DNA of 64,000 nucleotides from Aradus depressus (lineage: Eukaryota; Arthropoda; Insecta; Hemiptera; Aradidae): contig OY759222.1 in assembly GCA_963662175.1 (NCBI GenBank), positions 9,111,222 through 9,175,221 on the forward strand. The letters are read 5' to 3'. The notes beneath the pieces were generated by a model. It searched no databases. It was not told where the DNA came from and was given only the letters and a program-made list of their open reading frames with translations. Below, one piece after another: positions 1 to 64,000 of this stretch. Made by a program: the position numbers and the translations under genes. The first letter of the stretch is position 1; the number at the start of each line of letters is the position of its first letter.

Positions 1-427
1 GAATGGCAGAACATTTACCCACTGAGCTAGGATGTCTGTTCTTCATACTTGACCGATTTGTGGGAAACAAAACTGGTCTTGGTCTAGTTCAACAGTTTCG
101 TTTAATATAAATAAGGAACATGCCAAAATCAAAGTCACAAAGTGACATGTGAAGACTGCATCGCATAGTATGGAGGATGTATTGTAATCGTGCGAAAATC
201 CGAGATCGAGGTTTCAACTGATTTTCACTTTACAAGGTCCCCTGAATACGTTTTGACCATTTTCACGATGATTTCTTTTCTTATGTCTGTGTGTGTGTAT
301 GTGATTGAAACCACAAAAACGATTGTAGCTATAAACTTGAAATTTGGAATGAAGGAGTCACATGTTCTAACTTAGGTCTGATTAGTATTAGTCGAGACTC
401 CTTTCCCCTCGGACCAAACTACATTGA
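1..427. other. unannotated, no gene seen
   Basis: AT-rich sequence with a short (GT)n run near 286-300. The 61-codon open frame here has no recognisable motif. Confidence 0.5.
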
Positions 428-588
428 TGGGATGTCAAGTGATGCCCCCGAGACTGTACCCATGAAAGAACCCCTACTCTAGGCCAATAAACCTGGGTTG
501 GCATAATTTACGACTCACATTTCGCTACATGTGTGCCCCTGTCGGGCTCATGTACATGGGAGCAACGAAAGAACTTTTTAAAGCCATA
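428..588 (+). mobile_element. SINE-A fragment (diverged subfamily)
   Basis: Body of the window's main SINE family, lacking the tRNA head: GGGATGTCAAGTGATG, CCCCTACTCTAGG and GTCGGGCTCATGT blocks in order. It has 'AATAAACCTGGGT' where the main type has 'AATAAAAATTTAGGGT'. Confidence 0.7.
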
Positions 589-593
589 ATAAA

Positions 594-814
594 CATGCCC
601 AGGGCTTAACTACGAGATGATATCGCTTACTAACAGAGCGCTCTATCGTCACTCTGGTGGACATGAGCCCGACTCTGCTGTGGCAGTCCTAAATTTTGCC
701 TACCCTAAATTTTTATTCACCTGGGATAGGGGTCTTCAACGAGTACCTGACATCGTACAGGCTCGGGACCATTGCTTAACGTCCCATCCGAAGGACGGCA
801 TGCTTAAGTTTATT
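594..814 (-). mobile_element. SINE-A, 3' body
   Basis: Reverse-oriented body and tail of SINE-A (CTCTGGTGGACATGAGCCCG, GAGTACCTGACATCGTACAG, CATCCGAAGGACGG). It lacks the tRNA head and lies next to an opposite-strand fragment. Confidence 0.85.
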
Positions 815-836
815 ATAATTATATGAACTGAACTAG

Positions 837-1314
837 GCTATATACATAATTGGCTAACAGTATCGATAAACTTACATCGATGAACGTTAGTCCATTTCTT
901 CAAACTGCTTATCGATCATTGTAACCTAATAACTATATAACCACAAATGTATCTTGTGATTTGTCGGTTTTCTTTCTTCAATTTTATGGCTTTCTCAATT
1001 TCATTGCTGCTCCTCTATAATAAATGAAATTATTTCACCAACTTATTGTGATCAAAGGTATATAGTTGAATAGATTGAATCTTCCTGATTACGCAGATTT
1101 TAATTGTATTTACCATTTCTATTATTTTTATTCTCAGTTTTTTGTCTAATAGCATGAATAAATATTAAAATGAGATACTGTTTATTTTTCGTTTTTATGT
1201 TTGCTGGCCTACTGGAAATTAGTACTCCTGAGTTTCCACGAGTTTCTCCTGTATGTTTTAACCTACATCTTTAACCACTGAATGTTCTGACATTTCCAGA
1301 AGACTTTAAGTTAA
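837..1314. other. unannotated AT-rich stretch upstream of ALG6
   Basis: No coding signal or repeat recognised. It should contain the end of a 5' intron or the promoter of ALG6. Confidence 0.4.
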
Positions 1315-1332
1315 TTTTCTTTTGTGTTGTAG
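1315..1332 (+). promoter_or_regulatory. splice acceptor just upstream of ALG6 start
   Basis: A T-rich tract ends in TAG at 1330-1332, 19 nt before the ATG. It breaks the upstream part of the open frame and implies a non-coding or very short coding first exon. I did not identify the matching donor. Confidence 0.6.
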
Positions 1333-1351
1333 TGCTAGAGCCTGGAGCGAG

Positions 1352-2818
1352 ATGGGCAGCAGCAACATCTGGGGCGGAGTGCTACTGAGCGTGCTGTTGC
1401 GATGGTCGGTGGGTCTCCACAGCTACTCTGGAGAGGGCAAGCCTCCCATGTTCGGAGACTATGAGGCCCAGCGGCACTGGATGGAGGTGACGGTCCACCT
1501 GCCGCTCTCCCAGTGGTACAACGAAGGTCCCTCCAACCCGCTCCAGTACTGGGGTCTCGACTATCCGCCCCTCACCGGCTACCACTCCTGGTTGGCTGGG
1601 CAGGCAGCTGTGAGACTGAACTCCTCTTGGGTGGCCCTCAACACGAGCCGCGGCTTGGAGTCGCCTCAACACAAGCTGTTCATGCGGACAACTGTCCTTA
1701 TTTCTGATCTTGTGACCTACCTCCCCGCCGTCGCTGCATACTCTAACCTTCATCCCAACACCAGATCTTCCACTCCTATCCTCCCAGAAGTGTTTGTCTT
1801 CCTTGTCTACCCAGGTCTCATCCTCATTGACCACGGCCACTTCCAGTACAATTGTGTCTCCCTGGGTTTGGCCCTATTCTCTTACCTGGCTCTAGCAACT
1901 GGCCATGACCTAATCGCTTCCATACTTTTCTGCCTTTCGATCTCTTACAAACAAATGCTCCTCTACTTCTCACTACCATTTTTCTTCTTTTTTCTAGGTC
2001 GATGCCATCAAATAAAAAAAAATTCGTTCATAAAAGCTTTTCGAAAACTATTTCTCATAACTTTAGTAGTTGCACTAACTTTCATCCTGACATGGCTGCC
2101 CGTTGCACAGACTATTCCTCAGCTGGCACAAGTCCTACACAGAGTATTCCCTTTGGCAAGAGGTATTTTCGAAGATAAAGTTTCCAACTTATGGTGCTTA
2201 CTTAACGTATTTTTCAAGTTTCGTAACTACCTTAATAACAACAATATGGCTGCATTATGCAGTTTGATCACTCTCATTATGACACTTCCCTCTTGCCTCC
2301 ATTTGACGTTTGCTCCGACACCACTTCGATTCACTTACAGCCTCGTCAATTCCTCTCTAGCATTTTTTCTATTTTCTTATCAAGTTCATGAGAAAACTAT
2401 ACTTATTCCTGCCCTGGCCGTCATGTTAATCTTCAAGAACGATCCTTTCCACGCCTACTGGTTCCTTCTAGTCTCTACATTTAGTATGTTCCCTTTATTA
2501 CAGAAGGACAACCTTATTATTCCCTTTGTAAGTCTTTCTATTATTTTCGTATTGTCAGTTAACATGTTGGAAAACTTCAAAGACTTGGAAATATTTTCCA
2601 AGTCTCGTCTTCTTCGATATATTCCTCTGTTGTACAAAGTATCCTTCCTACTATGGATACCTCTCTTCGCGGGTTCCATTTTCATTAAACCCCCTGTCAA
2701 ATACCCCGACTTATTCCCCCTCCTTATTTCTTGTTTTTCATCAGTTCATTTTTTATATTTTTGTATATATTTCAATTATGTTCAATTATTTCGACTGAAT
2801 AATAAAAAAGTTAGCTGA
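1352..2818 (+). CDS. ALG6: ALG6-type dolichyl-P-Glc:Man9GlcNAc2-PP-dolichol alpha-1,3-glucosyltransferase
   Basis: The 488-codon product adds the first glucose to the lipid-linked oligosaccharide in the ER membrane during N-glycan precursor synthesis (GT57 family). Visible family hallmarks are the luminal block FGDYEAQRHWMEVT near the N terminus, YWGLDYPPLT about 35 residues later, HKLFMRTT, HGHFQYN, then RGIFEDKVSNLW and SYQVHEK in the C-terminal half, with about ten hydrophobic spans throughout. The length fits eukaryotic ALG6. The reading frame opens upstream at TTG, but a splice acceptor (pyrimidine-rich, TTGTAG) ends at 1332, so the ATG at 1352 (MGSSNIWGG) is the likely start and a 5' UTR exon probably lies upstream. 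The CDS has no intron. The first ~400 nt are clearly more GC-rich than the rest. The alternative is ALG8, but the EDKV and HGHFQYN blocks fit ALG6 better. Confidence 0.95.
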   Translation: MGSSNIWGGVLLSVLLRWSVGLHSYSGEGKPPMFGDYEAQRHWMEVTVHLPLSQWYNEGPSNPLQYWGLDYPPLTGYHSWLAGQAAVRLNSSWVALNTSRGLESPQHKLFMRTTVLISDLVTYLPAVAAYSNLHPNTRSSTPILPEVFVFLVYPGLILIDHGHFQYNCVSLGLALFSYLALATGHDLIASILFCLSISYKQMLLYFSLPFFFFFLGRCHQIKKNSFIKAFRKLFLITLVVALTFILTWLPVAQTIPQLAQVLHRVFPLARGIFEDKVSNLWCLLNVFFKFRNYLNNNNMAALCSLITLIMTLPSCLHLTFAPTPLRFTYSLVNSSLAFFLFSYQVHEKTILIPALAVMLIFKNDPFHAYWFLLVSTFSMFPLLQKDNLIIPFVSLSIIFVLSVNMLENFKDLEIFSKSRLLRYIPLLYKVSFLLWIPLFAGSIFIKPPVKYPDLFPLLISCFSSVHFLYFCIYFNYVQLFRLNNKKVS

Positions 2819-2870
2819 TTTATTCTTCTTTCCTTTTTAACCCTTCATGATCATCTTATTTTGTATAATA

Positions 2871-3157
2871 GAGGGCGCCGGTAGCTCAGTGGTATGCGTG
2901 CTTGTCTTCTGAGCTCAAGATCGTGGGTTCGAAACCCGACCGAGGCCCTTAGTTTATTTCATCTGGGAGGTCGGACGTTAAGCCTGTACGATGTCAGATA
3001 CTCGTTAAAGACCCCTATCCTAGGTGAATAAAAATTTAGGGTAAGCAAAATTTAGGACTCCCACAGTAGAGTCGGGCTCATGTCCACCAGAGTGACGAAA
3101 GAGCGCTCTGTTAGTAGGCGATATGACCTCGTAGTTAAAGCCTGGGCATGTCATAAA
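2871..3157 (+). mobile_element. SINE-A, tRNA-headed copy
   Basis: Pol III A box-like TAGCTCAGTGG and B box GGGTTCGAAACCC in the head (2881-2945), then the SINE-A body with a ~25 bp internal deletion. It lies 53 bp after the ALG6 stop. Confidence 0.9.
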
Positions 3158-3211
3158 ACCTAATAAAATAATGTTACCTATTAGTGAAATAATAGAGAGT
3201 ATATTTAAATA

Positions 3212-3500
3212 GTTATTCATGAATTAACGATAAGGGTCTTATATAAAACGAATTTAGTCTGCCTGGATATGTGGTTGCTTCTGAAGTGCTTTCTGAGATC
3301 ATAGTAGCACTTGTTTGCCGCAAAGATTCTCTTCCTTATTTCAGTTTCGTTAACATTGTCTTGTGTAACTATGGAGCCCAAGTAGACAAACTCAGCGACC
3401 TTCTCAAATTTGTGGGGACCTATTTCAAGGGTCTCACCTTGAGTAGGCACTTCTCCAGTGACTATGTATTTGGTTTTAACTGTGTTCACATCAATAGTTG
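3212..3500 (-). mobile_element. non-LTR retrotransposon RT fragment (RTE-like)
   Basis: A ~90-residue open frame with EFVYLGSIVTQDNVNETEI, RKRI.AANKCYYDL and TKFVLYKTLI, typical of the C-terminal end of RT in RTE-like endonuclease/reverse transcriptases. It is truncated at both ends. Confidence 0.8.
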
Positions 3501-3504
3501 CTAG

Positions 3505-4640
3505 GTTGTAAAAACCAAAAAATGAATAGAAGAATATAAATGTAAGAAATATATTATTACGAGATAATGCTCTAAGGGGCGAAACTATAGTCGTGTAAAT
3601 GTTTTAACCAATATAGTGAAAATATGTGTATTCTTTCTTTTAGGATATATCCTTTCGAACAGATTTGAGAGAAAGATGGTGTGGTTTTCATGTTGGGTTT
3701 TCGGTCAGAAATTGTTATAAATAATCTAAAGAATTTCATCAGATTTAGGATAAAGAAAACAAAAAATACGATCCGTTAGTTGATAACATTTATGTACAGA
3801 CAAAGACATAATAATGTTTACAATGACAATGAATTTTATTATCTTTAATTTTTACAAATCCCTTCAGAATAACGTGAATATGTTAAGATATAAAAAAAAA
3901 AATATATATATATATATGAAGAAATAACTGAATATTGTTTTATAATTAAATAATTTTTTTTATTAGATAGGTTTTCAGATCTCTACTTTTAATATACTAA
4001 TAGATGTATTTTAAATGACAAAATTTAATATGTTTAGATGTGTAAGAGCTTATATGTAAAAGTTTTCGTGTTATTTTAAAAAATAAAGCAAAATACGCGA
4101 TAACGTTCCTTCACCTTATTACCTAAATTTCACATTTATAAGTTACCTCAGTTAATAATAAGAATATATAATACTTAAAATATCTACTTACTAGAATATT
4201 TAACTTTATCTATTTACAGTAATAATTACAATAGCTACAATGTAAAATTAACTAAAATAATATTAATTGTAAACAGTATATTATATCAAACCTCGGCTGG
4301 TTTAAAAAATAATAAAATGAAAATAAATAAATATTTTTCTATTTAGTATCAGGTGCTATCATTAGATTCTTGTGTATGTTATGGTAAGCTTTTTAAAAAT
4401 TAGCGAAGATCATATAAATATATGTTATATACTTTTCAGGAACAATTTGTGAATCACTAGCAACATATTTCCCCAGATCCAATTATCTATATAAATAAAT
4501 TTGTAATAAATTAAGTTTATATTCTCTCTAAACTGTCTCATTCCTTACTTATGAATGTGGACTTCGAAGTTCAAATATATAATTTAATATATATATATAT
4601 ATAATATTAATATATCATTTACTTTTTAAAAAAAACTTAA
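3505..4640. other. unannotated AT-rich stretch
   Basis: Very AT-rich, with (TA)n runs near 3900 and 4590. No gene or repeat family recognised. Confidence 0.5.
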
Positions 4641-4850
4641 ACAAGCCGTCCTTCGGATGGGACAGAGCCTGTACGATGTCAGGTAATCGTTAAGACCCCT
4701 ATTCTAGGTGAATAAAAATTTAGGGTAAGCAAAATTTAGAATTCCCATAGTAGAGTCAGGCTCATCAGGCCCATTAGATGTGACGAAAAAGCGCTCTGAT
4801 AGTAGCCGATATGACTTCGTAGTTAAAGCCCGGGCATGAGTCATAACTAT
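4641..4850 (+). mobile_element. SINE-A, headless
   Basis: Body from CCGTCCTTCGGATGGGAC to the tail GGGCATGAGTCATAA. No tRNA head. Confidence 0.85.
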
Positions 4851-4879
4851 AATTTCGTTCCGATAGGTGACACTTATTA

Positions 4880-5050
4880 GAGGTAGCGCGCTTGCCTACT
4901 GAGCTCAAGAGTATCTAGAAGGTAAAATATCTTAGAGCATGCCGTCCTTCAACATTTAGGATTCCCTTAATAGTCGGGCTCATGTCCACCAGAGTGAAGG
5001 AAGAGCTCTCTGACCTGATACATAACCCCAGGCATCAAAATAACTAACTA
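4880..5050 (+). mobile_element. SINE-A, internally deleted copy
   Basis: Partial head (CTTGCCTACTGAGCTCAAGA) joined to a shortened body with GTCGGGCTCATGTCCACCAG. The tail is ATAACTAACTA. Confidence 0.7.
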
Positions 5051-5149
5051 TACTATATTTTGTAAATATATTCATCCTCAAAAGTATTCAGTCCACAAAG
5101 AATTCTTTTTCTCGCTTATTGGAGTCAGGGGTCCGGAGAAGCATTAAAT

Positions 5150-5760
5150 TCCCTTGGTAACGAAACTTCAAATTTTAGATCGATTATGTATCTTCTTTCA
5201 TACTATTCTACATTTAGCTGGAGAAGTAAAAATACATAATTTATCAGATTTTATTCTGTCAGTAGAAAACCTCTCTGAGGTCTCTAGGCCATTGGCGCTT
5301 AAGGCGTCGTTAAGTGTGACAGAAGGGAGGATACGGTCTAGAGGATTAATGTGAGTACTAAAGGAGGAAAATAATTGTTTGTGCCTGGATTTAGCTAATT
5401 CAATGACAAAGGGAACTGGAGATCAGTACGAAGGATTTTGGATTGCAAAGACTGAATGCGCTGAAGACTGGAATCTCAGAAACCCATCAGTTCAAGTCCA
5501 TCAGTCCATATAGGTTTCAGTATTGCGTTATATATTAGTCGTTTCGTTCTCAGAGTTGATTTTGTTTTTTTGTCCAATTGTCTTAGTAACAGTTTGTATC
5601 GTATATTCATTTCCTGCCTTTTCAGTCTGATGTGAGTCTTACATGTCATTCGTTTGTCAAGTGTGAGGCCTAGGTAGGGAACATCGTTTTTTGAAGGAAT
5701 ACGATTGCTGTTAAGGAAGACGGAGGGCAAGTATATTTTTGCCGAAGAACGGAAAGTATG
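5150..5760 (-). mobile_element. Jockey-like non-LTR retrotransposon remnant
   Basis: 5730-5476 reads VPYLGLTLDKRMTCKTHIRL, ...LIYNAILKPIW, the conserved end of Jockey-clade RT. Broken frames continue to about 5150 (LQRIQSLQSKILR). Confidence 0.8.
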
Positions 5761-5984
5761 TGAACGGACTTATTGTCGTTCACTTTAATTCTCCACTGTG
5801 TATACCAAGATTGAAAAACCCTTACATACAATGAACATTATAAAAAAAAAATTGAATATAAAAAATAAATTCTGTAGATAGCCCCGTCACTAATACCCAC
5901 AAAGATTTTCTGAAAAATTGTAAATTGTTCTTATTCTTATTTTATTCAAAATACTTTTCAAAACAATATACCTAATATATATAT

Positions 5985-6640
5985 CATTACAGCATCACAT
6001 CACCCATCTATTTTTCGCCTCCTCGACAAATAGCAAACGTTTCAGGAAGCACTCCCATCATCAGTATCTTTCTTTTTTATAGAATATATTTATCGAGTAA
6101 GTTATTATGACTCATGCCCGGGCTTTAACTACGAGGTCATATCGCCCACTACCAGAGTGCTCTTTCGTCACTCTGGTGGACATGAGCCCGACTCTGCTGT
6201 GGGAGTCCTATATTTTGCCTGCCCAAAATTTTTATTCACCTAGGGTAGGGGTCTTTAACGAGTACCTGACATCGTACAGGCTCGGGACCATCGCTTAACA
6301 TCCCATCCGAAGGATGGCGTAATTAAGTTTATTTTACCTCCCAGATAGAATGAAATAAGGGCCTCGGCCGGGTTTCAAATCCACGACCTTGAGCTCAGAA
6401 GGCAAGCACGCATACCACTGAGCTACCGGCACTCCCATATTTATCGAGTTGACATCTATATTTAAAGACACTAAAACAGTATGTTCAGTAAAAAGAAGAT
6501 ACTGATTGATAGAAAGAATAGTTCTGATAGAAAGAACACGTGCATTATAGATACTGATGACGATTGTAATTGATATTTTTTGAGAAGGCAAACAATAAAT
6601 GGGAGAATTGCAGTAAATAATATATTATATATCAATTAAA
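5985..6640. mobile_element. fold-back element, hammerhead-like family 1, split by a SINE
   Basis: Inverted arms at about 5985-6085 and 6500-6640 related to copies at 9.8-10.1 kb and 58.0-58.4 kb. The left arm carries a hammerhead-like core on the - strand (6038-6064); the right-arm core is degenerate. SINE-A at 6099-6436 is inserted between the arms. Confidence 0.7.
6099..6436 (-). mobile_element. SINE-A full-length, 13-bp target duplication
   Basis: 338-bp copy with head, body and tail. It is flanked by ATATTTATCGAGT at 6086-6098 and 6437-6449, a perfect target-site duplication that fixes the element's ends and shows insertion by target-primed retrotransposition. Confidence 0.95.
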
Positions 6641-7061
6641 TTAAATATATGCGTGTCTTCAAAAGTAAACTACACTAAGTCACAACTATTATATTTTTCA
6701 GGAGAGCATTAAGATCTGTCTGGCTGTTTTCAACTTCATAGCGCCTACTTCCAACATTATTTGAATATCATTTCAAAACTTTTGCGGTAATTCATTCAAA
6801 AATTCACATATAATATTGTTTAGCTTCTAAACATATCGCAACAGTGTTACTTTAAACTCTCCCAAAATGAGATATAACAGCTAAGTATATTTCTGTAAAG
6901 AGATCAAAAAAATAAGATAAACTATATAAACACCTCATTTTTGGTTAAAGACATAGTGTAATATACCTTCTGAGGGATAGATATGTATAAATATATTTTT
7001 CGTGTTTGAAAAAAAAAAAAAAAAAATTGAAACAATATTGTAAATAATAACAAGATCAGTC

Positions 7062-7828
7062 ATTTTTGAGGGTTTCGTAGGTAAGCCAAGGCGTTGAAAA
7101 TAAACGCAAAGTTGCGATGAATATATTTAAAAAAAAATTGTTTTCCACAAAAATTCAATTGGGTTATCAAAGTAAAGGTATTGACACCCCAAAAATGAAC
7201 CAGAAGTTAGTTTTATTACACAATGCAACATGACGGCCATTGATGGCGCAAATGTGCCTCCAGAACGCATGGGTTTTCGCGTAGACGAAATTTGGAACGG
7301 GAAAATAGTAAGGTAACTCATAGGACAAATATATACATTTATGGAAGATCATGCGCCGAAAATATGCACACAATTGAGGCACATTAAAAAAAAAATTAAA
7401 GGTATTGAAGTCTTCAAACAAGAATTAGTTAAATTTTCCACAATTTCCAAAATGACAACCGTCAATGTGTCCATAAGTCATATAACACTTTTTATCCTAA
7501 AGTAATCAAATGTCATAAGTGTAATTTCATAGACAAAAGACAGAGAAAATACGTACAAGTCCATGAAAACTCCTGTACCAGATATATGTACAAAATTATT
7601 TTAAAAATTGCAAGACTATAGCATGAATCCCGGTTCTATTTCATTCACATTCTGAAAATGGCGATTAACAGGGTCGAAAAGCCTGCCAAGAGCCCTAACG
7701 CCTCCATTTTTCATTCTACACTGATCAAATTCAATATATAATTTTAGTTTGATAGGCCAAAGAGAGAAAACATCTTTAGGGAATAATCGCAAAATTGAAT
7801 GAATATGCACCTACGAAACCCTTCAATG
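7062..7828 (-). mobile_element. possible TIR transposon remnant
   Basis: AGGGTTTCGTAGGT near 7067 is repeated inverted near 7809. On the - strand a frame with WRHICAINGRHVAL resembles the DDE-region block (CIGAIDGKHV) of PIF/Harbinger-type transposases, but the match is short and frames are broken. Confidence 0.3.
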
Positions 7829-7859
7829 TGTGATTCGACCACACTTCTCTGTAATATTT

Positions 7860-8450
7860 CATGTCAACTGCCTGAACAGTGTATGAAGAGTATTACTAAA
7901 TAAGAAAACAACTAAAAACTAATGGGAATTGAAAAAAACAAGGATTTGAGGAGAAAGATGATACATTTTTTTAATATTAAATGAAAAATATAGTAGAGAA
8001 GAAATATATAAAAAGAAATAGAGCTGAACCAACTACTTTTTTACTTAACTTACACAATCTATTTATATTTTTTATTTGGACACTAAAACGTAGATTAAAA
8101 CAATTTATTAATCACCTACCACCCTTTATCTATATATATACACATACAATAAAAAATAATAAACGTAATTATACGATAAATATATATATTTTTAAATATA
8201 TCATTATATTCTAATTATATTCGCATAACGCTTTATGTGCTTTTCACAAGAGAAAAGTTAACCACTATTGCATTTTTCAATACAATAAATACAACAGGTT
8301 TGAGATTCTTTGAATATAGGAATCTTAAATAATGAAAAATTCAGTAAAATATATCGCATAGGGATAGTAGGTTGGTAAGAAAGTTTGATATGATTTGAAA
8401 TTACATGTCCTCTTTTCTGAGCACGGTGCGACAAATGTGTTGACAATGGA
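7860..8450. other. unannotated AT-rich stretch
   Basis: Only low-complexity open frames. Nothing recognised. Confidence 0.5.
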
Positions 8451-8459
8451 AGGATAAAG

Positions 8460-9050
8460 TTTGGGTGGGAGCCAGCGCTCAGATTATTTAGGAGTGTAGC
8501 GCACCCGGGTCCAGGAATGGAGCAGACTTTCTGGAGAGTAGATGTTCCTGGGGGGAGGATGCCATTGTTGGGGAATGGGATATGTTATCTCAAAAGGGGG
8601 GAGGAGCTTCAAATAATAGAAATTAGAACATCTGTATTATTATTGGATAGTCTAGCAAGCCGTTCATTGGGAATATCCAGGGAGATGTGCCGCGTCTGGA
8701 ACAAGTGGATTATAACCTTTTCCAGAAGTCATGGACAGAAAGAACCTCCTGTAGATAGTCGTAGATGTTCCTTGTTAAGGATGGGATACAAGATCCGTTG
8801 AACATATATAACAAAGGAGTGGACAGACATGGAGAAGACAAGATGGCAGGGCAGAGCTCACTTCCTGGCTAGATGCTCCGGGTAGTCAAATATAACATAT
8901 TTTCGGCAGAGACGACCACAGATTTCAGGTTGTACACCGGAAGCATTCTTAGATCTACCAAGGAAACTTGGAGACGTTTTTTATGAAAGGCTTCATACCC
9001 TCAGATCCAAGTAGGACGAGAAGATACACTAATGGGGAAGCCTAGTGCTT
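8460..9050 (+). mobile_element. possible R1-like retroelement remnant
   Basis: The stretch near 8820-8840 (GACAGACATGGAGAAGACAA) resembles the zinc-binding CDRCGED coding segment at about 17.39 kb. No intact frame. Confidence 0.25.
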
Positions 9051-9124
9051 TCAGGAGAGATAAAATCATTGAATACCAAGTCCCAAACAATATTCATAGG
9101 TCAAATAAAAATTATATTTTTTTG

Positions 9125-9214
9125 AATTTCGTCGAGGTATAGCGCGCCTGCCAGAATTTCGTCGAGGTATAGCGCGCCTGCCAGAATTTCGTCGAGGTAT
9201 AGCGCGCCTGCCAG
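9125..9214. repeat. three perfect copies of a 30-bp unit
   Basis: AATTTCGTCGAGG...CGCCTGCCAG, period 30, three identical copies. On the - strand it lies in an open frame (9410-9066) and gives the decapeptide SGRRAIPRRN three times. Confidence 0.95.
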
Positions 9215-9799
9215 AAATATTCAATGAGTACACACATTTGTCTGAGAATTTACTATTTTCAGTATTTCTCCAACTCACATCATCCTGTTTTACAAAATGA
9301 TACAAGAAGCTGGCTGGCACCTGAGTTCTCTCCAGGAAGAATCCTAGCCTATTATTTATTTCATTGTTCCTATATAAATAAGTAATGGTTTCATTAACCA
9401 AGCTGTTCATGTTGTAAGGTCATAAGTGTAAATTATTTGTTTGACATTTTTCATTCATGGTTGTAAGAATGAATGAGAACTTCATAGTTGCAAATTATGT
9501 AATACTAAGGGCTAACATTTGGCTTATTATTTTATTTATTTCAACATATATTATTACTTTTAATAGAATTATTAATTTTTTTTTTGATGCTATCAGCTTC
9601 TCCTTCCTTCTCTCTCTGGCTTTTCCTCCATCTTCTTCAGTTTATGAAGCCCAGCATTTATTTAATAAATTCATATTGTTTAAAGATGTATTTATATTAT
9701 ATACAAAAAAAACTACAAGTAAAAAAGCAATACCAAGTTGGTAATAGTCTTACTTAAATACAAACAATACAATCAAAACAAAAAAAATCTAGCAGTTCA

Positions 9800-10112
9800 C
9801 ATCAATCTATTTATTTTTTGCCTTTTCAAAAAATAGCAATTAGAAACGTTTCTGGAAGCACTACCATTACCAGTATCTATAATACATCACTATTCCTTCT
9901 GCCAATCAGAATCTTCTTTTTTGTAGAATATATTTATTGAATCGACTTCTGTACTTAAAAACTGTTTTAAACATAAATAAAGAAGACATTATAGATGCTG
10001 AAGATGGGAGTGCTTTCTGAAACGTTTGTAAATTGTTATTTTTTGGGAAGGTAAAAAATAAATAGAAGTGAGGCTGTAATGATATATTATAGGTGATTTA
10101 AGAATCCCCCCC
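9800..10112. mobile_element. fold-back element, hammerhead-like family 1
   Basis: Inverted arms with degenerate hammerhead-like cores at 9853-9885 (- strand) and 10008-10040 (+ strand). Confidence 0.65.
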
Positions 10113-10119
10113 GCACAAC

Positions 10120-11600
10120 CCAAAATGTAATAAAATATATTTTTTTAAATGTGGGAAATGTGTGAATTAAGAGAGCTTCATGGGATGCTGACCAACTTAT
10201 TGTTGCTTGACAAGAAGGATTTGTCTGCAGTTTTTTGATCCTCAACAACTTTTAGTCCAGGACGAACGATTCGTTTTCTACTGCAACTCAGCTAGGGGTG
10301 GGAGCCTTTATTCAGATCACATAACGTCCTTTGTCTTTTTTTTTTTTAAAAAAAAGTTCGGAACTCTATCCAAGGGGGAAAATATTCTCTCTCACCAAAC
10401 TATAAATCTGGGATTGAAAACTTGATTCAAAGTAGTGTACTGAGTAAAATAATTTATTTTTATTGAAAATAACGGGATTAAACTTTCTTACCAACCGTAT
10501 TTTCTATATACAAAATGACTCAGTAGCTAAAAAAAAAAAAAGTACGAAAACATTTGTACAAGCAACCGCAGAAATATTATTAATGTCCATAAGGAATGGC
10601 GTAATCAGGATGTTTTTGGTAGTAATACTACTGCATTCAGACAAATATTGAGCAGCACAGGGGTAGGAAGTGAACGAAGGTTTTGAAAAGAAAATGTTTA
10701 GAACACAGATATGAATTTATAAACAAATTCTGGTAAGCATTCATCTGACCCAACTTTAGGACCCTGAGATTTTGTGAGAACAATAGTACATGCATTCCAT
10801 TTCATGAGAACGCTACATCCAACATCGAGAAAAATTAAATTATATATTATAGTTATATTGAATAATACATTTAGATGCTTAAATTGCACATACAATATTG
10901 AAGATTTTAAAGCCCCTAAACGTTCAACATTTAGACATTAACGTTTCTAAACATTTTATACATTAGGAATTGAAATAAAGGATATTTAGTTAATGAAAAG
11001 AATTAAAATAAAAAATGCCAAAAAAAAAAAAATGAAAAAAACATTATTATTTTAATTATATTCATAATAACAAATAGTAATACGAAAAAAAAAGTATTAA
11101 TATCCTTAAAGAGGATAGGAAAAAATGTTGGTATTATTCTCTCGGGAGTGGCGGACATATAGACTGCGCCAAATGAGAGGGAGATGCGCAGAACATATCA
11201 GAAAAGTTGATAAGAGGAGTCGATAACTATTGTACACTCTCCTCACTGGTATCAGAATCAATGCTCTTCCCTTCTTTGTATTCGTCTCTTTTAGAGGGCC
11301 CTCATTGAATCAATGTTACCTGCAAATAAATAAATACAACGTTAATATTATTTTTAAAAAAAATGAAAACACACAGTATAGATTGTAAGTCCATGAGGTT
11401 AGTTCTAGATAAGGTGGGGGGAGTGGAGAGGGTGGCATTTTACAGGCTGTGCCAAAAACATTAACATTTCCTCTTTATACAAAAACAAAAATCAGTTTGT
11501 AGTTGAGGGATCAAACAGGAAGGTTAGTAGTTCCTTCACTAACCTCAAGGACCAACTTTAAATATTTTGTATATTCACTTGTAAAAATATAAAAAAACAC
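10120..11600. other. unannotated AT-rich stretch
   Basis: Several 60-70 codon open frames without recognisable domains, poly-A/T runs, no repeat family recognised. Confidence 0.5.
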
Positions 11601-11602
11601 AA

Positions 11603-11750
11603 GAGCATGCCGTCCTTCGGATGGGGCGGTAGTTAATATTTAGTAATCCAACAGTAGAGTCGGGCTCATGTCCACCAGAGCGACGAAAACTCTGGTAGTA
11701 GGCGATATGACCTCATAGTTAAAGCCCGGTCTTGAATCAAAATAACTAAC
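11603..11750 (+). mobile_element. SINE-A fragment
   Basis: Shortened body with CCGTCCTTCGGATGGGGC joined to GAGTCGGGCTCATGTCCACC. Tail AATAACTAAC. Confidence 0.8.
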
Positions 11751-11784
11751 TTATAAAAATATAGGTATGGAGAACCGTGAACAA

Positions 11785-12215
11785 GACCATGTCATCATCA
11801 TAGGCGCTACAGCCCGTCAAGAGCCTTGGCCTCCTCCAGGAAATGTCCCCATGCAGCTCTGTCCTGGGCCAGTCTCCACCAGCCCACCGCACCAAACCGT
11901 CTTGCGTCTCTGTTCAAGGTCTCCAGCCATCTTCTTCTGGGTCGTCCCACTCTTCTCCTACCCTCCGGTGTCACATTAACGAGTTTCCTGGGTATAAGGT
12001 CCCTCGTCCATCTGTCTTACATGTCCAGCCCAACGGAGTCTGGCAACTCTAATCCAGTGCGACAATTTTGGCTCTGTATAGAGTGCGTACAACTCCTGGT
12101 TGTATCGGATGCGTCAGACGCCCTCCTCCTGGGTGGGACCGAGAATCCTGCGGAATATTCTCCTATCGAAGATGTCAAGACGCCGATAATCGTACTCCCG
12201 ACTCTCAAAAAAAAA
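11785..12215 (-). mobile_element. RTE-like non-LTR retrotransposon C-terminal remnant
   Basis: Broken - strand frames contain RIFRRILGPTQEEGV, RWAGHVRQMDEG, EGRRRVGRPRRRWLE and WWRLAQDRAAWGHFLEEAKA, the usual C-terminal series of insect endonuclease/reverse transcriptases. There are frameshifts and a stop, so it is dead. It may be the same family as the fragment at 3.2-3.5 kb. Confidence 0.85.
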
Positions 12216-12239
12216 AATTTCTGTTTACATTCAAACATT

Positions 12240-14020
12240 TAAGTTAATTTTAGAAGCAATTGACACAAACGAAAGAAACAGTTCATAATATGTGCAAACA
12301 ATATCTGAAAAATTGAGCATATTGTCGAAACCATTGATACGATTGGTAGATCTTGAGACCTCATCGAGATGAACATTGCATTTTTAAGGGTAGTAAAATC
12401 GAAACCTGCCCTTATCTCGGATACGATTTTTCGACCCTATCAATACTGCTTAACTTACTTTGAATAAATCTTCGAGATTATGAATCCGGACAGATTTTCG
12501 ATTACAATTGTTTCCCTCTCAACTGTCTGGACATTGGTCCTGAGAACTATGACACCGTCGGATAAGAGGGAGTATACAATTTAACAAGGGACTTGAACAA
12601 AATATCTTTTAGACCATAAAAAAAAAAATTTTTTTGCAAAATAAAATAGGTACAATTAAAAAAATTTAATTTTCTTTTGGTTTTTGCTGTTTTAAGTTGA
12701 GGTCGCATAGTGCCACCATTTCTCAAGCATGATAATGCTAAGTACGGACTTTAACGCCGATCTGCTGGGTTAACCGACGTCCAATGCAACTTTAGTTATG
12801 TAACCTGTTATGCCTCTTTGTTTCTTCTGCAATTCTTTACCGCACTCTCCTTTCCTCCTATTTCCTTCTTACAATTACTAATTTTGGTATACTTCTCTAT
12901 TCTGCCAATCGCATTAAGTTTTTCTTCGATGTACAGAAAGGTTTTCTTCCTCTTTCGTTTCCATCGCGACACGCACATTGAACAACTAATATTAATTCAA
13001 GTATGTTAGGAAAGAACTAGGTGAAAGCTAAAGTGCATCAGAAAGGAATATGAGAAAGCAAATGGAGTTATTGGAACAACTGGAAACAAAAGATGTCGAG
13101 ACACGAGACAGTGTTGCGAAAATATTGATGACGGCGAAAGTCTAGGAACTGATAACGGAAAACTGTGTTTCCGCAAAAATACAGACTTGACATAATTGGT
13201 TATTAAAAAATTAGGCTGGTTCTTTATTGTTCTTTATGTTAAAGTTTTTTATTTATTTTTACAAAATTACTAATTCCTTGATTTTTTCCTAAAACTTAAC
13301 AAATTATCAGAAATCAAACCAAATATAACATACAAAACAATGGAACTAAATGTAACAAAAATATTTTAAACATATAATAAAAATATTTAAATTAAAATAA
13401 CATAAAAAAGTAATAATTAAAATAAATAGTATTCAGAAAATTCCTAAGAAATAAATTAAAAATACAGTAATATAAAAATAACCATATATATATAAAAAAT
13501 AGTAATATGATACAAAATTATAATAAATCAAAGCAATTCAGTCGAAATGTTAGACTGGGAAAAATAAGATAAATTGATTGGAAACAAATATCGATCCAAA
13601 GGTCTGGGACGAAGAAAAAACAAACATAAATAACAAAATATATGAACAAAACACAGGCATGAATTTAAAAACATATTATTGATAATAAATTACTATAATT
13701 GCATAAAACAATTAATAAAACTTCATTAATTTACATTTTATAGAAGATGGGCTTGCTGCGCGAAACGTTTAAATAATAAAAATACATATTTTAATAAAGT
13801 GGGAGAACAAAGAGTTATAACAAAAAATACAACTTAATTTCTAGATTTTCCTTGAAATTTTTTAGACTAAAATGCCCTGGTAATTCCCGGTTCCTGGACA
13901 CCCTGATCCCAAACTATAGATTAGCTGCTGAAGACTCGTTCGACCGAAGCAATTTGGCATACATGTGAATAAACTGTCCTTTACATTATTTTGGAAGAAA
14001 AAAAAAAAAAAAAAAAAAAT
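12240..14020. other. unannotated AT-rich stretch downstream of CK1 alpha
   Basis: Should include the CK1 alpha 3' UTR just below 14025, where a T/A homopolymer of about 20 bp lies at 13998-14019. No other gene recognised. Confidence 0.5.
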
Positions 14021-14024
14021 CAAC

Positions 14025-14297
14025 TCACTGACCCTGGGCGGTGGGGAGGGGCTGCTGGGCCGGGGGTGGCTGAGCCCCACCCCTTGCACCCGCCCCCGCC
14101 TGACCCGAACTGCTACTACCCCCACCTACAGCTGCCTTCTGTTTGAGCAGGGACCAGTCGAAGGTGTAGTCATACTGGTGGTTGAGGGTTCGGAACAGGA
14201 TGGAGAAGAGTTGACGAAGGTAGGTGTAGTCAGGTTGTTCCTCGAACCTCAGCCCGCGGCAGTAGTTCAGGTACATGGCAAACTCTGCCGGGAAACC
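14025..14297 (-). CDS. CSNK1A1: CK1 alpha coding exon 6 (C terminus)
   Basis: Encodes [20 protein letters not shown], the conserved [13 protein letters not shown] block and a low-complexity Gly/Ser/Gln/Pro tail, ending at a TGA at 14027-14025. The tail is very GC-rich compared with its surroundings. A possible donor (CAG|GTCAGT) overlaps the stop, so an alternative isoform that splices onward is possible. The first reading, with a stop here, gives a normal family length. Confidence 0.9.
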
Positions 14298-17200
14298 CTG
14301 AAAAATGATAAATAATGCTATTACAGAAAGTTGGCATTGGGTTTAAGACAATGAAAAGCAAGTTTTGAGTATTTTTAAAACTATCAGCCAAATAAAACTA
14401 AAATTAATTTTTTAAAATGAAACTAGCGAGTTACCGGGCGTTGCTCTAACGGACACCTCTAGATAGCGAATAATAAATAATCTATTAACGGACAAAATTT
14501 CTATGGTCCCGACAGCAGACCACTCAAATCAATGCTTAGTTTATGAGAACTGACATTATTGCAGAGATATTGTGAAATAATTCAAATGAACTTGAATGAA
14601 ATAAAACTCGTTTATTTGTGGTATTGTCTAATTTCACAGAAATATATACAAGGGAGTACTTTCGGTATTTCTACCATCCTCAGCCCTATATATAAGACTG
14701 TCTTATCTCTTATGCTTTTGGCTGAGGATGGTAAAAATACCGAAAGTACTCCCTTGTATATATATTCTGTGAAATTAGACAATACCACAAATAAACTAGT
14801 TTTATTTCATTCAAATGCTTATTTTACCTCCCTTAACGGACAACGGACAGCCTTAAACGGTCCCATGCAAAAAATCTACCTCCCGAAAGCGGTCAGCAGG
14901 CTCTTGGTTTCTTGGAACACAGTGAGGCACGTCTAGGGAGGAGTTCAGGGAAATGATTAAACAATAACAAATACGTTTTCTAAACTTCCCAATAATTATA
15001 GAATTTCCTTGTTTTGTTTTCTTTCGCATGATTTTATTCAGTTTGCTTCCACCATACCTCAAAACAGAACTCGGCTAACGCTCAAAAATAAAATAGAAGT
15101 AATTAAAGTTTATAATCGAGAAAAGCCCAGCGTCAGGGACTTAGCGGCAACGTTTAAGGCGGGAAAGACGCAGATCGCGACCATTTTAAAAGAAAATAAT
15201 GAACTTTTACTAAAACGGCAGGAACATGGAAATGAAGAAACCAAAACGGCTTTCACAAAAAAACACGGTAAGGGTTTTGAAATTGATCGCCATTGTTTCG
15301 AATGGTTTTGCCGAGTAAAAGCCAAAATTCTCCGTTTCTGGCTCTATGATACAGGAAAAGGCATCGGAAGTCGCCGAAATGTTGGGGATTTTAAATTTCA
15401 AAGCGTCAAATGGTTGGCTCGAAAAATGTAGAAAACGACATAATGATAAAGAACAAAAACGGTAGACCCGACAATGTTCTATTAATTTTACGCAGAATCG
15501 ACAGAAGGGAAAGAGGGAATTAGAAGTCAAAAACTCATATAACTGCCGTTGCAATGAACCTATTGACACAAAATTTCGTATGTAAATAAATTCAAAACCT
15601 CATAAGGACAACACCTATATAAGTCAACTATTAATTTTTAGGCTAAACGGTCGATTGGTTAAGGAGAGAGAGCAAAAACGTTAATAAGAAATTCGATCTG
15701 GTGAAGTACATTGTCGATGATTTGATTAATTTTTTTAGTAATCTGGAACTTTAATGTTAAGAGTCAGAAGGTTGGGATTAAACCGCACCTTATTCACCTG
15801 TCAGACAGCATTCATTGTTGATACATATGTTACCGCGGCAGATGTTTTAACAATGAGTATACTTTGGATGTGGTTTAAATATAACCAGGCTCAACAATTT
15901 TCAAGTTCTAACTTATAAAAGCACAGACATTTTACAAACAATTAAAATTCATAACGAGGAAAATCTTAGAGGATAAAACAAGACGGGAAATTGAAAAAAC
16001 ATATGATTCTTACCTTACATAATACTTCAACAGGTGTTGACATTTTCTTTTCACTGATTTTTTCATATTTCTGTTTCTTATTAGCTGCCTGAAAAAGAGA
16101 AACAATTTGAATTTTGGGACATGAGATCAGATCCTTAAATGTAACCATCCTTAGCTCGCTTGCATCCCTCTGACCGTAATGGTATTAGGAGAGTACAGCT
16201 TTGAGAAATGTTGAAGGTGTTATTTTTCATACCAGATTAGCAATAGTAGATAAACTTAGTACTAGTGTTATTTTCGGGACATATTTCTGAATAGAAAATT
16301 GTATAGAGATTGATTTTTGTAGGTCGACTTCACAGCAAGGGTAGAACATACAAGCGATGATCAAAAACTTCCAGGCGAGCCAACGGAGCGTTGGAGAGCG
16401 GTACGATTGGCATCATTAGTTGTTGTGACTCTTCCTGAGCTCAGCTGTTTTTGTAGAATTTCTATAACCTAATTTGTTGTGAAGTAACAGACGTTTTTGT
16501 TAAACACGGTTTTCGTGTTTGGCTATTTTGTGATGTTTTGTCAAATGAATCAATAAAAGCAAGGTGTGTGTCAAGTTTTGTGTGAAGTTAGGTAAAACGT
16601 TTACAGAAACTTTTGAGATGTTGCAAGAGGCTTTTGGGGATGAATGTCTGAGTCGATCACGGCGTCATGAGTGGTAGATGAGGTTCGAAGAAGGCCGGAT
16701 ATCGTCAGAAGACCATCCTCGTTCAGGACGCCCATCAACATCGACTGACGACGATTATGTTGCCAGAGTGGACGTTTTCGGGCATTCAAATCGTCGACCA
16801 TCCGTGAAATGACAGAGGAATGTAACATTTCATTTGGCTCATGTCAAGAAATTCAACTGAACAACTGGAGATGCGCCGAGTGGCGTCAATGTTTGTCCCG
16901 AGACTGCATCGCTCATTCGCGATTAATGCCCAAAAACGCCATGGCTGTCATCTCCCAGCCCTCGCACTCACCAGACCTGGCTCCTGCGGACTTTTTCCTG
17001 TTTTATAAACTCAACAGACCCTTAAAAAGACAGAGATTTCACTGATCTGACGAAATTAAAGAAAAATCGCCGGAGCTGAACAGCATTTCAGAAGATGAGT
17101 TTCAGGGTCCTTCCAGCAGTGGAAACGGCGGTGGGAAAAATGTACAGCTTCTCAAGAGGAGTACTTTGAGGGGACAAAGTCCAACTGGAACTTTTTGATC

Positions 17201-20200
17201 AGCCCTCGTATGTGCTTCGTGGGTGTACACCTTGTCTCTTTGACAGCCTTATTAGCATATCCTGTTCTCCATTTAGTTTCCTTTTATGTCTGCATTTGTT
17301 TTGACCCATTCGAAGTGTACTGAAAAATATTGAGTAACACCATAGGAGGTCCATAGAAATATATACTATGTAGGAGTCAAGGACAGTCCACCTGTGACAG
17401 ATGTGGAGAAGACAACTCCTGTGAGATTCCACATTATTGGTAAAGATATGATCATAGAGGAGGATTTTAGAAGATTGGACCACGGGAACATTCTCAGATT
17501 TGTTAAGGAATCTGGCAGACTGGGTCCTTCATGAAGGGCTTGGTTTTTGTTGTATAAACTACGTAACAAGGTAAGGTGGAAGCTTGGCGTTTCCAGGGAA
17601 TGAAAAAGATAAGAGCATTGGATGCTTAGATCCCTAGGTGCAAAGCACAAGCCCACCGTATATATTATTACGTCCATAGAAAAACAAAAATATAGCTGTC
17701 ATATATTTACCTTGAGGCCTTGCCAGGGGAGACTTCCACGATTGAAATACATCATCACGTATCCTAAGGACTCCATATCATCTCTTCGACTGAGAAAACA
17801 AATAAACATAGTAATAACAACAACAAAATCAGGCACTTGAATGTAAAATAATATTTAAATGAGATCCCAAGATATTGTTGGAAACAAATAATTTGGTTTA
17901 ATGATTTGAAAAATATGAGATGGCACTATGCCAGCCAATGTTCTCTGAATAGACAAAGGGTGAAAAGTGCATATTCCTAAACAAATCGGGCAATGACTTC
18001 TAAATGCAGCCAATGAATATTTAGGAAAAAAAACTATCTCAGAGGTTTTTTTTTTCAGAAGTTTCAGGAGATTTATTATATTTAATTTAATTTCCCCCAA
18101 TTTAAGTGATTTAAAAACGGATATTGGGTCGCAAGTGCTCGTTCCTGATCTATCTGAACTCTGTCTGGAATAGGGATGAGCATCCATGTTTGTCGTAAAA
18201 TGTAATATCTTAAAACACCTGCTCCGCTCAACGATTGGAATTAGACTGGCAATGGTAGGAACCTTTACCTGAGGTCTCCTCGCAACGGTCCCTCTCCTCG
18301 AACCCTACCCGGGAGCCCCCACAAGCGACAACAAACATCACTCTCATTACTTTAGCGACAGACCTCGTAAATGTTAAACAACTTCTTTGTTTTTATTTAT
18401 ATATCCAATATATCGACACAAATTGCAAAAATGTAATCGGACATACTAAAAAAATGCTACAGACTAAACTCAAAGAAGAAATCAGTTTACACAATAAATA
18501 GTAACCATGAAATGTTTATATGATTTGTTTATTACCTCTGTTCAATGCCCAAATGAGCATTAATAGAGGCATAACGAGCAGTGCCTGTCAGGTTCTTATC
18601 CTCTCTGTACGAGATGTGCATCCGGGTCCTCGAGTCACGGTACTTCTTGGCCAGTCCAAAGTCTATGAGATACAACTTGTTACAGTAGCGTCCAATTCCC
18701 ATGAGGAAATTGTCCGGCTTTATATCTCGATGGATGAATGACTTCGTATGGACAAATTCAATGAGTTTTATCATCTGATCAGCGAGCATCAAGACTGTTT
18801 TGATGGTGAATCGTCGTGAACAGAAGTTGAACAAGTCCTCTAGTGATGGTCCTAGCAGTTCCATCACTAGGACATTGTACTCGCGCTCTGTCCCGTACCA
18901 TCTGAAACAGGTTACAATATTAATGCACTTTCATAACATGAACATTTACAAAAAAAAACAAAAAAAAAAGTGCATCAGTAGCAACTTGCTACCTAGAACT
19001 ACCTCAAATGTCACTAGTTTTACTTATTTATTCACTAGTTAGTTATTATGACTCATGCCCGGGTTTTAACTACGAGGTCATATCGCTTAACGTCCCATTC
19101 GAAGGACGGCGTGCTTAAGTTTATCTTACCTCCCAGATAAAATAAACTAAGGGCCTCGGCCGGGTTTTGAACCCACGATCTTGAGCTCAGAAGGCAAGCG
19201 CGCATACCACTGAGCTACTGGCGGCCTCCTTTATTCACTAGTTATCAACAGAAACAACATGCGGCAATACAAAATCGCGTGAAATATAGCTTAATTTTCT
19301 AACGCTATTGTATCGAAGTGTTAAGAGGGAGGGGAAGAGATTTTCAACCTTTTTTTTTTCTCCCCTCTTATGACACTTTTGAGCAGAGGAAAATTGAGAG
19401 GTTTTTTAATATAATGATAAAACTAATGATAATTTAAATAAATGTAAATTTCATTATTAATTATTATTAATAGATATGAATAATAAGACAACTAAAGGGT
19501 CGAATAATAGTAAATAGTTAATCAAAAATAATATTAATCAGTTATTGTGACTCATGCCCGGGCATTAACTATGAGGCCATATCGCCTACTAGCCGAGCGC
19601 ACTTTTATCGAACTGGTGGACATGAGCCCGACTCTACTGTGGGAGTCCTAAATTTTACCTATTTAGGTTTGTTTACCCAGGTTAGGGGTCATTAATGAGT
19701 GTCTAATATAGTCCAGGTTCGGGACCATCGTTTAAATTGCCATCCGAAGGACGGCGTGCTCCAGGTTTTTTTCACTTTCTAGATAAAAAAAACTAAAGGG
19801 CCTTGGCCGAGTTTCGAATCAGCGATCTTGAGCACAGTAACAAGCACATCTTTGAGCTTATACACATATTACAAAAAATTATTTTATGTATGACTTTCAT
19901 TCAAAATTTCTTATATGCTTCACCTTCTTTTTGTCTGAAAATCATATACATACCTATATATAAAACGTTCTACTTTTTATAAGGGCCGTGCTTTTCCCGT
20001 ATATCAACTTTTTTTTATTAAAAATTAAATTTTCTCCAAAATATTTCAGTTTGTCGACAACAGTCAGAGCCACACTGGAGATATATGAGATTGAAAGTGT
20101 TATTTGTTGCTATTTTATTAATTTTTCTACGTTGCACCAATTGCTGTAGTTATTAACGACGGGCCATTTACAGGTAGGCCACCACTATTCACAACAAACT

Positions 20201-23200
20201 TTCTCTTTTTCTCGCTATTGAACTGAGAGACGTGCGAGTGGCGGTCAATATATAAAACAAAAGAAGGACAGTACAATATTGGAGATTGTCCAATACAGTA
20301 TGACGTTCTATATTGTCAATGACTTTCTCTGCTGGCGCCATCTTCTCTTCAATGGCCCCCACGACCAACTTCTCAATTACAGGGCTCAACTAGCACAAAG
20401 GATTGGCACACTGTCAAACTTTATTGACTGTCTGCTCACCCGAATAATTATGAATTATTAGAAGTCTCATCAAATAGCCTGTCAAGATCAACTATAGAAG
20501 TGAGGCAACATTAGTAGAGTGGATTATTATAGTCAAATGTAAATAAACAAAAAAAGTCGTCTGTAAATTGTACTTTCCCTTTCTATCTAGCCCATTTGGC
20601 TGATAAAGAAAAGGTAACACAAAAGCTGTTATAACTGACGTTGTAATGAATGTATTGACACCATAAGACGACAGCTATTAATTCTAAGCTGAATTGGCAG
20701 AAGGCGAAGGGGGGGGCTCTATTCAAAAATCCAATTAACTGCTGATGTAATGAATGTATCGACAAAAGCATTTATATTTATATTCAAAACCCCATAAGGA
20801 CATTACATATTAATTTTGGCTAGGATTTAAACGCATAATAAAAAAAAAAAAGCAGCTTACCAAGTAAGAAAGGTTAACTACACAGTACAAAATGATAAAT
20901 GCACAGTAAAATGCAACACTGTAAATACAATTTTAACCCAATAACTAAAAATGTATTGCCCTAGTAAGTTAATCCAATAACACGGTTAATAAGGCTCAAT
21001 AGGGAATTTCAGAACACTCGGCAAACAATTTGAATGTCGATTAAAAAAGAATGAAATACTAAGATTTAAAATGCACAGTACAAAATTGCAGTTTACCGAG
21101 TAAATCCAGTTGATGTATCCCAAGAAATAAAATGTTGACCCTCCCGTCGGCTCCATGGGGGAGCATAAAAAAATATCTAAGACTTTTTACTCTGCCTTTA
21201 TTTTTTTTACTATTCGTTAATATATCCTTTTAACTGGGCGTTTATTTTGTTTACCAAACGTTAAATATTATTCTACTAGCATTTAATTTATTTACTGTTT
21301 TTATATACTTCTTACCATGAGTTTTTTTTTTTTACAATTCGTTTACTGGTTCAACAGTGTTATAAATTTATTACTCTGAATTTTTTTTTTTTTTGGCCTT
21401 ACGTTCGATGCATATTAGCCATGGCACTGTGTTATCTAATTATTTACGACATCCATGGCCCCGGGAGGGAGGTTCTATCTACGAAACGGACGGGATTCGA
21501 ACCCGCAAACCATGGTGAGACCATTCGACCAAAGCCCTACGCTCTAACCCGCACGGCCACCATGGCTTTGGATCATTTCTGTAGTAGTTACTCTGAATTT
21601 AATGTTGTAAATGTTGATTTACATATGTTAATTTCCTAACTATGAATAATATGTTTTCTACTGAACTTTAATTACTATGTACAACTTTTTGCTACTGAGC
21701 ATATAATTTTCATCGATTGCGAGATGTACCACGATCTACAGTAGTCTGTGAGATAAACATAGACAAGCAGATCCCATTTATTACGTGTCTCTCTAAATAA
21801 TGTTCATGGTGTTGCGGTTAACCTAGGCTGCTATAAATACAGAGAAGAGCCCCAAAGTGACCTCGCCGGAGACTCACCTTCTCTGTCGACAACACTATGT
21901 ATCTATTGTCAAACAGTAGGAAGGCTAAACAGAGACGAAATGCGGGCCGCAACTCAATATGCAACAGAGCGACCCGAAATATATTAACATTGGCTAACCA
22001 GAACAGGATTGTTACTGTTGCTAATTCTGGTTAAAATATCTCGAATCTGAAACATCAAGTACAATTGGACCCAGCGAACTGTAAAGAACGCGAACTATAA
22101 TTAGACACCATAATAATAGAGTTATCAAATGAAACAAAAGGGTTTATAAGTTAGGTTAGATTTTATGATTCATGCCAGGGCTTTAACTTCGAGGTCATAT
22201 CGCCTACTACCAGAGCGCTCTTTCGTCACTCTGGTGGACATGAGCCCGACTCTACTATGGGAGTACTAAATTTTTATTCACCTAGGGTAGGGATCTTTAG
22301 CGAGTACCTGACATCCTACTGGCTCGGGAGCATCGCATAACGTCCCATCCGAAGGATGGCATGCTTAAGTTTATTTTACCTCCCAGATAAAATAAATTAA
22401 GGGGCCTCGGTCGGGTTTCGAACCCACGTTCTTGAGCTCAGAAGTCAAGCACGCATACCACTGAGCTACCGGCACACAGTGTGAAATTAATGAGTTTTGA
22501 TTTTGAAAAAATTCGAGCCCCCATTCAATTTTCGATCAATTTGGATGAAACTAGGTGCAAAATATTTGTGAAAGCTGGCTTTTTATCAGGTAACTGCGGG
22601 TTTAACAATCAAGGTATTATATGCCAATTGACAGCTGCCAAAACCCCGCGAAATTTTTTAAAAAATTTAATTTTGTTTGTATATGTTTTTGTTAATTGAT
22701 TTTTACAACTTACATGAATGTTTTTTGGGTCGCTGATTACGAATTCAATATTTATTTTAGCCAAAAGTGGTCCTAATGTTGTCATTTTGGCCTAAAGTGG
22801 TCCAAATTCAATATATTTTTGCCACTGGCATATAATACCTTGATTGTAAAACCTGCAGTTATCTGATAAAAAGCCAGCTTTCACAAACATGTTGCACCTA
22901 GTTTCATCCAAATTGATCAAAAATTGAGCGGAGGCTCGAATTTTGAAAATTAAAACTAGAAAATTTCACACTGTGCGGCGCCCTCTAAAAGGGTTTATAT
23001 ATATTTTTTTCAAATTATTGATCCATAGCCAGTTTATTAATTATATATAATTTTTGGGTTGTGTAAGGAGATTCTGAATATATATTTTTTCAAAGCTACA
23101 ATTCTCCAAATTATTTTTTGTTTTTTAGTATCTAAAATTGTTTTTCATACTATTAATACTCGTATACCCAACACCATAAGAAGTTCAACAACAATTCATT

Positions 23201-26200
23201 ACAAATTTATATTCACTTTGTATTCACCTAGGGTAGGGATCTATAACGAGTACCTGACATCGTGCAGACACGGGGCCATCGCTTAACGTAACATTCGAAG
23301 GACGGCGTGCTCAAGGTTTTTCACCTAAGGGCCTCTGCCGGGTTCTGAACCCGCGATCATGAGCTCAGTAGGAAAATAATATATATAATGCTTAAAATAA
23401 TCTCCAAAAAAAGGTCATATCGATATGAAACATAATGTATTGATAATTTACAAATCAATGCAACCTTCAAGAAGGTTACGTTTATGCTATCCATTGTTAT
23501 GTTTTATAAGTGGATTGTTCTTCAAGGGCATTAAAAATGTTCATTTGTACTGCGATATATCACAAAAGTCCCATTGCTACTCTCTATTGACCACTATCAT
23601 GAACACAAAAGTCCCACTGCTACTATCTACTGACCACTATCATGATCACAAAAGTCCCATTGCTACTCTCTATTGACCACTATCATGAACACAAAAGTCC
23701 CACTGCTACTATCTACTGACCACTATCATGATCACAAGAGTCCCACTGCTACTATCTACTGACCACTATCATGATCACAAAAGTCCCATTGCTACTCTCT
23801 ATTGACCACTATCATGAACACAAAAGTCCCACTGCTACTATCTACTGACCACTATCATGATCACAAGAGTCCCACTGCTACTATCTACTGACCACTATCA
23901 TGATCACAAAAGTCCCATTGCTACTCTCTATTGACCACTATCATGAACACAAAAGTCCCACTGCTACTATCTGCTGATGACTTCCATGACTGCTTCGTTT
24001 GTTCATTCCAATCATCTCTATATCGTTGGGAAATGCGTCTCCTATGTTAAGAGATTGGCCCGAGGCTGCGGGAAGTCAGATACTTGTTAAAGATCCCTAC
24101 CCTAGGTGAATAAACGTTGGTAGGCAAAATTTAGTATTCCCATAGTAGAGTCGGGCTCATGTCCACCAGGACGACGAATGAGCGCTCTGGTAGTAGGCTA
24201 TATGACCTCGTAGTTAAAGCCCGGGCATGAGTCATAATAACTTCCTCTTATATCGTACAGCTGGGGAAATAATATGTTACATTAATAAATCCCATTGGGT
24301 GATAATATCTTATATTATACGATGTATGAGGAAGTTAGTTATTATGATTATCGTATTATGATGTGGTTTAATTAAGCTTGGACCGAGACAACTATCTGCC
24401 ATCATCGAAAAATCAGACAATGTACATTTGAACCATTTTTTTGAACATGAGTCTTGACAGTCGTTTCTCTTTGCCCCAATAATATTATTAAGAGAACTTA
24501 TTGTTAGTAAAATATATAGAATCTAAATTACATGCGCCATTTAAAGAAAATGTTTTATTTTTAAATATAGATATGACTGCATAAAAGTCAAGGATCAAAA
24601 CACTTCATAATAGTATCTTATAAAAATATTATTACGTATTTTTTTTTCTCAATAGGTGTTGTTCGTATCATTATTTACTCAACTTGATACGAAGTAAATG
24701 AAAAAAGCCCATTGTTATGAAAATTTTTGTTAAAATAATGCGTAGATAGCATTATGTAATGTGATGTGACAATATAGGGTGTTTTAATTTAAATAGAATC
24801 AAACGATATGGCTGAGGGCGCTGGTAGCTCAGTGGTATGCATGCTTGCTTACTCAGTTATTTTATCTAGGAGGTAAAAAAACTTAAGCACGCCATCCTTC
24901 GGATTGGACGTTAAGCGATGGCCCCGAGCCTGAACAATTGTCAGGTACTCGTTAAACACCCATAATCTTAGATGAATAAAAATTTGGTGTAGGCAAAATT
25001 TAGGACTTCCACAGTAGAGTCGGGCCGGCTCATATCCCGCAGAGTGAAAAAAGAGCGCTCTGGTAGTAGGCGATATGTCCTTGTAGTTGAAGCCCGGGCA
25101 TGACTTATAATAAGTATTATTTCATTTATTTTGAGCCTCCCCCTTCTCTTTCTCATTTCCTCGGCTGAAAATTAATAGTCGCCTTACAGGGTTCTGGATA
25201 CACACAGAAAATTGTGTGTCGATACATTGATTTTATCGGGAGTTTTCGTGTTCGTTTTTTTTCAGTTTCAGGATCAGGAGGTAGAAAAACATGAAATTCT
25301 GTTGAAAACTCCGAATCTAATTTCTGACCGTATAAATAACTTCCCCTATACTTCGTATAGCTGGGGAAATATGTAGGGATATTTTAGTATTTTTGGCCCT
25401 ATTCAGGTGGTATAACTGATTTTGAGATTTGATTCCATTAAAGATCCCAAATAGCCTTATGGACGAACTTTTGTCGCATTTACCATCAGCAGACAATTAA
25501 CGTAGTCGACTCCCGTCTGCTTTAATTATTAATATTAATAATAATATTTTTTCCGAATATATAACTTTCTCTATACATCATACATCCTGAGAAGTAGAAA
25601 CAAGAGATTTTCCATTTTCTTGAGATATTTCTACAGTACAATTATCTCAAAATGTAATCTGAAAGGTTTTGAACTGTTATCAGCCGATATAAAGCTTTCA
25701 TTTGTAAGATCTCTAGTAGTGTTTCTTATAAATAACATTCTTGAGATGAACTTTCCGTGTTAAAACCATAAATAGAATTGTCAAAAACTATTATTATTAT
25801 CGTATTTATCGATAAGGTATCACTTCTATACTTTAGTTATATTTTTCAAGAGAGGGCGCCGGTAGCGGGTTCGAAACCCAATTGAGGCCCTTAGGTATTT
25901 TATCAAGGTGAAGAAATCTTGAGCAGGCCATCCTTGGGAACCTTAAACGATGGTCCCGAGCTTGTACGATGTCAAGTACTCGTTAAAGAATCCCAATAAT
26001 TAATTTTTTACTGTCAATAATATGTTTTCTACTGAACTTAAATTACCGTGCACAACTTTTTGCTACTGTGCCGAGTAAGAAAAGTTAATTACACGGTACA
26101 AAATGATAAATTCACAGTAAAATGCAACACTGTAAATACAATTTTAGTCCAATAGCTAAAAATGTATTGCCTATTAAGTTAATCCAATAACACGGTTAAT

Positions 26201-29200
26201 AAGGCTCAGTGGGAAAATTCAGAACACTGAGGTAAAAAATTTAAATCACAGGATGTCAAATATAAGATAGTCTGACCTCTCACAGATTTTTATTGGTAGT
26301 ATTAGCTAGCCGGCTTTCGAGGTTTCCCTCATCATCAGGCAGTCTGATAAAAAATTAAAAATTTTGAAAGAACTAAATAATATAATAAAAATAAATAACA
26401 ATCTAAAACATTAACAATTTAAAATATCATGGATGGGGACAGACGAGTTATCCCTGTCCACCATCTGAGTCACAACTGGGAGAACGGTGTCCCACAATAA
26501 AAATCTGTGAGAGGTCAGACTATCTTATATTTGACATCCTGTGAAATAATCACTTCTCACTACATCAGCCATCTTCATATTAAAAAATTTAAATGTCCAG
26601 TAAAAAAATTTAAAGACTAAGATTTAAAATGCACAGTATAAAATTGCAGTTTACTGAGTAATTCCAGTTGATCTATCCGAAGACCCTCCCGTCGGTCCTT
26701 TTAGAGAAACAGTCCAGGTTGTTATAATGTAGAGAAACCCCATGGGGGAGCATAAAAAAAAATCTATTGCGAACAGGCTAATTTATTTACTGTGAATATA
26801 TCCTTTTTATTCTGCTTCTATTCGTTAAATATTTTTATACTAATATTTAATTTATTTACTATGAATCTATCCTTTTTACTATTCGTTTACTTTTTTAACC
26901 GTGTTATAAATTTATTACTCTGAATTAAATCTTTTGAATGTGAATTAATTTTGTTACTGTGAATAATGTTTTCTACTGAACTTTAATTACTGTGCATTTA
27001 ATTTTCATCGTTTAAATAGGCTAGGATTAAAACAGTAAAAAAAAGCGGCTAACCTAGTAAGAAAGGTTAATTACACAGCACAAAATGATAAATGCACAGT
27101 AAAATGCAACACTGTAAATAAAATTTCAGCCCAAAAACTAAAAATGTATTGCCTAGTAAGTTAATCCAATAACACGGTTAATAAGGAGCAGTAAGAAATT
27201 TCAGTATACTCGGTACAAATTTGAATGCCCAGTAATTTTCAGTTCAAAATTACTGAAAACTGGAAGAAATGGAGTGTACTTGGAAGGAGGTATGTAATGT
27301 TTTCTCAGTTGCTACTGATCCTACGCGGAAAATTTACAGTTATATTAATTTTGAACATTTTCGATTTAGGGGAAAAGAGAGAGGGCAGTGAGGTGTATAG
27401 TGGGACAAAGGGTAGCATAAACTGTTTATTCTGTCCGGATATCGCACGTAATCAGCTTCAGCTAAAATGGTATACGCAATGTTACTCCCGGATAACCTGT
27501 TACTATTTATATTCATTGTTTATCAATATTCAGCCTTGAGTCGATGGTCATTTTTCACCTAATCAGAGAGATACGGTAACCATTTTAAGAGCCCTTCCTT
27601 ATACGTACAGGACTTTATCCCTAACTTTAACGTAAAAAATATAACTGCTGGGAATAAAAATGTTTAAAAAATATATTATAAAAAGAATATAATAATAATT
27701 GGAAATTTCTGTTTATTCTCTTCTCTCTGGTGATAAAAAAAAATGCGGCGGTGACCGCACCCTCTCCAAAACCAGTAGACCGTTTGTGCTAATATTCAAC
27801 AGTAGATTAACAAAGGTGCTTCTAAAACTTCACACTAAGTTGTGTGTCGATAAATTCATCAATTCGGAAGTTTTAGGGTTTTTGAATTGAGCACCTCCCC
27901 CCCTTCCCTTCGGCCGATATCGCTGAAGTTTGACAGGTTATGTCCTCATTGCGTTTTGAAATTTCATGTCGATTCATTCATTAAATCGGCAGTTACTACG
28001 GATTTAAGTTGAGTCCCCTCCCCTTCTGCCGATTCCGTTGCAAATTGATGTGATTTCGAATTCACATATGAAATTTTTATGTTTTATATCACATACGATA
28101 TATTCACTACAACGGCAGCTACTAGAGTTTTTTGTTTCTAGCCTCTCCCTTCTTCTTTGGCTGAAAATTCATGGGGTTTTGGTTACACATGAAGCTGCGT
28201 TCACACTAGCGAAACTCCCTCGCGCGAAATAATTTCGCGAGGGAATAGCGCTAGTGTAGACGTGCCCCCACCCCTGAGTAATTGCGGGGTAAGGGCCCTC
28301 GTTGCGAGCCGGACCTCAGTCGGTTTTTGTCAGCGCATCAAAGGGTTTCGCATGTCGAGTTTCGCTTAGTGTAAACGTGGTCGCCGTACAACAGTGCTTG
28401 CAGCTCATCGAGTTCTACAAAAATAGAGATTTTATGTGGAATCCAAAAAACAGAACTGAAGGCGGCTCGTCCTACTCGCGCAATTTTTCACTCTGAATTG
28501 CGCTCTGTTTTGAGCAGTGCGAAATTTCACTCGAAGCGAGTAACTTTCGCTAGTGTAAACGCAGCTTAAGAGTTTGTGTCGATACATTCATTTTATCAGC
28601 GTTTATTAGAGCTTTTATGTTAAGCCTCCCCCTTCCCTTCGGTCGATTTGGCTGAAAAACAATAGGATTCGTCGTTAGAGTGTTCTGAACTCATTCACAC
28701 ATACAGATCCACAAAATTGTTTTTTTTTTCATGTTTGGAGTCTAGAGGTTGAAAACATGAAATTCCGTTGAAAACTCATCATCAAATTTTTGACAAATTA
28801 AATAACTTCTCCAATACTTTGTAAAGCTGGAGAAGTAAATTGCCAGAAAGTACGTATACTTTGACAATATTGTTACTAGGCACAAAATAAGCTGTGGATC
28901 GCGCATATTTCCAAAACAGCTGAACCGATCAATAGGTTAACAGTAACGAAACAATGGCGAAAAAAAATCCATATCGATGAATTTTTTCAAAAATTATCGT
29001 TAACAAAAGAAAATTGCATGAAATTTCACAAAACCTCTGATCTGATTAGCACCAAAATCAACAGACCTGGTGTCCTCACTGAGATATTTTCCAAAAAGAA
29101 AGATTCATATCGTGGCATTTTTTTTTTGTAGATGTTATCTTGGAAGAAATAAAAGAAGTTCCAGAGACAAAAAAAACACATTGATGAGTTCTATGGAAAA

Positions 29201-30752
29201 CTATTTATAACGCACAACACTTCTTTCGGAATAACACACACGTGTTTTCGTACATATTAAGAAAAATATCAAGTTACACTGCCGAAGCTCTTCATAAGTG
29301 AAGTTTCTACAATTTCAATATTAGTAAATATATTGTACTATTATTATCACTGGGAGTACATGATTTTAGCCTCTTGTAAAGACACATCATTATTTAGAAT
29401 ATATAAATTCAATCAAATTTTAGCGAAAACGACCTATTACCAAATCTTTCGGACACACATTCAGTGTTTTCGTACAAATTAAGGAAAATATTTAACTGAT
29501 TTTTAAGAGCGATACTGTGCATACTGTTAAGCCTATTTCTCTGTATAGAAACGGCTGAGCGAGACAGCTTCTATATAATAATCCTAAATGAACCTCCAAA
29601 GAAAATGTGACAACAGCTGTACATATTTGTTTAAAATAATCTAAGCTATTCAAAATAATTTGCGAACAATAATCAATAAAAAATTATTATGTTCCACAAT
29701 ACTTCAGCTTAGCGCATATTTGACCTACCTCGAAACTATGACCTTTCCACATTTTTTTATTAAAATAGTTTGTAAAAGTTTAACAATTTTCCTGATAAAA
29801 ACCGCAAAAAGAATAAGACGTTTTAGAAAAAAAGGCATATTTGACATTTATTAAGTGATGGCTTATAGATTATAAATTAAAGAAAAATAATAACCCAGTT
29901 CCATAATAAAATGTGAAAAATGTTGTATTTTAGACATTAATGGATTATTCATGTACTAAAAAAAGTTAAGAATAGCCAGTTTCTGAGATAAAACATAAGT
30001 AACTTCGATCTTTCTCCTCATTCATGCTTGAGAAAACATCAAATTTTAAATTAACACTACAAAAATAACAAAATGAATTTTAAACATTAATATCAAACTT
30101 ACCTTATATGAGGGATTCCACCTCCTCCTTGAAGTACTTTGTATAATTTACTTTCATATAATAATTGTGGATGTCTAGCCCTGACTGGTTCCAATTTCAC
30201 TGCAATTTCCTAAAAAATAAAAAGAAATTATTAAGAAATGACATTACGAAAAAGACACATCTTTAGCTATAGGCTCAAAAATGACTCCATAAAGGGACTT
30301 TTCTGGGTTAAATAGGCCACATAAGTAATAGTACTAACAAAATGCCAAGTTCCAACATTTCAAGTATTTTGCTGATAAGAATTTCTCGGTATAAAAAAGA
30401 CATTGTGGGTAGATTTAACGTTAAATTGTTTGAAAAACAGTAATTTCTAGGCTTATTTCTAATATACGAACAGAGGAATGGTATGGAAGCCACTGTTGCA
30501 TCAATACCTTTCAGCCATTTTGAACCTTTCTTCCTGAGTTGAACAAAACTCAGATGTAATGAGGTTTAAAACAACTTACTTATTGAAAAAACATGAAGAA
30601 TAATAAAATAATTTTGGAGTACTTACTTCACCATTAATAATGTTGATCCCAAGATAAATATCACCAAAAGAACCACTACCTATTTTACGGACTAGCTTAT
30701 ATCTTCCACCAACAATAAAGTCAATTTTATTGGAGGAGGTCGAAGCAGCCAT
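14025..30752 (-). CDS. CSNK1A1: casein kinase I alpha, whole coding span (6 exons)
   Basis: The joined coding sequence (30752-30627, 30209-30103, 18901-18536, 17789-17711, 16088-16014, 14297-14025) is 1026 nt and gives 341 aa, close to the ~337 aa usual for CK1 alpha. It is a monomeric Ser/Thr kinase acting in Wnt/Hedgehog signalling and many cytosolic processes. Visible features are the glycine loop GSGSFG (25-30), the ATP-binding Lys (AVK, 47), HRDIKPDN (135-142), LIDFGLAKK (DFG 158-160), and the CK1-specific SIN in place of the APE motif (in [12 protein letters not shown]). The C-terminal tail is rich in Gly, Ser, Ala and Pro. Every intron is GT-AG and phases match. Intron 2 is about 11.2 kb and full of transposons. 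The gene is head-to-tail with the DEG/ENaC gene on the same strand. Confidence 0.97.
14440..15435 (+). mobile_element. pogo/Tigger-like transposon remnant in CK1 intron 5
   Basis: 15045-15200 reads [38 protein letters not shown], the CENP-B-type N-terminal HTH of pogo/Tigger transposases. The DDE domain is missing or unreadable. TAACGGAC motifs at about 14455, 14490 and 14835 look like parts of its terminal region, with a fold-back inserted at 14548-14820. Confidence 0.75.
14548..14820. mobile_element. palindromic element, hammerhead-like family 2
   Basis: Arms of more than 100 bp around a centre near 14700. Hammerhead-like cores on both strands: 14652-14685 (-) and 14720-14753 (+), each CTGAGGA-T-GGTA-loop-TACC-GAAA-GTACT. 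Close relative of 58949-59243. Confidence 0.85.
15490..15680 (+). repeat. 145-bp-period dispersed repeat, one unit
   Basis: Shares ACTGCCGTTGCAATGAA..., TTGACACAAAATTTCGTATG and ATAAGGACAACACCTAT with copies at 20.6, 27.7, 31.4, 42.3 and 58.6 kb. Confidence 0.75.
16014..16088 (-). CDS. CSNK1A1: CK1 alpha coding exon 5
   Basis: 25 codons, phase 0 at both ends. It encodes [15 protein letters not shown] and STPVEVLCK. Acceptor CTTTTTCAG, donor AAG|GTAAGA. Confidence 0.96.
16351..17208 (+). mobile_element. mariner-like element, internally deleted, in CK1 intron 4
   Basis: Flanked by TA on both sides. The ends match as terminal inverted repeats (left CAAGCGATGATCAAAAACTT, right reverse complement CGAGGGCTGATCAAAAAGTT). 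Broken frames read [36 protein letters not shown], then [13 protein letters not shown] (end of the D,D34D domain) and KVQLELF. At 858 bp it lacks roughly a third of a full mariner, and it has stops. Confidence 0.93.
17370..17610 (+). mobile_element. R1-like retroelement C-terminal remnant
   Basis: A zinc-knuckle-like [16 protein letters not shown] is followed by frames with stops. This fits the end of an R1-clade non-LTR ORF2. Confidence 0.45.
17711..17789 (-). CDS. CSNK1A1: CK1 alpha coding exon 4
   Basis: 79 nt, acceptor TTCTCAG, donor AAG|GTAAAT. It encodes [16 protein letters not shown] and SLPWQGLK of the kinase C-lobe. Phase 2 in, phase 0 out. Confidence 0.96.
17790..18535. other. CK1 alpha intron 3, nothing else recognised
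   Basis: AT-rich. The segment near 18400-18445 (ATATCGACACAAATTGC, AATGTAATCGGACAT) resembles the inverted repeat around the DEG/ENaC exon 7, perhaps a shared repeat end. Confidence 0.5.
18536..18901 (-). CDS. CSNK1A1: CK1 alpha coding exon 3 (catalytic core)
   Basis: 366 nt, the largest internal exon. It encodes [30 protein letters not shown], the activation loop [16 protein letters not shown] and NAHLGIEQ. Acceptor TTTCAG, donor CAGAG|GTAATA. The shared codons on both sides restore the family sequence. Confidence 0.97.
19042..19229 (-). mobile_element. SINE-A, internally deleted, 15-bp target duplication
   Basis: Head and tail are present but most of the body is missing (the deletion joins CATATCGC to TTAACGTCCC). 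It is flanked by TTTATTCACTAGTTA at 19027-19041 and 19230-19244. Confidence 0.95.
19540..19862 (-). mobile_element. SINE-A, diverged subfamily
   Basis: Body variant with TTTAGGTTTGTTTACCCAGG and a 'GTGCTCCAGG' junction, shared with copies at 0.4 kb, 36.0 kb and 50.0 kb. The head is degenerate. Confidence 0.8.
20585..20830 (+). repeat. 145-bp-period dispersed repeat
   Basis: Units with TGACGTTGTAATGAATGTAT and ACTGCTGATGTAATGAATGT, each followed by the TCGACA and 'CATAAGGACA' blocks. Confidence 0.7.
20818..21716. repeat. dispersed repeat X, copy 1
   Basis: Carries ACACAGTACAAAATGATAAA, ATGCACAGTAAAATGCAACA, TAACACGGTTAATAAGG and GACCCTCCCGTCGG, found again in the same order at 26.0-27.2 kb. 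The left half is rich in CAGTA/ACTGTAA and the right half in TTACTCTG/TTTACTG, so it is loosely self-complementary. Unclassified. Confidence 0.75.
21384..21587 (-). mobile_element. SINE-B: second tRNA-derived SINE, poly(A) tail, 13-bp target duplication
   Basis: On the - strand: a tRNA-like head with long variable arm, GGTGGCCGTGCGG near the A box and GCGGGTTCGAATCCCG as B box, a ~90-bp body, then a poly(A) run. It is flanked by TTACTCTGAATTT at 21371-21383 and 21588-21600, inside repeat X. The long arm suggests a Ser/Leu-type tRNA ancestor. Confidence 0.88.
22149..22986 (-). mobile_element. SINE-A, 13-bp target duplication, interrupted by a MITE
   Basis: Flanked by AAAAGGGTTTATA at 22136-22148 and 22987-22999. 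The tail (left end) is AGTTAGGTTAGATTTT. The head is split at 22473 by a ~500-bp MITE and resumes as CGGCGCCCTCT. Confidence 0.95.
22474..22975. mobile_element. MITE with long TIRs nested in a SINE-A head
   Basis: Ends CACAGTGTGAAATT in inverted orientation, with arms of roughly 150-180 bp (shared AAGCTGGCTTTTTATCAG and ATTATATGCCA). The 4-bp CGGC flanks (22470-22473, 22976-22979) look like the target duplication. Confidence 0.9.
23216..23372 (-). mobile_element. SINE-A fragment
   Basis: Central body and degenerate head (CACCTAGGGTAGGGATCT, GAACCCGCGATCATGAGCTC). Confidence 0.8.
23561..23985. repeat. 43-bp minisatellite, 10 units
   Basis: Period exactly 43 (unit starts at 23561, 23604 ... 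23948). Two unit types differ at several sites: A (CATTGCTACTCTCTATTGAC) and B (CACTGCTACTATCTACTGAC). The order A B A B B A B B A B points to higher-order duplication of an ABB block. Confidence 0.95.
24058..24243 (+). mobile_element. SINE-A, 3' body
   Basis: From CAGATACTTGTTAAAGATC to the tail GGGCATGAGTCATAATAACT. Confidence 0.88.
24814..25112 (+). mobile_element. SINE-A with B-box deletion
   Basis: The head keeps TAGCTCAGTGG but jumps from the anticodon region into TTATTTTATCTAGGAGG, so the B box is gone. The body is complete to GGGCATGACTTATAATAAG. Confidence 0.88.
25165..25375 (+). repeat. 145-bp-period repeat end with terminal hairpin
   Basis: Carries TTGTGTGTCGATACATTGAT, AAAACATGAAATTCTGTTG and the conserved end hairpin CCCCTATACTTC/GTATAGCTGGGG (25341-25367). 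Confidence 0.7.
25852..25997 (+). mobile_element. SINE-A with A-box deletion
   Basis: GGGCGCCGGTAG is joined directly to CGGGTTCGAAACCC, removing the A-box/anticodon region. It ends in mid-body. Confidence 0.85.
26009..27240. repeat. dispersed repeat X, further copies
   Basis: Two or more partial copies (26009-26245 continuing at 26560-27010, and 27010-27240) of the repeat at 20.8 kb, interrupted by the fold-back at 26247-26546. Confidence 0.75.
26247..26546. mobile_element. fold-back element, hammerhead-like family 3
   Basis: Arms: AGGATGTCAAATATAAGATA at the left end, reverse complement at the right, extending ~45 bp. The - strand core at 26304-26340 is CTGATGA-T-GAGG-GAAA-CCTC-GAAA-GCCGGCT. 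Confidence 0.85.
27690..28815 (-). repeat. 145-bp-period dispersed repeat, several units
   Basis: Repeated TTGTGTCGATA-ATTCAT blocks, each followed by GGCAGTTA and CCCTTC-CTTCGGC. It ends at the hairpin-like CTTCTCCAATACTTTG/TAAAGCTGGAGAAG (28805-28832). A MITE interrupts it at 28190-28568. Confidence 0.75.
28190..28568. mobile_element. MITE with AAGCTGCGTT-type TIRs
   Basis: Ends AAGCTGCGTTCACACTAGCG and, inverted, AAGCTGCGTTTACACTAGCG. The interior has a GC-rich palindrome (CCCTCGCGCGAAAT/ATTTCGCGAGGG). Confidence 0.85.
28835..30102. other. CK1 alpha intron 2, proximal part, nothing recognised
   Basis: AT-rich, no coding motif or known repeat seen. Confidence 0.5.
30103..30209 (-). CDS. 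CSNK1A1: CK1 alpha coding exon 2
   Basis: 107 nt, acceptor TTTTTTAG, donor AAG|GTAAGT. It contains AVKLE with the ATP-binding lysine, RHPQLLYE and GGIPHIR. Phase 0 in, phase 2 out. Confidence 0.96.
30627..30752 (-). CDS. CSNK1A1: CK1 alpha coding exon 1
   Basis: 42 codons from ATG (30752-30750) to the donor GTAAGT. It encodes the N terminus with [19 protein letters not shown], the kinase glycine loop. It ends in phase 0. The start is fixed by the family's N-terminal length. Confidence 0.97.
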
Positions 30753-31000
30753 TGTTCAACTGTAATTAAGCCGAATTTAGCGATTGAGAAACACATATAA
30801 CACTATAAAATCACTTAATTTTTTTCACAAACTAACGAATAACATCGACATTTTGAGAACAGCAAATCTCACAACTAGCTGGATCGTGAAGTAGACTGAA
30901 GAGAGAGAGAGAGTGAGTGAGTGAGTAAGAGAATTTACGTCACTCCCCCTTCTCGACCAATCCGTGGGACCTAACCTCACGTCTACAATCGATATTTTAG
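30753..31000 (-). promoter_or_regulatory. CK1 alpha 5' UTR / promoter region with GA/GT-rich tract
   Basis: Immediately upstream of the CK1 alpha ATG. On the + strand a GAGAGAGAGAG tract runs into GTGAGTGAGTGAG at about 30900-30930, which may act as a GAGA-type promoter element or be a plain microsatellite. No TATA box or transcription start can be fixed by eye. Confidence 0.35.
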
Positions 31001-31394
31001 TCCTTAAATTAATAGATTTATGAAAAACAAACATATATCTAATATTACAATTAGTACTAAATAAGAAAATAAAAAATAATGATTTTATGAGAACGAACAG
31101 TTCATTCACATACGTTTTTTCTTTAAAGTTATTAAGAAAACAACATAACTTATAAAACCATTTCATCGATACTTTGGAAAAAGCGGGAGAAATTGCCCAA
31201 TTTAAATTTAAAGTTGAAATGTTCAGTTTAAATTACTTGACTGACACGACTCCGGGCGAAAACAGCTTATGAAAAGAGACATGACTAGACCAGAGGACAC
31301 CCCTAACCATTATAACCAACGGACAAATGTCGGCCACAACTGACAAAGAGAAAAGCGACCAATTTGAAAAGTAAATTCACAATGAATCAGATTC

Positions 31395-31600
31395 AATTTT
31401 TTTTTGTCCACCGTTTGCTATATATTCAATCGTTGACTTACATAGAGGCTTGTAAATCCTCTAAATATTGTGTCGATAAATTCAATTCATCGGCAGTTAT
31501 TGGGGTTTTTGAGTTGAGCTCCCTTCTGAACCCCCTTCCCTTTGGCTGAAAATCGATAGGTGTTGTCCTTATGGAGTTCATGTCAATCATATAAAATTTT
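31395..31600 (-). repeat. 145-bp-period dispersed repeat, one unit
   Basis: ATTGTGTCGATAAATTCAAT, CGGCAGTTATTGGGGTTTTT, and TGAAAATCGATAGGTGTTGT in the usual order. Confidence 0.7.
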
Positions 31601-31689
31601 GTGTCTTTTTTTTGTTTTGGATTGGGAGAGGAGATGGCTTCTTATGAGATCGTAAAAGAAAAGTTTGAGGTATATTAGGGTTTCAAAAA

Positions 31690-32130
31690 AATTTAATATT
31701 TGAGAGGGTCCAAGTTTTTTGAAAAAGCGACATCCAGTAAGAGAACGTTGACGCTATCCAGTTGGGGAGCTTGAAAGAGGAACTGATCCGGGATTATATA
31801 GTAATCAAGATAGTGGGCGGATGACGCCTTTTCAGAAATACTCCAGGTGTGAGTGTCACTCACATTGCATTGCTCACTCACAGCTATCCGAAAGATCCGC
31901 CAGGAGAACGTGAAGCAACAATCTGTTGTCAAAGAACCTCGGTCTGGTAATAAGCAGTTGCGCAGGTCAGGTCCCATTGTTAAATGTAGCAAATGCGTGT
32001 TTTCTGATGGGCATAAGATGACTGAAAGTCCACCTAACAGAGCTGAATGTTTCAAATGTGGTGGAAGGGGTACTACAGTAGATGTTGCCTCAAGAAAGGT
32101 TCTTTTCCGCGGATTTCACAGAGCCTATGT
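31690..32130 (+). mobile_element. Ty3/gypsy-type gag remnant
   Basis: Frameshifted + strand frames show LKEELIRDYIV and a later Cys-rich stretch with two CxxC-like knuckles (KCSKC ... ECFKCGG), the usual order in gypsy-like gag. No pol or LTR seen nearby. Confidence 0.5.
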
Positions 32131-32679
32131 CACTCAGATTACAATGAATCAAATGACGTATAACTCATTTAGGCTATTTAAGGGAACAAAGAATATAACA
32201 TACATACAAAATTGTGAAAACTAACTCCCTTTGCGTTCCGCAGTCGGGTAAAAATAAATTATATTATAATACTGATGACATGGATTATAACTTGACTTTT
32301 AAAATATCCATAAAATTGGCTCATTAAAAAGCATAACTTATTATTATTAAAAGAAGTTTTTTGTGCGCATTTTGCGAACGAATTTGTTCGATTATAATTA
32401 TTCAAAACCAACATAAAATTTTTATTTATTATATAAATTAGGTAGGCTGATGCGCTTCGTCCAACAAATAAAACTCTAGAAAGTGGGATGATAAAAAAAA
32501 AAAATTTTAATAGTTTTTATTTGTATAAAACAGTTGTACAGTTAATTAAAATTGTGTGCATTAATGAACAAACAGCACACGCAAACATCACAAATATATT
32601 GGATTTAAAATTGTTGTTAATATGTTATACATTAATGTGCTAACAGAGTTGGGAAACATAAATCTACAACAATAATGTA

Positions 32680-32733
32680 AAGTCCACCAGGGAGACAGAG
32701 CAACGAAACAGCACTCTGGTAGTAGGCGTGAGT
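32680..32733 (+). mobile_element. SINE-A 3' fragment
   Basis: GTCCACCAGGGAGACAGAGC and CTCTGGTAGTAGGCG only. Confidence 0.55.
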
Positions 32734-33049
32734 CCCAAAAACTAAATATGCTGAGGCTGGGATGCATCCAATATTCTTATCCCTACCTTGGAAGCGCTAC
32801 GCTTCCTCCTAACCATCACCTCGTTTTACTTGGATCTGAAGATAACAAGCTTTTCACAGTTTCCATGTCTCTGTCGAAAATGCATCCAGCTTTAGCCAGG
32901 GCTCTGCCACACATCTTTATCGCGTCGATCGGACTGCACAAAATTGCATATTTAGTCCAAATAAGAAAATTTATTTGTTAGTTCGAAAATGTAGTATACA
33001 TTTGTTAATCGACAAATTTACAACAGTTTTGAGAAAAAAGCCCGGATAT

Positions 33050-33272
33050 GACCAACTCAAAACGTACAATGCGGCCATAAATGTTGAAGATATTGGATTG
33101 GATGTACAACCTGACATTATAAGCAGCTAAAAAAAATGTCCCATCACAAGCGTCAGCGTCGAGAGATCGTTTTCCCAGCTAAAACACGTAGTACTTAGCG
33201 ACAGGCGGCACAGTTTTTCAGACAAGAATTTTTTTATGTATTTAGTAGTAAATTTTAACGCATCAAATGCTT
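33050..33272 (+). mobile_element. hAT transposase C-terminal remnant
   Basis: Frame reading ITSVSVERSFSQLKHV, LSDRRHSFS and VVNFNAS, a hAT dimerisation domain. Confidence 0.7.
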
Positions 33273-33486
33273 AAGTAAAAAAATATATATCAATATAATT
33301 GAAGTCAAATTCTCGGCCTCGAGTAATGTGGTAAACTGTTTTGTATTTTACATATCTCTAGTATTTTTTTAATCAAATATTTATACATATATGCTTTTGT
33401 AATTAAAACATGGAGGTAAAAAAAAACTTGTTTTCAGTAATTTTTTTTTTTTAATTAAAATAATGTCTTCCTATTTGTTACGCCAG

Positions 33487-33630
33487 TCTGTTGCGGACGA
33501 TGCAAGAACATCAAAACCCTCTGCTATGTGTCATCCCTCTCTACCTGCCTCCGCTAAGACCAGAACGTCGACTGACTTCGGTGGAATTAGTGAAATGTAT
33601 GTGGAATTGGACAATATTAGTGTTCAATAA
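33487..33630 (+). CDS. possible orphan terminal exon
   Basis: Follows an acceptor TTACGCCAG and gives 47 codons (start SVADDARTSKPSAMCHP, end MYVELDNISVQ) with a TAA that overlaps a canonical AATAAA at 33626-33631. The composition looks coding, unlike its surroundings. I do not recognise the protein and found no upstream exon. It may be the end of a degenerate transposon gene. Confidence 0.3.
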   Translation, partial: SVADDARTSKPSAMCHPSLPASAKTRTSTDFGGISEMYVELDNISVQ

Positions 33631-33857
33631 AAAAGTGATTTATTTATCGTCTTTTTTATTTTATGTAATAACTTGTCTTCTGATTATGATGCAGATGTCT
33701 GAAACGGCTTAAATTAAAGGTGAGAAGGTGTGTGAAACTATGTGCAAGATGAAAACTATGTTTCATCAATTTGCATTGAAGCATTGATCAAAAGTAGAAT
33801 AGGAACCACTTAGTTTATGGCAAGAAGCCATAGGGTGACATAAGACGTAACTCTCCT

Positions 33858-34066
33858 CTACATGTCCAAGCCACGATCTGTTCGCAGAGGCCCAAAGAGA
33901 GTTTCCACTGAGGGCTTTATTTTTGAATCAAGTTTATTCTCAATTTTTTCAGAGGGATTCTGTTCTTCATTGTGATCCCCCGATCGACAAATAAAAAAAT
34001 ATAATATTTCGACAAAACTAAGAAGGCTTGCTCCAACGAATAGCCCAGCGGCTCCGCCCATTGAAA
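33858..34066 (-). CDS. DEG/ENaC exon 10 (TM2, C terminus)
   Basis: Acceptor TGTTCTCAG, stop TAG at 33860-33858. It encodes VSMGGAAGLFVGASLLSF, with the G-A-S selectivity filter, then VEILYFF and a charged cytosolic tail of about 45 residues. Confidence 0.95.
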
Positions 34067-37000
34067 CTGAGAACAGAAAAACAAAAACAAAATTGAAACA
34101 GATTTAAACAGAGCTGGGAACAGTGTTCTTTTATTTTATATTTGTTTCTACATTCCAGAGTCTAGGAAATTTTACTGTTGAATTTTGTGACCTACACAGT
34201 TTCAATGTTATACCCGGCGCAGTTCTCAAGATGTATAATTTAATATTTTTCCGCATGTATAAGGGAAGTAATGTAATTTAATGTTGAGTTTCCACCATGT
34301 TTTTCAGCCCCTGAATGAAATATTCCAAAACATATATATATAAAAAATCATTAATGAATCACCGGCTATGTACTTCCCCAGCAAAAATTAATCAATTACT
34401 ACAAATAATTAGAAGTGGGGATGTACACTGCTCATGATTCTCCGACTTTTGTAGATAAGATAACAGATTAGTGCACTATTGTCTTGAACGTACCCACTAA
34501 GTCTAGACGTCCTCGCACAACATTCCTCTTGTACCTCTCACTAGGAAGCCTGTCAAGAAATATCTCAAAGGTTGAATGATTCTCAGGAATACTGAAAAAA
34601 AAAGTTATGTTAAAAAAATAAGCGAATTGTCATAGAATTCGAACTTGTAAGTCTCCTTGTGACTTAATAAATAATCCACACTACAGTGAGGAACCATTGA
34701 TTTGCTATTTATTTCTAATAGTACACACGTAATGCCTCGGTCAGGCCAAAAGAAAACTTGGAGAAAGATAAATGTGAGAAGAAAACAGACAACTGTCTAT
34801 AGGTTAAGTTAGGTTATGATTTATTAGGTATGACTCATGCCCGTGCTTTAACTACGAGGTCATATCGCCTACTACCAAAGCGCTCTTTCGTCACTCTGGT
34901 GGACATGAACCAGACTCTACTGTGGGAGTCCTAAATTTTGTCTACCCTAAATTTTTATTTACCTAGGGCAGGGATCTTTAACGAGTACCTGACATCGTAC
35001 AAGCTCGGGACCATCGCTTAATGTCCCATCCGTAGGACGGCGTGCTTAAGTTTATTTTTAAGTTTATTTTACCTCCCAGACAAAATAAACTAAGGGCCTC
35101 GGTCGGGTTTCGAACCCACGATATTGAGCTCAGAAGACAAGCACGCATACCACTGAGCTACCGGCGCCCTCGACATTATAATAACTTAAGAACCTAAAGA
35201 AAACTACTTTTAAACACAAAACATTAACCATGAATTTTGTATTCCCCTCATCATAAAATGAAAATAAAGTAAAATAAACAGAGCTGACTATTGGCTGATG
35301 AAGGAAATGATATTGTTTTCTGGGTCCTCACAGCTGGGCAGACAGTCGCAGATGAGGCCATCCTTCTTGCTCCAGGTTGTCTTCTGGACCGACAAGCTGT
35401 CATAGTGATTGTAGAGGCACATCAGACCGTTCATATCGCACCATTCCCATGGTTCTGTCAACAGAAATACACAATACATTAAAAAAAAAAAAAGGAACAC
35501 ATTTTTCGATATGTCATGTAATAAACGAAACGTTATTTGATTACTATCCGTATACTAAAAAACCTATTAATTATTATTTTCCAGGTTTTTGAATTAAAAC
35601 TTCTATGATATCCTTATTCAGTTTTCTCGCTTTCTCGTCTTCATTTTTGAAGTTTTGTTTATATCGATTTCTACAGCAAGAAAACCTTACTTCTAAATTG
35701 AAGAATACTTTTCTATGGTGGAGATAGGATTTCCTTGATTTGAGAGCAGTTGTAACTTGAATAGTGAAAGATGGTTGATCAAACATCATTGGCCTTATTG
35801 TTTCCCAAATTTATTTATTTTATATATATGACGTTTCATCCATTCGGGAATTTTCAAAACTATAAACAGCAATTTAATGAGTTATAGATAACTGGCCATA
35901 GTAATTTATAATTACACATACTGATGAAAATTTACTTATCTTCTTTTTTTCAGTGTTTGAATATTTATCATATGTCAGTCATAATATAAGGTAGTTATTG
36001 TGACTTAAGCCCGGGCTTTAATGTGGGCGTTCTATATTTTGCCTACCTAGGTTTATTTACCCAACGTAAGGGTCTCTAAGAAGTACCTGACATCATACAG
36101 ACTAGGGATTACAGCTCAAAATCCCAGAAGGGTGTGCTCAAGGTTTTTTTTTTACCTTTCAGATTAAAAAAAAGCCTAAGGGCCTCGGCCTGGTTTCGAA
36201 CTGCGATCTTGAGCTTATTAGGTTAGCACGCTACTTCTGAGCTACTGGCGCCCTCTTTTAGAGTAAGAATAACTTGTAGCGGTATTATCACTATTAAACA
36301 CTTCCCCAATAATAATTTATGGTTTCCAGATTTACTTTGTGAAGCTCCATTCTAGGAATAGATAATTAAAATGCACAATTTCTTTGTCAAACTTCACTAT
36401 ATATTCTCAAATACTCAACTAGTTTCGCCGTGTTAAGGCATTATCAAGAGTCACTTACAAACTGACAGAATTGGTTGACAGGGTAGAGGGTACAGTTAAG
36501 GAGGGGGTTTTTAGGTAATGACGGGGAATCCCTTGTTTTTGTTACTCTATACATTCCAATAAACAGATATTTACAAGATAATAATAAATATAAAATAAAA
36601 AGAAGAAAGAAAATGATATATATATAAAATCTAATAGAGCGAATCTAACAGTAAAGTGTTGGTATTTATATAGGTATGACTCATGAATTATATAAATGTA
36701 ACATATAATAAATATTAAAGTGAATAAAAACAAATACAAAGAATTTAAAGGCAAATTAAAACATCAAATGAAAATTATAGTATTCTCTGAATGTCAGTTG
36801 GCAAAACATTTCCACAATCATCAGACTCTTAGCTACTTGATATTTAAATTAAGAACTGAAATAGAGAACGAACAGAACAACATAAACTTTCTAGACCTAA
36901 CAATAACAAGACAAGACAATTCCTTCCTATTTAACATATACAGAAAAGACACTTACACGGACGCCATAATCCCCAATGACTCTTACGCCCCGGAATCTCA

Positions 37001-40000
37001 CAAATATGCATACTTCAAGTCCATGATACATAGATGCTTCTCATTGCCTCTAACGAACACAAACAAAAAACAAGAAATAGCCAAATTAAAGCAAATTGCA
37101 GCCGGCAATAACTTTAATACCAATATAATAGACAAACTAATATCTAGTAAATTAAAACAGATAACTTATCATAATATCTACCCTAAACCACAAACAGAAA
37201 AATGTAATTATTACTCTATCCCTTACACTGGTAGATTATCCCAAATAATAAAAAAGAAATTAAGTAAGCATAACTTGAATCCAGCCTTCAAATCCAACCC
37301 CAATCTGGGTAGAATATTATTTAATTCAAAAGAAAAAATAGATTTAATGGATAAATGTGGAGTGTATCAATTGGAATGCCCAGAATGTAATGCCAAATAC
37401 GCGGGACAGACAGGGAGATCCTTTAAGATTAGATACAGGGAACACACAAGAAATACAAACTCCAACACTTCCTCATTTCACCAACATCTCACAGAAACAG
37501 GACATACCATAGACACACAACACAAACCAAATATAATACATATCTGCCAAAAAGGTCCACTTTTGAATTTACTGGAAGCGGTAGAAATAAATAAACTGAA
37601 CAAAAATAACGATATTATAATGCTAAATGAACAAATAGAACTGAACCATTCCCCCCTTCTTAATTTAAATATCAAGTAGCTAAGAGTCTGATGATTGTGG
37701 AAATGTTTTGCCAACTGACATTCAGAGAATACTATAATTTTCATTTGATGTTTTAATTTGCCTTTAAATTCTTTGTATTTGTTTTTATTCACTTTAATAT
37801 TTATTATATGTTACATTTATATAATTCATGAGTCATACCTATATAAATACCAACACTTTACTGTTAGATTCGCTCTATTAGATTTTATATATATATATCA
37901 TTTTCTTTCTTCTTTTTATTTTATATTTATTATTATCTTGTAAATATCTGTTTATTGGAATGTATAGAGTAACAAAAACAAGGGATTCCCCGTCATTACC
38001 TAAAAACCCCCTCCTTAACTGTACCCTCTACCCTGTCAACCAATTCTGTCAGTTTGTAAGTGACTCTTGATAATGCCTTAACACGGCGAAACTAGTTGAG
38101 TATTTGAGAATATATAGTGAAGTTTGACAAAGAAATTGTGCATTTTAATTATCTATTCCCCAATAATGTTTATTCCCCCCAAAAATATATATATATATAT
38201 ATAAAGAAAATAGCCGAAAATAATAATTAACCATAAAAAGAATTGAAAGATAGGTTAAAACTAATAGTCATATAAATAAATTAGAAAAACATAAAAAACG
38301 CAGGCTGTATCCGGGACGCAGCCGCAGTGGGATACGTGAAACGTCTTGTGCGTGCTGCAGACGGAGTATGGGCACTAGGGTACAGAAATGACGTAACCAG
38401 ATACACAATGTATCGAAAGCGGGTGCGCCATAGCCGAGCAACCGTCAAATTTCTGCAACAAATTACACATTTGTAAGCCTATAACTCCTGAAGAGCACCG
38501 GTTTGAGTTCGATGGATTATACCAACTATGGCAGAGTGAGACCACTCCCGCTCGGATCGACAAACTTACTGCCGAGCTACGTCTCTGTAAACGCCGCACG
38601 CGAGGCCAAATTTAGCTCCGATTGCGTCATGCGTGGTGCGACAACGGTTACATGTTTTCATTACATGCGATTTTAGCAAGTGACCCTCTACTGACAGAAA
38701 TGAAAGACGTTTCACGTCAAAACATATAGTTTCTAATATAACTGGGCCAGACTGACATATTATAGGAAAATATCAGAAAAAATAGGTACGTTTTGAGAAA
38801 AGAAGGATATAATCTTGGTTTTTAAACTATCAACCCCATAAGCCAGTGCTTAGATAGAGGTAAGAAATTGAAATTGAGAACAAAAGTGGAGTACAGTCTA
38901 TAGTGCGCGACGTGCAACCAATTATATATTGGACAGACTGGCCGACTTTCTAAAGACAGAATTAAAGAACATACGACTGAAATAAGGAACCGTGGCAACC
39001 GGTCAACTTTCACGACTCACAGCAGAGACATTTATGACCCAACCGAAGGCACCGAATACCTCCATTCGTTAATTACCAACTTCGTTTTTTGAAATATTGT
39101 CTCTTCCACAAGAAATGTATACACAACTATATATACGTTACGGCATTACACCATGAAGACAAGTTTGCTGAGAGCGAATCATTTATATAGGTACATCAGG
39201 TAAGTAAGAAATAGGAAATCCCAGTGTATTTACAGTTTGGAATTTCAGAACAAACAAATTCTTAACTGTAAAACCAAGGGGAATTCCTAGTTCAAATTCC
39301 AACCCATTCCTTACTTAGCTATCTTTACATATAAGAATCGCACTCAAGAAACGGTAGTTTATATATAATATTTTGGTGTAATATACAATATTTCAAAAAT
39401 AAGTTTGTTTTATTTATTTATTACAAGTTTCCACAATATATCCGCGTTTTCAACTGTTGAATAAAATAAAATGATAGATAAAACAATTTTTTGAACACTT
39501 ATATTGTCTAATTCCACAAACATATACTTAAATGTGTACCGGTTTCGGCTTACTCATTCAATGAACGGGTCACTCACGGGTCACTCATTCAATGAAACAA
39601 CCGGCATAAAATACCTCCACTTATCTGAAAAAAGGTAGGCCATTAGATTCTCTAGAGCAGCTAGAAATTAATAGGACTCGAAAAAAATGTTTAAACGACC
39701 AGACACACTTCAAATTTTCTCCTTTATTAATTTCTTTCAGATAACAAATATCCATGGCAATATTAATCTAGGTTAAATAATATTTTAATTTTATTTTCTT
39801 GGTTTTCAAATAAGTGCACAGTTAGCTATTACAGTTAGAATATAGACTTCTACCACCCTGGTTTTACCAGAGGAAGGGGACCCTTTCACCTCAGGTCCTC
39901 TTAGGTTAATATAAATATGTATGCCTGGCAAATATCTGAATTATTGTTGAACATTGTGCTGACGATGGCGTAAGCCGAAACCGGTACACATTTAAGTATA

Positions 40001-43000
40001 TGTTTGTGGAATCAGACAATATACATGTTCAAAAAAGTGTTTTATCTATCATTTTATTTTATTCATTAGTATTTCCACTATATCAACACAGAACGCAAAA
40101 AATGTATTCGGACATTAAAGACTGTTGATCATTTCAACTAGTTCAAACTTAGTTGATCATTTCTCGTCTGATTTGCCGATGATCACTGAATTTTTCCTAC
40201 TAATAAAGAAGTCAATGGCTGAACCTGCCTCTACTTACTATTATTATAGTTATTATATGTGAAGACTCACGTGACTTTGGCATCAGATGTGGCGTACAGT
40301 TACACAGTCTAATTTGTTCAAGTCTTCGACACTCCACCACACATCCACTGTAGCTGTACTGATCCGAGGACTGGAATCATACAAAAACACATATTTTTAC
40401 TGTCCGAATACATTTTTTGCGTTTTGTATCGATATAGTGGAAATACTAATAAATAAAATTAATTTGTGAAAAAGGTAGACAATTAGATTTTCTAAAAGAG
40501 CTAGAAATTAATAGAACTCGTAAAAATGAGAATTGTTTGAACACACTTCAAATTCTCTCCTCTGTTAATACTTCTTAAGTAACAATTATTTATGTCAATA
40601 TTAACCTAGATTAAATTTATTCTTTCTGCATTTTCTTCTGGTCTCTTAGTTTTAATCTATCTTTCAATTCTTTATATGGTGTTTAGTGGATAATTATTGT
40701 GTTATAGATACCTGAAGATAGTTCTCGTGAGAGAAGCGACACTGCCTCTGATGAACTGCAAGTTGCTGTACATCAGGACCGTTCTCAATATCTATGATGG
40801 AGATGCCATAAGACTTGATCGTGTTGAGAGATGAAACAAGAACATCCGACGTCATCGAGTTGTAGAAAGGAACCTCTGCCTCTGAGTGAAGGTACACCTA
40901 TGGCAAAGACAAAACTATTTTAAAAATTAATTTCTCAAGAGTATCTTAAGCTACATAAGGATAACGACTACTGATTTGGAGGAGAAGACGAGGATTGGGA
41001 GAGGCACCTCCAGAGGACCGAGGATTGTCACGGAGCAGAGGAGGACCAAAACCGGAGACAGACCACCTGAATGCTGGAAGTTCGAGGTGAACTTGAATAG
41101 TATATATGTTACGGGTAAAGTTAGATTAACGGTTAAACCTAGGATTACCCGGGTAAACCTAGTAGTACCCGCTGCCGCTTGGTTAAAGTTGGGTATACTA
41201 ATAATGACAAGGCCATTAGTGGACGTATGTTCCACTATAAAGATTAGGTACTTATTAATTAGCTCGACCACACCTCAATTTCCATTGTTGTAAGCTGTCT
41301 AACAGCGATAATCATTCATCTGGGTACATAAATTCCTAGAACAAACATAAATCGAAATATTACAAAATTTGGGGGCGTATTTGCCGGCGTTATATCTGCC
41401 CCTCCCGTCGTTCCTATATTTGAAGTAGTACAGGTTCTAGCTTTAACATATACTTTACCCGGATAAAGCCCGAAACGTGAACTATTTCAATTATATTTCG
41501 GACTTTAACCAAGCGGCAGCGGGTACTACTAGGTTTACCCGGGTAATCCTAGGTTTAACCGTTAATCTAACTTTACCCGTAGCATATGTTTAATAGTAGG
41601 AGGAGGAGGAGGAGGAAATGACGTTCGGTTCGAAGTGAGTAACAGTCGCAAACATTGTCCCGGCCGAGTAAAGATGACCCCGCGTTTTCGAAAGAAATGA
41701 GTAATTTAACAGGCCAATGTTACGAAGAGTAACACACGAGTCAGGCAAAAAACAATTAGTATTTTAAAAAATGAAGAAAATCGACAACCAAAAGGACCGA
41801 GGAGTTAGTCGATATGACGCCATTGAATGAATCTGTTCCTAAAACTATAGAATTTTTTCAATAAAGTGTACAATTTATTTCTAGGCATCCCTACATCTAT
41901 TATATTTCAAAATTATTTACCTTGCTTGAAATTTTTAGATTTAAAGTAAGAGATCCCAGCTTCGTCTTTCGGTTGGATATTAAAGACAGATATGGAAGTT
42001 TTCGTTTCATTCTATTTCTGTGAACAGATCAATTACAAATTTAATATATCAATTATTTTTTTTGTTTTAAATGGAATATTTTATTTTGATATATTTAATA
42101 TCAAATGTAATATGTAATCCTCATTTATATCTCAAGAACGACTTAAACTATCTCAATGGCACTGACAATATCAACGGAGACGACAATAAGCCCTGAACCA
42201 TACCGATACTATGCCACGTAATACACATCACATATTTTTATTTTCCCAGCTATACGAAGTATAGGAGAAGTTATGTAATAATTCAAAAATTGAGCATTTT
42301 TGAACAAAATTTCATGTTTTCCGACCTCCAGTCTCCAAAAATTAAAAAAACAAATTTGTGTGTCTGTGAATCAATAACTCCCGAAAGAATGAATATATCG
42401 ACACGAAATTTTATATGTGAATCCAGAACCTTCTAACGACAACACCTATCGATTTTCAGCCGAATCAACCAAAGGGAAGGGAGGATTAGAGGGATGCTTA
42501 TCTAATAACTGCTGATAGAATGAATGTATCATCAAAAAATTTTATATGTGCGACCTAAACCCCATAAGGACAACATTTATTGATTTTCAGCCAAATTGGT
42601 TAAAAGGGTGGAAGAGATTAGGGGAGAGACTTAACTCAAAAACTCTAATAACTGCCGTTGTAATGAATGCATCAACACAAAATTTCATATGTGAATTCAA
42701 AACTTCATAAGGACGACACTTATTAATTTTAGCGATATCGGCTGAAGGGAAGGGGTTTTCAGGGGAGGGGCTCAATTCAAAAACCCTAAAAACTGCGAAT
42801 GTAAGGCATACTTTATATGAAACAAGATTTTTCGCAGGTTTGCAAGATACATGCCCAAAACCGTCCTGAAATCCATTTCTTCGATCTACCTGAAAATAGT
42901 TAGTCCTCTAAAAAAATATGTTCTTTTCAAAAAGGTTCCTGTAAAGTTGAAATAGTCACGCGCAGCAACTATTCAGTACAATAGTGGTTGGTGTAAGAAA

Positions 43001-46000
43001 GTCCTGTAATGACATATATTTTATAGAAAACATTGTTATACAACATTTTCAAGTAGTAAGTAGAATGAGGACTTAATGACGCTTCTAAAAAGTTCAATTG
43101 TGATATGTATTTGTAACCCAGAAAGTGAGTCAGAAATAAAAAGGTAAAAACTATAGGTTTTTAGTATTCTATTAAATGAACACGCCTAAATATTCGTGAC
43201 CCCGACGTGATGACACTACAAAGGCAGTTATTTTGTTAAGTCCACCTTAACTCACACATCTTTTAAATTAATCTTTTAAAAAATAAACATTAAAATTTAC
43301 CTTTCATTAGTCGTACTAAATGTGAAACAGACTCCAAGCTCAGTTTCTCGAGGTTGAAAATGTTCACAGCAATTGAAAACAGTTCCTCTCCAGTAGCAGT
43401 TACTAAATATATCAGTGCATCCGCTTCTAACCTTTATTAAAAAAAAAAAAAAAAAATACTAAGTTGAGCATAATTTTAAGATACTAGCCTTAAAAGCAAC
43501 AATAATAATGACTTATGTTCGGGCATCTTGTCATAGACCCGGCCGATGGCCCTAGGTTATTTTATCTGGGAGGTAAAAAAACACTTAAGCACGCCATCTT
43601 TCGGATTGGAAGTTAGACGATGGTACCGAGCCTATACGATGTCAGATACTCACTTAAGACCCTTACCCTAGGTTAATAAAAATATAGTGCAGGCAAAATT
43701 TAGGACCCCCATAGTAGAGTCGGTCTCATGTGTGCACCACAGTGACAAAAGAACGCTCTGGTAAAAGGCGATAGCTAAAGCCCCCATGAGTCATAATAAC
43801 TAACTATTATTTGCAGAGACTTAATTTATGAGTCGACATATTTGATAATGTCTCAGCAAATAATATAATTATATTATCCAAGTAAGAGTCTGACCGACAT
43901 TTTCAGACAAACTTAAGGAACATACGATTGAAATTAGACAACCGGTACAAATTCTCGACCTATATCATTGACAATAGTCACTTTTGATACAACCGAAGGC
44001 ATCAAAAACCTCCATGCTTGCTCAAAAAGCAGATTGCTTGATCTTGATACTTCCAGAATCTTCCTCTATCTTCATTTTTTTTTATTTAGTTATTTTAGGG
44101 ATAAGAAACGCTTCTGATATTAATTGTATTAACATTCTCATGTCATCAGTAATCATGTAGTTAAATACAAACATATAAACATTATTTAACATATCGCCAA
44201 ATGGTAATGTTACCATCTGCCATTTCGAAAATTTTGGAAAACAAACTCCAGATTCATCTTGAGGCTTCCAATACCTTTAAATAGATATGATATAAGTAAT
44301 TTTGGAAACTCGTTTTTTCGTCCTTGTACGTATTTTTCTACATTTAAATACCAAGTTTAAGGTCTACGTTTGAATTTTTTCAATGATTTTCGAAAAAATG
44401 GTATACTTACTATGGTCTTATAATTGCTGGGATAATTTTTGTCATATTTCTTAAACAACGGTGTTACCATGCTTATCTTAAAGTAAACAGTAGGCAATAT
44501 TATTTTCAGAAGGCATTTATTTATCAGACGAGTAGCTCGGTGCTGTGGTGGATTGACACTCCAAGATAGATTTTATTTTTAAAAAATGAACAAACTTACT
44601 CTGTCAGAAACTTGTTTGTAGTTACTGCGAGGACATCCAATATCCCTTGATGTACAAAATTCCTTCATATAGTAGGCTGTTCCACGAAAATAAGTTATTT
44701 CTTTGAGTACTTCATCTAGGTTAGAGTCGTGTTGCTCGCCAAACATCCTGAAACCAACCAATTAAAGACATTAAGAAACAGTCTTTTTTAGTAAAAAACT
44801 GAATTTTTAAGTTTTACTTTTTTTTTTTTTAATTTGGTTTAAAAAGAGCCTGCATTGCAGCAACATCACCCAGTCAACGTTCAGACAAAGCTCGGGGATC
44901 AAGGGGTTACTGAGGGACTGGGATTGGCCATCGGCGGAACTATTGCGCCGAACGTCCCCAACCCATCATACAATGCCTCTTTCTGCTCCCGCCAGGACGA
45001 ATCAGCAGAACATCGGTTAGTCTGTTTCCGTTACCATCTGCCGTAGATCCAGTCCCATGAATCAACTCCACACTAGCTTGGTCGTACAGCGGACATTCGA
45101 GGACCACAAGTTCTGCAGTCTCGATACCGCCGCACGAACAGTTCGGAGTGTTCTCCCTATGAAAGAAGAACAGCTTGGAGTTGAAATCACCTGATAATAT
45201 TTGAGACGTTCAGTGATTAGGCTGTACCCATGTTGAGTCAAGGCGTACTTGGTCATCCAAGCATCGTGAACAACGTTGTTTTTAAGTTTTAACTAAAGAT
45301 TTTGGATAATGGATTGAGTATTTACATACGGTGACCAAACGTGCTTCTTAAGGGAGTTTTACACTCCTTTTTAAAACCTAACTCCCAAAATACTCCTTTG
45401 CAGTATTTTGTGCTCCATTATTAAAGTAGTTAAAAAAATAAATAAACTTTCAATTTTGGAGGAATCCAATCCTGGGTTCAACAATGAATTTATAGAATTT
45501 TTCATAAAAATTTTTATAAATACATTGAGGAATGGTCAGCCAACTTCACTGAATTATATAGCATGAAGTGGACTCTTTCAAAGTACAAAATTGAATGGGA
45601 AGATGTTTAATAACAGTCGCATTCGTAATGAACGAATTAAAAGATGTTGATATTGTTATTATAAATACTGTTGGGTTTGGGTACAGGTTAAATGAGAACT
45701 TCGAATAGAACAAGAGATATATTTATTTGGACAACACCCTTATTACAAAACCGCGTGGTAACGAACACAAAGTCAGTTGTTCAATAATAAGTCCCATACC
45801 GCTTGGGAACTACACAAGTCACTCACTTACTGTGCTTGGTAACAGACGACTCACTTTATACCCGCGTGGTAATAACCAACTCACTTCCGCATGGTAACTA
45901 ACGACTCACCTTATACCCGCGTGGTAATAAGGACGAATCCATTCCGCACACCGCGTGCTGGCTCGACCCAGACTCTCAGTCCACCCCGCGTGGCGACCAA

Positions 46001-49000
46001 CTGGTCCCTCTCGTTGTTAAGAGACGACTCACTTTATACCCGCGTGGTAGTACCCAACTCACTTCCGCATGGTAACTAACGACTCACCTTATACCCGCGT
46101 GGTAATAAGGACGAATCCATTCCGCACACCGCGTGCTGGCTCGACCCAGACTCTCAGTCCACCCCGCGTGGCGACCAACTGGTCCCTCTCGTTGTTAAGA
46201 GACGACTCACTTTATACCCGCGTGGTAGTAACCAACTCACTTCCGCATGGTAACTAACGACTCACCTTATACCCGCGTGGTAATAAGGACGAATCCATTC
46301 CGCACACCGCGTGCTGGCTCGACCCAGACTCTCAGTCCACCCCGCGTGGCGACCAACTGGTCCCTCTCGTTGTTAAGAGACGACTCACTTTATACCCGCG
46401 TGGTAGTAACCAACTCACTTCCGCATGGTAACTAACGACTCACCTTATACCCGCGTGGTAATAAGGACGAATCCATTCCGCACACCGCGTGCTGGCTCGA
46501 CCCAGACTCTCAGTCCACCCCGCGTGGCGACCAACTGGTCCCTCTCGTTGTTAAGAGACGACTCACTTTATACCCGCGTGGTAACAGCCAACTCAACCAA
46601 CTCAGTCCACCCCGCGTGGTGCCCAACTGCTTACTCACTCATGTAGTTCATCAACAACAAATCGATTGTCTCGGCGTGTTCCCGAACTCACCCACACTCA
46701 ACTCGCGACTTAACAAATACTGAAGAAAAACTAAAAAAAATGGTTGGATGAAAAAGTTAACGTGGGGATAGAAGGTGGGTAGAAATATTTTCACATTTTA
46801 AACCAGAGTATATTCCCCACAAAAATTTGAAATTATTAATTGAATTTGCAATGTGTTGTCCCGGCACTAATGCTGCTGTGGAGAGGGTATTTCCCCTTGC
46901 AATGATTACTGGAGCAGTGAAAAATCACAATTATCTGCGGAACACTAGCTGCAGTTTTAACGGTAAAGTTCGACATGCGGGATGCAAGTTGTTCAGACAT
47001 AAGTGCGCTCTTAGAAGAAAATTTAGAACAATCGAAAAAAAATTAATTCAAAAGGAAAATATGATTTCAAGAATTTAAATAAACAGGTACCTACATAAAA
47101 AAATTAAATTTCTATTAATTTGTATAATATAAAAATATTAATTAATATATCAATATTATTATTTTTTTAAATATAACCGAATGATTGCGACTTAATGTTT
47201 CTTTTCACAACCCCAATCACCATATCCAATCCGTATCCGTACTCCTTTTGTAAAATAAATAGTTGGTCACCTTAATTTACACTATGTAATTAATATTCAC
47301 GTTAACTGCCCTCGGTGTAAACCAAAGAGGCACATCCGTTTGTCGTCGCCAGGAAAATTAATTTTGTTCATACCAATAAAAAATGAGTAAAATACGACTT
47401 ACTGTTGAGCTGCTTCATAAACTCTAGCCATATTGTCTTCCTCACAGACAGAGATACTAGGAAAAGATGTATTGAAATCAAGATAGGTTGTTTCAGTGAC
47501 AAAACTGATTGCATTATTCTGGAAAGCATCCCAAGATGCAGAAATTAGGAGAGCAGAACCAACCCAAGACAGAAGACACAGTCCAATCCAAAGGAATCTG
47601 AAACAAAATGTCTACTTACCAAAAGGAACAAATTTGAATTAATAACAAAACATAAAATTTAAATTCAACAGGAAAGTGTAGAGTGAGAAGTATTTAGAAA
47701 AGAATATTGTACTGAAATCAGGCCACCAGTTATCAACAAATAAACAATTTTTGAAAGTCCCCGGAATTGATATCAAGATCGATACATTTTCAATCGATGT
47801 TTTATCACCAAATACATATTTAGAGAGTTGAGTATTATTTAATTTATTTTTTTTATTTAAATAAAAATGCAATAAATAAATTCATGAAAACAAAATGTAA
47901 TATTAAATTAGAGGACTTTTTTTTATTTCAACCTCGCTTACAGATCACTCTCTCTTCCCCTCCCCCCTAACTTTTGTCTTATGGACCCTATCTCAAATCT
48001 GAGGACTTATTAGCGAACGGAAATTTTATAAGGAACATTTTTGCTAAGAATCAGTTTTTCATAAGGACTAACTGTTTTCGGATGAATCAAGGAAAGAAGA
48101 AGAAGAGTTTGTTATAACAGTCGCATTTAGCGAGGTACAATTATACAATAAGGTTGCTTAACCTTAAATTTAAAAAAACCGTGTGCATGTGAGCCACGCC
48201 GTCCACACCCTCCAAGCCTGGCATTGTTTCAGTCCCGAGAGCCCGAAGGCGCCAAAAAATATATATATATTTATTAGTTTAATATTTATTTTATTACGAT
48301 GTAAAAAAATTATAAATCGCACCCCTCGTAGAATAAAGATACAATTAAAAAAATGCGAATTTTGAGTTACCAACGGTATTGAATTGAGGCATATATACCT
48401 ACACATATGTATGTAGGTTTACTTACTTAATTTCTTGGAAACAAGAAAATTAAACAACAAAAATAAATATTTATTTTTTTAAAAGTATTAATAAAGTAAT
48501 AAATGAATTTTTATCTTATATTAAAAATAATTTAAGTTTGGGAATGACATTTTTTTGCGTTTAAATAAAAAAAAAAAAAAATGGGAATGTTTTTTTGTAA
48601 AATAGCTATAATTTTAAGAGTTCTTATATTCCTACTCTAAAAATGTAGGAAGGATCCTACAGATTTTTGAACGAGGAATCCGTAAATAAAAAAATTAAAT
48701 TGCGGCACCCAATTTCGACAGTTAAAGTGATTACAAAGGTTTCTCAAACGTCAAAAAAGATCAAAATGATATATTTTTTTCAAATTACGCGAAATTTGCC
48801 AAAAAAAGGTATCTTAAATTTTTTTTTATTTTTGCTTCTTTTTCGCGCAATTTAGAATAGAAAAAAACGCGATTTTAGCAGATATCACGTTTTTGGCTAA
48901 CTTTTAACTGCTGTATATCGGAACAATAATTTCTAAAAATCTAAAATTTTACACAAATACTAGGGAACATTCTCACAAAGTTTGGAGAAAATTTTTTTTT

Positions 49001-49389
49001 TTCCATGTACACTTGAAATGTACGTCCCGCATGGTTAATGAAGACAAAAGAAGTTTCACTCCAACCGTGCGCTTATACATACTTTTTTTTTTCGCTTAAT
49101 TTTTAATTATAATATATTTTATTTCTGCCAGAAGAAAGAGTGGGAAACCCGTTGGAAAGAGGTGGTTCTCTTCTCCTGGAGAGGATTGCATGTGGGACAC
49201 ACCAAGGCACATAAGTTATTCAACAGATCCTAGGCTTATCTCCTTAGGAACATCTCTTTGCAGACTCGCATCGATTTGTGACAAAAAAGGTATGGAGAAA
49301 AATAATGAAAAAACAACACGTTTCTAGTTTTCTAACGATCCTCAGACACGCAGGCTAGACCATGTGTCTAGTCTTAGTCTTCAGGGGGG

Positions 49390-49420
<31 letters not shown>

Positions 49421-50750
49421 AGTTTAAGGGAATTGTTAATCAACAATAGAATGAAACGCTGGTTTTGTTTAGTTATTATCAGTGCTGGTTTCTGGAAAAA
49501 TGTATACCTTTCATGCCATTTCGACAATAGGTTAGGTTAGGTTTCATGACTCATGCCCGGGCTTTAACTACGAGGTCATATCGCCTACTACCAGAGCGCT
49601 CTTTCGTCACTCTGGTGGACATGAGCCCGACTCTACTATGGGAGTCCTGAATTTTGCTTACCCTAAATTTTTATTCACCTAGGGTAGGGGTCTTTAACGA
49701 GTACCTGACATCGTACAGGCTCGGGACCATCGCTTAACGCCCCATCCGAAGGCGTGCTTAAGTTTATTTTACCTCCCAGATAAAATAAACTAAGGGCCTC
49801 GGTCGAGTTTCGAACCCACGATCTTGAGCTCAGAAGACAATCACGCATACCACTGAGCTACCGGCACCCTCATTTCGACAATATATAATAAATATATTTA
49901 GTTATTGTGACTCAAGCCCGGGCTTTAACTACGAGGTCATATCACCTACCACCAGAGCCTAACTCTACTGTGGAAGTCCTAAATTTTGCCTGGTTTAGAT
50001 ATCTGAGGTTAACGAGTAGCTGACATTGTACAGGCTCGGGACCATCGCTTAACGTTCCATCTTTAGGACAGGAAGAAAAGTTTTTCTCATGCCAGATAAG
50101 AAAGCTAAGGGCCTCGGCCGGGATTTGAACACGCGATTTTGAGTTCAGTGGACATGCTACCTTTGAGCTACTGGTGCCTTCATATTAAAGCATTACTTAT
50201 ACCGTTTATTTGTCAAAAAATAGCAATTACAAACGTTTCGGGAAGCACTCCCATCATCAGTACCTATAATATGTGTGTTATTTTTCTTAACTTTCTATCA
50301 ATCAGAATATTCCTTTTATAGAACATATTATTGTGACTAATACTCAGGCTTTAACTTCCAGGTTATATCGCTTACTACCAGAGCGCACTTTCATCGCTCT
50401 GGTGGACCTGAGTCCGACTCTAAAATAAGAGTCCTAAATTATTATTCACCTAGGATAGGCGACTTTAACGATGCGGTTTCGAACCCGCGATCTTGAGCTC
50501 AATAAACAAGCATGCTATCATCTTGAGCTCATTAAGCAAGTACGCATACCACTGAGCTACCGGCAGGCTCCAACATTGAGTAGAACAAGTACCTTTCTGA
50601 CCAATGTCTTCCATCTTCTGCAATAAACTTCAATCCATGAACAGTGGAATTGGAGAAGTAGTTTCTACATGAGAACAAAAGGATTCTGAACAGCTTCATG
50701 ATTTGCTGAATCTGAGCGGGCTTTCTTCTTACGTTTTGCTTCAAAATTAC
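33858..50750 (-). CDS. DEG/ENaC sodium channel, Nach/pickpocket-like, whole coding span (10 exons)
   Basis: Exons: 50750-50593, 47597-47403, 44747-44600, 43431-43301, 42017-41921, 40897-40712, 40370-40271, 35454-35289, 34591-34494, 34066-33858. All junctions keep phase, giving 1488 nt including the stop. The likely start is the ATG at 50699-50697, giving about 478 aa; upstream codons in exon 1 stay open, so an earlier start exon cannot be excluded. It is an amiloride-type cation channel subunit of the plasma membrane. It shows the N-terminal HG gating motif (VHGLKFI, residues 21-22), TM1 in exon 2, a Cys-rich extracellular domain (NCC, CVVEC, LCNC, CDCLPSCED), RYKRNVVRG before TM2, the GAS selectivity filter, and FVEILYFF in TM2. 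This is an arthropod-expanded family, active in osmoregulation, mechanosensation or chemosensation. Introns are loaded with transposons. Confidence 0.95.
34494..34591 (-). CDS. DEG/ENaC exon 9
   Basis: 98 nt, acceptor TTTTTTTCAG, donor GTGG|GTACGT. It encodes FEIFLDRLPSERYKRNVVRG and LDL, the segment leading into TM2. Confidence 0.94.
34823..35172 (-). mobile_element. SINE-A full-length, in DEG/ENaC intron 8
   Basis: Head (TAGCTCAGTGGTATGCGTGC on - strand), body with a small AAGTTTATTTTT duplication, and tail merging into TAGGTTAAGTTAGGTTATG. Confidence 0.92.
35289..35454 (-). CDS. DEG/ENaC exon 8
   Basis: 166 nt, acceptor TTGACAG. It encodes PWEWCDMNGLMCLYNHYD and LICDCLPSCED, the C.C.PSC motif. 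The donor TA|GTCAGC is weak, but the phase fits both neighbours. Confidence 0.92.
35993..36255 (-). mobile_element. SINE-A, diverged subfamily
   Basis: Carries the CTAGGTTTATTTACCCAACG variant and GTGTGCTCAAGG junction shared with the 19.5-kb copy. The head is degenerate. Confidence 0.8.
36355..38158. mobile_element. Penelope-like element bracketed by ~490-bp inverted repeats
   Basis: Arms 36355-36849 and 37672-38158 are near-perfect reverse complements. The central ORF is Penelope-like. Each arm holds a hammerhead-like core (36412-36454 on -, 38061-38102 on +): GATAA-T-GCC-loop-GGC-GAAA-CTAGT. It sits in DEG/ENaC intron 7. Confidence 0.93.
36720..37679 (+). CDS. Penelope-like RT C-terminus with GIY-YIG endonuclease
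   Basis: A 319-codon open frame. After ~43 codons read from the left inverted-repeat arm it shows NNINFLDLTITRQDNSFLFN (end of the RT domain), KAYFKSMIHR-like PLE linker sequence, then GVYQLECPECNAKYAGQTGR and YREHTRN, a GIY-YIG nuclease with its Cys-rich lead-in. The catalytic RT half (YVDD-type motif) is absent, so the copy is truncated and not autonomous by itself. It lies on the strand opposite to the host channel gene. Confidence 0.9.
   Translation: MNKNKYKEFKGKLKHQMKIIVFSECQLAKHFHNHQTLSYLIFKLRTEIENEQNNINFLDLTITRQDNSFLFNIYRKDTYTDAIIPNDSYAPESHKYAYFKSMIHRCFSLPLTNTNKKQEIAKLKQIAAGNNFNTNIIDKLISSKLKQITYHNIYPKPQTEKCNYYSIPYTGRLSQIIKKKLSKHNLNPAFKSNPNLGRILFNSKEKIDLMDKCGVYQLECPECNAKYAGQTGRSFKIRYREHTRNTNSNTSSFHQHLTETGHTIDTQHKPNIIHICQKGPLLNLLEAVEINKLNKNNDIIMLNEQIELNHSPLLNLNIK
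38780..39110 (+). mobile_element. Penelope-like GIY-YIG fragment (second family)
   Basis: Broken frames: LRKEGYNLGF, then CATCNQLYIGQTGRLSKDRI, KEHTTEIRNRG, RSTFTTHSRD. The protein sequence clearly differs from the element at 36.7 kb. Confidence 0.85.
39455..40075. mobile_element. Penelope-derived inverted-repeat element, hammerhead-like family 4
   Basis: Arms about 39461-39550 and 39966-40045. The right arm has an intact hammerhead-like core at 39954-39990 (TGTG-CTGACGA-T-GGC-GTAA-GCC-GAAA-CCGGTA-CACA). The interior at 39600-39745 codes in broken frame for LDSLEQLEINRTRKKCLND, a PLE C-terminal end. Confidence 0.85.
40058..40456. repeat. inverted repeat flanking DEG/ENaC exon 7
   Basis: Arms 40058-40113 and 40401-40456 are ~90% complementary (shared TTAGTATTTCCACTATATC and CGCAAAAAATGTATTCGGAC). 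Exon 7 (40271-40370) lies inside. Confidence 0.9.
40271..40370 (-). CDS. DEG/ENaC exon 7 (CxxxC..CxC block)
   Basis: 100 nt, acceptor GATTCCAG, donor TCAC|GTGAGT. It encodes YSYSGCVVECRR followed by RLCNCTPHLMPKS, the diagnostic CxxxCR...LCxC motif. It is too short to show as an open frame and was found by phase and family expectation. It sits between the arms of an inverted repeat. Confidence 0.93.
40470..40610 (+). mobile_element. Penelope-like C-terminal fragment
   Basis: KGRQLDFLKELEINRTRKNE, same domain end as in 39600-39745. Confidence 0.75.
40712..40897 (-). CDS. DEG/ENaC exon 6
   Basis: 62 codons, phase 0 both sides. It encodes VYLHSEAEVPFYN at its start and HQRQCRFSHENYLQ at its end, equivalent to the QRKCRF block. 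Acceptor TTGCCATAG, donor CAG|GTATCT. Confidence 0.94.
41111..41580. mobile_element. MITE with 79-bp perfect or near-perfect TIRs
   Basis: TIR 41111-41189 versus 41502-41580, starting ACGGGTAAAGTTAGATTAAC and ending GCTTGGTTAAAGT. 470 bp in all, in DEG/ENaC intron 5. No transposase. Confidence 0.95.
41921..42017 (-). CDS. DEG/ENaC exon 5
   Basis: 97 nt, acceptor TTCACAG, donor AAG|GTAAAT. It encodes KLPYLSLISNRKTKLGSLTL, matching the family's LP..SN..TG.GSL region. Phases fit exons 4 and 6. Confidence 0.9.
42240..42830 (+). repeat. 145-bp-period dispersed repeat, head plus ~3.5 tandem units
   Basis: Begins with the hairpin end CCCAGCTATACGAAGTATAGG, then units starting near 42365, 42508, 42648 and 42788, each TAATAACTGC...AATGAATG...ATAAGGACAACA. 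The most complete copy in the window. Confidence 0.85.
43301..43431 (-). CDS. DEG/ENaC exon 4 (NCC motif)
   Basis: 131 nt. It encodes VRSGCTDIFSNCYWRG, then FNCCEHF and ETELGVCFTF, the finger/beta-ball cysteine block. The correct acceptor is the AAAG after a long T tract. The TTAG five bases further in would break the phase. Confidence 0.94.
43533..43808 (+). mobile_element. SINE-A, head-truncated
   Basis: Body from GGCCCTAGGTTATTTTATCT to the tail CATGAGTCATAATAACTAAC. Confidence 0.88.
43885..44060 (+). mobile_element. Penelope-like GIY-YIG fragment, degenerate
   Basis: Nucleotide similarity to 38.94-39.06 kb (ACTTAAGGAACATACGATTG, ACAACCGAAGGCATC). Confidence 0.6.
44600..44747 (-). CDS. 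DEG/ENaC exon 3
   Basis: 148 nt, acceptor GTTTCAG, donor CAGA|GTAAGT. It encodes an extracellular segment with YFRGTAYYMKEFC, the family's Phe-Arg-Gly-like block, and ends in SDR in phase 0. Confidence 0.93.
44870..45262 (-). mobile_element. non-LTR retrotransposon C-terminal remnant
   Basis: LTQHGYSLITERLKYYQ then, after a frameshift, NCSCGGIETAELVVLECPLY, a zinc-binding tail typical of R1/Jockey-type ORF2. Confidence 0.7.
45748..46640. repeat. 178-bp minisatellite in DEG/ENaC intron 2
   Basis: About four near-identical units of 178 bp (one unit per 45891, 46069, 46247, 46425) with degenerate half-units at both edges. Each unit is itself built of ~30-bp subrepeats around CCGCGTGGTA. GC-rich in an AT-rich region. 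The 62-codon open frames within are by-products, since 178 is not a multiple of three. Confidence 0.95.
46745..47078 (+). mobile_element. hAT transposase C-terminal remnant
   Basis: LLIEFAMCCPGTNAAVERVF corresponds to the hAT dimerisation block (SNA.VERxFS). The rest is degenerate. Confidence 0.7.
47403..47597 (-). CDS. DEG/ENaC exon 2 (TM1)
   Basis: 195 nt, acceptor TTTGTTTCAG, donor CAACA|GTAAGT. It encodes the hydrophobic TM1 (FLWIGLCLLSWVGSALLI) followed by TSFPSISVCEEDNMARVYEA, the usual post-TM1 FPSISVC block of the family. Confidence 0.95.
47600..49380. other. DEG/ENaC intron 1, nothing recognised
   Basis: AT-rich with many homopolymer runs. No coding exon or known repeat seen. Confidence 0.5.
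49385..49421 (+). repeat. poly(G) tract
   Basis: About 37 bp of G broken by one or two A. A strong G-quadruplex former and a likely place for assembly length error. Confidence 0.95.
49530..49870 (-). mobile_element. SINE-A full-length, 13-bp target duplication
   Basis: Flanked by CATTTCGACAATA at 49517-49529 and 49871-49883. The tail is GGTTAGGTTAGGTTT on the + strand. One of the best-preserved copies. Confidence 0.96.
49899..50180 (-). mobile_element. SINE-A, diverged subfamily
   Basis: Shortened body, recognisable head (GAGCTACTGG) and tail (AGTTATTGTGACTCAAGCCC). Confidence 0.8.
50205..50329 (-). mobile_element. half of a family-1 hammerhead-like element
   Basis: The best helix II of family 1: CTGATGA-T-GGGA-loop-TCCC-GAAA at 50230-50262 on the - strand. 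The partner arm is missing, apparently replaced by the SINE that follows. Confidence 0.7.
50330..50569 (-). mobile_element. SINE-A with duplicated head segment
   Basis: The segment ATCTTGAGCTCA..AAGCA occurs twice in tandem in the tRNA head. It ends 24 bp from the donor of DEG/ENaC exon 1. Confidence 0.85.
50593..50750 (-). CDS. DEG/ENaC exon 1 (HG motif)
   Basis: 158 nt. It encodes the cytosolic N terminus with NYFSNSTVHGLKFIAEDGRH. The ATG at 50699 is the first good start. An acceptor-like TTGCAG at 50751-50752 means the exon may begin there, with more N terminus upstream. Donor AAAG|GTACTT. A SINE ends 24 bp downstream of the donor. Confidence 0.88.
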
Positions 50751-50998
50751 CTGCAACCGATTATTGTATGAATTATATGAATATATGTAAGATTGCTGTT
50801 GGTATTTGAGTTAAATCTTGAAATGTACTCTAACAATGGGCCGAAAGGATGGGCACTTTATTGGTAACTGTTCTTGTTTAGCTTAACGCTAATCGTGTTG
50901 CCGCCATTGTCACATACTTCCAAACTAAGTCTACTTTTTGACTTAATATATAATCCACGGTGAGTAACTCTTTATTCATTATTTTTAAATATTTATTA

Positions 50999-51093
50999 GG
51001 GAGGTGAAAAAATCTTGAGCACATTGTCCTTCAGATGGGACGTTAAGGGATGGTCCCGAGCCTGTACAATGTCAGCTACTCGTTAAAGACCTC
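50999..51093 (+). mobile_element. SINE-A body fragment
   Basis: From GGGAGGTGAAAAAATCTTGA to GCTACTCGTTAAAGACC. Confidence 0.75.
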
Positions 51094-51099
51094 TAATAT

Positions 51100-52690
51100 T
51101 CTTTTATTCTTTTTCCAGAACATATTTTACTAAAAGGTGAAAACCTTTAACACAGAGGTCGACTCGTAAAATATTAATATAATGAAAATAAATAGTTTAA
51201 AATAGTCCCAACCGTCCAATAACTCGTCCAATCCCGATTCTTAAATTTACACAATAAACTTTCATCCCATCCTAACCCATTTGCACAAGTCCTATCCTCT
51301 CAATCCCATCCTGACAATCCTCCACGCCGTCTGAATAGGAGGTGGCCTCGAGATCTTCTAAGTGAAATCTAAACATTGTATTAGTTTCTAGGGAGTGTCA
51401 GCGCTGGCTGGCCTCTCCCAACATGTGGCATAGACACTCATGCATATAGTTACCAAATTTGCTCATTATATTAATTGTATATAGATTGCAAAAAAAAAAA
51501 AAAAAAAAAAGAAAGATCAGCAAATAATACAGCAAAGATACTGCTGTTGGGAGTTCTTCCCAAAAAGTCTATATTCGCCGGATTGAAAAAACCAAAAAAT
51601 AAATGAGAGAATTATAAATCTATGAATATGTATATATATTATATAAAGAATATAAAGAAACTATTTTTAAATACGAAACGAACGAAACAGATCATTTGAA
51701 TAAAAACAAACAGATTTGAATCAAAACTCAAAGAAAGTCATTATGAAAGGAACATATAAGTTCAAATATTATGGTTACAAAATGGAATTTGGTCCCGAGC
51801 CATTCTAGATCAACAATGGATATATGAGATGATCTACTGACAAACCTAGATGATTTAATTCATAACTATATTTTCGGATGTGCAATTTGTTTTTCGCAGT
51901 TTTTTTAAAAATAAAAAACCTTTGAAGCGGAAACAGTGATTGTTTTTACCTGTGATTCGTCTGGAATACTTGATGTTCAAGTGTAGGCTACCTTGTACCT
52001 ACTATCTAACTGTGATTGGGATCTGTTATTAATAATTCAGAGGACAATATGATGCCGTGACTCTAATATCACGCTAATCTTTTGTATATAAGAGCGGCTC
52101 TGATTGGTTTTCCCACGCCAACATTATATCAACCCTCCAATTGTCCATTGAGGGGTGACACCATATCCATTCTGTCAACATCACATCAGTCATACCACCT
52201 TTGTTTGTTCATGAGGGGTCACAATCCATAGTGTGTCGTTTTTCTAGAATATCTGAAACTAGAAGAATACCAGCGAACCCATGGGCAAAATGGGCACACT
52301 ACAGGCAAAAAAAACTCAAAAATTATCGTACATAGTTATAAATTTTAATTGTTATACTGAAAAAACTTGTGTTTTGCTTTGTATACCTTTAGTATTCAGA
52401 AGTATTATAATAGTAATCGTGCAAATTAAGTTTTCAATGGAATTTCATGTTTCAAGGTCCTCTGGGCCGAAATCGAATTGCGCCAATGGGATACCTGTTA
52501 TTTTAAGTTACCCTTGTTTATGATATTTAAATCTATTGAACTGCGTAAAACATCCTTTCTAACTCATATGGAATTCCACCAACTGTATTTTTTGTTTATA
52601 TGATGTGTGTTCTATTTGCTATCTGTTTGGAATTGGGATGAATCTAATTTGTAAAATTCAGTTTTTTCTTTTTCGTTCTGACTGTTATAT
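51100..52690. other. unannotated, upstream of the DEG/ENaC gene
   Basis: Could contain the channel's promoter or an extra 5' exon. No motif stands out. A 20-bp poly(A) lies near 51490. Confidence 0.4.
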
Positions 52691-52697
52691 TCTCCAT

Positions 52698-53239
52698 TAG
52701 GGGCCATTCATAAATTAAGTAAGGCTTTTTTAAAGCTAATTTGCCCCCCCCCCCATTGTAAGATATCATAAGATTTCAACTCCCCTCCCCCCTCCCCCCC
52801 CCCCCACCTCTTGATAAGAAATTTTCGTAAGAAATGATCGTATCGATAAAATAAAAGACAGTTTAAGCAGCTTGTACCCAAGGTTTAAATAATAGTGGAT
52901 GTAAATATGCAGACATGTCAGGTATAGTAAATAAATGATACTAAAATGACAATTATTTTTCAAAATTCAAGCAATAGGGAAATCCCTAGTCAGCGAGACA
53001 ATAGAATAAAAAAATGTCTAGAAGTACTGAGACCATATGATTTGTGTAGGATTCTATATTGAGTTTGAGAACTAAGTACAGATGGCGCTATCCAATAGCG
53101 CCATTTCTTAGCGCGAAAGTAGTAGATTTTAAATTCAAAAACTTACATAAGATCAAATTCTTTACCCCCCTCCCCTATAGTAAGAATTAGTAATATTGAG
53201 CTTATACCCCCCTAAATGCAATTTATGTATGACCCCTTA
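52698..53239. mobile_element. MITE with GGGGCCATTCATAAATT-type ends
   Basis: Left end GGGGCCATTCATAAATTAAG, right end GCAATTTATGTATGACCCC, with TTAG on both flanks. Poly(C) near 52745 and 52795. Confidence 0.75.
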
Positions 53240-53319
53240 GTCCTGTGATATATTATAAAAATGTGCGATATCTAACTAAATCAAATGGAAATATAATTGA
53301 CATATTATATCGTTTATAT

Positions 53320-54081
53320 CAGTTGCGTAACGATCCCTCCCGGGGTGCCGGTGCATGGTGGGTGTCAGGGGCCCCCGCTTACAAGCAAAAAAAAAAATCG
53401 AAGAAACTGCAAATATCTGTGCGAACGCTGTTAACAGTTACCGTTATTTACAGTTTACAGTTTACTTAATCTACTAAAAATCTAGCCCTCCGGACATTCA
53501 TTTTCACGAACGCATCGATAATTTCGTCCAGATTCGCTTTCAAGGAGTTGGTTACCTTGTTCTCTATGGACAAAATACTCAAGTCCGCCAATCTCTCCTG
53601 TCCCATCGAGTTTCTCAGGTAATTTTTGATTATTTTCAGTTTCGAGAATGATCGCTCTGCCATTGCAACTGTCACGGGAATAGACAAAAAGAGTTATGGC
53701 AAAATCAAAATTTTTACAGTTAGTAGTTAGATTGAATATCTGGAACGGGGCCCCCCAAAAACGACAGTTTTCCAGAATGTTCAATTTCTTCGTCTATGTT
53801 TTTAAAAACAAATGATGGATTGTACGATTTGGGGCTGTAAAATTAGGCAAAATAGTGGCCATTAGGTAAAATGGGGCCCCGAAAAGTCGCTACCAAAACC
53901 CTGAAGGTTCTTATTGTAAAATATGTAATCCGTGTTTCCCATGAAAATAAAATTATTACGTAATAAGTAATTGCTGTTTTTTCGCAACAAACAAGCAAAA
54001 AAAAAAAATCAATTGGGGGCCCCTTGTGCCCGTGGGCCCCACGCCACTGCACCCGCTGGACCGGCGGTAGTTACGCCACTG
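53320..54081 (-). mobile_element. hAT element, deletion derivative, 8-bp target duplication
   Basis: TIRs CAGTTGCGTAACGATC and (inverted) CAGTGGCGTAACTACC. Flanking GTTTATAT at 53312-53319 and 54082-54089 is the 8-bp duplication expected of hAT. At 53690-53466 a - strand frame IPVTVAMAERSFSKLKIIKN and LADLSILSIE is the dimerisation domain of a ZMYM1-type hAT transposase. Most of the transposase is deleted. Confidence 0.95.
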
Positions 54082-54135
54082 GTTTATATTTAGAAATAAA
54101 TTGTTTTTATGATCTAGATATTTGTTTATGAAGTA

Positions 54136-54811
54136 CAGTAGAACCTCTATAAGTCGAACATCAAGGGAGACGCCCAAAAATTCGAGTTATAGAGTTTTTG
54201 ACTTATGGAGGATTTCGACTTAGGCGGATTTTGATTAGACTTGTAGAGGTTAGGATTCATTCTAACTAATTTTGAGTTAGAGAGGTGAAATAAATAAAAA
54301 TTCAAGTTACAGAGGTAACAAACATATTTATATTTATTATAAATCAACATTATTTCAAAACATCCTTAAAATGAAAAATACGTAGTATATGTAGGTATTT
54401 AAAAAAGTCAGTAATTTTTTTTTGCTTTAGATAATTGGTAATCCTATTTATTGTATTCTCCTAAATGGTTTTCTAAGAAACAATGGTGTACATTGTCGGC
54501 AAATTCTTAAAGTCGGTAACTTATTTTTCTTCGAGCTATAGAGGTAATAAGTTTCAAATAATCGAGTTGTAAAGGTTGTAAAATAAAACATTGCTATGTT
54601 CGAGATACAGAGGTCCAATTTATTTTTTCGAGTTATAGAGGGAAACTATTTACCAAAATGGCTTGTAGGGACTCACTGATTATTTCGACTAATAGAGGGT
54701 TGAGATTTCGAGTAATGGAGGTTTTGGGGCTTGAAGGGAAAGGAACAAAACTTTTTTTCGAGTTTTGGAGGTTTTCGACTTATCGAGGTTCGACTTAAAG
54801 GGGTTATACTG
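54136..54811. mobile_element. pogo/Tigger-type MITE with internal sub-repeats
   Basis: TA flanks, TIRs CAGTAGAACCTCTATAAGTC and CAGTATAACCCCTTTAAGTC. The interior has many degenerate TCGAGTTATAGAGG-like repeats derived from the TIR. Confidence 0.88.
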
Positions 54812-55309
54812 TATATGTTTCTCTATGTCAGGAGAACATGGACTGTTTCAGTAAAAGGACCGTCGGGAGGGTCAACATTTTATTTCTTCGGATACATCAA
54901 CTGGATTTACAAAAAGTAAGTGGTTTCTATGCCACAGTTTTGTACTGATACCTAATACATTCTTGTAATTTATACAAACTTTTACCCTTTGAAAGGTACT
55001 ATATTAGGGCCCTTTTCGTAAACTACTGTATAAATCAAAATTTAGTAGAAGACCAGCTACAATTTCTACAGGAAATATGGTAATTTTATTATTACTAGTT
55101 ACCTAATTTTTATTTTATTTAACACAATTTTTTTAAATTATCACAGTCCATTATTTGATTTGTCACAACACTATCTTGCTTTCAATTCGGTGCAAAACGT
55201 AAAACAAAAAGTTCTCCATGAATCAACAGCTATTTACTTCCTCAGTACAAATAAATATATTTAACGTTTGGTCTAAAACTACATTTATTTGATTTACATG
55301 CTTCTGATT

Positions 55310-55385
55310 CCTTATACTAAATTTTGTGTCGATTCATTACATCGGCAGTTATTGGAATTTTTGTGTCAAGTCCTCCCCCTAAACC
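55310..55385 (-). repeat. 145-bp-period repeat fragment
   Basis: ATTTTGTGTCGATTCATTAC followed by CGGCAGTTATTGG. Confidence 0.6.
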
Positions 55386-55580
55386 AGGGATGGCCGACCC
55401 AAATGATCTTGCGGCCCACTTTGGAAATGCATTATAATCCCGCGGGCCGCATGTTATATGATGATTCCCGACAGGGATGCGAAATGTTGCAGAACGCCGA
55501 AAGTTTTCTGAAACAGTAACTTCTAAAGCCAAATTCATTTTTAGTATACTCAAATTTATGAAACGGAATAAAATAGGAAT

Positions 55581-55735
55581 TTAGTAAAGATAGGAGGGGG
55601 ACCATGGGGGGTGGGGCTGATGGCTTGCGTCGTTGGGGCCTTCTGTTTCCGCCCCGGGTCTCTGTCCCTCCTGGGTTTCCCCAAAGAACTCAAACATCTT
55701 ATGTCCGGCTATGTAGGGCAAATACGCCTTGGAGC
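55581..55735 (-). CDS. GC-rich coding-like segment, unknown
   Basis: After a long T tract and CTCCAAG, an acceptor-like junction, the - strand reads AYLPYIAGHKMFEFFGETQE and a Gly/Pro/Ser-rich tail to a stop at about 55583. Its base composition stands out as coding-like. I do not recognise the family, and no partner exon was found. Confidence 0.25.
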
Positions 55736-55854
55736 CAAAAAAAAAAAAAAATAATAAAATAACACTCTTCTTTTGTCCCAAATGATCTCTGGGCCATTGT
55801 CTTTCAAGTTCCCTCAATAGAATATTTTGATTGACGGTCAACCCTATAATATAG

Positions 55855-56519
55855 GGTATATTATACAGGGTAGTCCAGATAAGCGGACCACAAGTGAAAT
55901 AACTCCTAAACGGTTAGAGATATCAAAATTGTGCATAGGACTAAAGTTGTAGCACTCGCCGAGAGCTATAATATGACGTCCTCTAAAATACATAAATGAC
56001 CCTTTTAATGGCTCAAACAGCCCTTCGAAGGGCGGGATTCCCTTTTGACCCTTAAGTTTCATTACATTTCATTAAAGTACTAAAGTAACAAGGAAGAACT
56101 GTGCAAACAGATTTTTGATACGTCAAGTAGTTCTCGGAAAAAAAACGTTTAAAGTTTCACGTTTTTCTTATTTTGAAGTTACATAGTTGGAATTTAATAA
56201 CTTCAGAATAAGAAAAATGTGCAACTTTAAACGTTTTTTTTCCAAGAACTACTTGACGTATCAAAAATCTGTTTGCACAGTTATTCCTTGTTTCTTTAGT
56301 AATTTAATAAAATGTAATGAAACTTAAGGGTCAAAAGGGAACCCCGCCCTTCGAAGGGCTATTTGAGCCATTGAAAGGGTCATTTATGTCTTTTCAAGGA
56401 CTCCATACTATAGCTCTCGGCGAGTGCTACAACTTTAGTACTATGCATAATTTTGATATCTCTAACCGTTTAGGAGTTATTTCACTTGTGGCCCGCTTAT
56501 CTGGGCCACCCTATATAAT
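55855..56519. mobile_element. long fold-back MITE, ~300-bp arms
   Basis: Arms 55855-56165 and about 56205-56519, over 90% complementary, ends GGGTGGCCCAGATAAGCGG (right, inverted) and GGGTAGTCCAGATAAGCGG (left), TATA-rich flanks. The same open frame (MKLKGQKG...) appears in both arms and is not a gene. Confidence 0.93.
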
Positions 56520-56774
56520 TTCTCTACAAGATGTATAAGGATGGTTCAGAAAACCAAACAGGTAGAGAACTCTGGTGGAGGGGAAGTGAGTGTTTGGTGG
56601 AAGACACATGTGGTCTCCATCTGTTTGTGTATCCTACCCTCCTAAATCAAAGATAGACCTTCAGTATCAGGTACACATTCCCCATCCTACCAACTGCTTA
56701 CAATGTCTTCCACACTTCTTGTTTCCAACAGGGACACTCAAAGAACTTTGTTTCCGAGGTCATTTTTTTTTTTT

Positions 56775-56895
56775 TAACGAGCATTCATATCGCTTCTTCT
56801 ACAAAGTGCAGGAGATGTTATGTAATAAGTCAGAAATTTGATACTCGAGTTTCCAACTGAATTTCATTTTTTCCGACCTCCTGATTCCAAAAATG
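56775..56895 (+). repeat. 145-bp-period repeat, hairpin-end fragment
   Basis: CAGGAGATGTTATGTAATAA, CCGACCTCCTGATTCC as in the other heads. Confidence 0.6.
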
Positions 56896-56899
56896 ACTG

Positions 56900-57980
56900 T
56901 CTGTTGTGATGTATAAAAAAAATACACATATTAAAATGATAAAATTATTAATATTAAAAAAATAATTATATTTATTTTTCTATAAAAAGCAAATTTCTTT
57001 TAAAACAAATGAATAAAAAAAACAAAACACGGCCATCAGCTGTTTTTTAGTGTGTGGAGAGGTGGGTCTAGGCCTGGGTTCAATGGAGACGGTCTGTGTG
57101 TGGAAAGTGGTGTTTATGCTTTAAATGTAATGAACGAAATAGGTTTGAATTGACGGTGGATATATGCCCAGAAATATATAACTTAATTTTAAAGAATGGC
57201 CAAAAATATAAAACAGCAAAAAGATTGAATTAGTGTTAATAATTTAGTTTTTAAGATTTTTCTTTTGATTTTGTTTGTTTCAATGTTTAGTTTTTTTTTA
57301 TTTTGTAATGTAGATGTTTAAAAAAAATAAACCCAAACTATTTGTTCTCGTAAATTCTATTCTATTCAGTTTCCCTGTTGGCCCAGTAAGATTATTTGAA
57401 AACCTTTGAATTAGATTTAATATTATTGAAAAAAAAAATTTTAAATGGCATCTCTTTAGAAATCCAAATGAAAAGTTGGTTAATTGAATTTTTTTTAAAA
57501 TACGTGCACTTTTTCCAAAATTGCACGTTTTGAACTTTTGATATTTTTTTAGAGCCCTTTTCGGAAATTACTGTAGAAATCAAAATTAAATAGAAGACCA
57601 GTTAAACAATTTCTACAGGAAATGTGGTAATTCTACTTAGAAATTTTATTATTTATTCTTATTATTTCTATTATTATTTATATTTTTATTTATTTATCAT
57701 TTATATAAAATTAACACTTAAGCCTCTTTTTTTAATTATCACACTGTGTGATCACAGGTATATTTATTTATTGTTTTTATTTATTTGTTATTTTATTTTC
57801 TTTCTTTAATACATTTTGCAGATTGTGAACTGTGGAAGGGGCGTAAGAAGATGCTGAAATATCTTCGTGAAAGAAGACACAATTTGAAGAATTATAAAAA
57901 ATATTTTTCATAATTTAAAATATAGTTTAGTATTAGTATTATTATTATTATTATTACTATTATTATTTTCAAACTATTTT
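56900..57980. other. unannotated AT-rich stretch
   Basis: Two related stretches share TTTTCG.AAA.TACTGTA.AAATCAAAAT-like wording with 55.0 kb, a minor dispersed repeat. No gene. Confidence 0.45.
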
Positions 57981-57984
57981 TTTT

Positions 57985-58432
57985 AAAAATATAATATATT
58001 TATTACAACATCACTTCTCCCAATTATTTTTTTACTTTATAAAAAATAGCAATTACAGACTTTTTGGGCAGTATTCCCATGATCAGTTTCTATAATTTAT
58101 CTGTTGTTTTGTTAACACTTTTTCTGTCAATCAGTATCTTCCATTTATAGATAATATTTATTGAGTTGACCTCGATATTCAAACACCAAGTCTAAACTTC
58201 AGTTCGTTTGAATATACGAGTAGAGGTCAACTCAATAAATATGTTCTATACAATAAAGATTCTGATTGACAGAAAACATTTTAACATAAAGAACAGATAA
58301 ATTATAGATACTGATGATGGGAGTGCTTCTCGAAACGTTTGTAATCGCTTGATTTTAAAAAGCAAAAAAAAAATAATTGGGAAACTTGATGCTGTACGAA
58401 ATATATTATATATGAATTCAGAATCTCCTCAC
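57985..58432. mobile_element. fold-back element, hammerhead-like family 1
   Basis: ~200-bp arms around a centre near 58205. The right arm carries an intact hammerhead-like core (58311-58346, + strand); the left one is decayed (58045-58090, - strand). Confidence 0.88.
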
Positions 58433-58484
58433 ACAATCTAAAATATATATATTTTTTTTATTTCTATCCGATCTTAGATTCTTA

Positions 58485-58948
58485 CTTGTCCAGTTATACG
58501 ATGTATAGGGGAAGTTATGTAATCGGTCAGAAATTCAATGAGGAGTTTTGAACAGAATTTTATGTTTTCCGACTTCTAGTCTGAATGTCTGTAAACATGA
58601 TATTTCCCGATAGAAAGAATATATCAACATGAAATTTAATATGTGAATCCAGAAACCTCTATTGACGATAACTATTGTTCTTTAGCGAAATCAGGGGGAG
58701 GCTTAACTCAAAAACTTTAATAACTCCTTTTTAAAGAATGCATCGACACACAATTTTATTTGTGAATTCAAAACCCTATAATTATGACACTTATTATTGT
58801 ACAGCGGAATTGGTTAAAGTATCGACATGAAATTTTATATTTATAGTGAAAATCCAATGAGGACGTAAGCTGTAAAATTTCAGCGATATCGGCTGAAGGG
58901 GAGGGGGTTAAATTCAAAAACCGTAATAATTATAGATGTAATGAATTT
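58485..58948 (+). repeat. 145-bp-period dispersed repeat with hairpin head
   Basis: Head CCAGTTATACGATGTATAGG, then about three units. Continues at 59244-59350 after the inserted palindrome. Confidence 0.8.
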
Positions 58949-59243
58949 GGACTTGAAAATAAAATAAAACTGGTTTATTTAATATGTTGTCTAATTTCAC
59001 TAACTATATATACATGGGAGTACTTTCGGTATTTCTACCATCCTCAGCCAAAAGCATAAGAGATAAGACTCTTAAGTCTCTTATCTCTTATGCTTTTGGC
59101 TGAGGATGGTAGAAATACCGAAAGTACTCCCATGTATATATAGTTAGTGAAATTAGACAACATATTAAATAAACCAGTTTTATTTTATTTTCAAGTCCAT
59201 TTGAATTATTTCACAATATCTCTGCAATTATGTCAGTTTTCAT
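58949..59243. mobile_element. near-perfect palindromic element, hammerhead-like family 2, 12-bp target duplication
   Basis: Arms of about 130 bp around 59070 (AGACTCTTAAGTCT). Hammerhead-like cores at 59014-59049 (-) and 59097-59133 (+) with helix II GGTA/TACC closed by GAAA. Flanked by TGTAATGAATTT at 58937-58948 and 59244-59255, inside the 145-bp-period repeat. Confidence 0.93.
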
Positions 59244-59394
59244 TGTAATGAATTTATCGACACAAAATTTAGTATGAGGATTTAGGAGCCCCAATGTAAG
59301 TCAACTGTTGAATATTAGCGCAAACGGTCGACTGTTTTTAGAAAGGAAGCGAAAAACTAATTGATTCACGACGCCTTTTTTTATTTGTCAGGTA

Positions 59395-59780
59395 GTAGGT
59401 TAAGCGATACTCGCGAGCCTGTGCAATGCCAGGTAGTAGGATAAGCGATAATCGCGAGCCTGTGCAATGTCAGATACTCTTTAGAAACCCCTCCATTGAA
59501 CTAAACCTGGGTAAGCAAAATTTAGGACTCCCACTGTAGAGACAGGCTCATGTCCAGTCATATATACGCTCCTCTATTTTGTAGTTTGATTCTTGCTATT
59601 TTAATCGCTTAATTGTAGGTTTATATGTAAGTTTTTGCGATGATTATTTATTTAAATGATTAAGTTAGTTACGCAATTTATGGATTTGTATATTAGATCA
59701 TCCTTGTTATAGCTAATTGTGCTCAAGTGTGACGAAAGAGAGCTCTATTAGTAGGCGATATGACCTCATAGTTACCCCCC
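59395..59780 (+). mobile_element. SINE-A interrupted at 59557-59731, seed of the satellite
   Basis: Body with a 51-bp internal duplication (GCGAGCCTGTGCAATG twice), broken after GGCTCATGTCC by ~175 bp of other sequence, resuming as GTGACGAAAGAGAGCTC and running into the 129-bp array. Confidence 0.8.
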
Positions 59781-61663
59781 TACATTCGCGCCAATGGTAT
59801 CTATTTACTTACTATTGTCGACTATAACTGATGAATCCAGCAGCTCAGGTCCCTTATATATCGAAAGAGAGCTCTGGTAGTAGGCGATATGACCTCATAG
59901 TTATCCCCCTACATTCGCGCCAATGGTATCTAATTACTTACTATTGTCGACTATAACTGATGAATCCAGCAGCTCAGGTCCCTTATCTATCGAAAGAGAG
60001 CTCTGTTAGTAGGCGATGTGACCTCATAGTTATCCCCCTACATTCGCGCCAATGGTATCTAATTACTTACTATTGTCGACTATAACTGATGGATCCAGCA
60101 GCACAGGATTCTTATCTATCGAAAGAGAGCTCTGGTAGTAGGCGATATGACCTCATAGTTACCCCCCTACATTCGCGTCAATGGTATCTAATTACTTACT
60201 ATTGGCGACTATAACTGATGAAACCAGCAGCTCAGGTCCCTTATATATCGAAAGAGAGCTCTGTTAGTAGGCGATATGACCTCATAGTTACCACCCTACA
60301 TTCGCGCCAATGGTATCTAATTACTTACTATTGGCGACTATAACTGATGAATCCAGCAGCTCAGGTCCCTTATCTATCGAAAGAGAGCTCTGGTAGTAGG
60401 CCATATGACCTCATAGTTACCCCCCTACATTCGCGCCAATGGTATCTATTTACTTACTATTGGCGACTATAACTGATGAATCCAGCAGCTCAGGTCCCTT
60501 ATCTATCGAAAGAGAGCTCTGTTAGTAGGCCATATGACCTCATAGTTACCCCCCTACATTCGCGCCAATGGTATCTAATTACTTACTATTGGCGACTATA
60601 ACTGATGAATCCAGCAGCTCAGGTCCCTTATATATCGAAAGAGAGCTCTGTTAGTAGGCGATATGACCTCATAATTACCACCCTACATTCGCGCCAATGG
60701 TATCTAATTACTTACTATTGGCGACTATAACTGATGAATCCAGCAGCTCAGGTCCCTTATCTATCGAAAGAGAGCTCTGGTAGTAGGCCATATGACCTCA
60801 TAGTTACCCCCCTACATTCGCGCCAATGGTATCTATTTACTTACTATTGGCGACTATAACTGATGAATCCAGCAGCTCAGGTCCCTTATCTATCGAAAGA
60901 GAGCTCTGTTAGTAGGCGATGTGACCTCATAGTTACCTCCCTACATTCGCGCCAATGGTATCTAATTACTTACTATTGGCGACTATAACTGATGAATCCA
61001 GCAGCTCAGGTCCCTTATCTATCGAAAGAGAGCTCTGTTAGTAGGCGATGTGACCTCATAGTTACCTCCCTACATTCGCGCCAATGGTATCTAATTACTT
61101 ACTATTGGCGACTATAACTGATGAATCCAGCAGCTCAGGTCCCTTATCTATCGAAAGAGAGCTCTGGTAGTAGGCCATATGACCTCATAGTTACCCGCCT
61201 ACATTCGCGCCAATGGTATCTAATTACTTACTATTGGCGACTATAACTGATGAATCCAGCAGCTCAGGTCCCTTATCTATCGAAAGAGAGCTCTGTTAGT
61301 AGGCGATATGACCTCATCGTTACCCCCCTACATTCGCGCCAATGGTATCTAATTACTTACTATTGGCGACTATAACTGATGAATCCAGCAGCTCAGTTCC
61401 CTTATCTATCGAAAGAGAGCTCTGTTAGTAGGCGATGTGACCTCATAGTTACCTCCCTACATTCGCGCCAATGGTATCTAATTACTTACTATTGGCGACT
61501 ATAACTGATGAATCCAGCAGCTCAGGTCCCTTATCTATCGAAAGAGAGCTCTGTTAGTAGGCGATATGACCTCATAGTTACCCCCCTACATTCGCGCCAA
61601 TGATATATAATTACTTACTATTGGCGACTATAACTGATGAATCCAGCAGCTCAGGTCCCTTAT
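59733..61663 (+). repeat. 129-bp satellite, 15 units, containing a SINE-A 3' segment
   Basis: Period exactly 129 (TACATTCGCG at 59781, 59910, 60039 ... 61587). Each monomer joins ~45 bp of SINE-A 3' body (GAAAGAGAGCTCTG, AGTAGGCGATATGACCTCAT) to ~84 bp of unrelated sequence (ATTCGCGCCAATGGTATCTA, GATGAATCCAGCAGCTCAGG). Units differ at a few sites (GTTAG/GGTAG, CGAT/CCAT, TGTC/TGGC), with blocks of two to four units repeated. Confidence 0.97.
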
Positions 61664-61910
61664 CCTCGGTTTGATGAATAGCTTCTCGCCTCTTCCGTGG
61701 GTTATTATTCATTGAAGATCTAAATTGGTCTGACAGACCATAGCCATGAAACACGCTATCAATCTTACAGTTCACTTTTTTTTTTTTTAATTTGATTTGC
61801 TTTCTTTTCGCTTCCTCTTTGCCAAAGAACAATCTGTAGCCTGTCGGATACGTTGCTTCGTTCACGTCAGTCTGTTCTTGGCCATTATACTTCTGGCGGA
61901 GCCTTCTCAT
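61611..61910 (-). CDS. open frame of 99 codons, unknown, ending in the satellite
   Basis: ATG at 61910. Reads MRRLRQKYNGQEQTDV, NEATYPTGYRLFFGKEEAKR, a poly-Lys from a T run, then FHGYGLSDQFRSS and a tail (KGPELLDSSVIVANSK) encoded by the last satellite unit. The part from 61665 has coding-like composition. No family recognised. It may be an exon piece or a transposon remnant. Confidence 0.25.
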   Translation of the reverse strand: MRRLRQKYNGQEQTDVNEATYPTGYRLFFGKEEAKRKQIKLKKKKVNCKIDSVFHGYGLSDQFRSSMNNNPRKRREAIHQTEDKGPELLDSSVIVANSK

Positions 61911-62191
61911 GAATGGATACTAAACATGACTCAATCCAGTTCATCTCCATCTCTACTGGAGACTACTGGACAATGCATAGCGGATCTATGGACTAGATAA
62001 TTGTTGAAGGTTCATTCTTGTTCACTAAGGCTTCCTCTAAACTATGAAATATTGTTTCTCAATGAGTAGTAATTAGTTTTTTTACCTATGATATGCGAGG
62101 TACTTATAAAGTTGAATCTGTATATATTTATACGAAACAATATTAATCCGAAAAGTATAAGCTTGTCGCTCACAAGCCTATTTATGGATTA

Positions 62192-62519
62192 CAGTAGAGT
62201 CCAGCTAATCTGGACTAGATGGGACCGGACCCAGTCCAAATCACCGAAATTCCGGATTAAAAGGAATTTACTGTAAAATGTACATGATAAATATTTAAAC
62301 ATTTTTTAAAACATATTAGCATAAATATTTAGCGCGCCGTCTTCTTTGTTGGCACTTTTTCATCGTAGCCAACTGAGTAGGTCAAGTCAAACCCTCTCTT
62401 TGAATTATATATATATACTGAATTATATATATATACTTACCTCTCGCTAAATAAAATTTTAATTAGTTTTTTAACCGGATGTCCGGATAATCGGTGTCCG
62501 GATTAGCGGAACTCTACTG
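62192..62519. mobile_element. pogo/Tigger-type MITE
   Basis: TA flanks, TIRs CAGTAGAGTCCAGCTAATC and (inverted) CAGTAGAGTTCCGCTAATC, 328 bp, GTCCGGAT sub-repeats. A (TA)n block duplicated near 62410-62440. Confidence 0.92.
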
Positions 62520-62603
62520 TATTTATTAGACTATAGCGTAATTCGCAGGCGACAAGCTCCTCCTTTTTTAATTAATATTGTTTGGTATACATAAATAAAA
62601 CTT

Positions 62604-62948
62604 TAGAGGGCGCCGGTAGCTCAGTGGTATGCGTGCTTGCCTTCTGAGCTCAGAGTCGTGGGTTCAAAACCCGGCTGAGGCCCTTAGTTTATTTTATCTG
62701 GGAGGTAAAATAAACTTAAGCTCGTCGTCCTTCGGATGGGACGTTAAGCGATGGTTCCGAGCCTCTACGATATCAGGTATTCGTTAAGACTCTTATCCTA
62801 GGTGTATAAAAATTTATGGTAGGCAAAATTTCGGACTCCCACAGTAGAGTCGGGCTCATGTCCACCAGAGTGACGAAAGAGCGCTCTGGTAGTAGGCGAA
62901 ATGACCTCGTAGTTAAAGCCCGGGCATGAGTCATAATAACTAACTATA
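62604..62948 (+). mobile_element. SINE-A full-length reference copy
   Basis: Complete order in + orientation: GGGCGCCGGTAGCTCAGTGG, TTCAAAACCC (B box), GGAGGTAAAATAAACTTAAG, CTTCGGATGGGACGTTAAGC, GTAGAGTCGGGCTCATGTCC, CTCTGGTAGTAGGCG, AAAGCCCGGGCATGAGTCAT, tail AATAACTAACTAT. Confidence 0.95.
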
Positions 62949-64000
62949 TAAAAGTCTATACGTAGCTTATCATATGTAACAAAATTAACTACTTATTAAT
63001 TCCTTTTTAATTCATTCAAATAAATGCTTTTTTAAAAAAGTTTTTATTTATTTTTATTTTTTACTTTCTAGTCTTTACTCATTTTGTTTTATAATATATT
63101 GACCATTATTGTCAACTTTTGTAAATTGTATGTATATCTTACGGTTAGTGTAATGAATGCCGTAAGTGATAATTGCCGGGTACCTATTAATATAATTTAG
63201 GAAGGGACGTTACCCAATCTATCAGATAAGACAATCAACATAGACAACTTCCTTATCTTATATTCCATATGAAAAAAGTTGAAAACTTCGCAAAAATAAG
63301 TTTCAATTTTTTCTGGGAAAAAAAACTTAACTCCAGAAGCATATATTGTCACCAGTGATCATTTTTCCGAATCCTCATCCGTCATAGTACATCTGCACCC
63401 TGTAACAACACTGCATACTCATTTTCAACCTAATTAGATCATTTTTTCTTACACCTATCCGCCATATTGCAGCCGCCATCTTTAATTTTTCACAATTAAC
63501 ACCGGAAACATATATTGTCACTAGAGTTATGTGATGTGATAAATTTCTAAATTTCAAGTCAATCGGTTAATTGGAAAGGGGTTAAAATTGAGTTGCAAGA
63601 TTTGTTGCTGAGAGACAACAAAGCAAATAAAAGCTTGTAAACATCACTATAAATGAAATGAAAAGAAATTTTATTATTCTGGGACCGAGGTCTCCTAAAA
63701 ATGAATACATACAGAGTAAAGAAATCGTCGTAGGATGAAATAAATAAATTAGTGCAACATTGGAGAAAACTAGAAATTAAAAATATATAAATATACAAAA
63801 GATTAACATGAAATAACATAAAATTAACAGCTTAATTATGAAGAAAAAAATAAAAAGAGAATATGTAAAAAAATAAAAAAAATAGTATATAAATAAGAAA
63901 AAAATAAATAGATTAATAAAATCGACAATACTGTGATGGTTGATTATAAAAAAGAGGGGAGGATGCTCAGACAAGGTTTGAAATACAATTAATTTTAGAC
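62949..64000. other. unannotated AT-rich stretch
   Basis: Two similar ~100-bp blocks at about 63325-63435 and 63435-63530 (CATATATTGTCACCAGTGAT / CATATATTGTCACTAGAGTT) suggest a small direct duplication. No gene. Confidence 0.45.

Follow-up and report, generated by a model that had tools for sequence, protein, structure and literature searches.

The 64,000-nt stretch of the Aradus depressus genome analyzed here (hereafter the window) holds dispersed inverted repeats whose arms resemble hammerhead ribozymes, which raises the question of whether these arms contain a selected RNA fold and what kind of element carries it. The preliminary description had reported the order CTGANGA, U, helix II, GAAA, and a short palindrome. 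Under the full structural rule (CTGANGA-T-helix II-GAA-palindrome, then a non-G base), ten hammerhead-like cores in the window passed with the extra U and none without it; 200 dinucleotide shuffles of the window gave in total zero with the extra U and three without. A simple pattern search of the window yielded 11 matches versus 1.04 expected. CTGANGA sites followed by a helix II of at least 3 bp and GAAA also numbered 11, and ten of them carried the complete order (at 6064-, 9998+, 14683-, 14722+, 26338-, 39959+, 50260-, 58311+, 59047-, and 59100+). The reported order thus holds at ten window sites, but not in the arms at 36.4 and 38.1 kb, which read TTGATAA instead.

Helix II sequences and palindromes were found as described (Table 1), and so were the short helix I pairs TGG/CCA, TGTG/CACA, and ACTC/GAGT. 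A core in each arm was present in some elements, but others had single, cut, or decayed arms: the 26.3 kb element has a single core, the 39.5 kb element is cut inside the core of its left arm, the cores at 6.0 and 50.2 kb are single copies, and decay, judged by eye, has affected the left arms at 9.8 and 58.1 kb. The extra U, said to occur in every copy, was present in each of the 12 window cores, but a family found outside the window (L032) has A at this position.

Table 1. Hammerhead-like cores and associated features in the window
Feature	Position	Strand	Details
PLE fold-back A1	14543..14813	.	inverted pseudo-LTRs head to head; ~45-nt tail, left arm only
A1 target-site duplication	14531 and 14814		AATGCTTA; 12 nt with one mismatch allowed
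Hammerhead-like core, A1 left arm	14654..14683	-	CTGAGGA-T-GGTA/TACC-GAA-AGTACT-C
Hammerhead-like core, A1 right arm	14722..14751	+	loop AAAA
PLE fold-back A2	58949..59243	.	arms 98.4% alike, 252 bp; right arm alone tailed
A2 target-site duplication	58937 and 59244		TGTAATGAATTT
Hammerhead-like core, A2 left arm	59018..59047	-	
Hammerhead-like core, A2 right arm	59100..59129	+	
Hammerhead-like core, family B	6036..6064	-	single copy
Hammerhead-like core, family B	9998..10026	+	G-U pairs in helix II; decayed left partner near 9.84 kb
Hammerhead-like core, family B	50232..50260	-	GGGA/TCCC, ACGT
Hammerhead-like core, family B	58311..58339	+	inverted repeat 57989-58411; left core decayed
Fold-back C	26247..26580	.	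one core; right arm is a 50-bp inverted copy of the outer end only
Fold-back C target-site duplication	26233 and 26581		TAAAAAATTTAAAT
Hammerhead-like core, family C	26307..26338	-	GAGG/CCTC, AGCCGGCT
PLE insertion E	36314..38155	+	inverted 3' end, then 5'-truncated PLE (RT C-terminus, GIY-YIG), then pseudo-LTR
Insertion E target-site duplication	36302 and 38156		TTCCCCAATAAT
5'-truncated PLE coding sequence	36856..37679	+	end of RT plus GIY-YIG endonuclease
Hammerhead-like core, family E	36417..36447	-	U3-A8 variant TTGATAA-T-GCC/GGC-GAA-ACTAGT-T
Hammerhead-like core, family E	38067..38097	+	U3-A8 variant
Second PLE remnant, GIY-YIG fragment	38892..39029	+	
Hammerhead-like core, family D	39959..39986	+	GGC/GCC, ACCGGT
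Truncated family D core	39538..39549	-	inside inverted arm 39458-39553
Likely PLE C-terminal coding remnant	39628..39729	+	upstream of family D core; weak, E=0.079
Further weak PLE coding remnant	40462-40539		E=0.076

Ten families were compared by one representative each, five from the window and five from elsewhere in the genome. Helix II pairing, the palindrome, its starting A, and GAAA were all imposed by the selection rule or the scan, so that helix II pairing at 30 of 30 positions in the ten families is not independent evidence. Helix I pairing was no part of the selection rule. It was found at 29 of 30 positions, compared to a mean of 13.3 after re-dealing, and none of 20,000 shuffles reached 29; family C has a helix I of 2 bp only. 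Pairing is therefore kept while the bases change, as had been proposed. The ten families present ten different helix I/II combinations in one genome and seven different palindromes. The palindrome measures 4-8 nt in all ten representatives, which were chosen for having one; in 200 kb of genome sequence, it was present in ten of 13 hits. As described earlier, a non-G base follows: N17 was A, C, or U in all ten families, and G in none of 20 palindromic hits.

The letters CUGANGA, GAA, and A15.1-U16.1 were preserved one by one in eight of the ten representatives, with all four bases found at N7 across families. Two representatives deviate: (i) family E at 36.4/38.1 kb reads UUGAUAA, and since C3 and G8 have both changed (C3U plus G8A), the 3-8 pair is kept as U-A; (ii) L047, representing family A', has a lone C3U, other A'-type copies having CTGAAGA. 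Exactly one base separates A9 from helix II in all ten families, where one or two would be allowed for a hammerhead. Cofolding predicted the dimer to be a double hammerhead for families E and A'. A type I hammerhead with a minimal palindromic helix III and predicted dimer action, as first suggested, is still the best reading, supported by the covariation of helix I. In the window, the Rfam hammerhead models failed to pick up this form, with no match even at E-values up to 10. They gave no match in the genome either, an absence that is uninformative because control genomes gave none. The extra base together with the absent helix III loop may explain the miss.

Genome-wide, the 4-4-4 form (CTGANGATN12GAAA) had 20,022 matches, compared to 204 for the reversed control, and the extra base at position 10 was U in most genome matches. 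Among the distinct N12 types in the listed 4-4-4 sample, only nine of 20 pair fully; some of the others are decayed copies or chance matches. The family E form had 2,691 genome matches and its control none. All 100 of the family E matches listed carried U3-A8, with both positions left free in the search.

Cores adjoin coding sequence of Penelope-like retrotransposons (PLEs) in families E and A and, less firmly, in D, and no link to a PLE frame was detected for families B, C, F, G, H, and I in the sequence read. In family E, the arms at 36.4 and 38.1 kb flank an RT/GIY-YIG frame; the frame at 36.7 kb has 33 homologues, 20 with precomputed RVT_1 and four with precomputed GIY-YIG matches. An intact 814-codon frame (L051), located between two cores, matches RVT_1 (E=2e-14) and, below the respective cut-off, RdRP_1 (20 bits). 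The GIY-YIG matches scored 19.5 bits and, for L051, 18.9 bits (E=0.0018), both under the Pfam cut-off of 22.6 bits. The window copy of E is 99.5% identical to the intact 814-codon unit over 1,276 bp. The 814-codon units are arrayed in tandem, with a core every 2.9 kb. In one intact unit, the core is part of the leader, the predicted cut being 66 nt from the first Met of the RT/endonuclease frame. Six rows of 814 residues and five of 839 were stop-free among 79 scored. At a further locus (L044), an A-type core lies beside an RT frame. The traced families are thus predicted pseudo-LTR ribozymes of PLEs, and the fold-back shape is accordingly PLE insertion architecture and no separate class.

This architecture recurs beyond the window. 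Among the first 100 matches listed for each form, head-to-head orientation accounted for 27 of the 32 pairs of neighbors within 3 kb in family E and for 24 of 29 in the 4-4-4 form, and tail-to-tail orientation for zero and two, respectively. An inverted partner was sought at six other loci, and none was found at L044 and L028 in the stretch tested. Target-site duplications measure 8-14 nt; the 8-nt ones (A1 and L029) are weak, as 14 of 300 random window pairs share at least 8 nt. A tail is present on one arm only in four A elements and in E, where it is 44 nt long and on the left arm.

We consider it highly probable that the cores of the traced families, located in PLE pseudo-LTRs, are self-cleaving type I hammerheads, predicted to act as dimers via palindromic helix III, and that the fold-back is a by-product of insertion. 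Pairing through helices I and III would bring together two cores, located on the same tandem transcript or on separate ones, and both strands of the core dimer would be cut after N17. Cleavage would yield a unit-length RNA with its 5'-OH just before the reading frame. At insertion, the PLE enzyme may prime reverse transcription on both target strands, so that two copies would extend toward one another and be joined head to head. For the near-perfect palindrome A2, the transcript is predicted to fold into a hairpin with an MFE of -200.1 kcal/mol that would bury the core; copies of this kind are therefore unlikely to be the ones that work.

The literature already contains examples of minimal PLE hammerheads, of short core insertions, and of U3-A8 cores. 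Cervera and de la Pena reportedly described minimal type I hammerheads of PLEs in 2014, and Lunse, Weinberg and Breaker are said to have treated PLE hammerheads in 2017, with dimer action stated in the title. HHR motifs are reported for every PLE sequence available, generally of the minimal type without helix III (PMC6155905). The present cores share with published minimal PLE hammerheads the type I core in a pseudo-LTR and little or no helix III. They appear to differ in the U between A9 and helix II of most matches, the 4-8 nt palindromic helix III, and the ten helix I/II combinations in one genome. A joint change of C3 and G8 to U3 and A8 is known from natural hammerheads (Perreault et al. 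2011, PMC3088659), which family E resembles, here as one retrotransposon-borne form with thousands of matches in one genome.

The Poseidon PLE of Anolis carolinensis, PAc, likewise combines RT plus GIY-YIG, a hammerhead at the start of the reading frame, a tail, and tandem repeats, and it cleaves and extends both target strands (PMC11167929). Its hammerhead did not cut without protein, core mutants left in vitro insertion unchanged, and no RNA-seq reads begin or end at the cut site (PMC11167929). PLEs of the rotifer Adineta vaga share inverted pseudo-LTRs, one of them tailed, head-to-head order, and palindromes at the inverted junction, with target-site duplications of 8-10 bp; the words 'hammerhead' and 'ribozyme' do not occur in the text of that paper (PMC3846280). 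Metazoan retrozymes are likewise type I hammerheads spread by retroelements, but they take the form of short tandem repeats that carry canonical hammerheads with loop contacts (PMC7229834), whereas the window elements are PLE pseudo-LTR pairs. The present elements do not fit that description, being head-to-head pairs, and the tandem units read measure 2.9 kb and contain an RT frame. Because this kind of ribozyme is already known (PMC6155905, PMC11167929), we regard these cores as a rich new example and not as a new class. With ten helix I/II solutions, about 20,000 occurrences of the most frequent layout as a sequence match, and both intact retrotransposons and tandem arrays, this one genome offers good natural material for asking what PLE hammerheads are for, and for testing how the extra position-10 base and the U3-A8 pair affect cleavage.

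Other explanations differ in what they make of the fold and of the element. The motif could be a conserved hairpin of DNA or RNA that does not cleave and serves a different purpose, for example as a PLE protein binding site or a transposon end structure, and the PAc protein has been proposed to bind its own RNA in this vicinity (PMC11167929). We judge this very unlikely, since the constant letters are those of the hammerhead and the free position is N7, the helix I segments flanking the core vary with compensation, and every one of the 100 listed family E copies retains the 3-8 contact of the hammerhead core as U-A. That the fold-backs are DNA transposons of the foldback or MITE type with hammerhead-like ends by chance would fit near-perfect inverted repeats between target-site duplications. 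Such elements are expected to have fixed terminal inverted repeats and a fixed duplication length; here, arms are unequal in length and inner end, only one is tailed, duplications vary in length (8-14 nt), and the two arms of E enclose PLE coding sequence, which leaves this explanation extremely improbable.

A different doubt concerns present use. Several window cores are truncated or decayed, and PAc insertion in vitro needs no cleavage (PMC11167929), so most copies might be dead remnants whose ribozyme is now unused in this genome. This is compatible with the origin proposed above, as hammerheads of PLE pseudo-LTRs; open RT/endonuclease frames, tandem arrays, and the nearly identical window copy of E suggest recent activity, and we hold the dead-remnant case to be fairly unlikely.

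The extra U also creates a potential start codon, A9-U10-G10.1 being AUG in nine of the ten families. Conceivably, though we think it unlikely, the U owes its conservation to a second role of the ribozyme core as a site of translation initiation. If so, a ribosome initiating there would unfold the ribozyme and terminate almost immediately. Self-cleavage would then be in competition with translation, and the RNA of the element would alternate between serving as a messenger and being a cut unit. The long frame of PAc opens at stem II (PMC11167929), whereas in the one intact unit read here it starts downstream of stem II. The frame opened by the core AUG at stem II ends after only 2-16 codons, and after two in families D, E, F, and H.

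The motif CUGANGA, U, helix II, GAA and palindrome, described preliminarily as a recurrent hammerhead-like core with one extra U, proved to be real. In the window (35.6% G+C), 11 pattern matches were found against 1.04 expected, and 10 matches agreed with the full structural rule including the extra U, compared to 0 in 200 shuffles of the window. Together with two arms of family E (36.4 and 38.1 kb) that carry a U3-A8 pair, the 64-kb window contains 12 hammerhead-like cores. Genome-wide (697.7 Mb, 74 contigs), CTGANGATN12GAAA gave 20,022 matches versus 204 for the backwards pattern, whereas CTGANGA-non-T-N12-GAAA, in which position 10 is not T, gave only 2,501 versus 1,006 for its control; the extra U is therefore the rule. 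Some of the listed matches without U at position 10 resemble chance or other repeats. A wider pattern (YTGANRATN10GAAA) had 10,419 matches versus 3,175 for its control; all genome repeat counts are possibly lower bounds. An Rfam E-value scan of the window returned chiefly microRNA-type hairpin matches.

The structural-rule scan covered the window and 200 kb of contigs C1 to C3 (20 ten-kb stretches spaced along them), the latter yielding 13 matches, 10 of which had a palindrome. For comparison, one representative was taken from each of the 10 families met by the scan (A to E in the window, A' and F to I in the other stretches); the three stretch matches lacking a palindrome and extra copies of the same family were excluded. 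Helix I, which is not used by the rule, pairs at 29 of 30 positions in these families, which are not fully independent (D/H and A/A' are probably related, and F/G share helix I); exchanging the strands at random among the families gave a mean of 13.3 and reached 29 in 0 of 20,000 cases. For helix II all 30 positions pair (22.0 when re-dealt), pairing being required here by the rule; the first 100 listed CTGANGATN12GAAA places, a set in which pairing was no criterion, contain 20 distinct N12 types, of which 9 pair fully. In hammerhead numbering, N7 takes all four bases across families, and G is absent at N17. The palindromes are of seven kinds, their starting A being demanded by the rule and their ending U following from it. 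Judged from sequence, the same positions are constant and free as in the hammerhead.

The hammerhead fold contains a C3-G8 pair. The two family E arms of the window read UUGAUAA, the 3-8 pair being changed to U-A. Searching the genome for the family E helix II with positions 3 and 8 left free gave 2,691 matches (control 0), and U3-A8 was present in 100 of 100 listed family E matches, at two of which a second helix II form (GCCC-GAAAU-GGGC) occurred. Novelty of U3-A8 as a natural core was ruled out, since Perreault et al. 2011 (PMC3088659) already report the same C3/G8 to U3/A8 covariation in nature. For PAc, the Poseidon element of Anolis carolinensis, C3G/G8C gives a partial return of activity, according to PMC11167929.

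Several cores are carried by Penelope-like retrotransposons (PLEs). The stretch enclosed by the 36.4 and 38.1 kb arms holds the terminal part of a PLE frame, in which a GIY-YIG domain was recognised (19.5 bits, below the Pfam cut-off of 22.6). This frame has 33 homologues, with precomputed RVT_1 in 20 and GIY-YIG in four. A GIY-YIG remnant was located at 38.9 kb, and weak PLE C-terminal matches (E ~0.08) at 39.6 and 40.5 kb flank family D. Outside the window, an A-type core adjoins an RT frame at locus L044, and family E forms a tandem array on contig C1 (core spacing 2,912-2,927 nt). An intact unit of this array (L051) comprises a frame of 814 codons, in which RVT_1 and GIY-YIG were recognised, and cores at both ends. 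This unit and the window copy share 99.5% identity over 1,276 bp, and 66 nt separate its predicted cut from the first Met of the frame. A genome search with one homologue, in which 79 of 5,468 candidates were scored, included stop-free rows of 814 residues (six) and 839 residues (five); four RT frames spaced 2,852 nt on contig C7 make up a second tandem array. Identity as retrozymes was ruled out, small tandem repeats being absent.

Four A elements share a common plan, namely two pseudo-LTR arms (the core-bearing PLE arms) head to head and a ~45-nt tail on a single arm. An inverted partner was present in four of six further loci (L033, L036, L049 and L050) and was not found within the stretch tested at L028 and L044. 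Target-site duplications measured 12 nt for A2 and E, 14 nt for C and locus L002, and 8 nt for L029 and A1 (exact in A1); two random 41-nt windows shared at least 10 nt in 3 of 300 trials and at least 8 nt in 14 of 300. The flanks of B (58 kb) and of D shared strings of at most 8 nt, which were not counted as duplications. Cores less than 3 kb apart stood head to head in 27 of 32 cases (family E list) and 24 of 29 (CTGANGATN12GAAA list), and tail to tail in 0 and 2, among the first 100 listed matches of each search, all on contig C1; omitting a repeated block below 1 Mb left 19 of 24 and 16 of 21. Among the first listed places of three pattern searches, the same core types recurred every ~64-82 kb between 85000 and 750000 of this contig, which suggests a large repeated block.

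Rotifer PLEs, as described in PMC3846280, likewise have inverted pseudo-LTRs with a tail on one side, together with short duplications and palindromes at the junction. A foldback DNA transposon was ruled out by the variable arms, the one-sided tail and the PLE coding sequence between the E arms. Palindromes could arise if both target strands were copied and the copies joined mid-element; according to PMC11167929, the enzyme of PAc cleaves the two strands of the target and extends each of them, and the PAc tail corresponds to the stretch between the two sites at which its RT starts. Self-priming, the account preferred in PMC3846280, may be the route instead.

With helix III reduced to a bare palindrome, a single molecule would close it poorly. 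Cofolding predicts a double hammerhead for the dimer of family E, with helices I and III between strands, and also for that of A'; the other families gave mixed or other folds. Tandem transcripts would bring two cores into one RNA. The A2 transcript is predicted to fold on itself (MFE -200.1 kcal/mol), and such self-folding of near-perfect palindromes would make tandem or separate transcripts the likelier place of action. Most probably, a unit-length RNA would be released upstream of the frame. Membership among the minimal PLE hammerheads is supported by the core, the helices, the shortness of helix III and the location in PLEs; cleavage and action as dimers are predicted for the present cores. 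Available PLE sequences bear hammerheads, usually minimal and without helix III (PMC6155905), and small PLE-linked variants act as dimers, to go by the title of a 2017 paper by Lunse et al. Cutting by PAc needed protein, and its insertion in vitro did not need cutting (PMC11167929).

The extra U lies within an AUG (A9-U10-G10.1) in nine of the 10 families. The frame thus opened ends within 2-16 codons, and after 2 in D, E, F and H. Translation from this AUG might compete with self-cutting, the RNA toggling between messenger and cut unit; we consider this quite improbable, because the pattern was noticed post hoc, D and H seem to be related and A+T-rich DNA often has early stops. By analogy with PAc, the core AUG would be the start of the long PLE frame; this role was ruled out here, since in family E the frame opened by that AUG reads ATG CCT TAA and the 814-codon frame starts downstream. 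PMC10085705, which also gives the hammerhead core and CUGAnGA, offers a precedent for an extra core base, as does De la Pena and Flores 2001 for a viroid hammerhead, by its title; the case for a new feature is thereby weakened. In a hammerhead-like family at L032:463, outside the window, position 10 is occupied by A, not U, and hence there is no AUG.

Further repeats and coding sequences of the window
Feature	Positions	Strand	Remarks
ALG6/ALG8-type glucosyltransferase frame	1343-2818		491 residues (1343-2815), apparently intronless
Dispersed ~340-bp repeat	6089-6430, 22155-22475, 34829-35171, 49536-49871, 62606-62944 and others		many copies, SINE-like by size
Open frame with CENP-B_N DNA-binding domain	14961-15431		probably a transposase remnant
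Protein kinase domain piece	18535-18930	minus	
86-bp inverted repeat	41104-41189 and 41502-41587		98.8% identical
178-bp tandem repeat	45836-46595		units 97-99% alike
660-bp inverted repeat	55860-56519		91.5%; microRNA-type Rfam matches
129-bp tandem repeat	59828-61580		unit with CTGATGA and CGAAAGAGAGCTCTG, without pairing helix II

The core scan found no hammerhead core in the 660-bp and 86-bp inverted repeats. The 129-bp tandem repeat was rejected as a hammerhead; its CTGATGA and CGAAA, with G following the palindrome, were judged by reading to be a chance likeness. It has a 42-bp stretch in common with the dispersed ~340-bp repeat. On the strength of one protein, the ALG6/ALG8-type frame, the host is probably a true bug: the named sources nearest to this frame are the heteropterans Cimex, Nesidiocoris and Apolygus. 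Its three best matches overall, from unnamed sources, are 56-57% identical.
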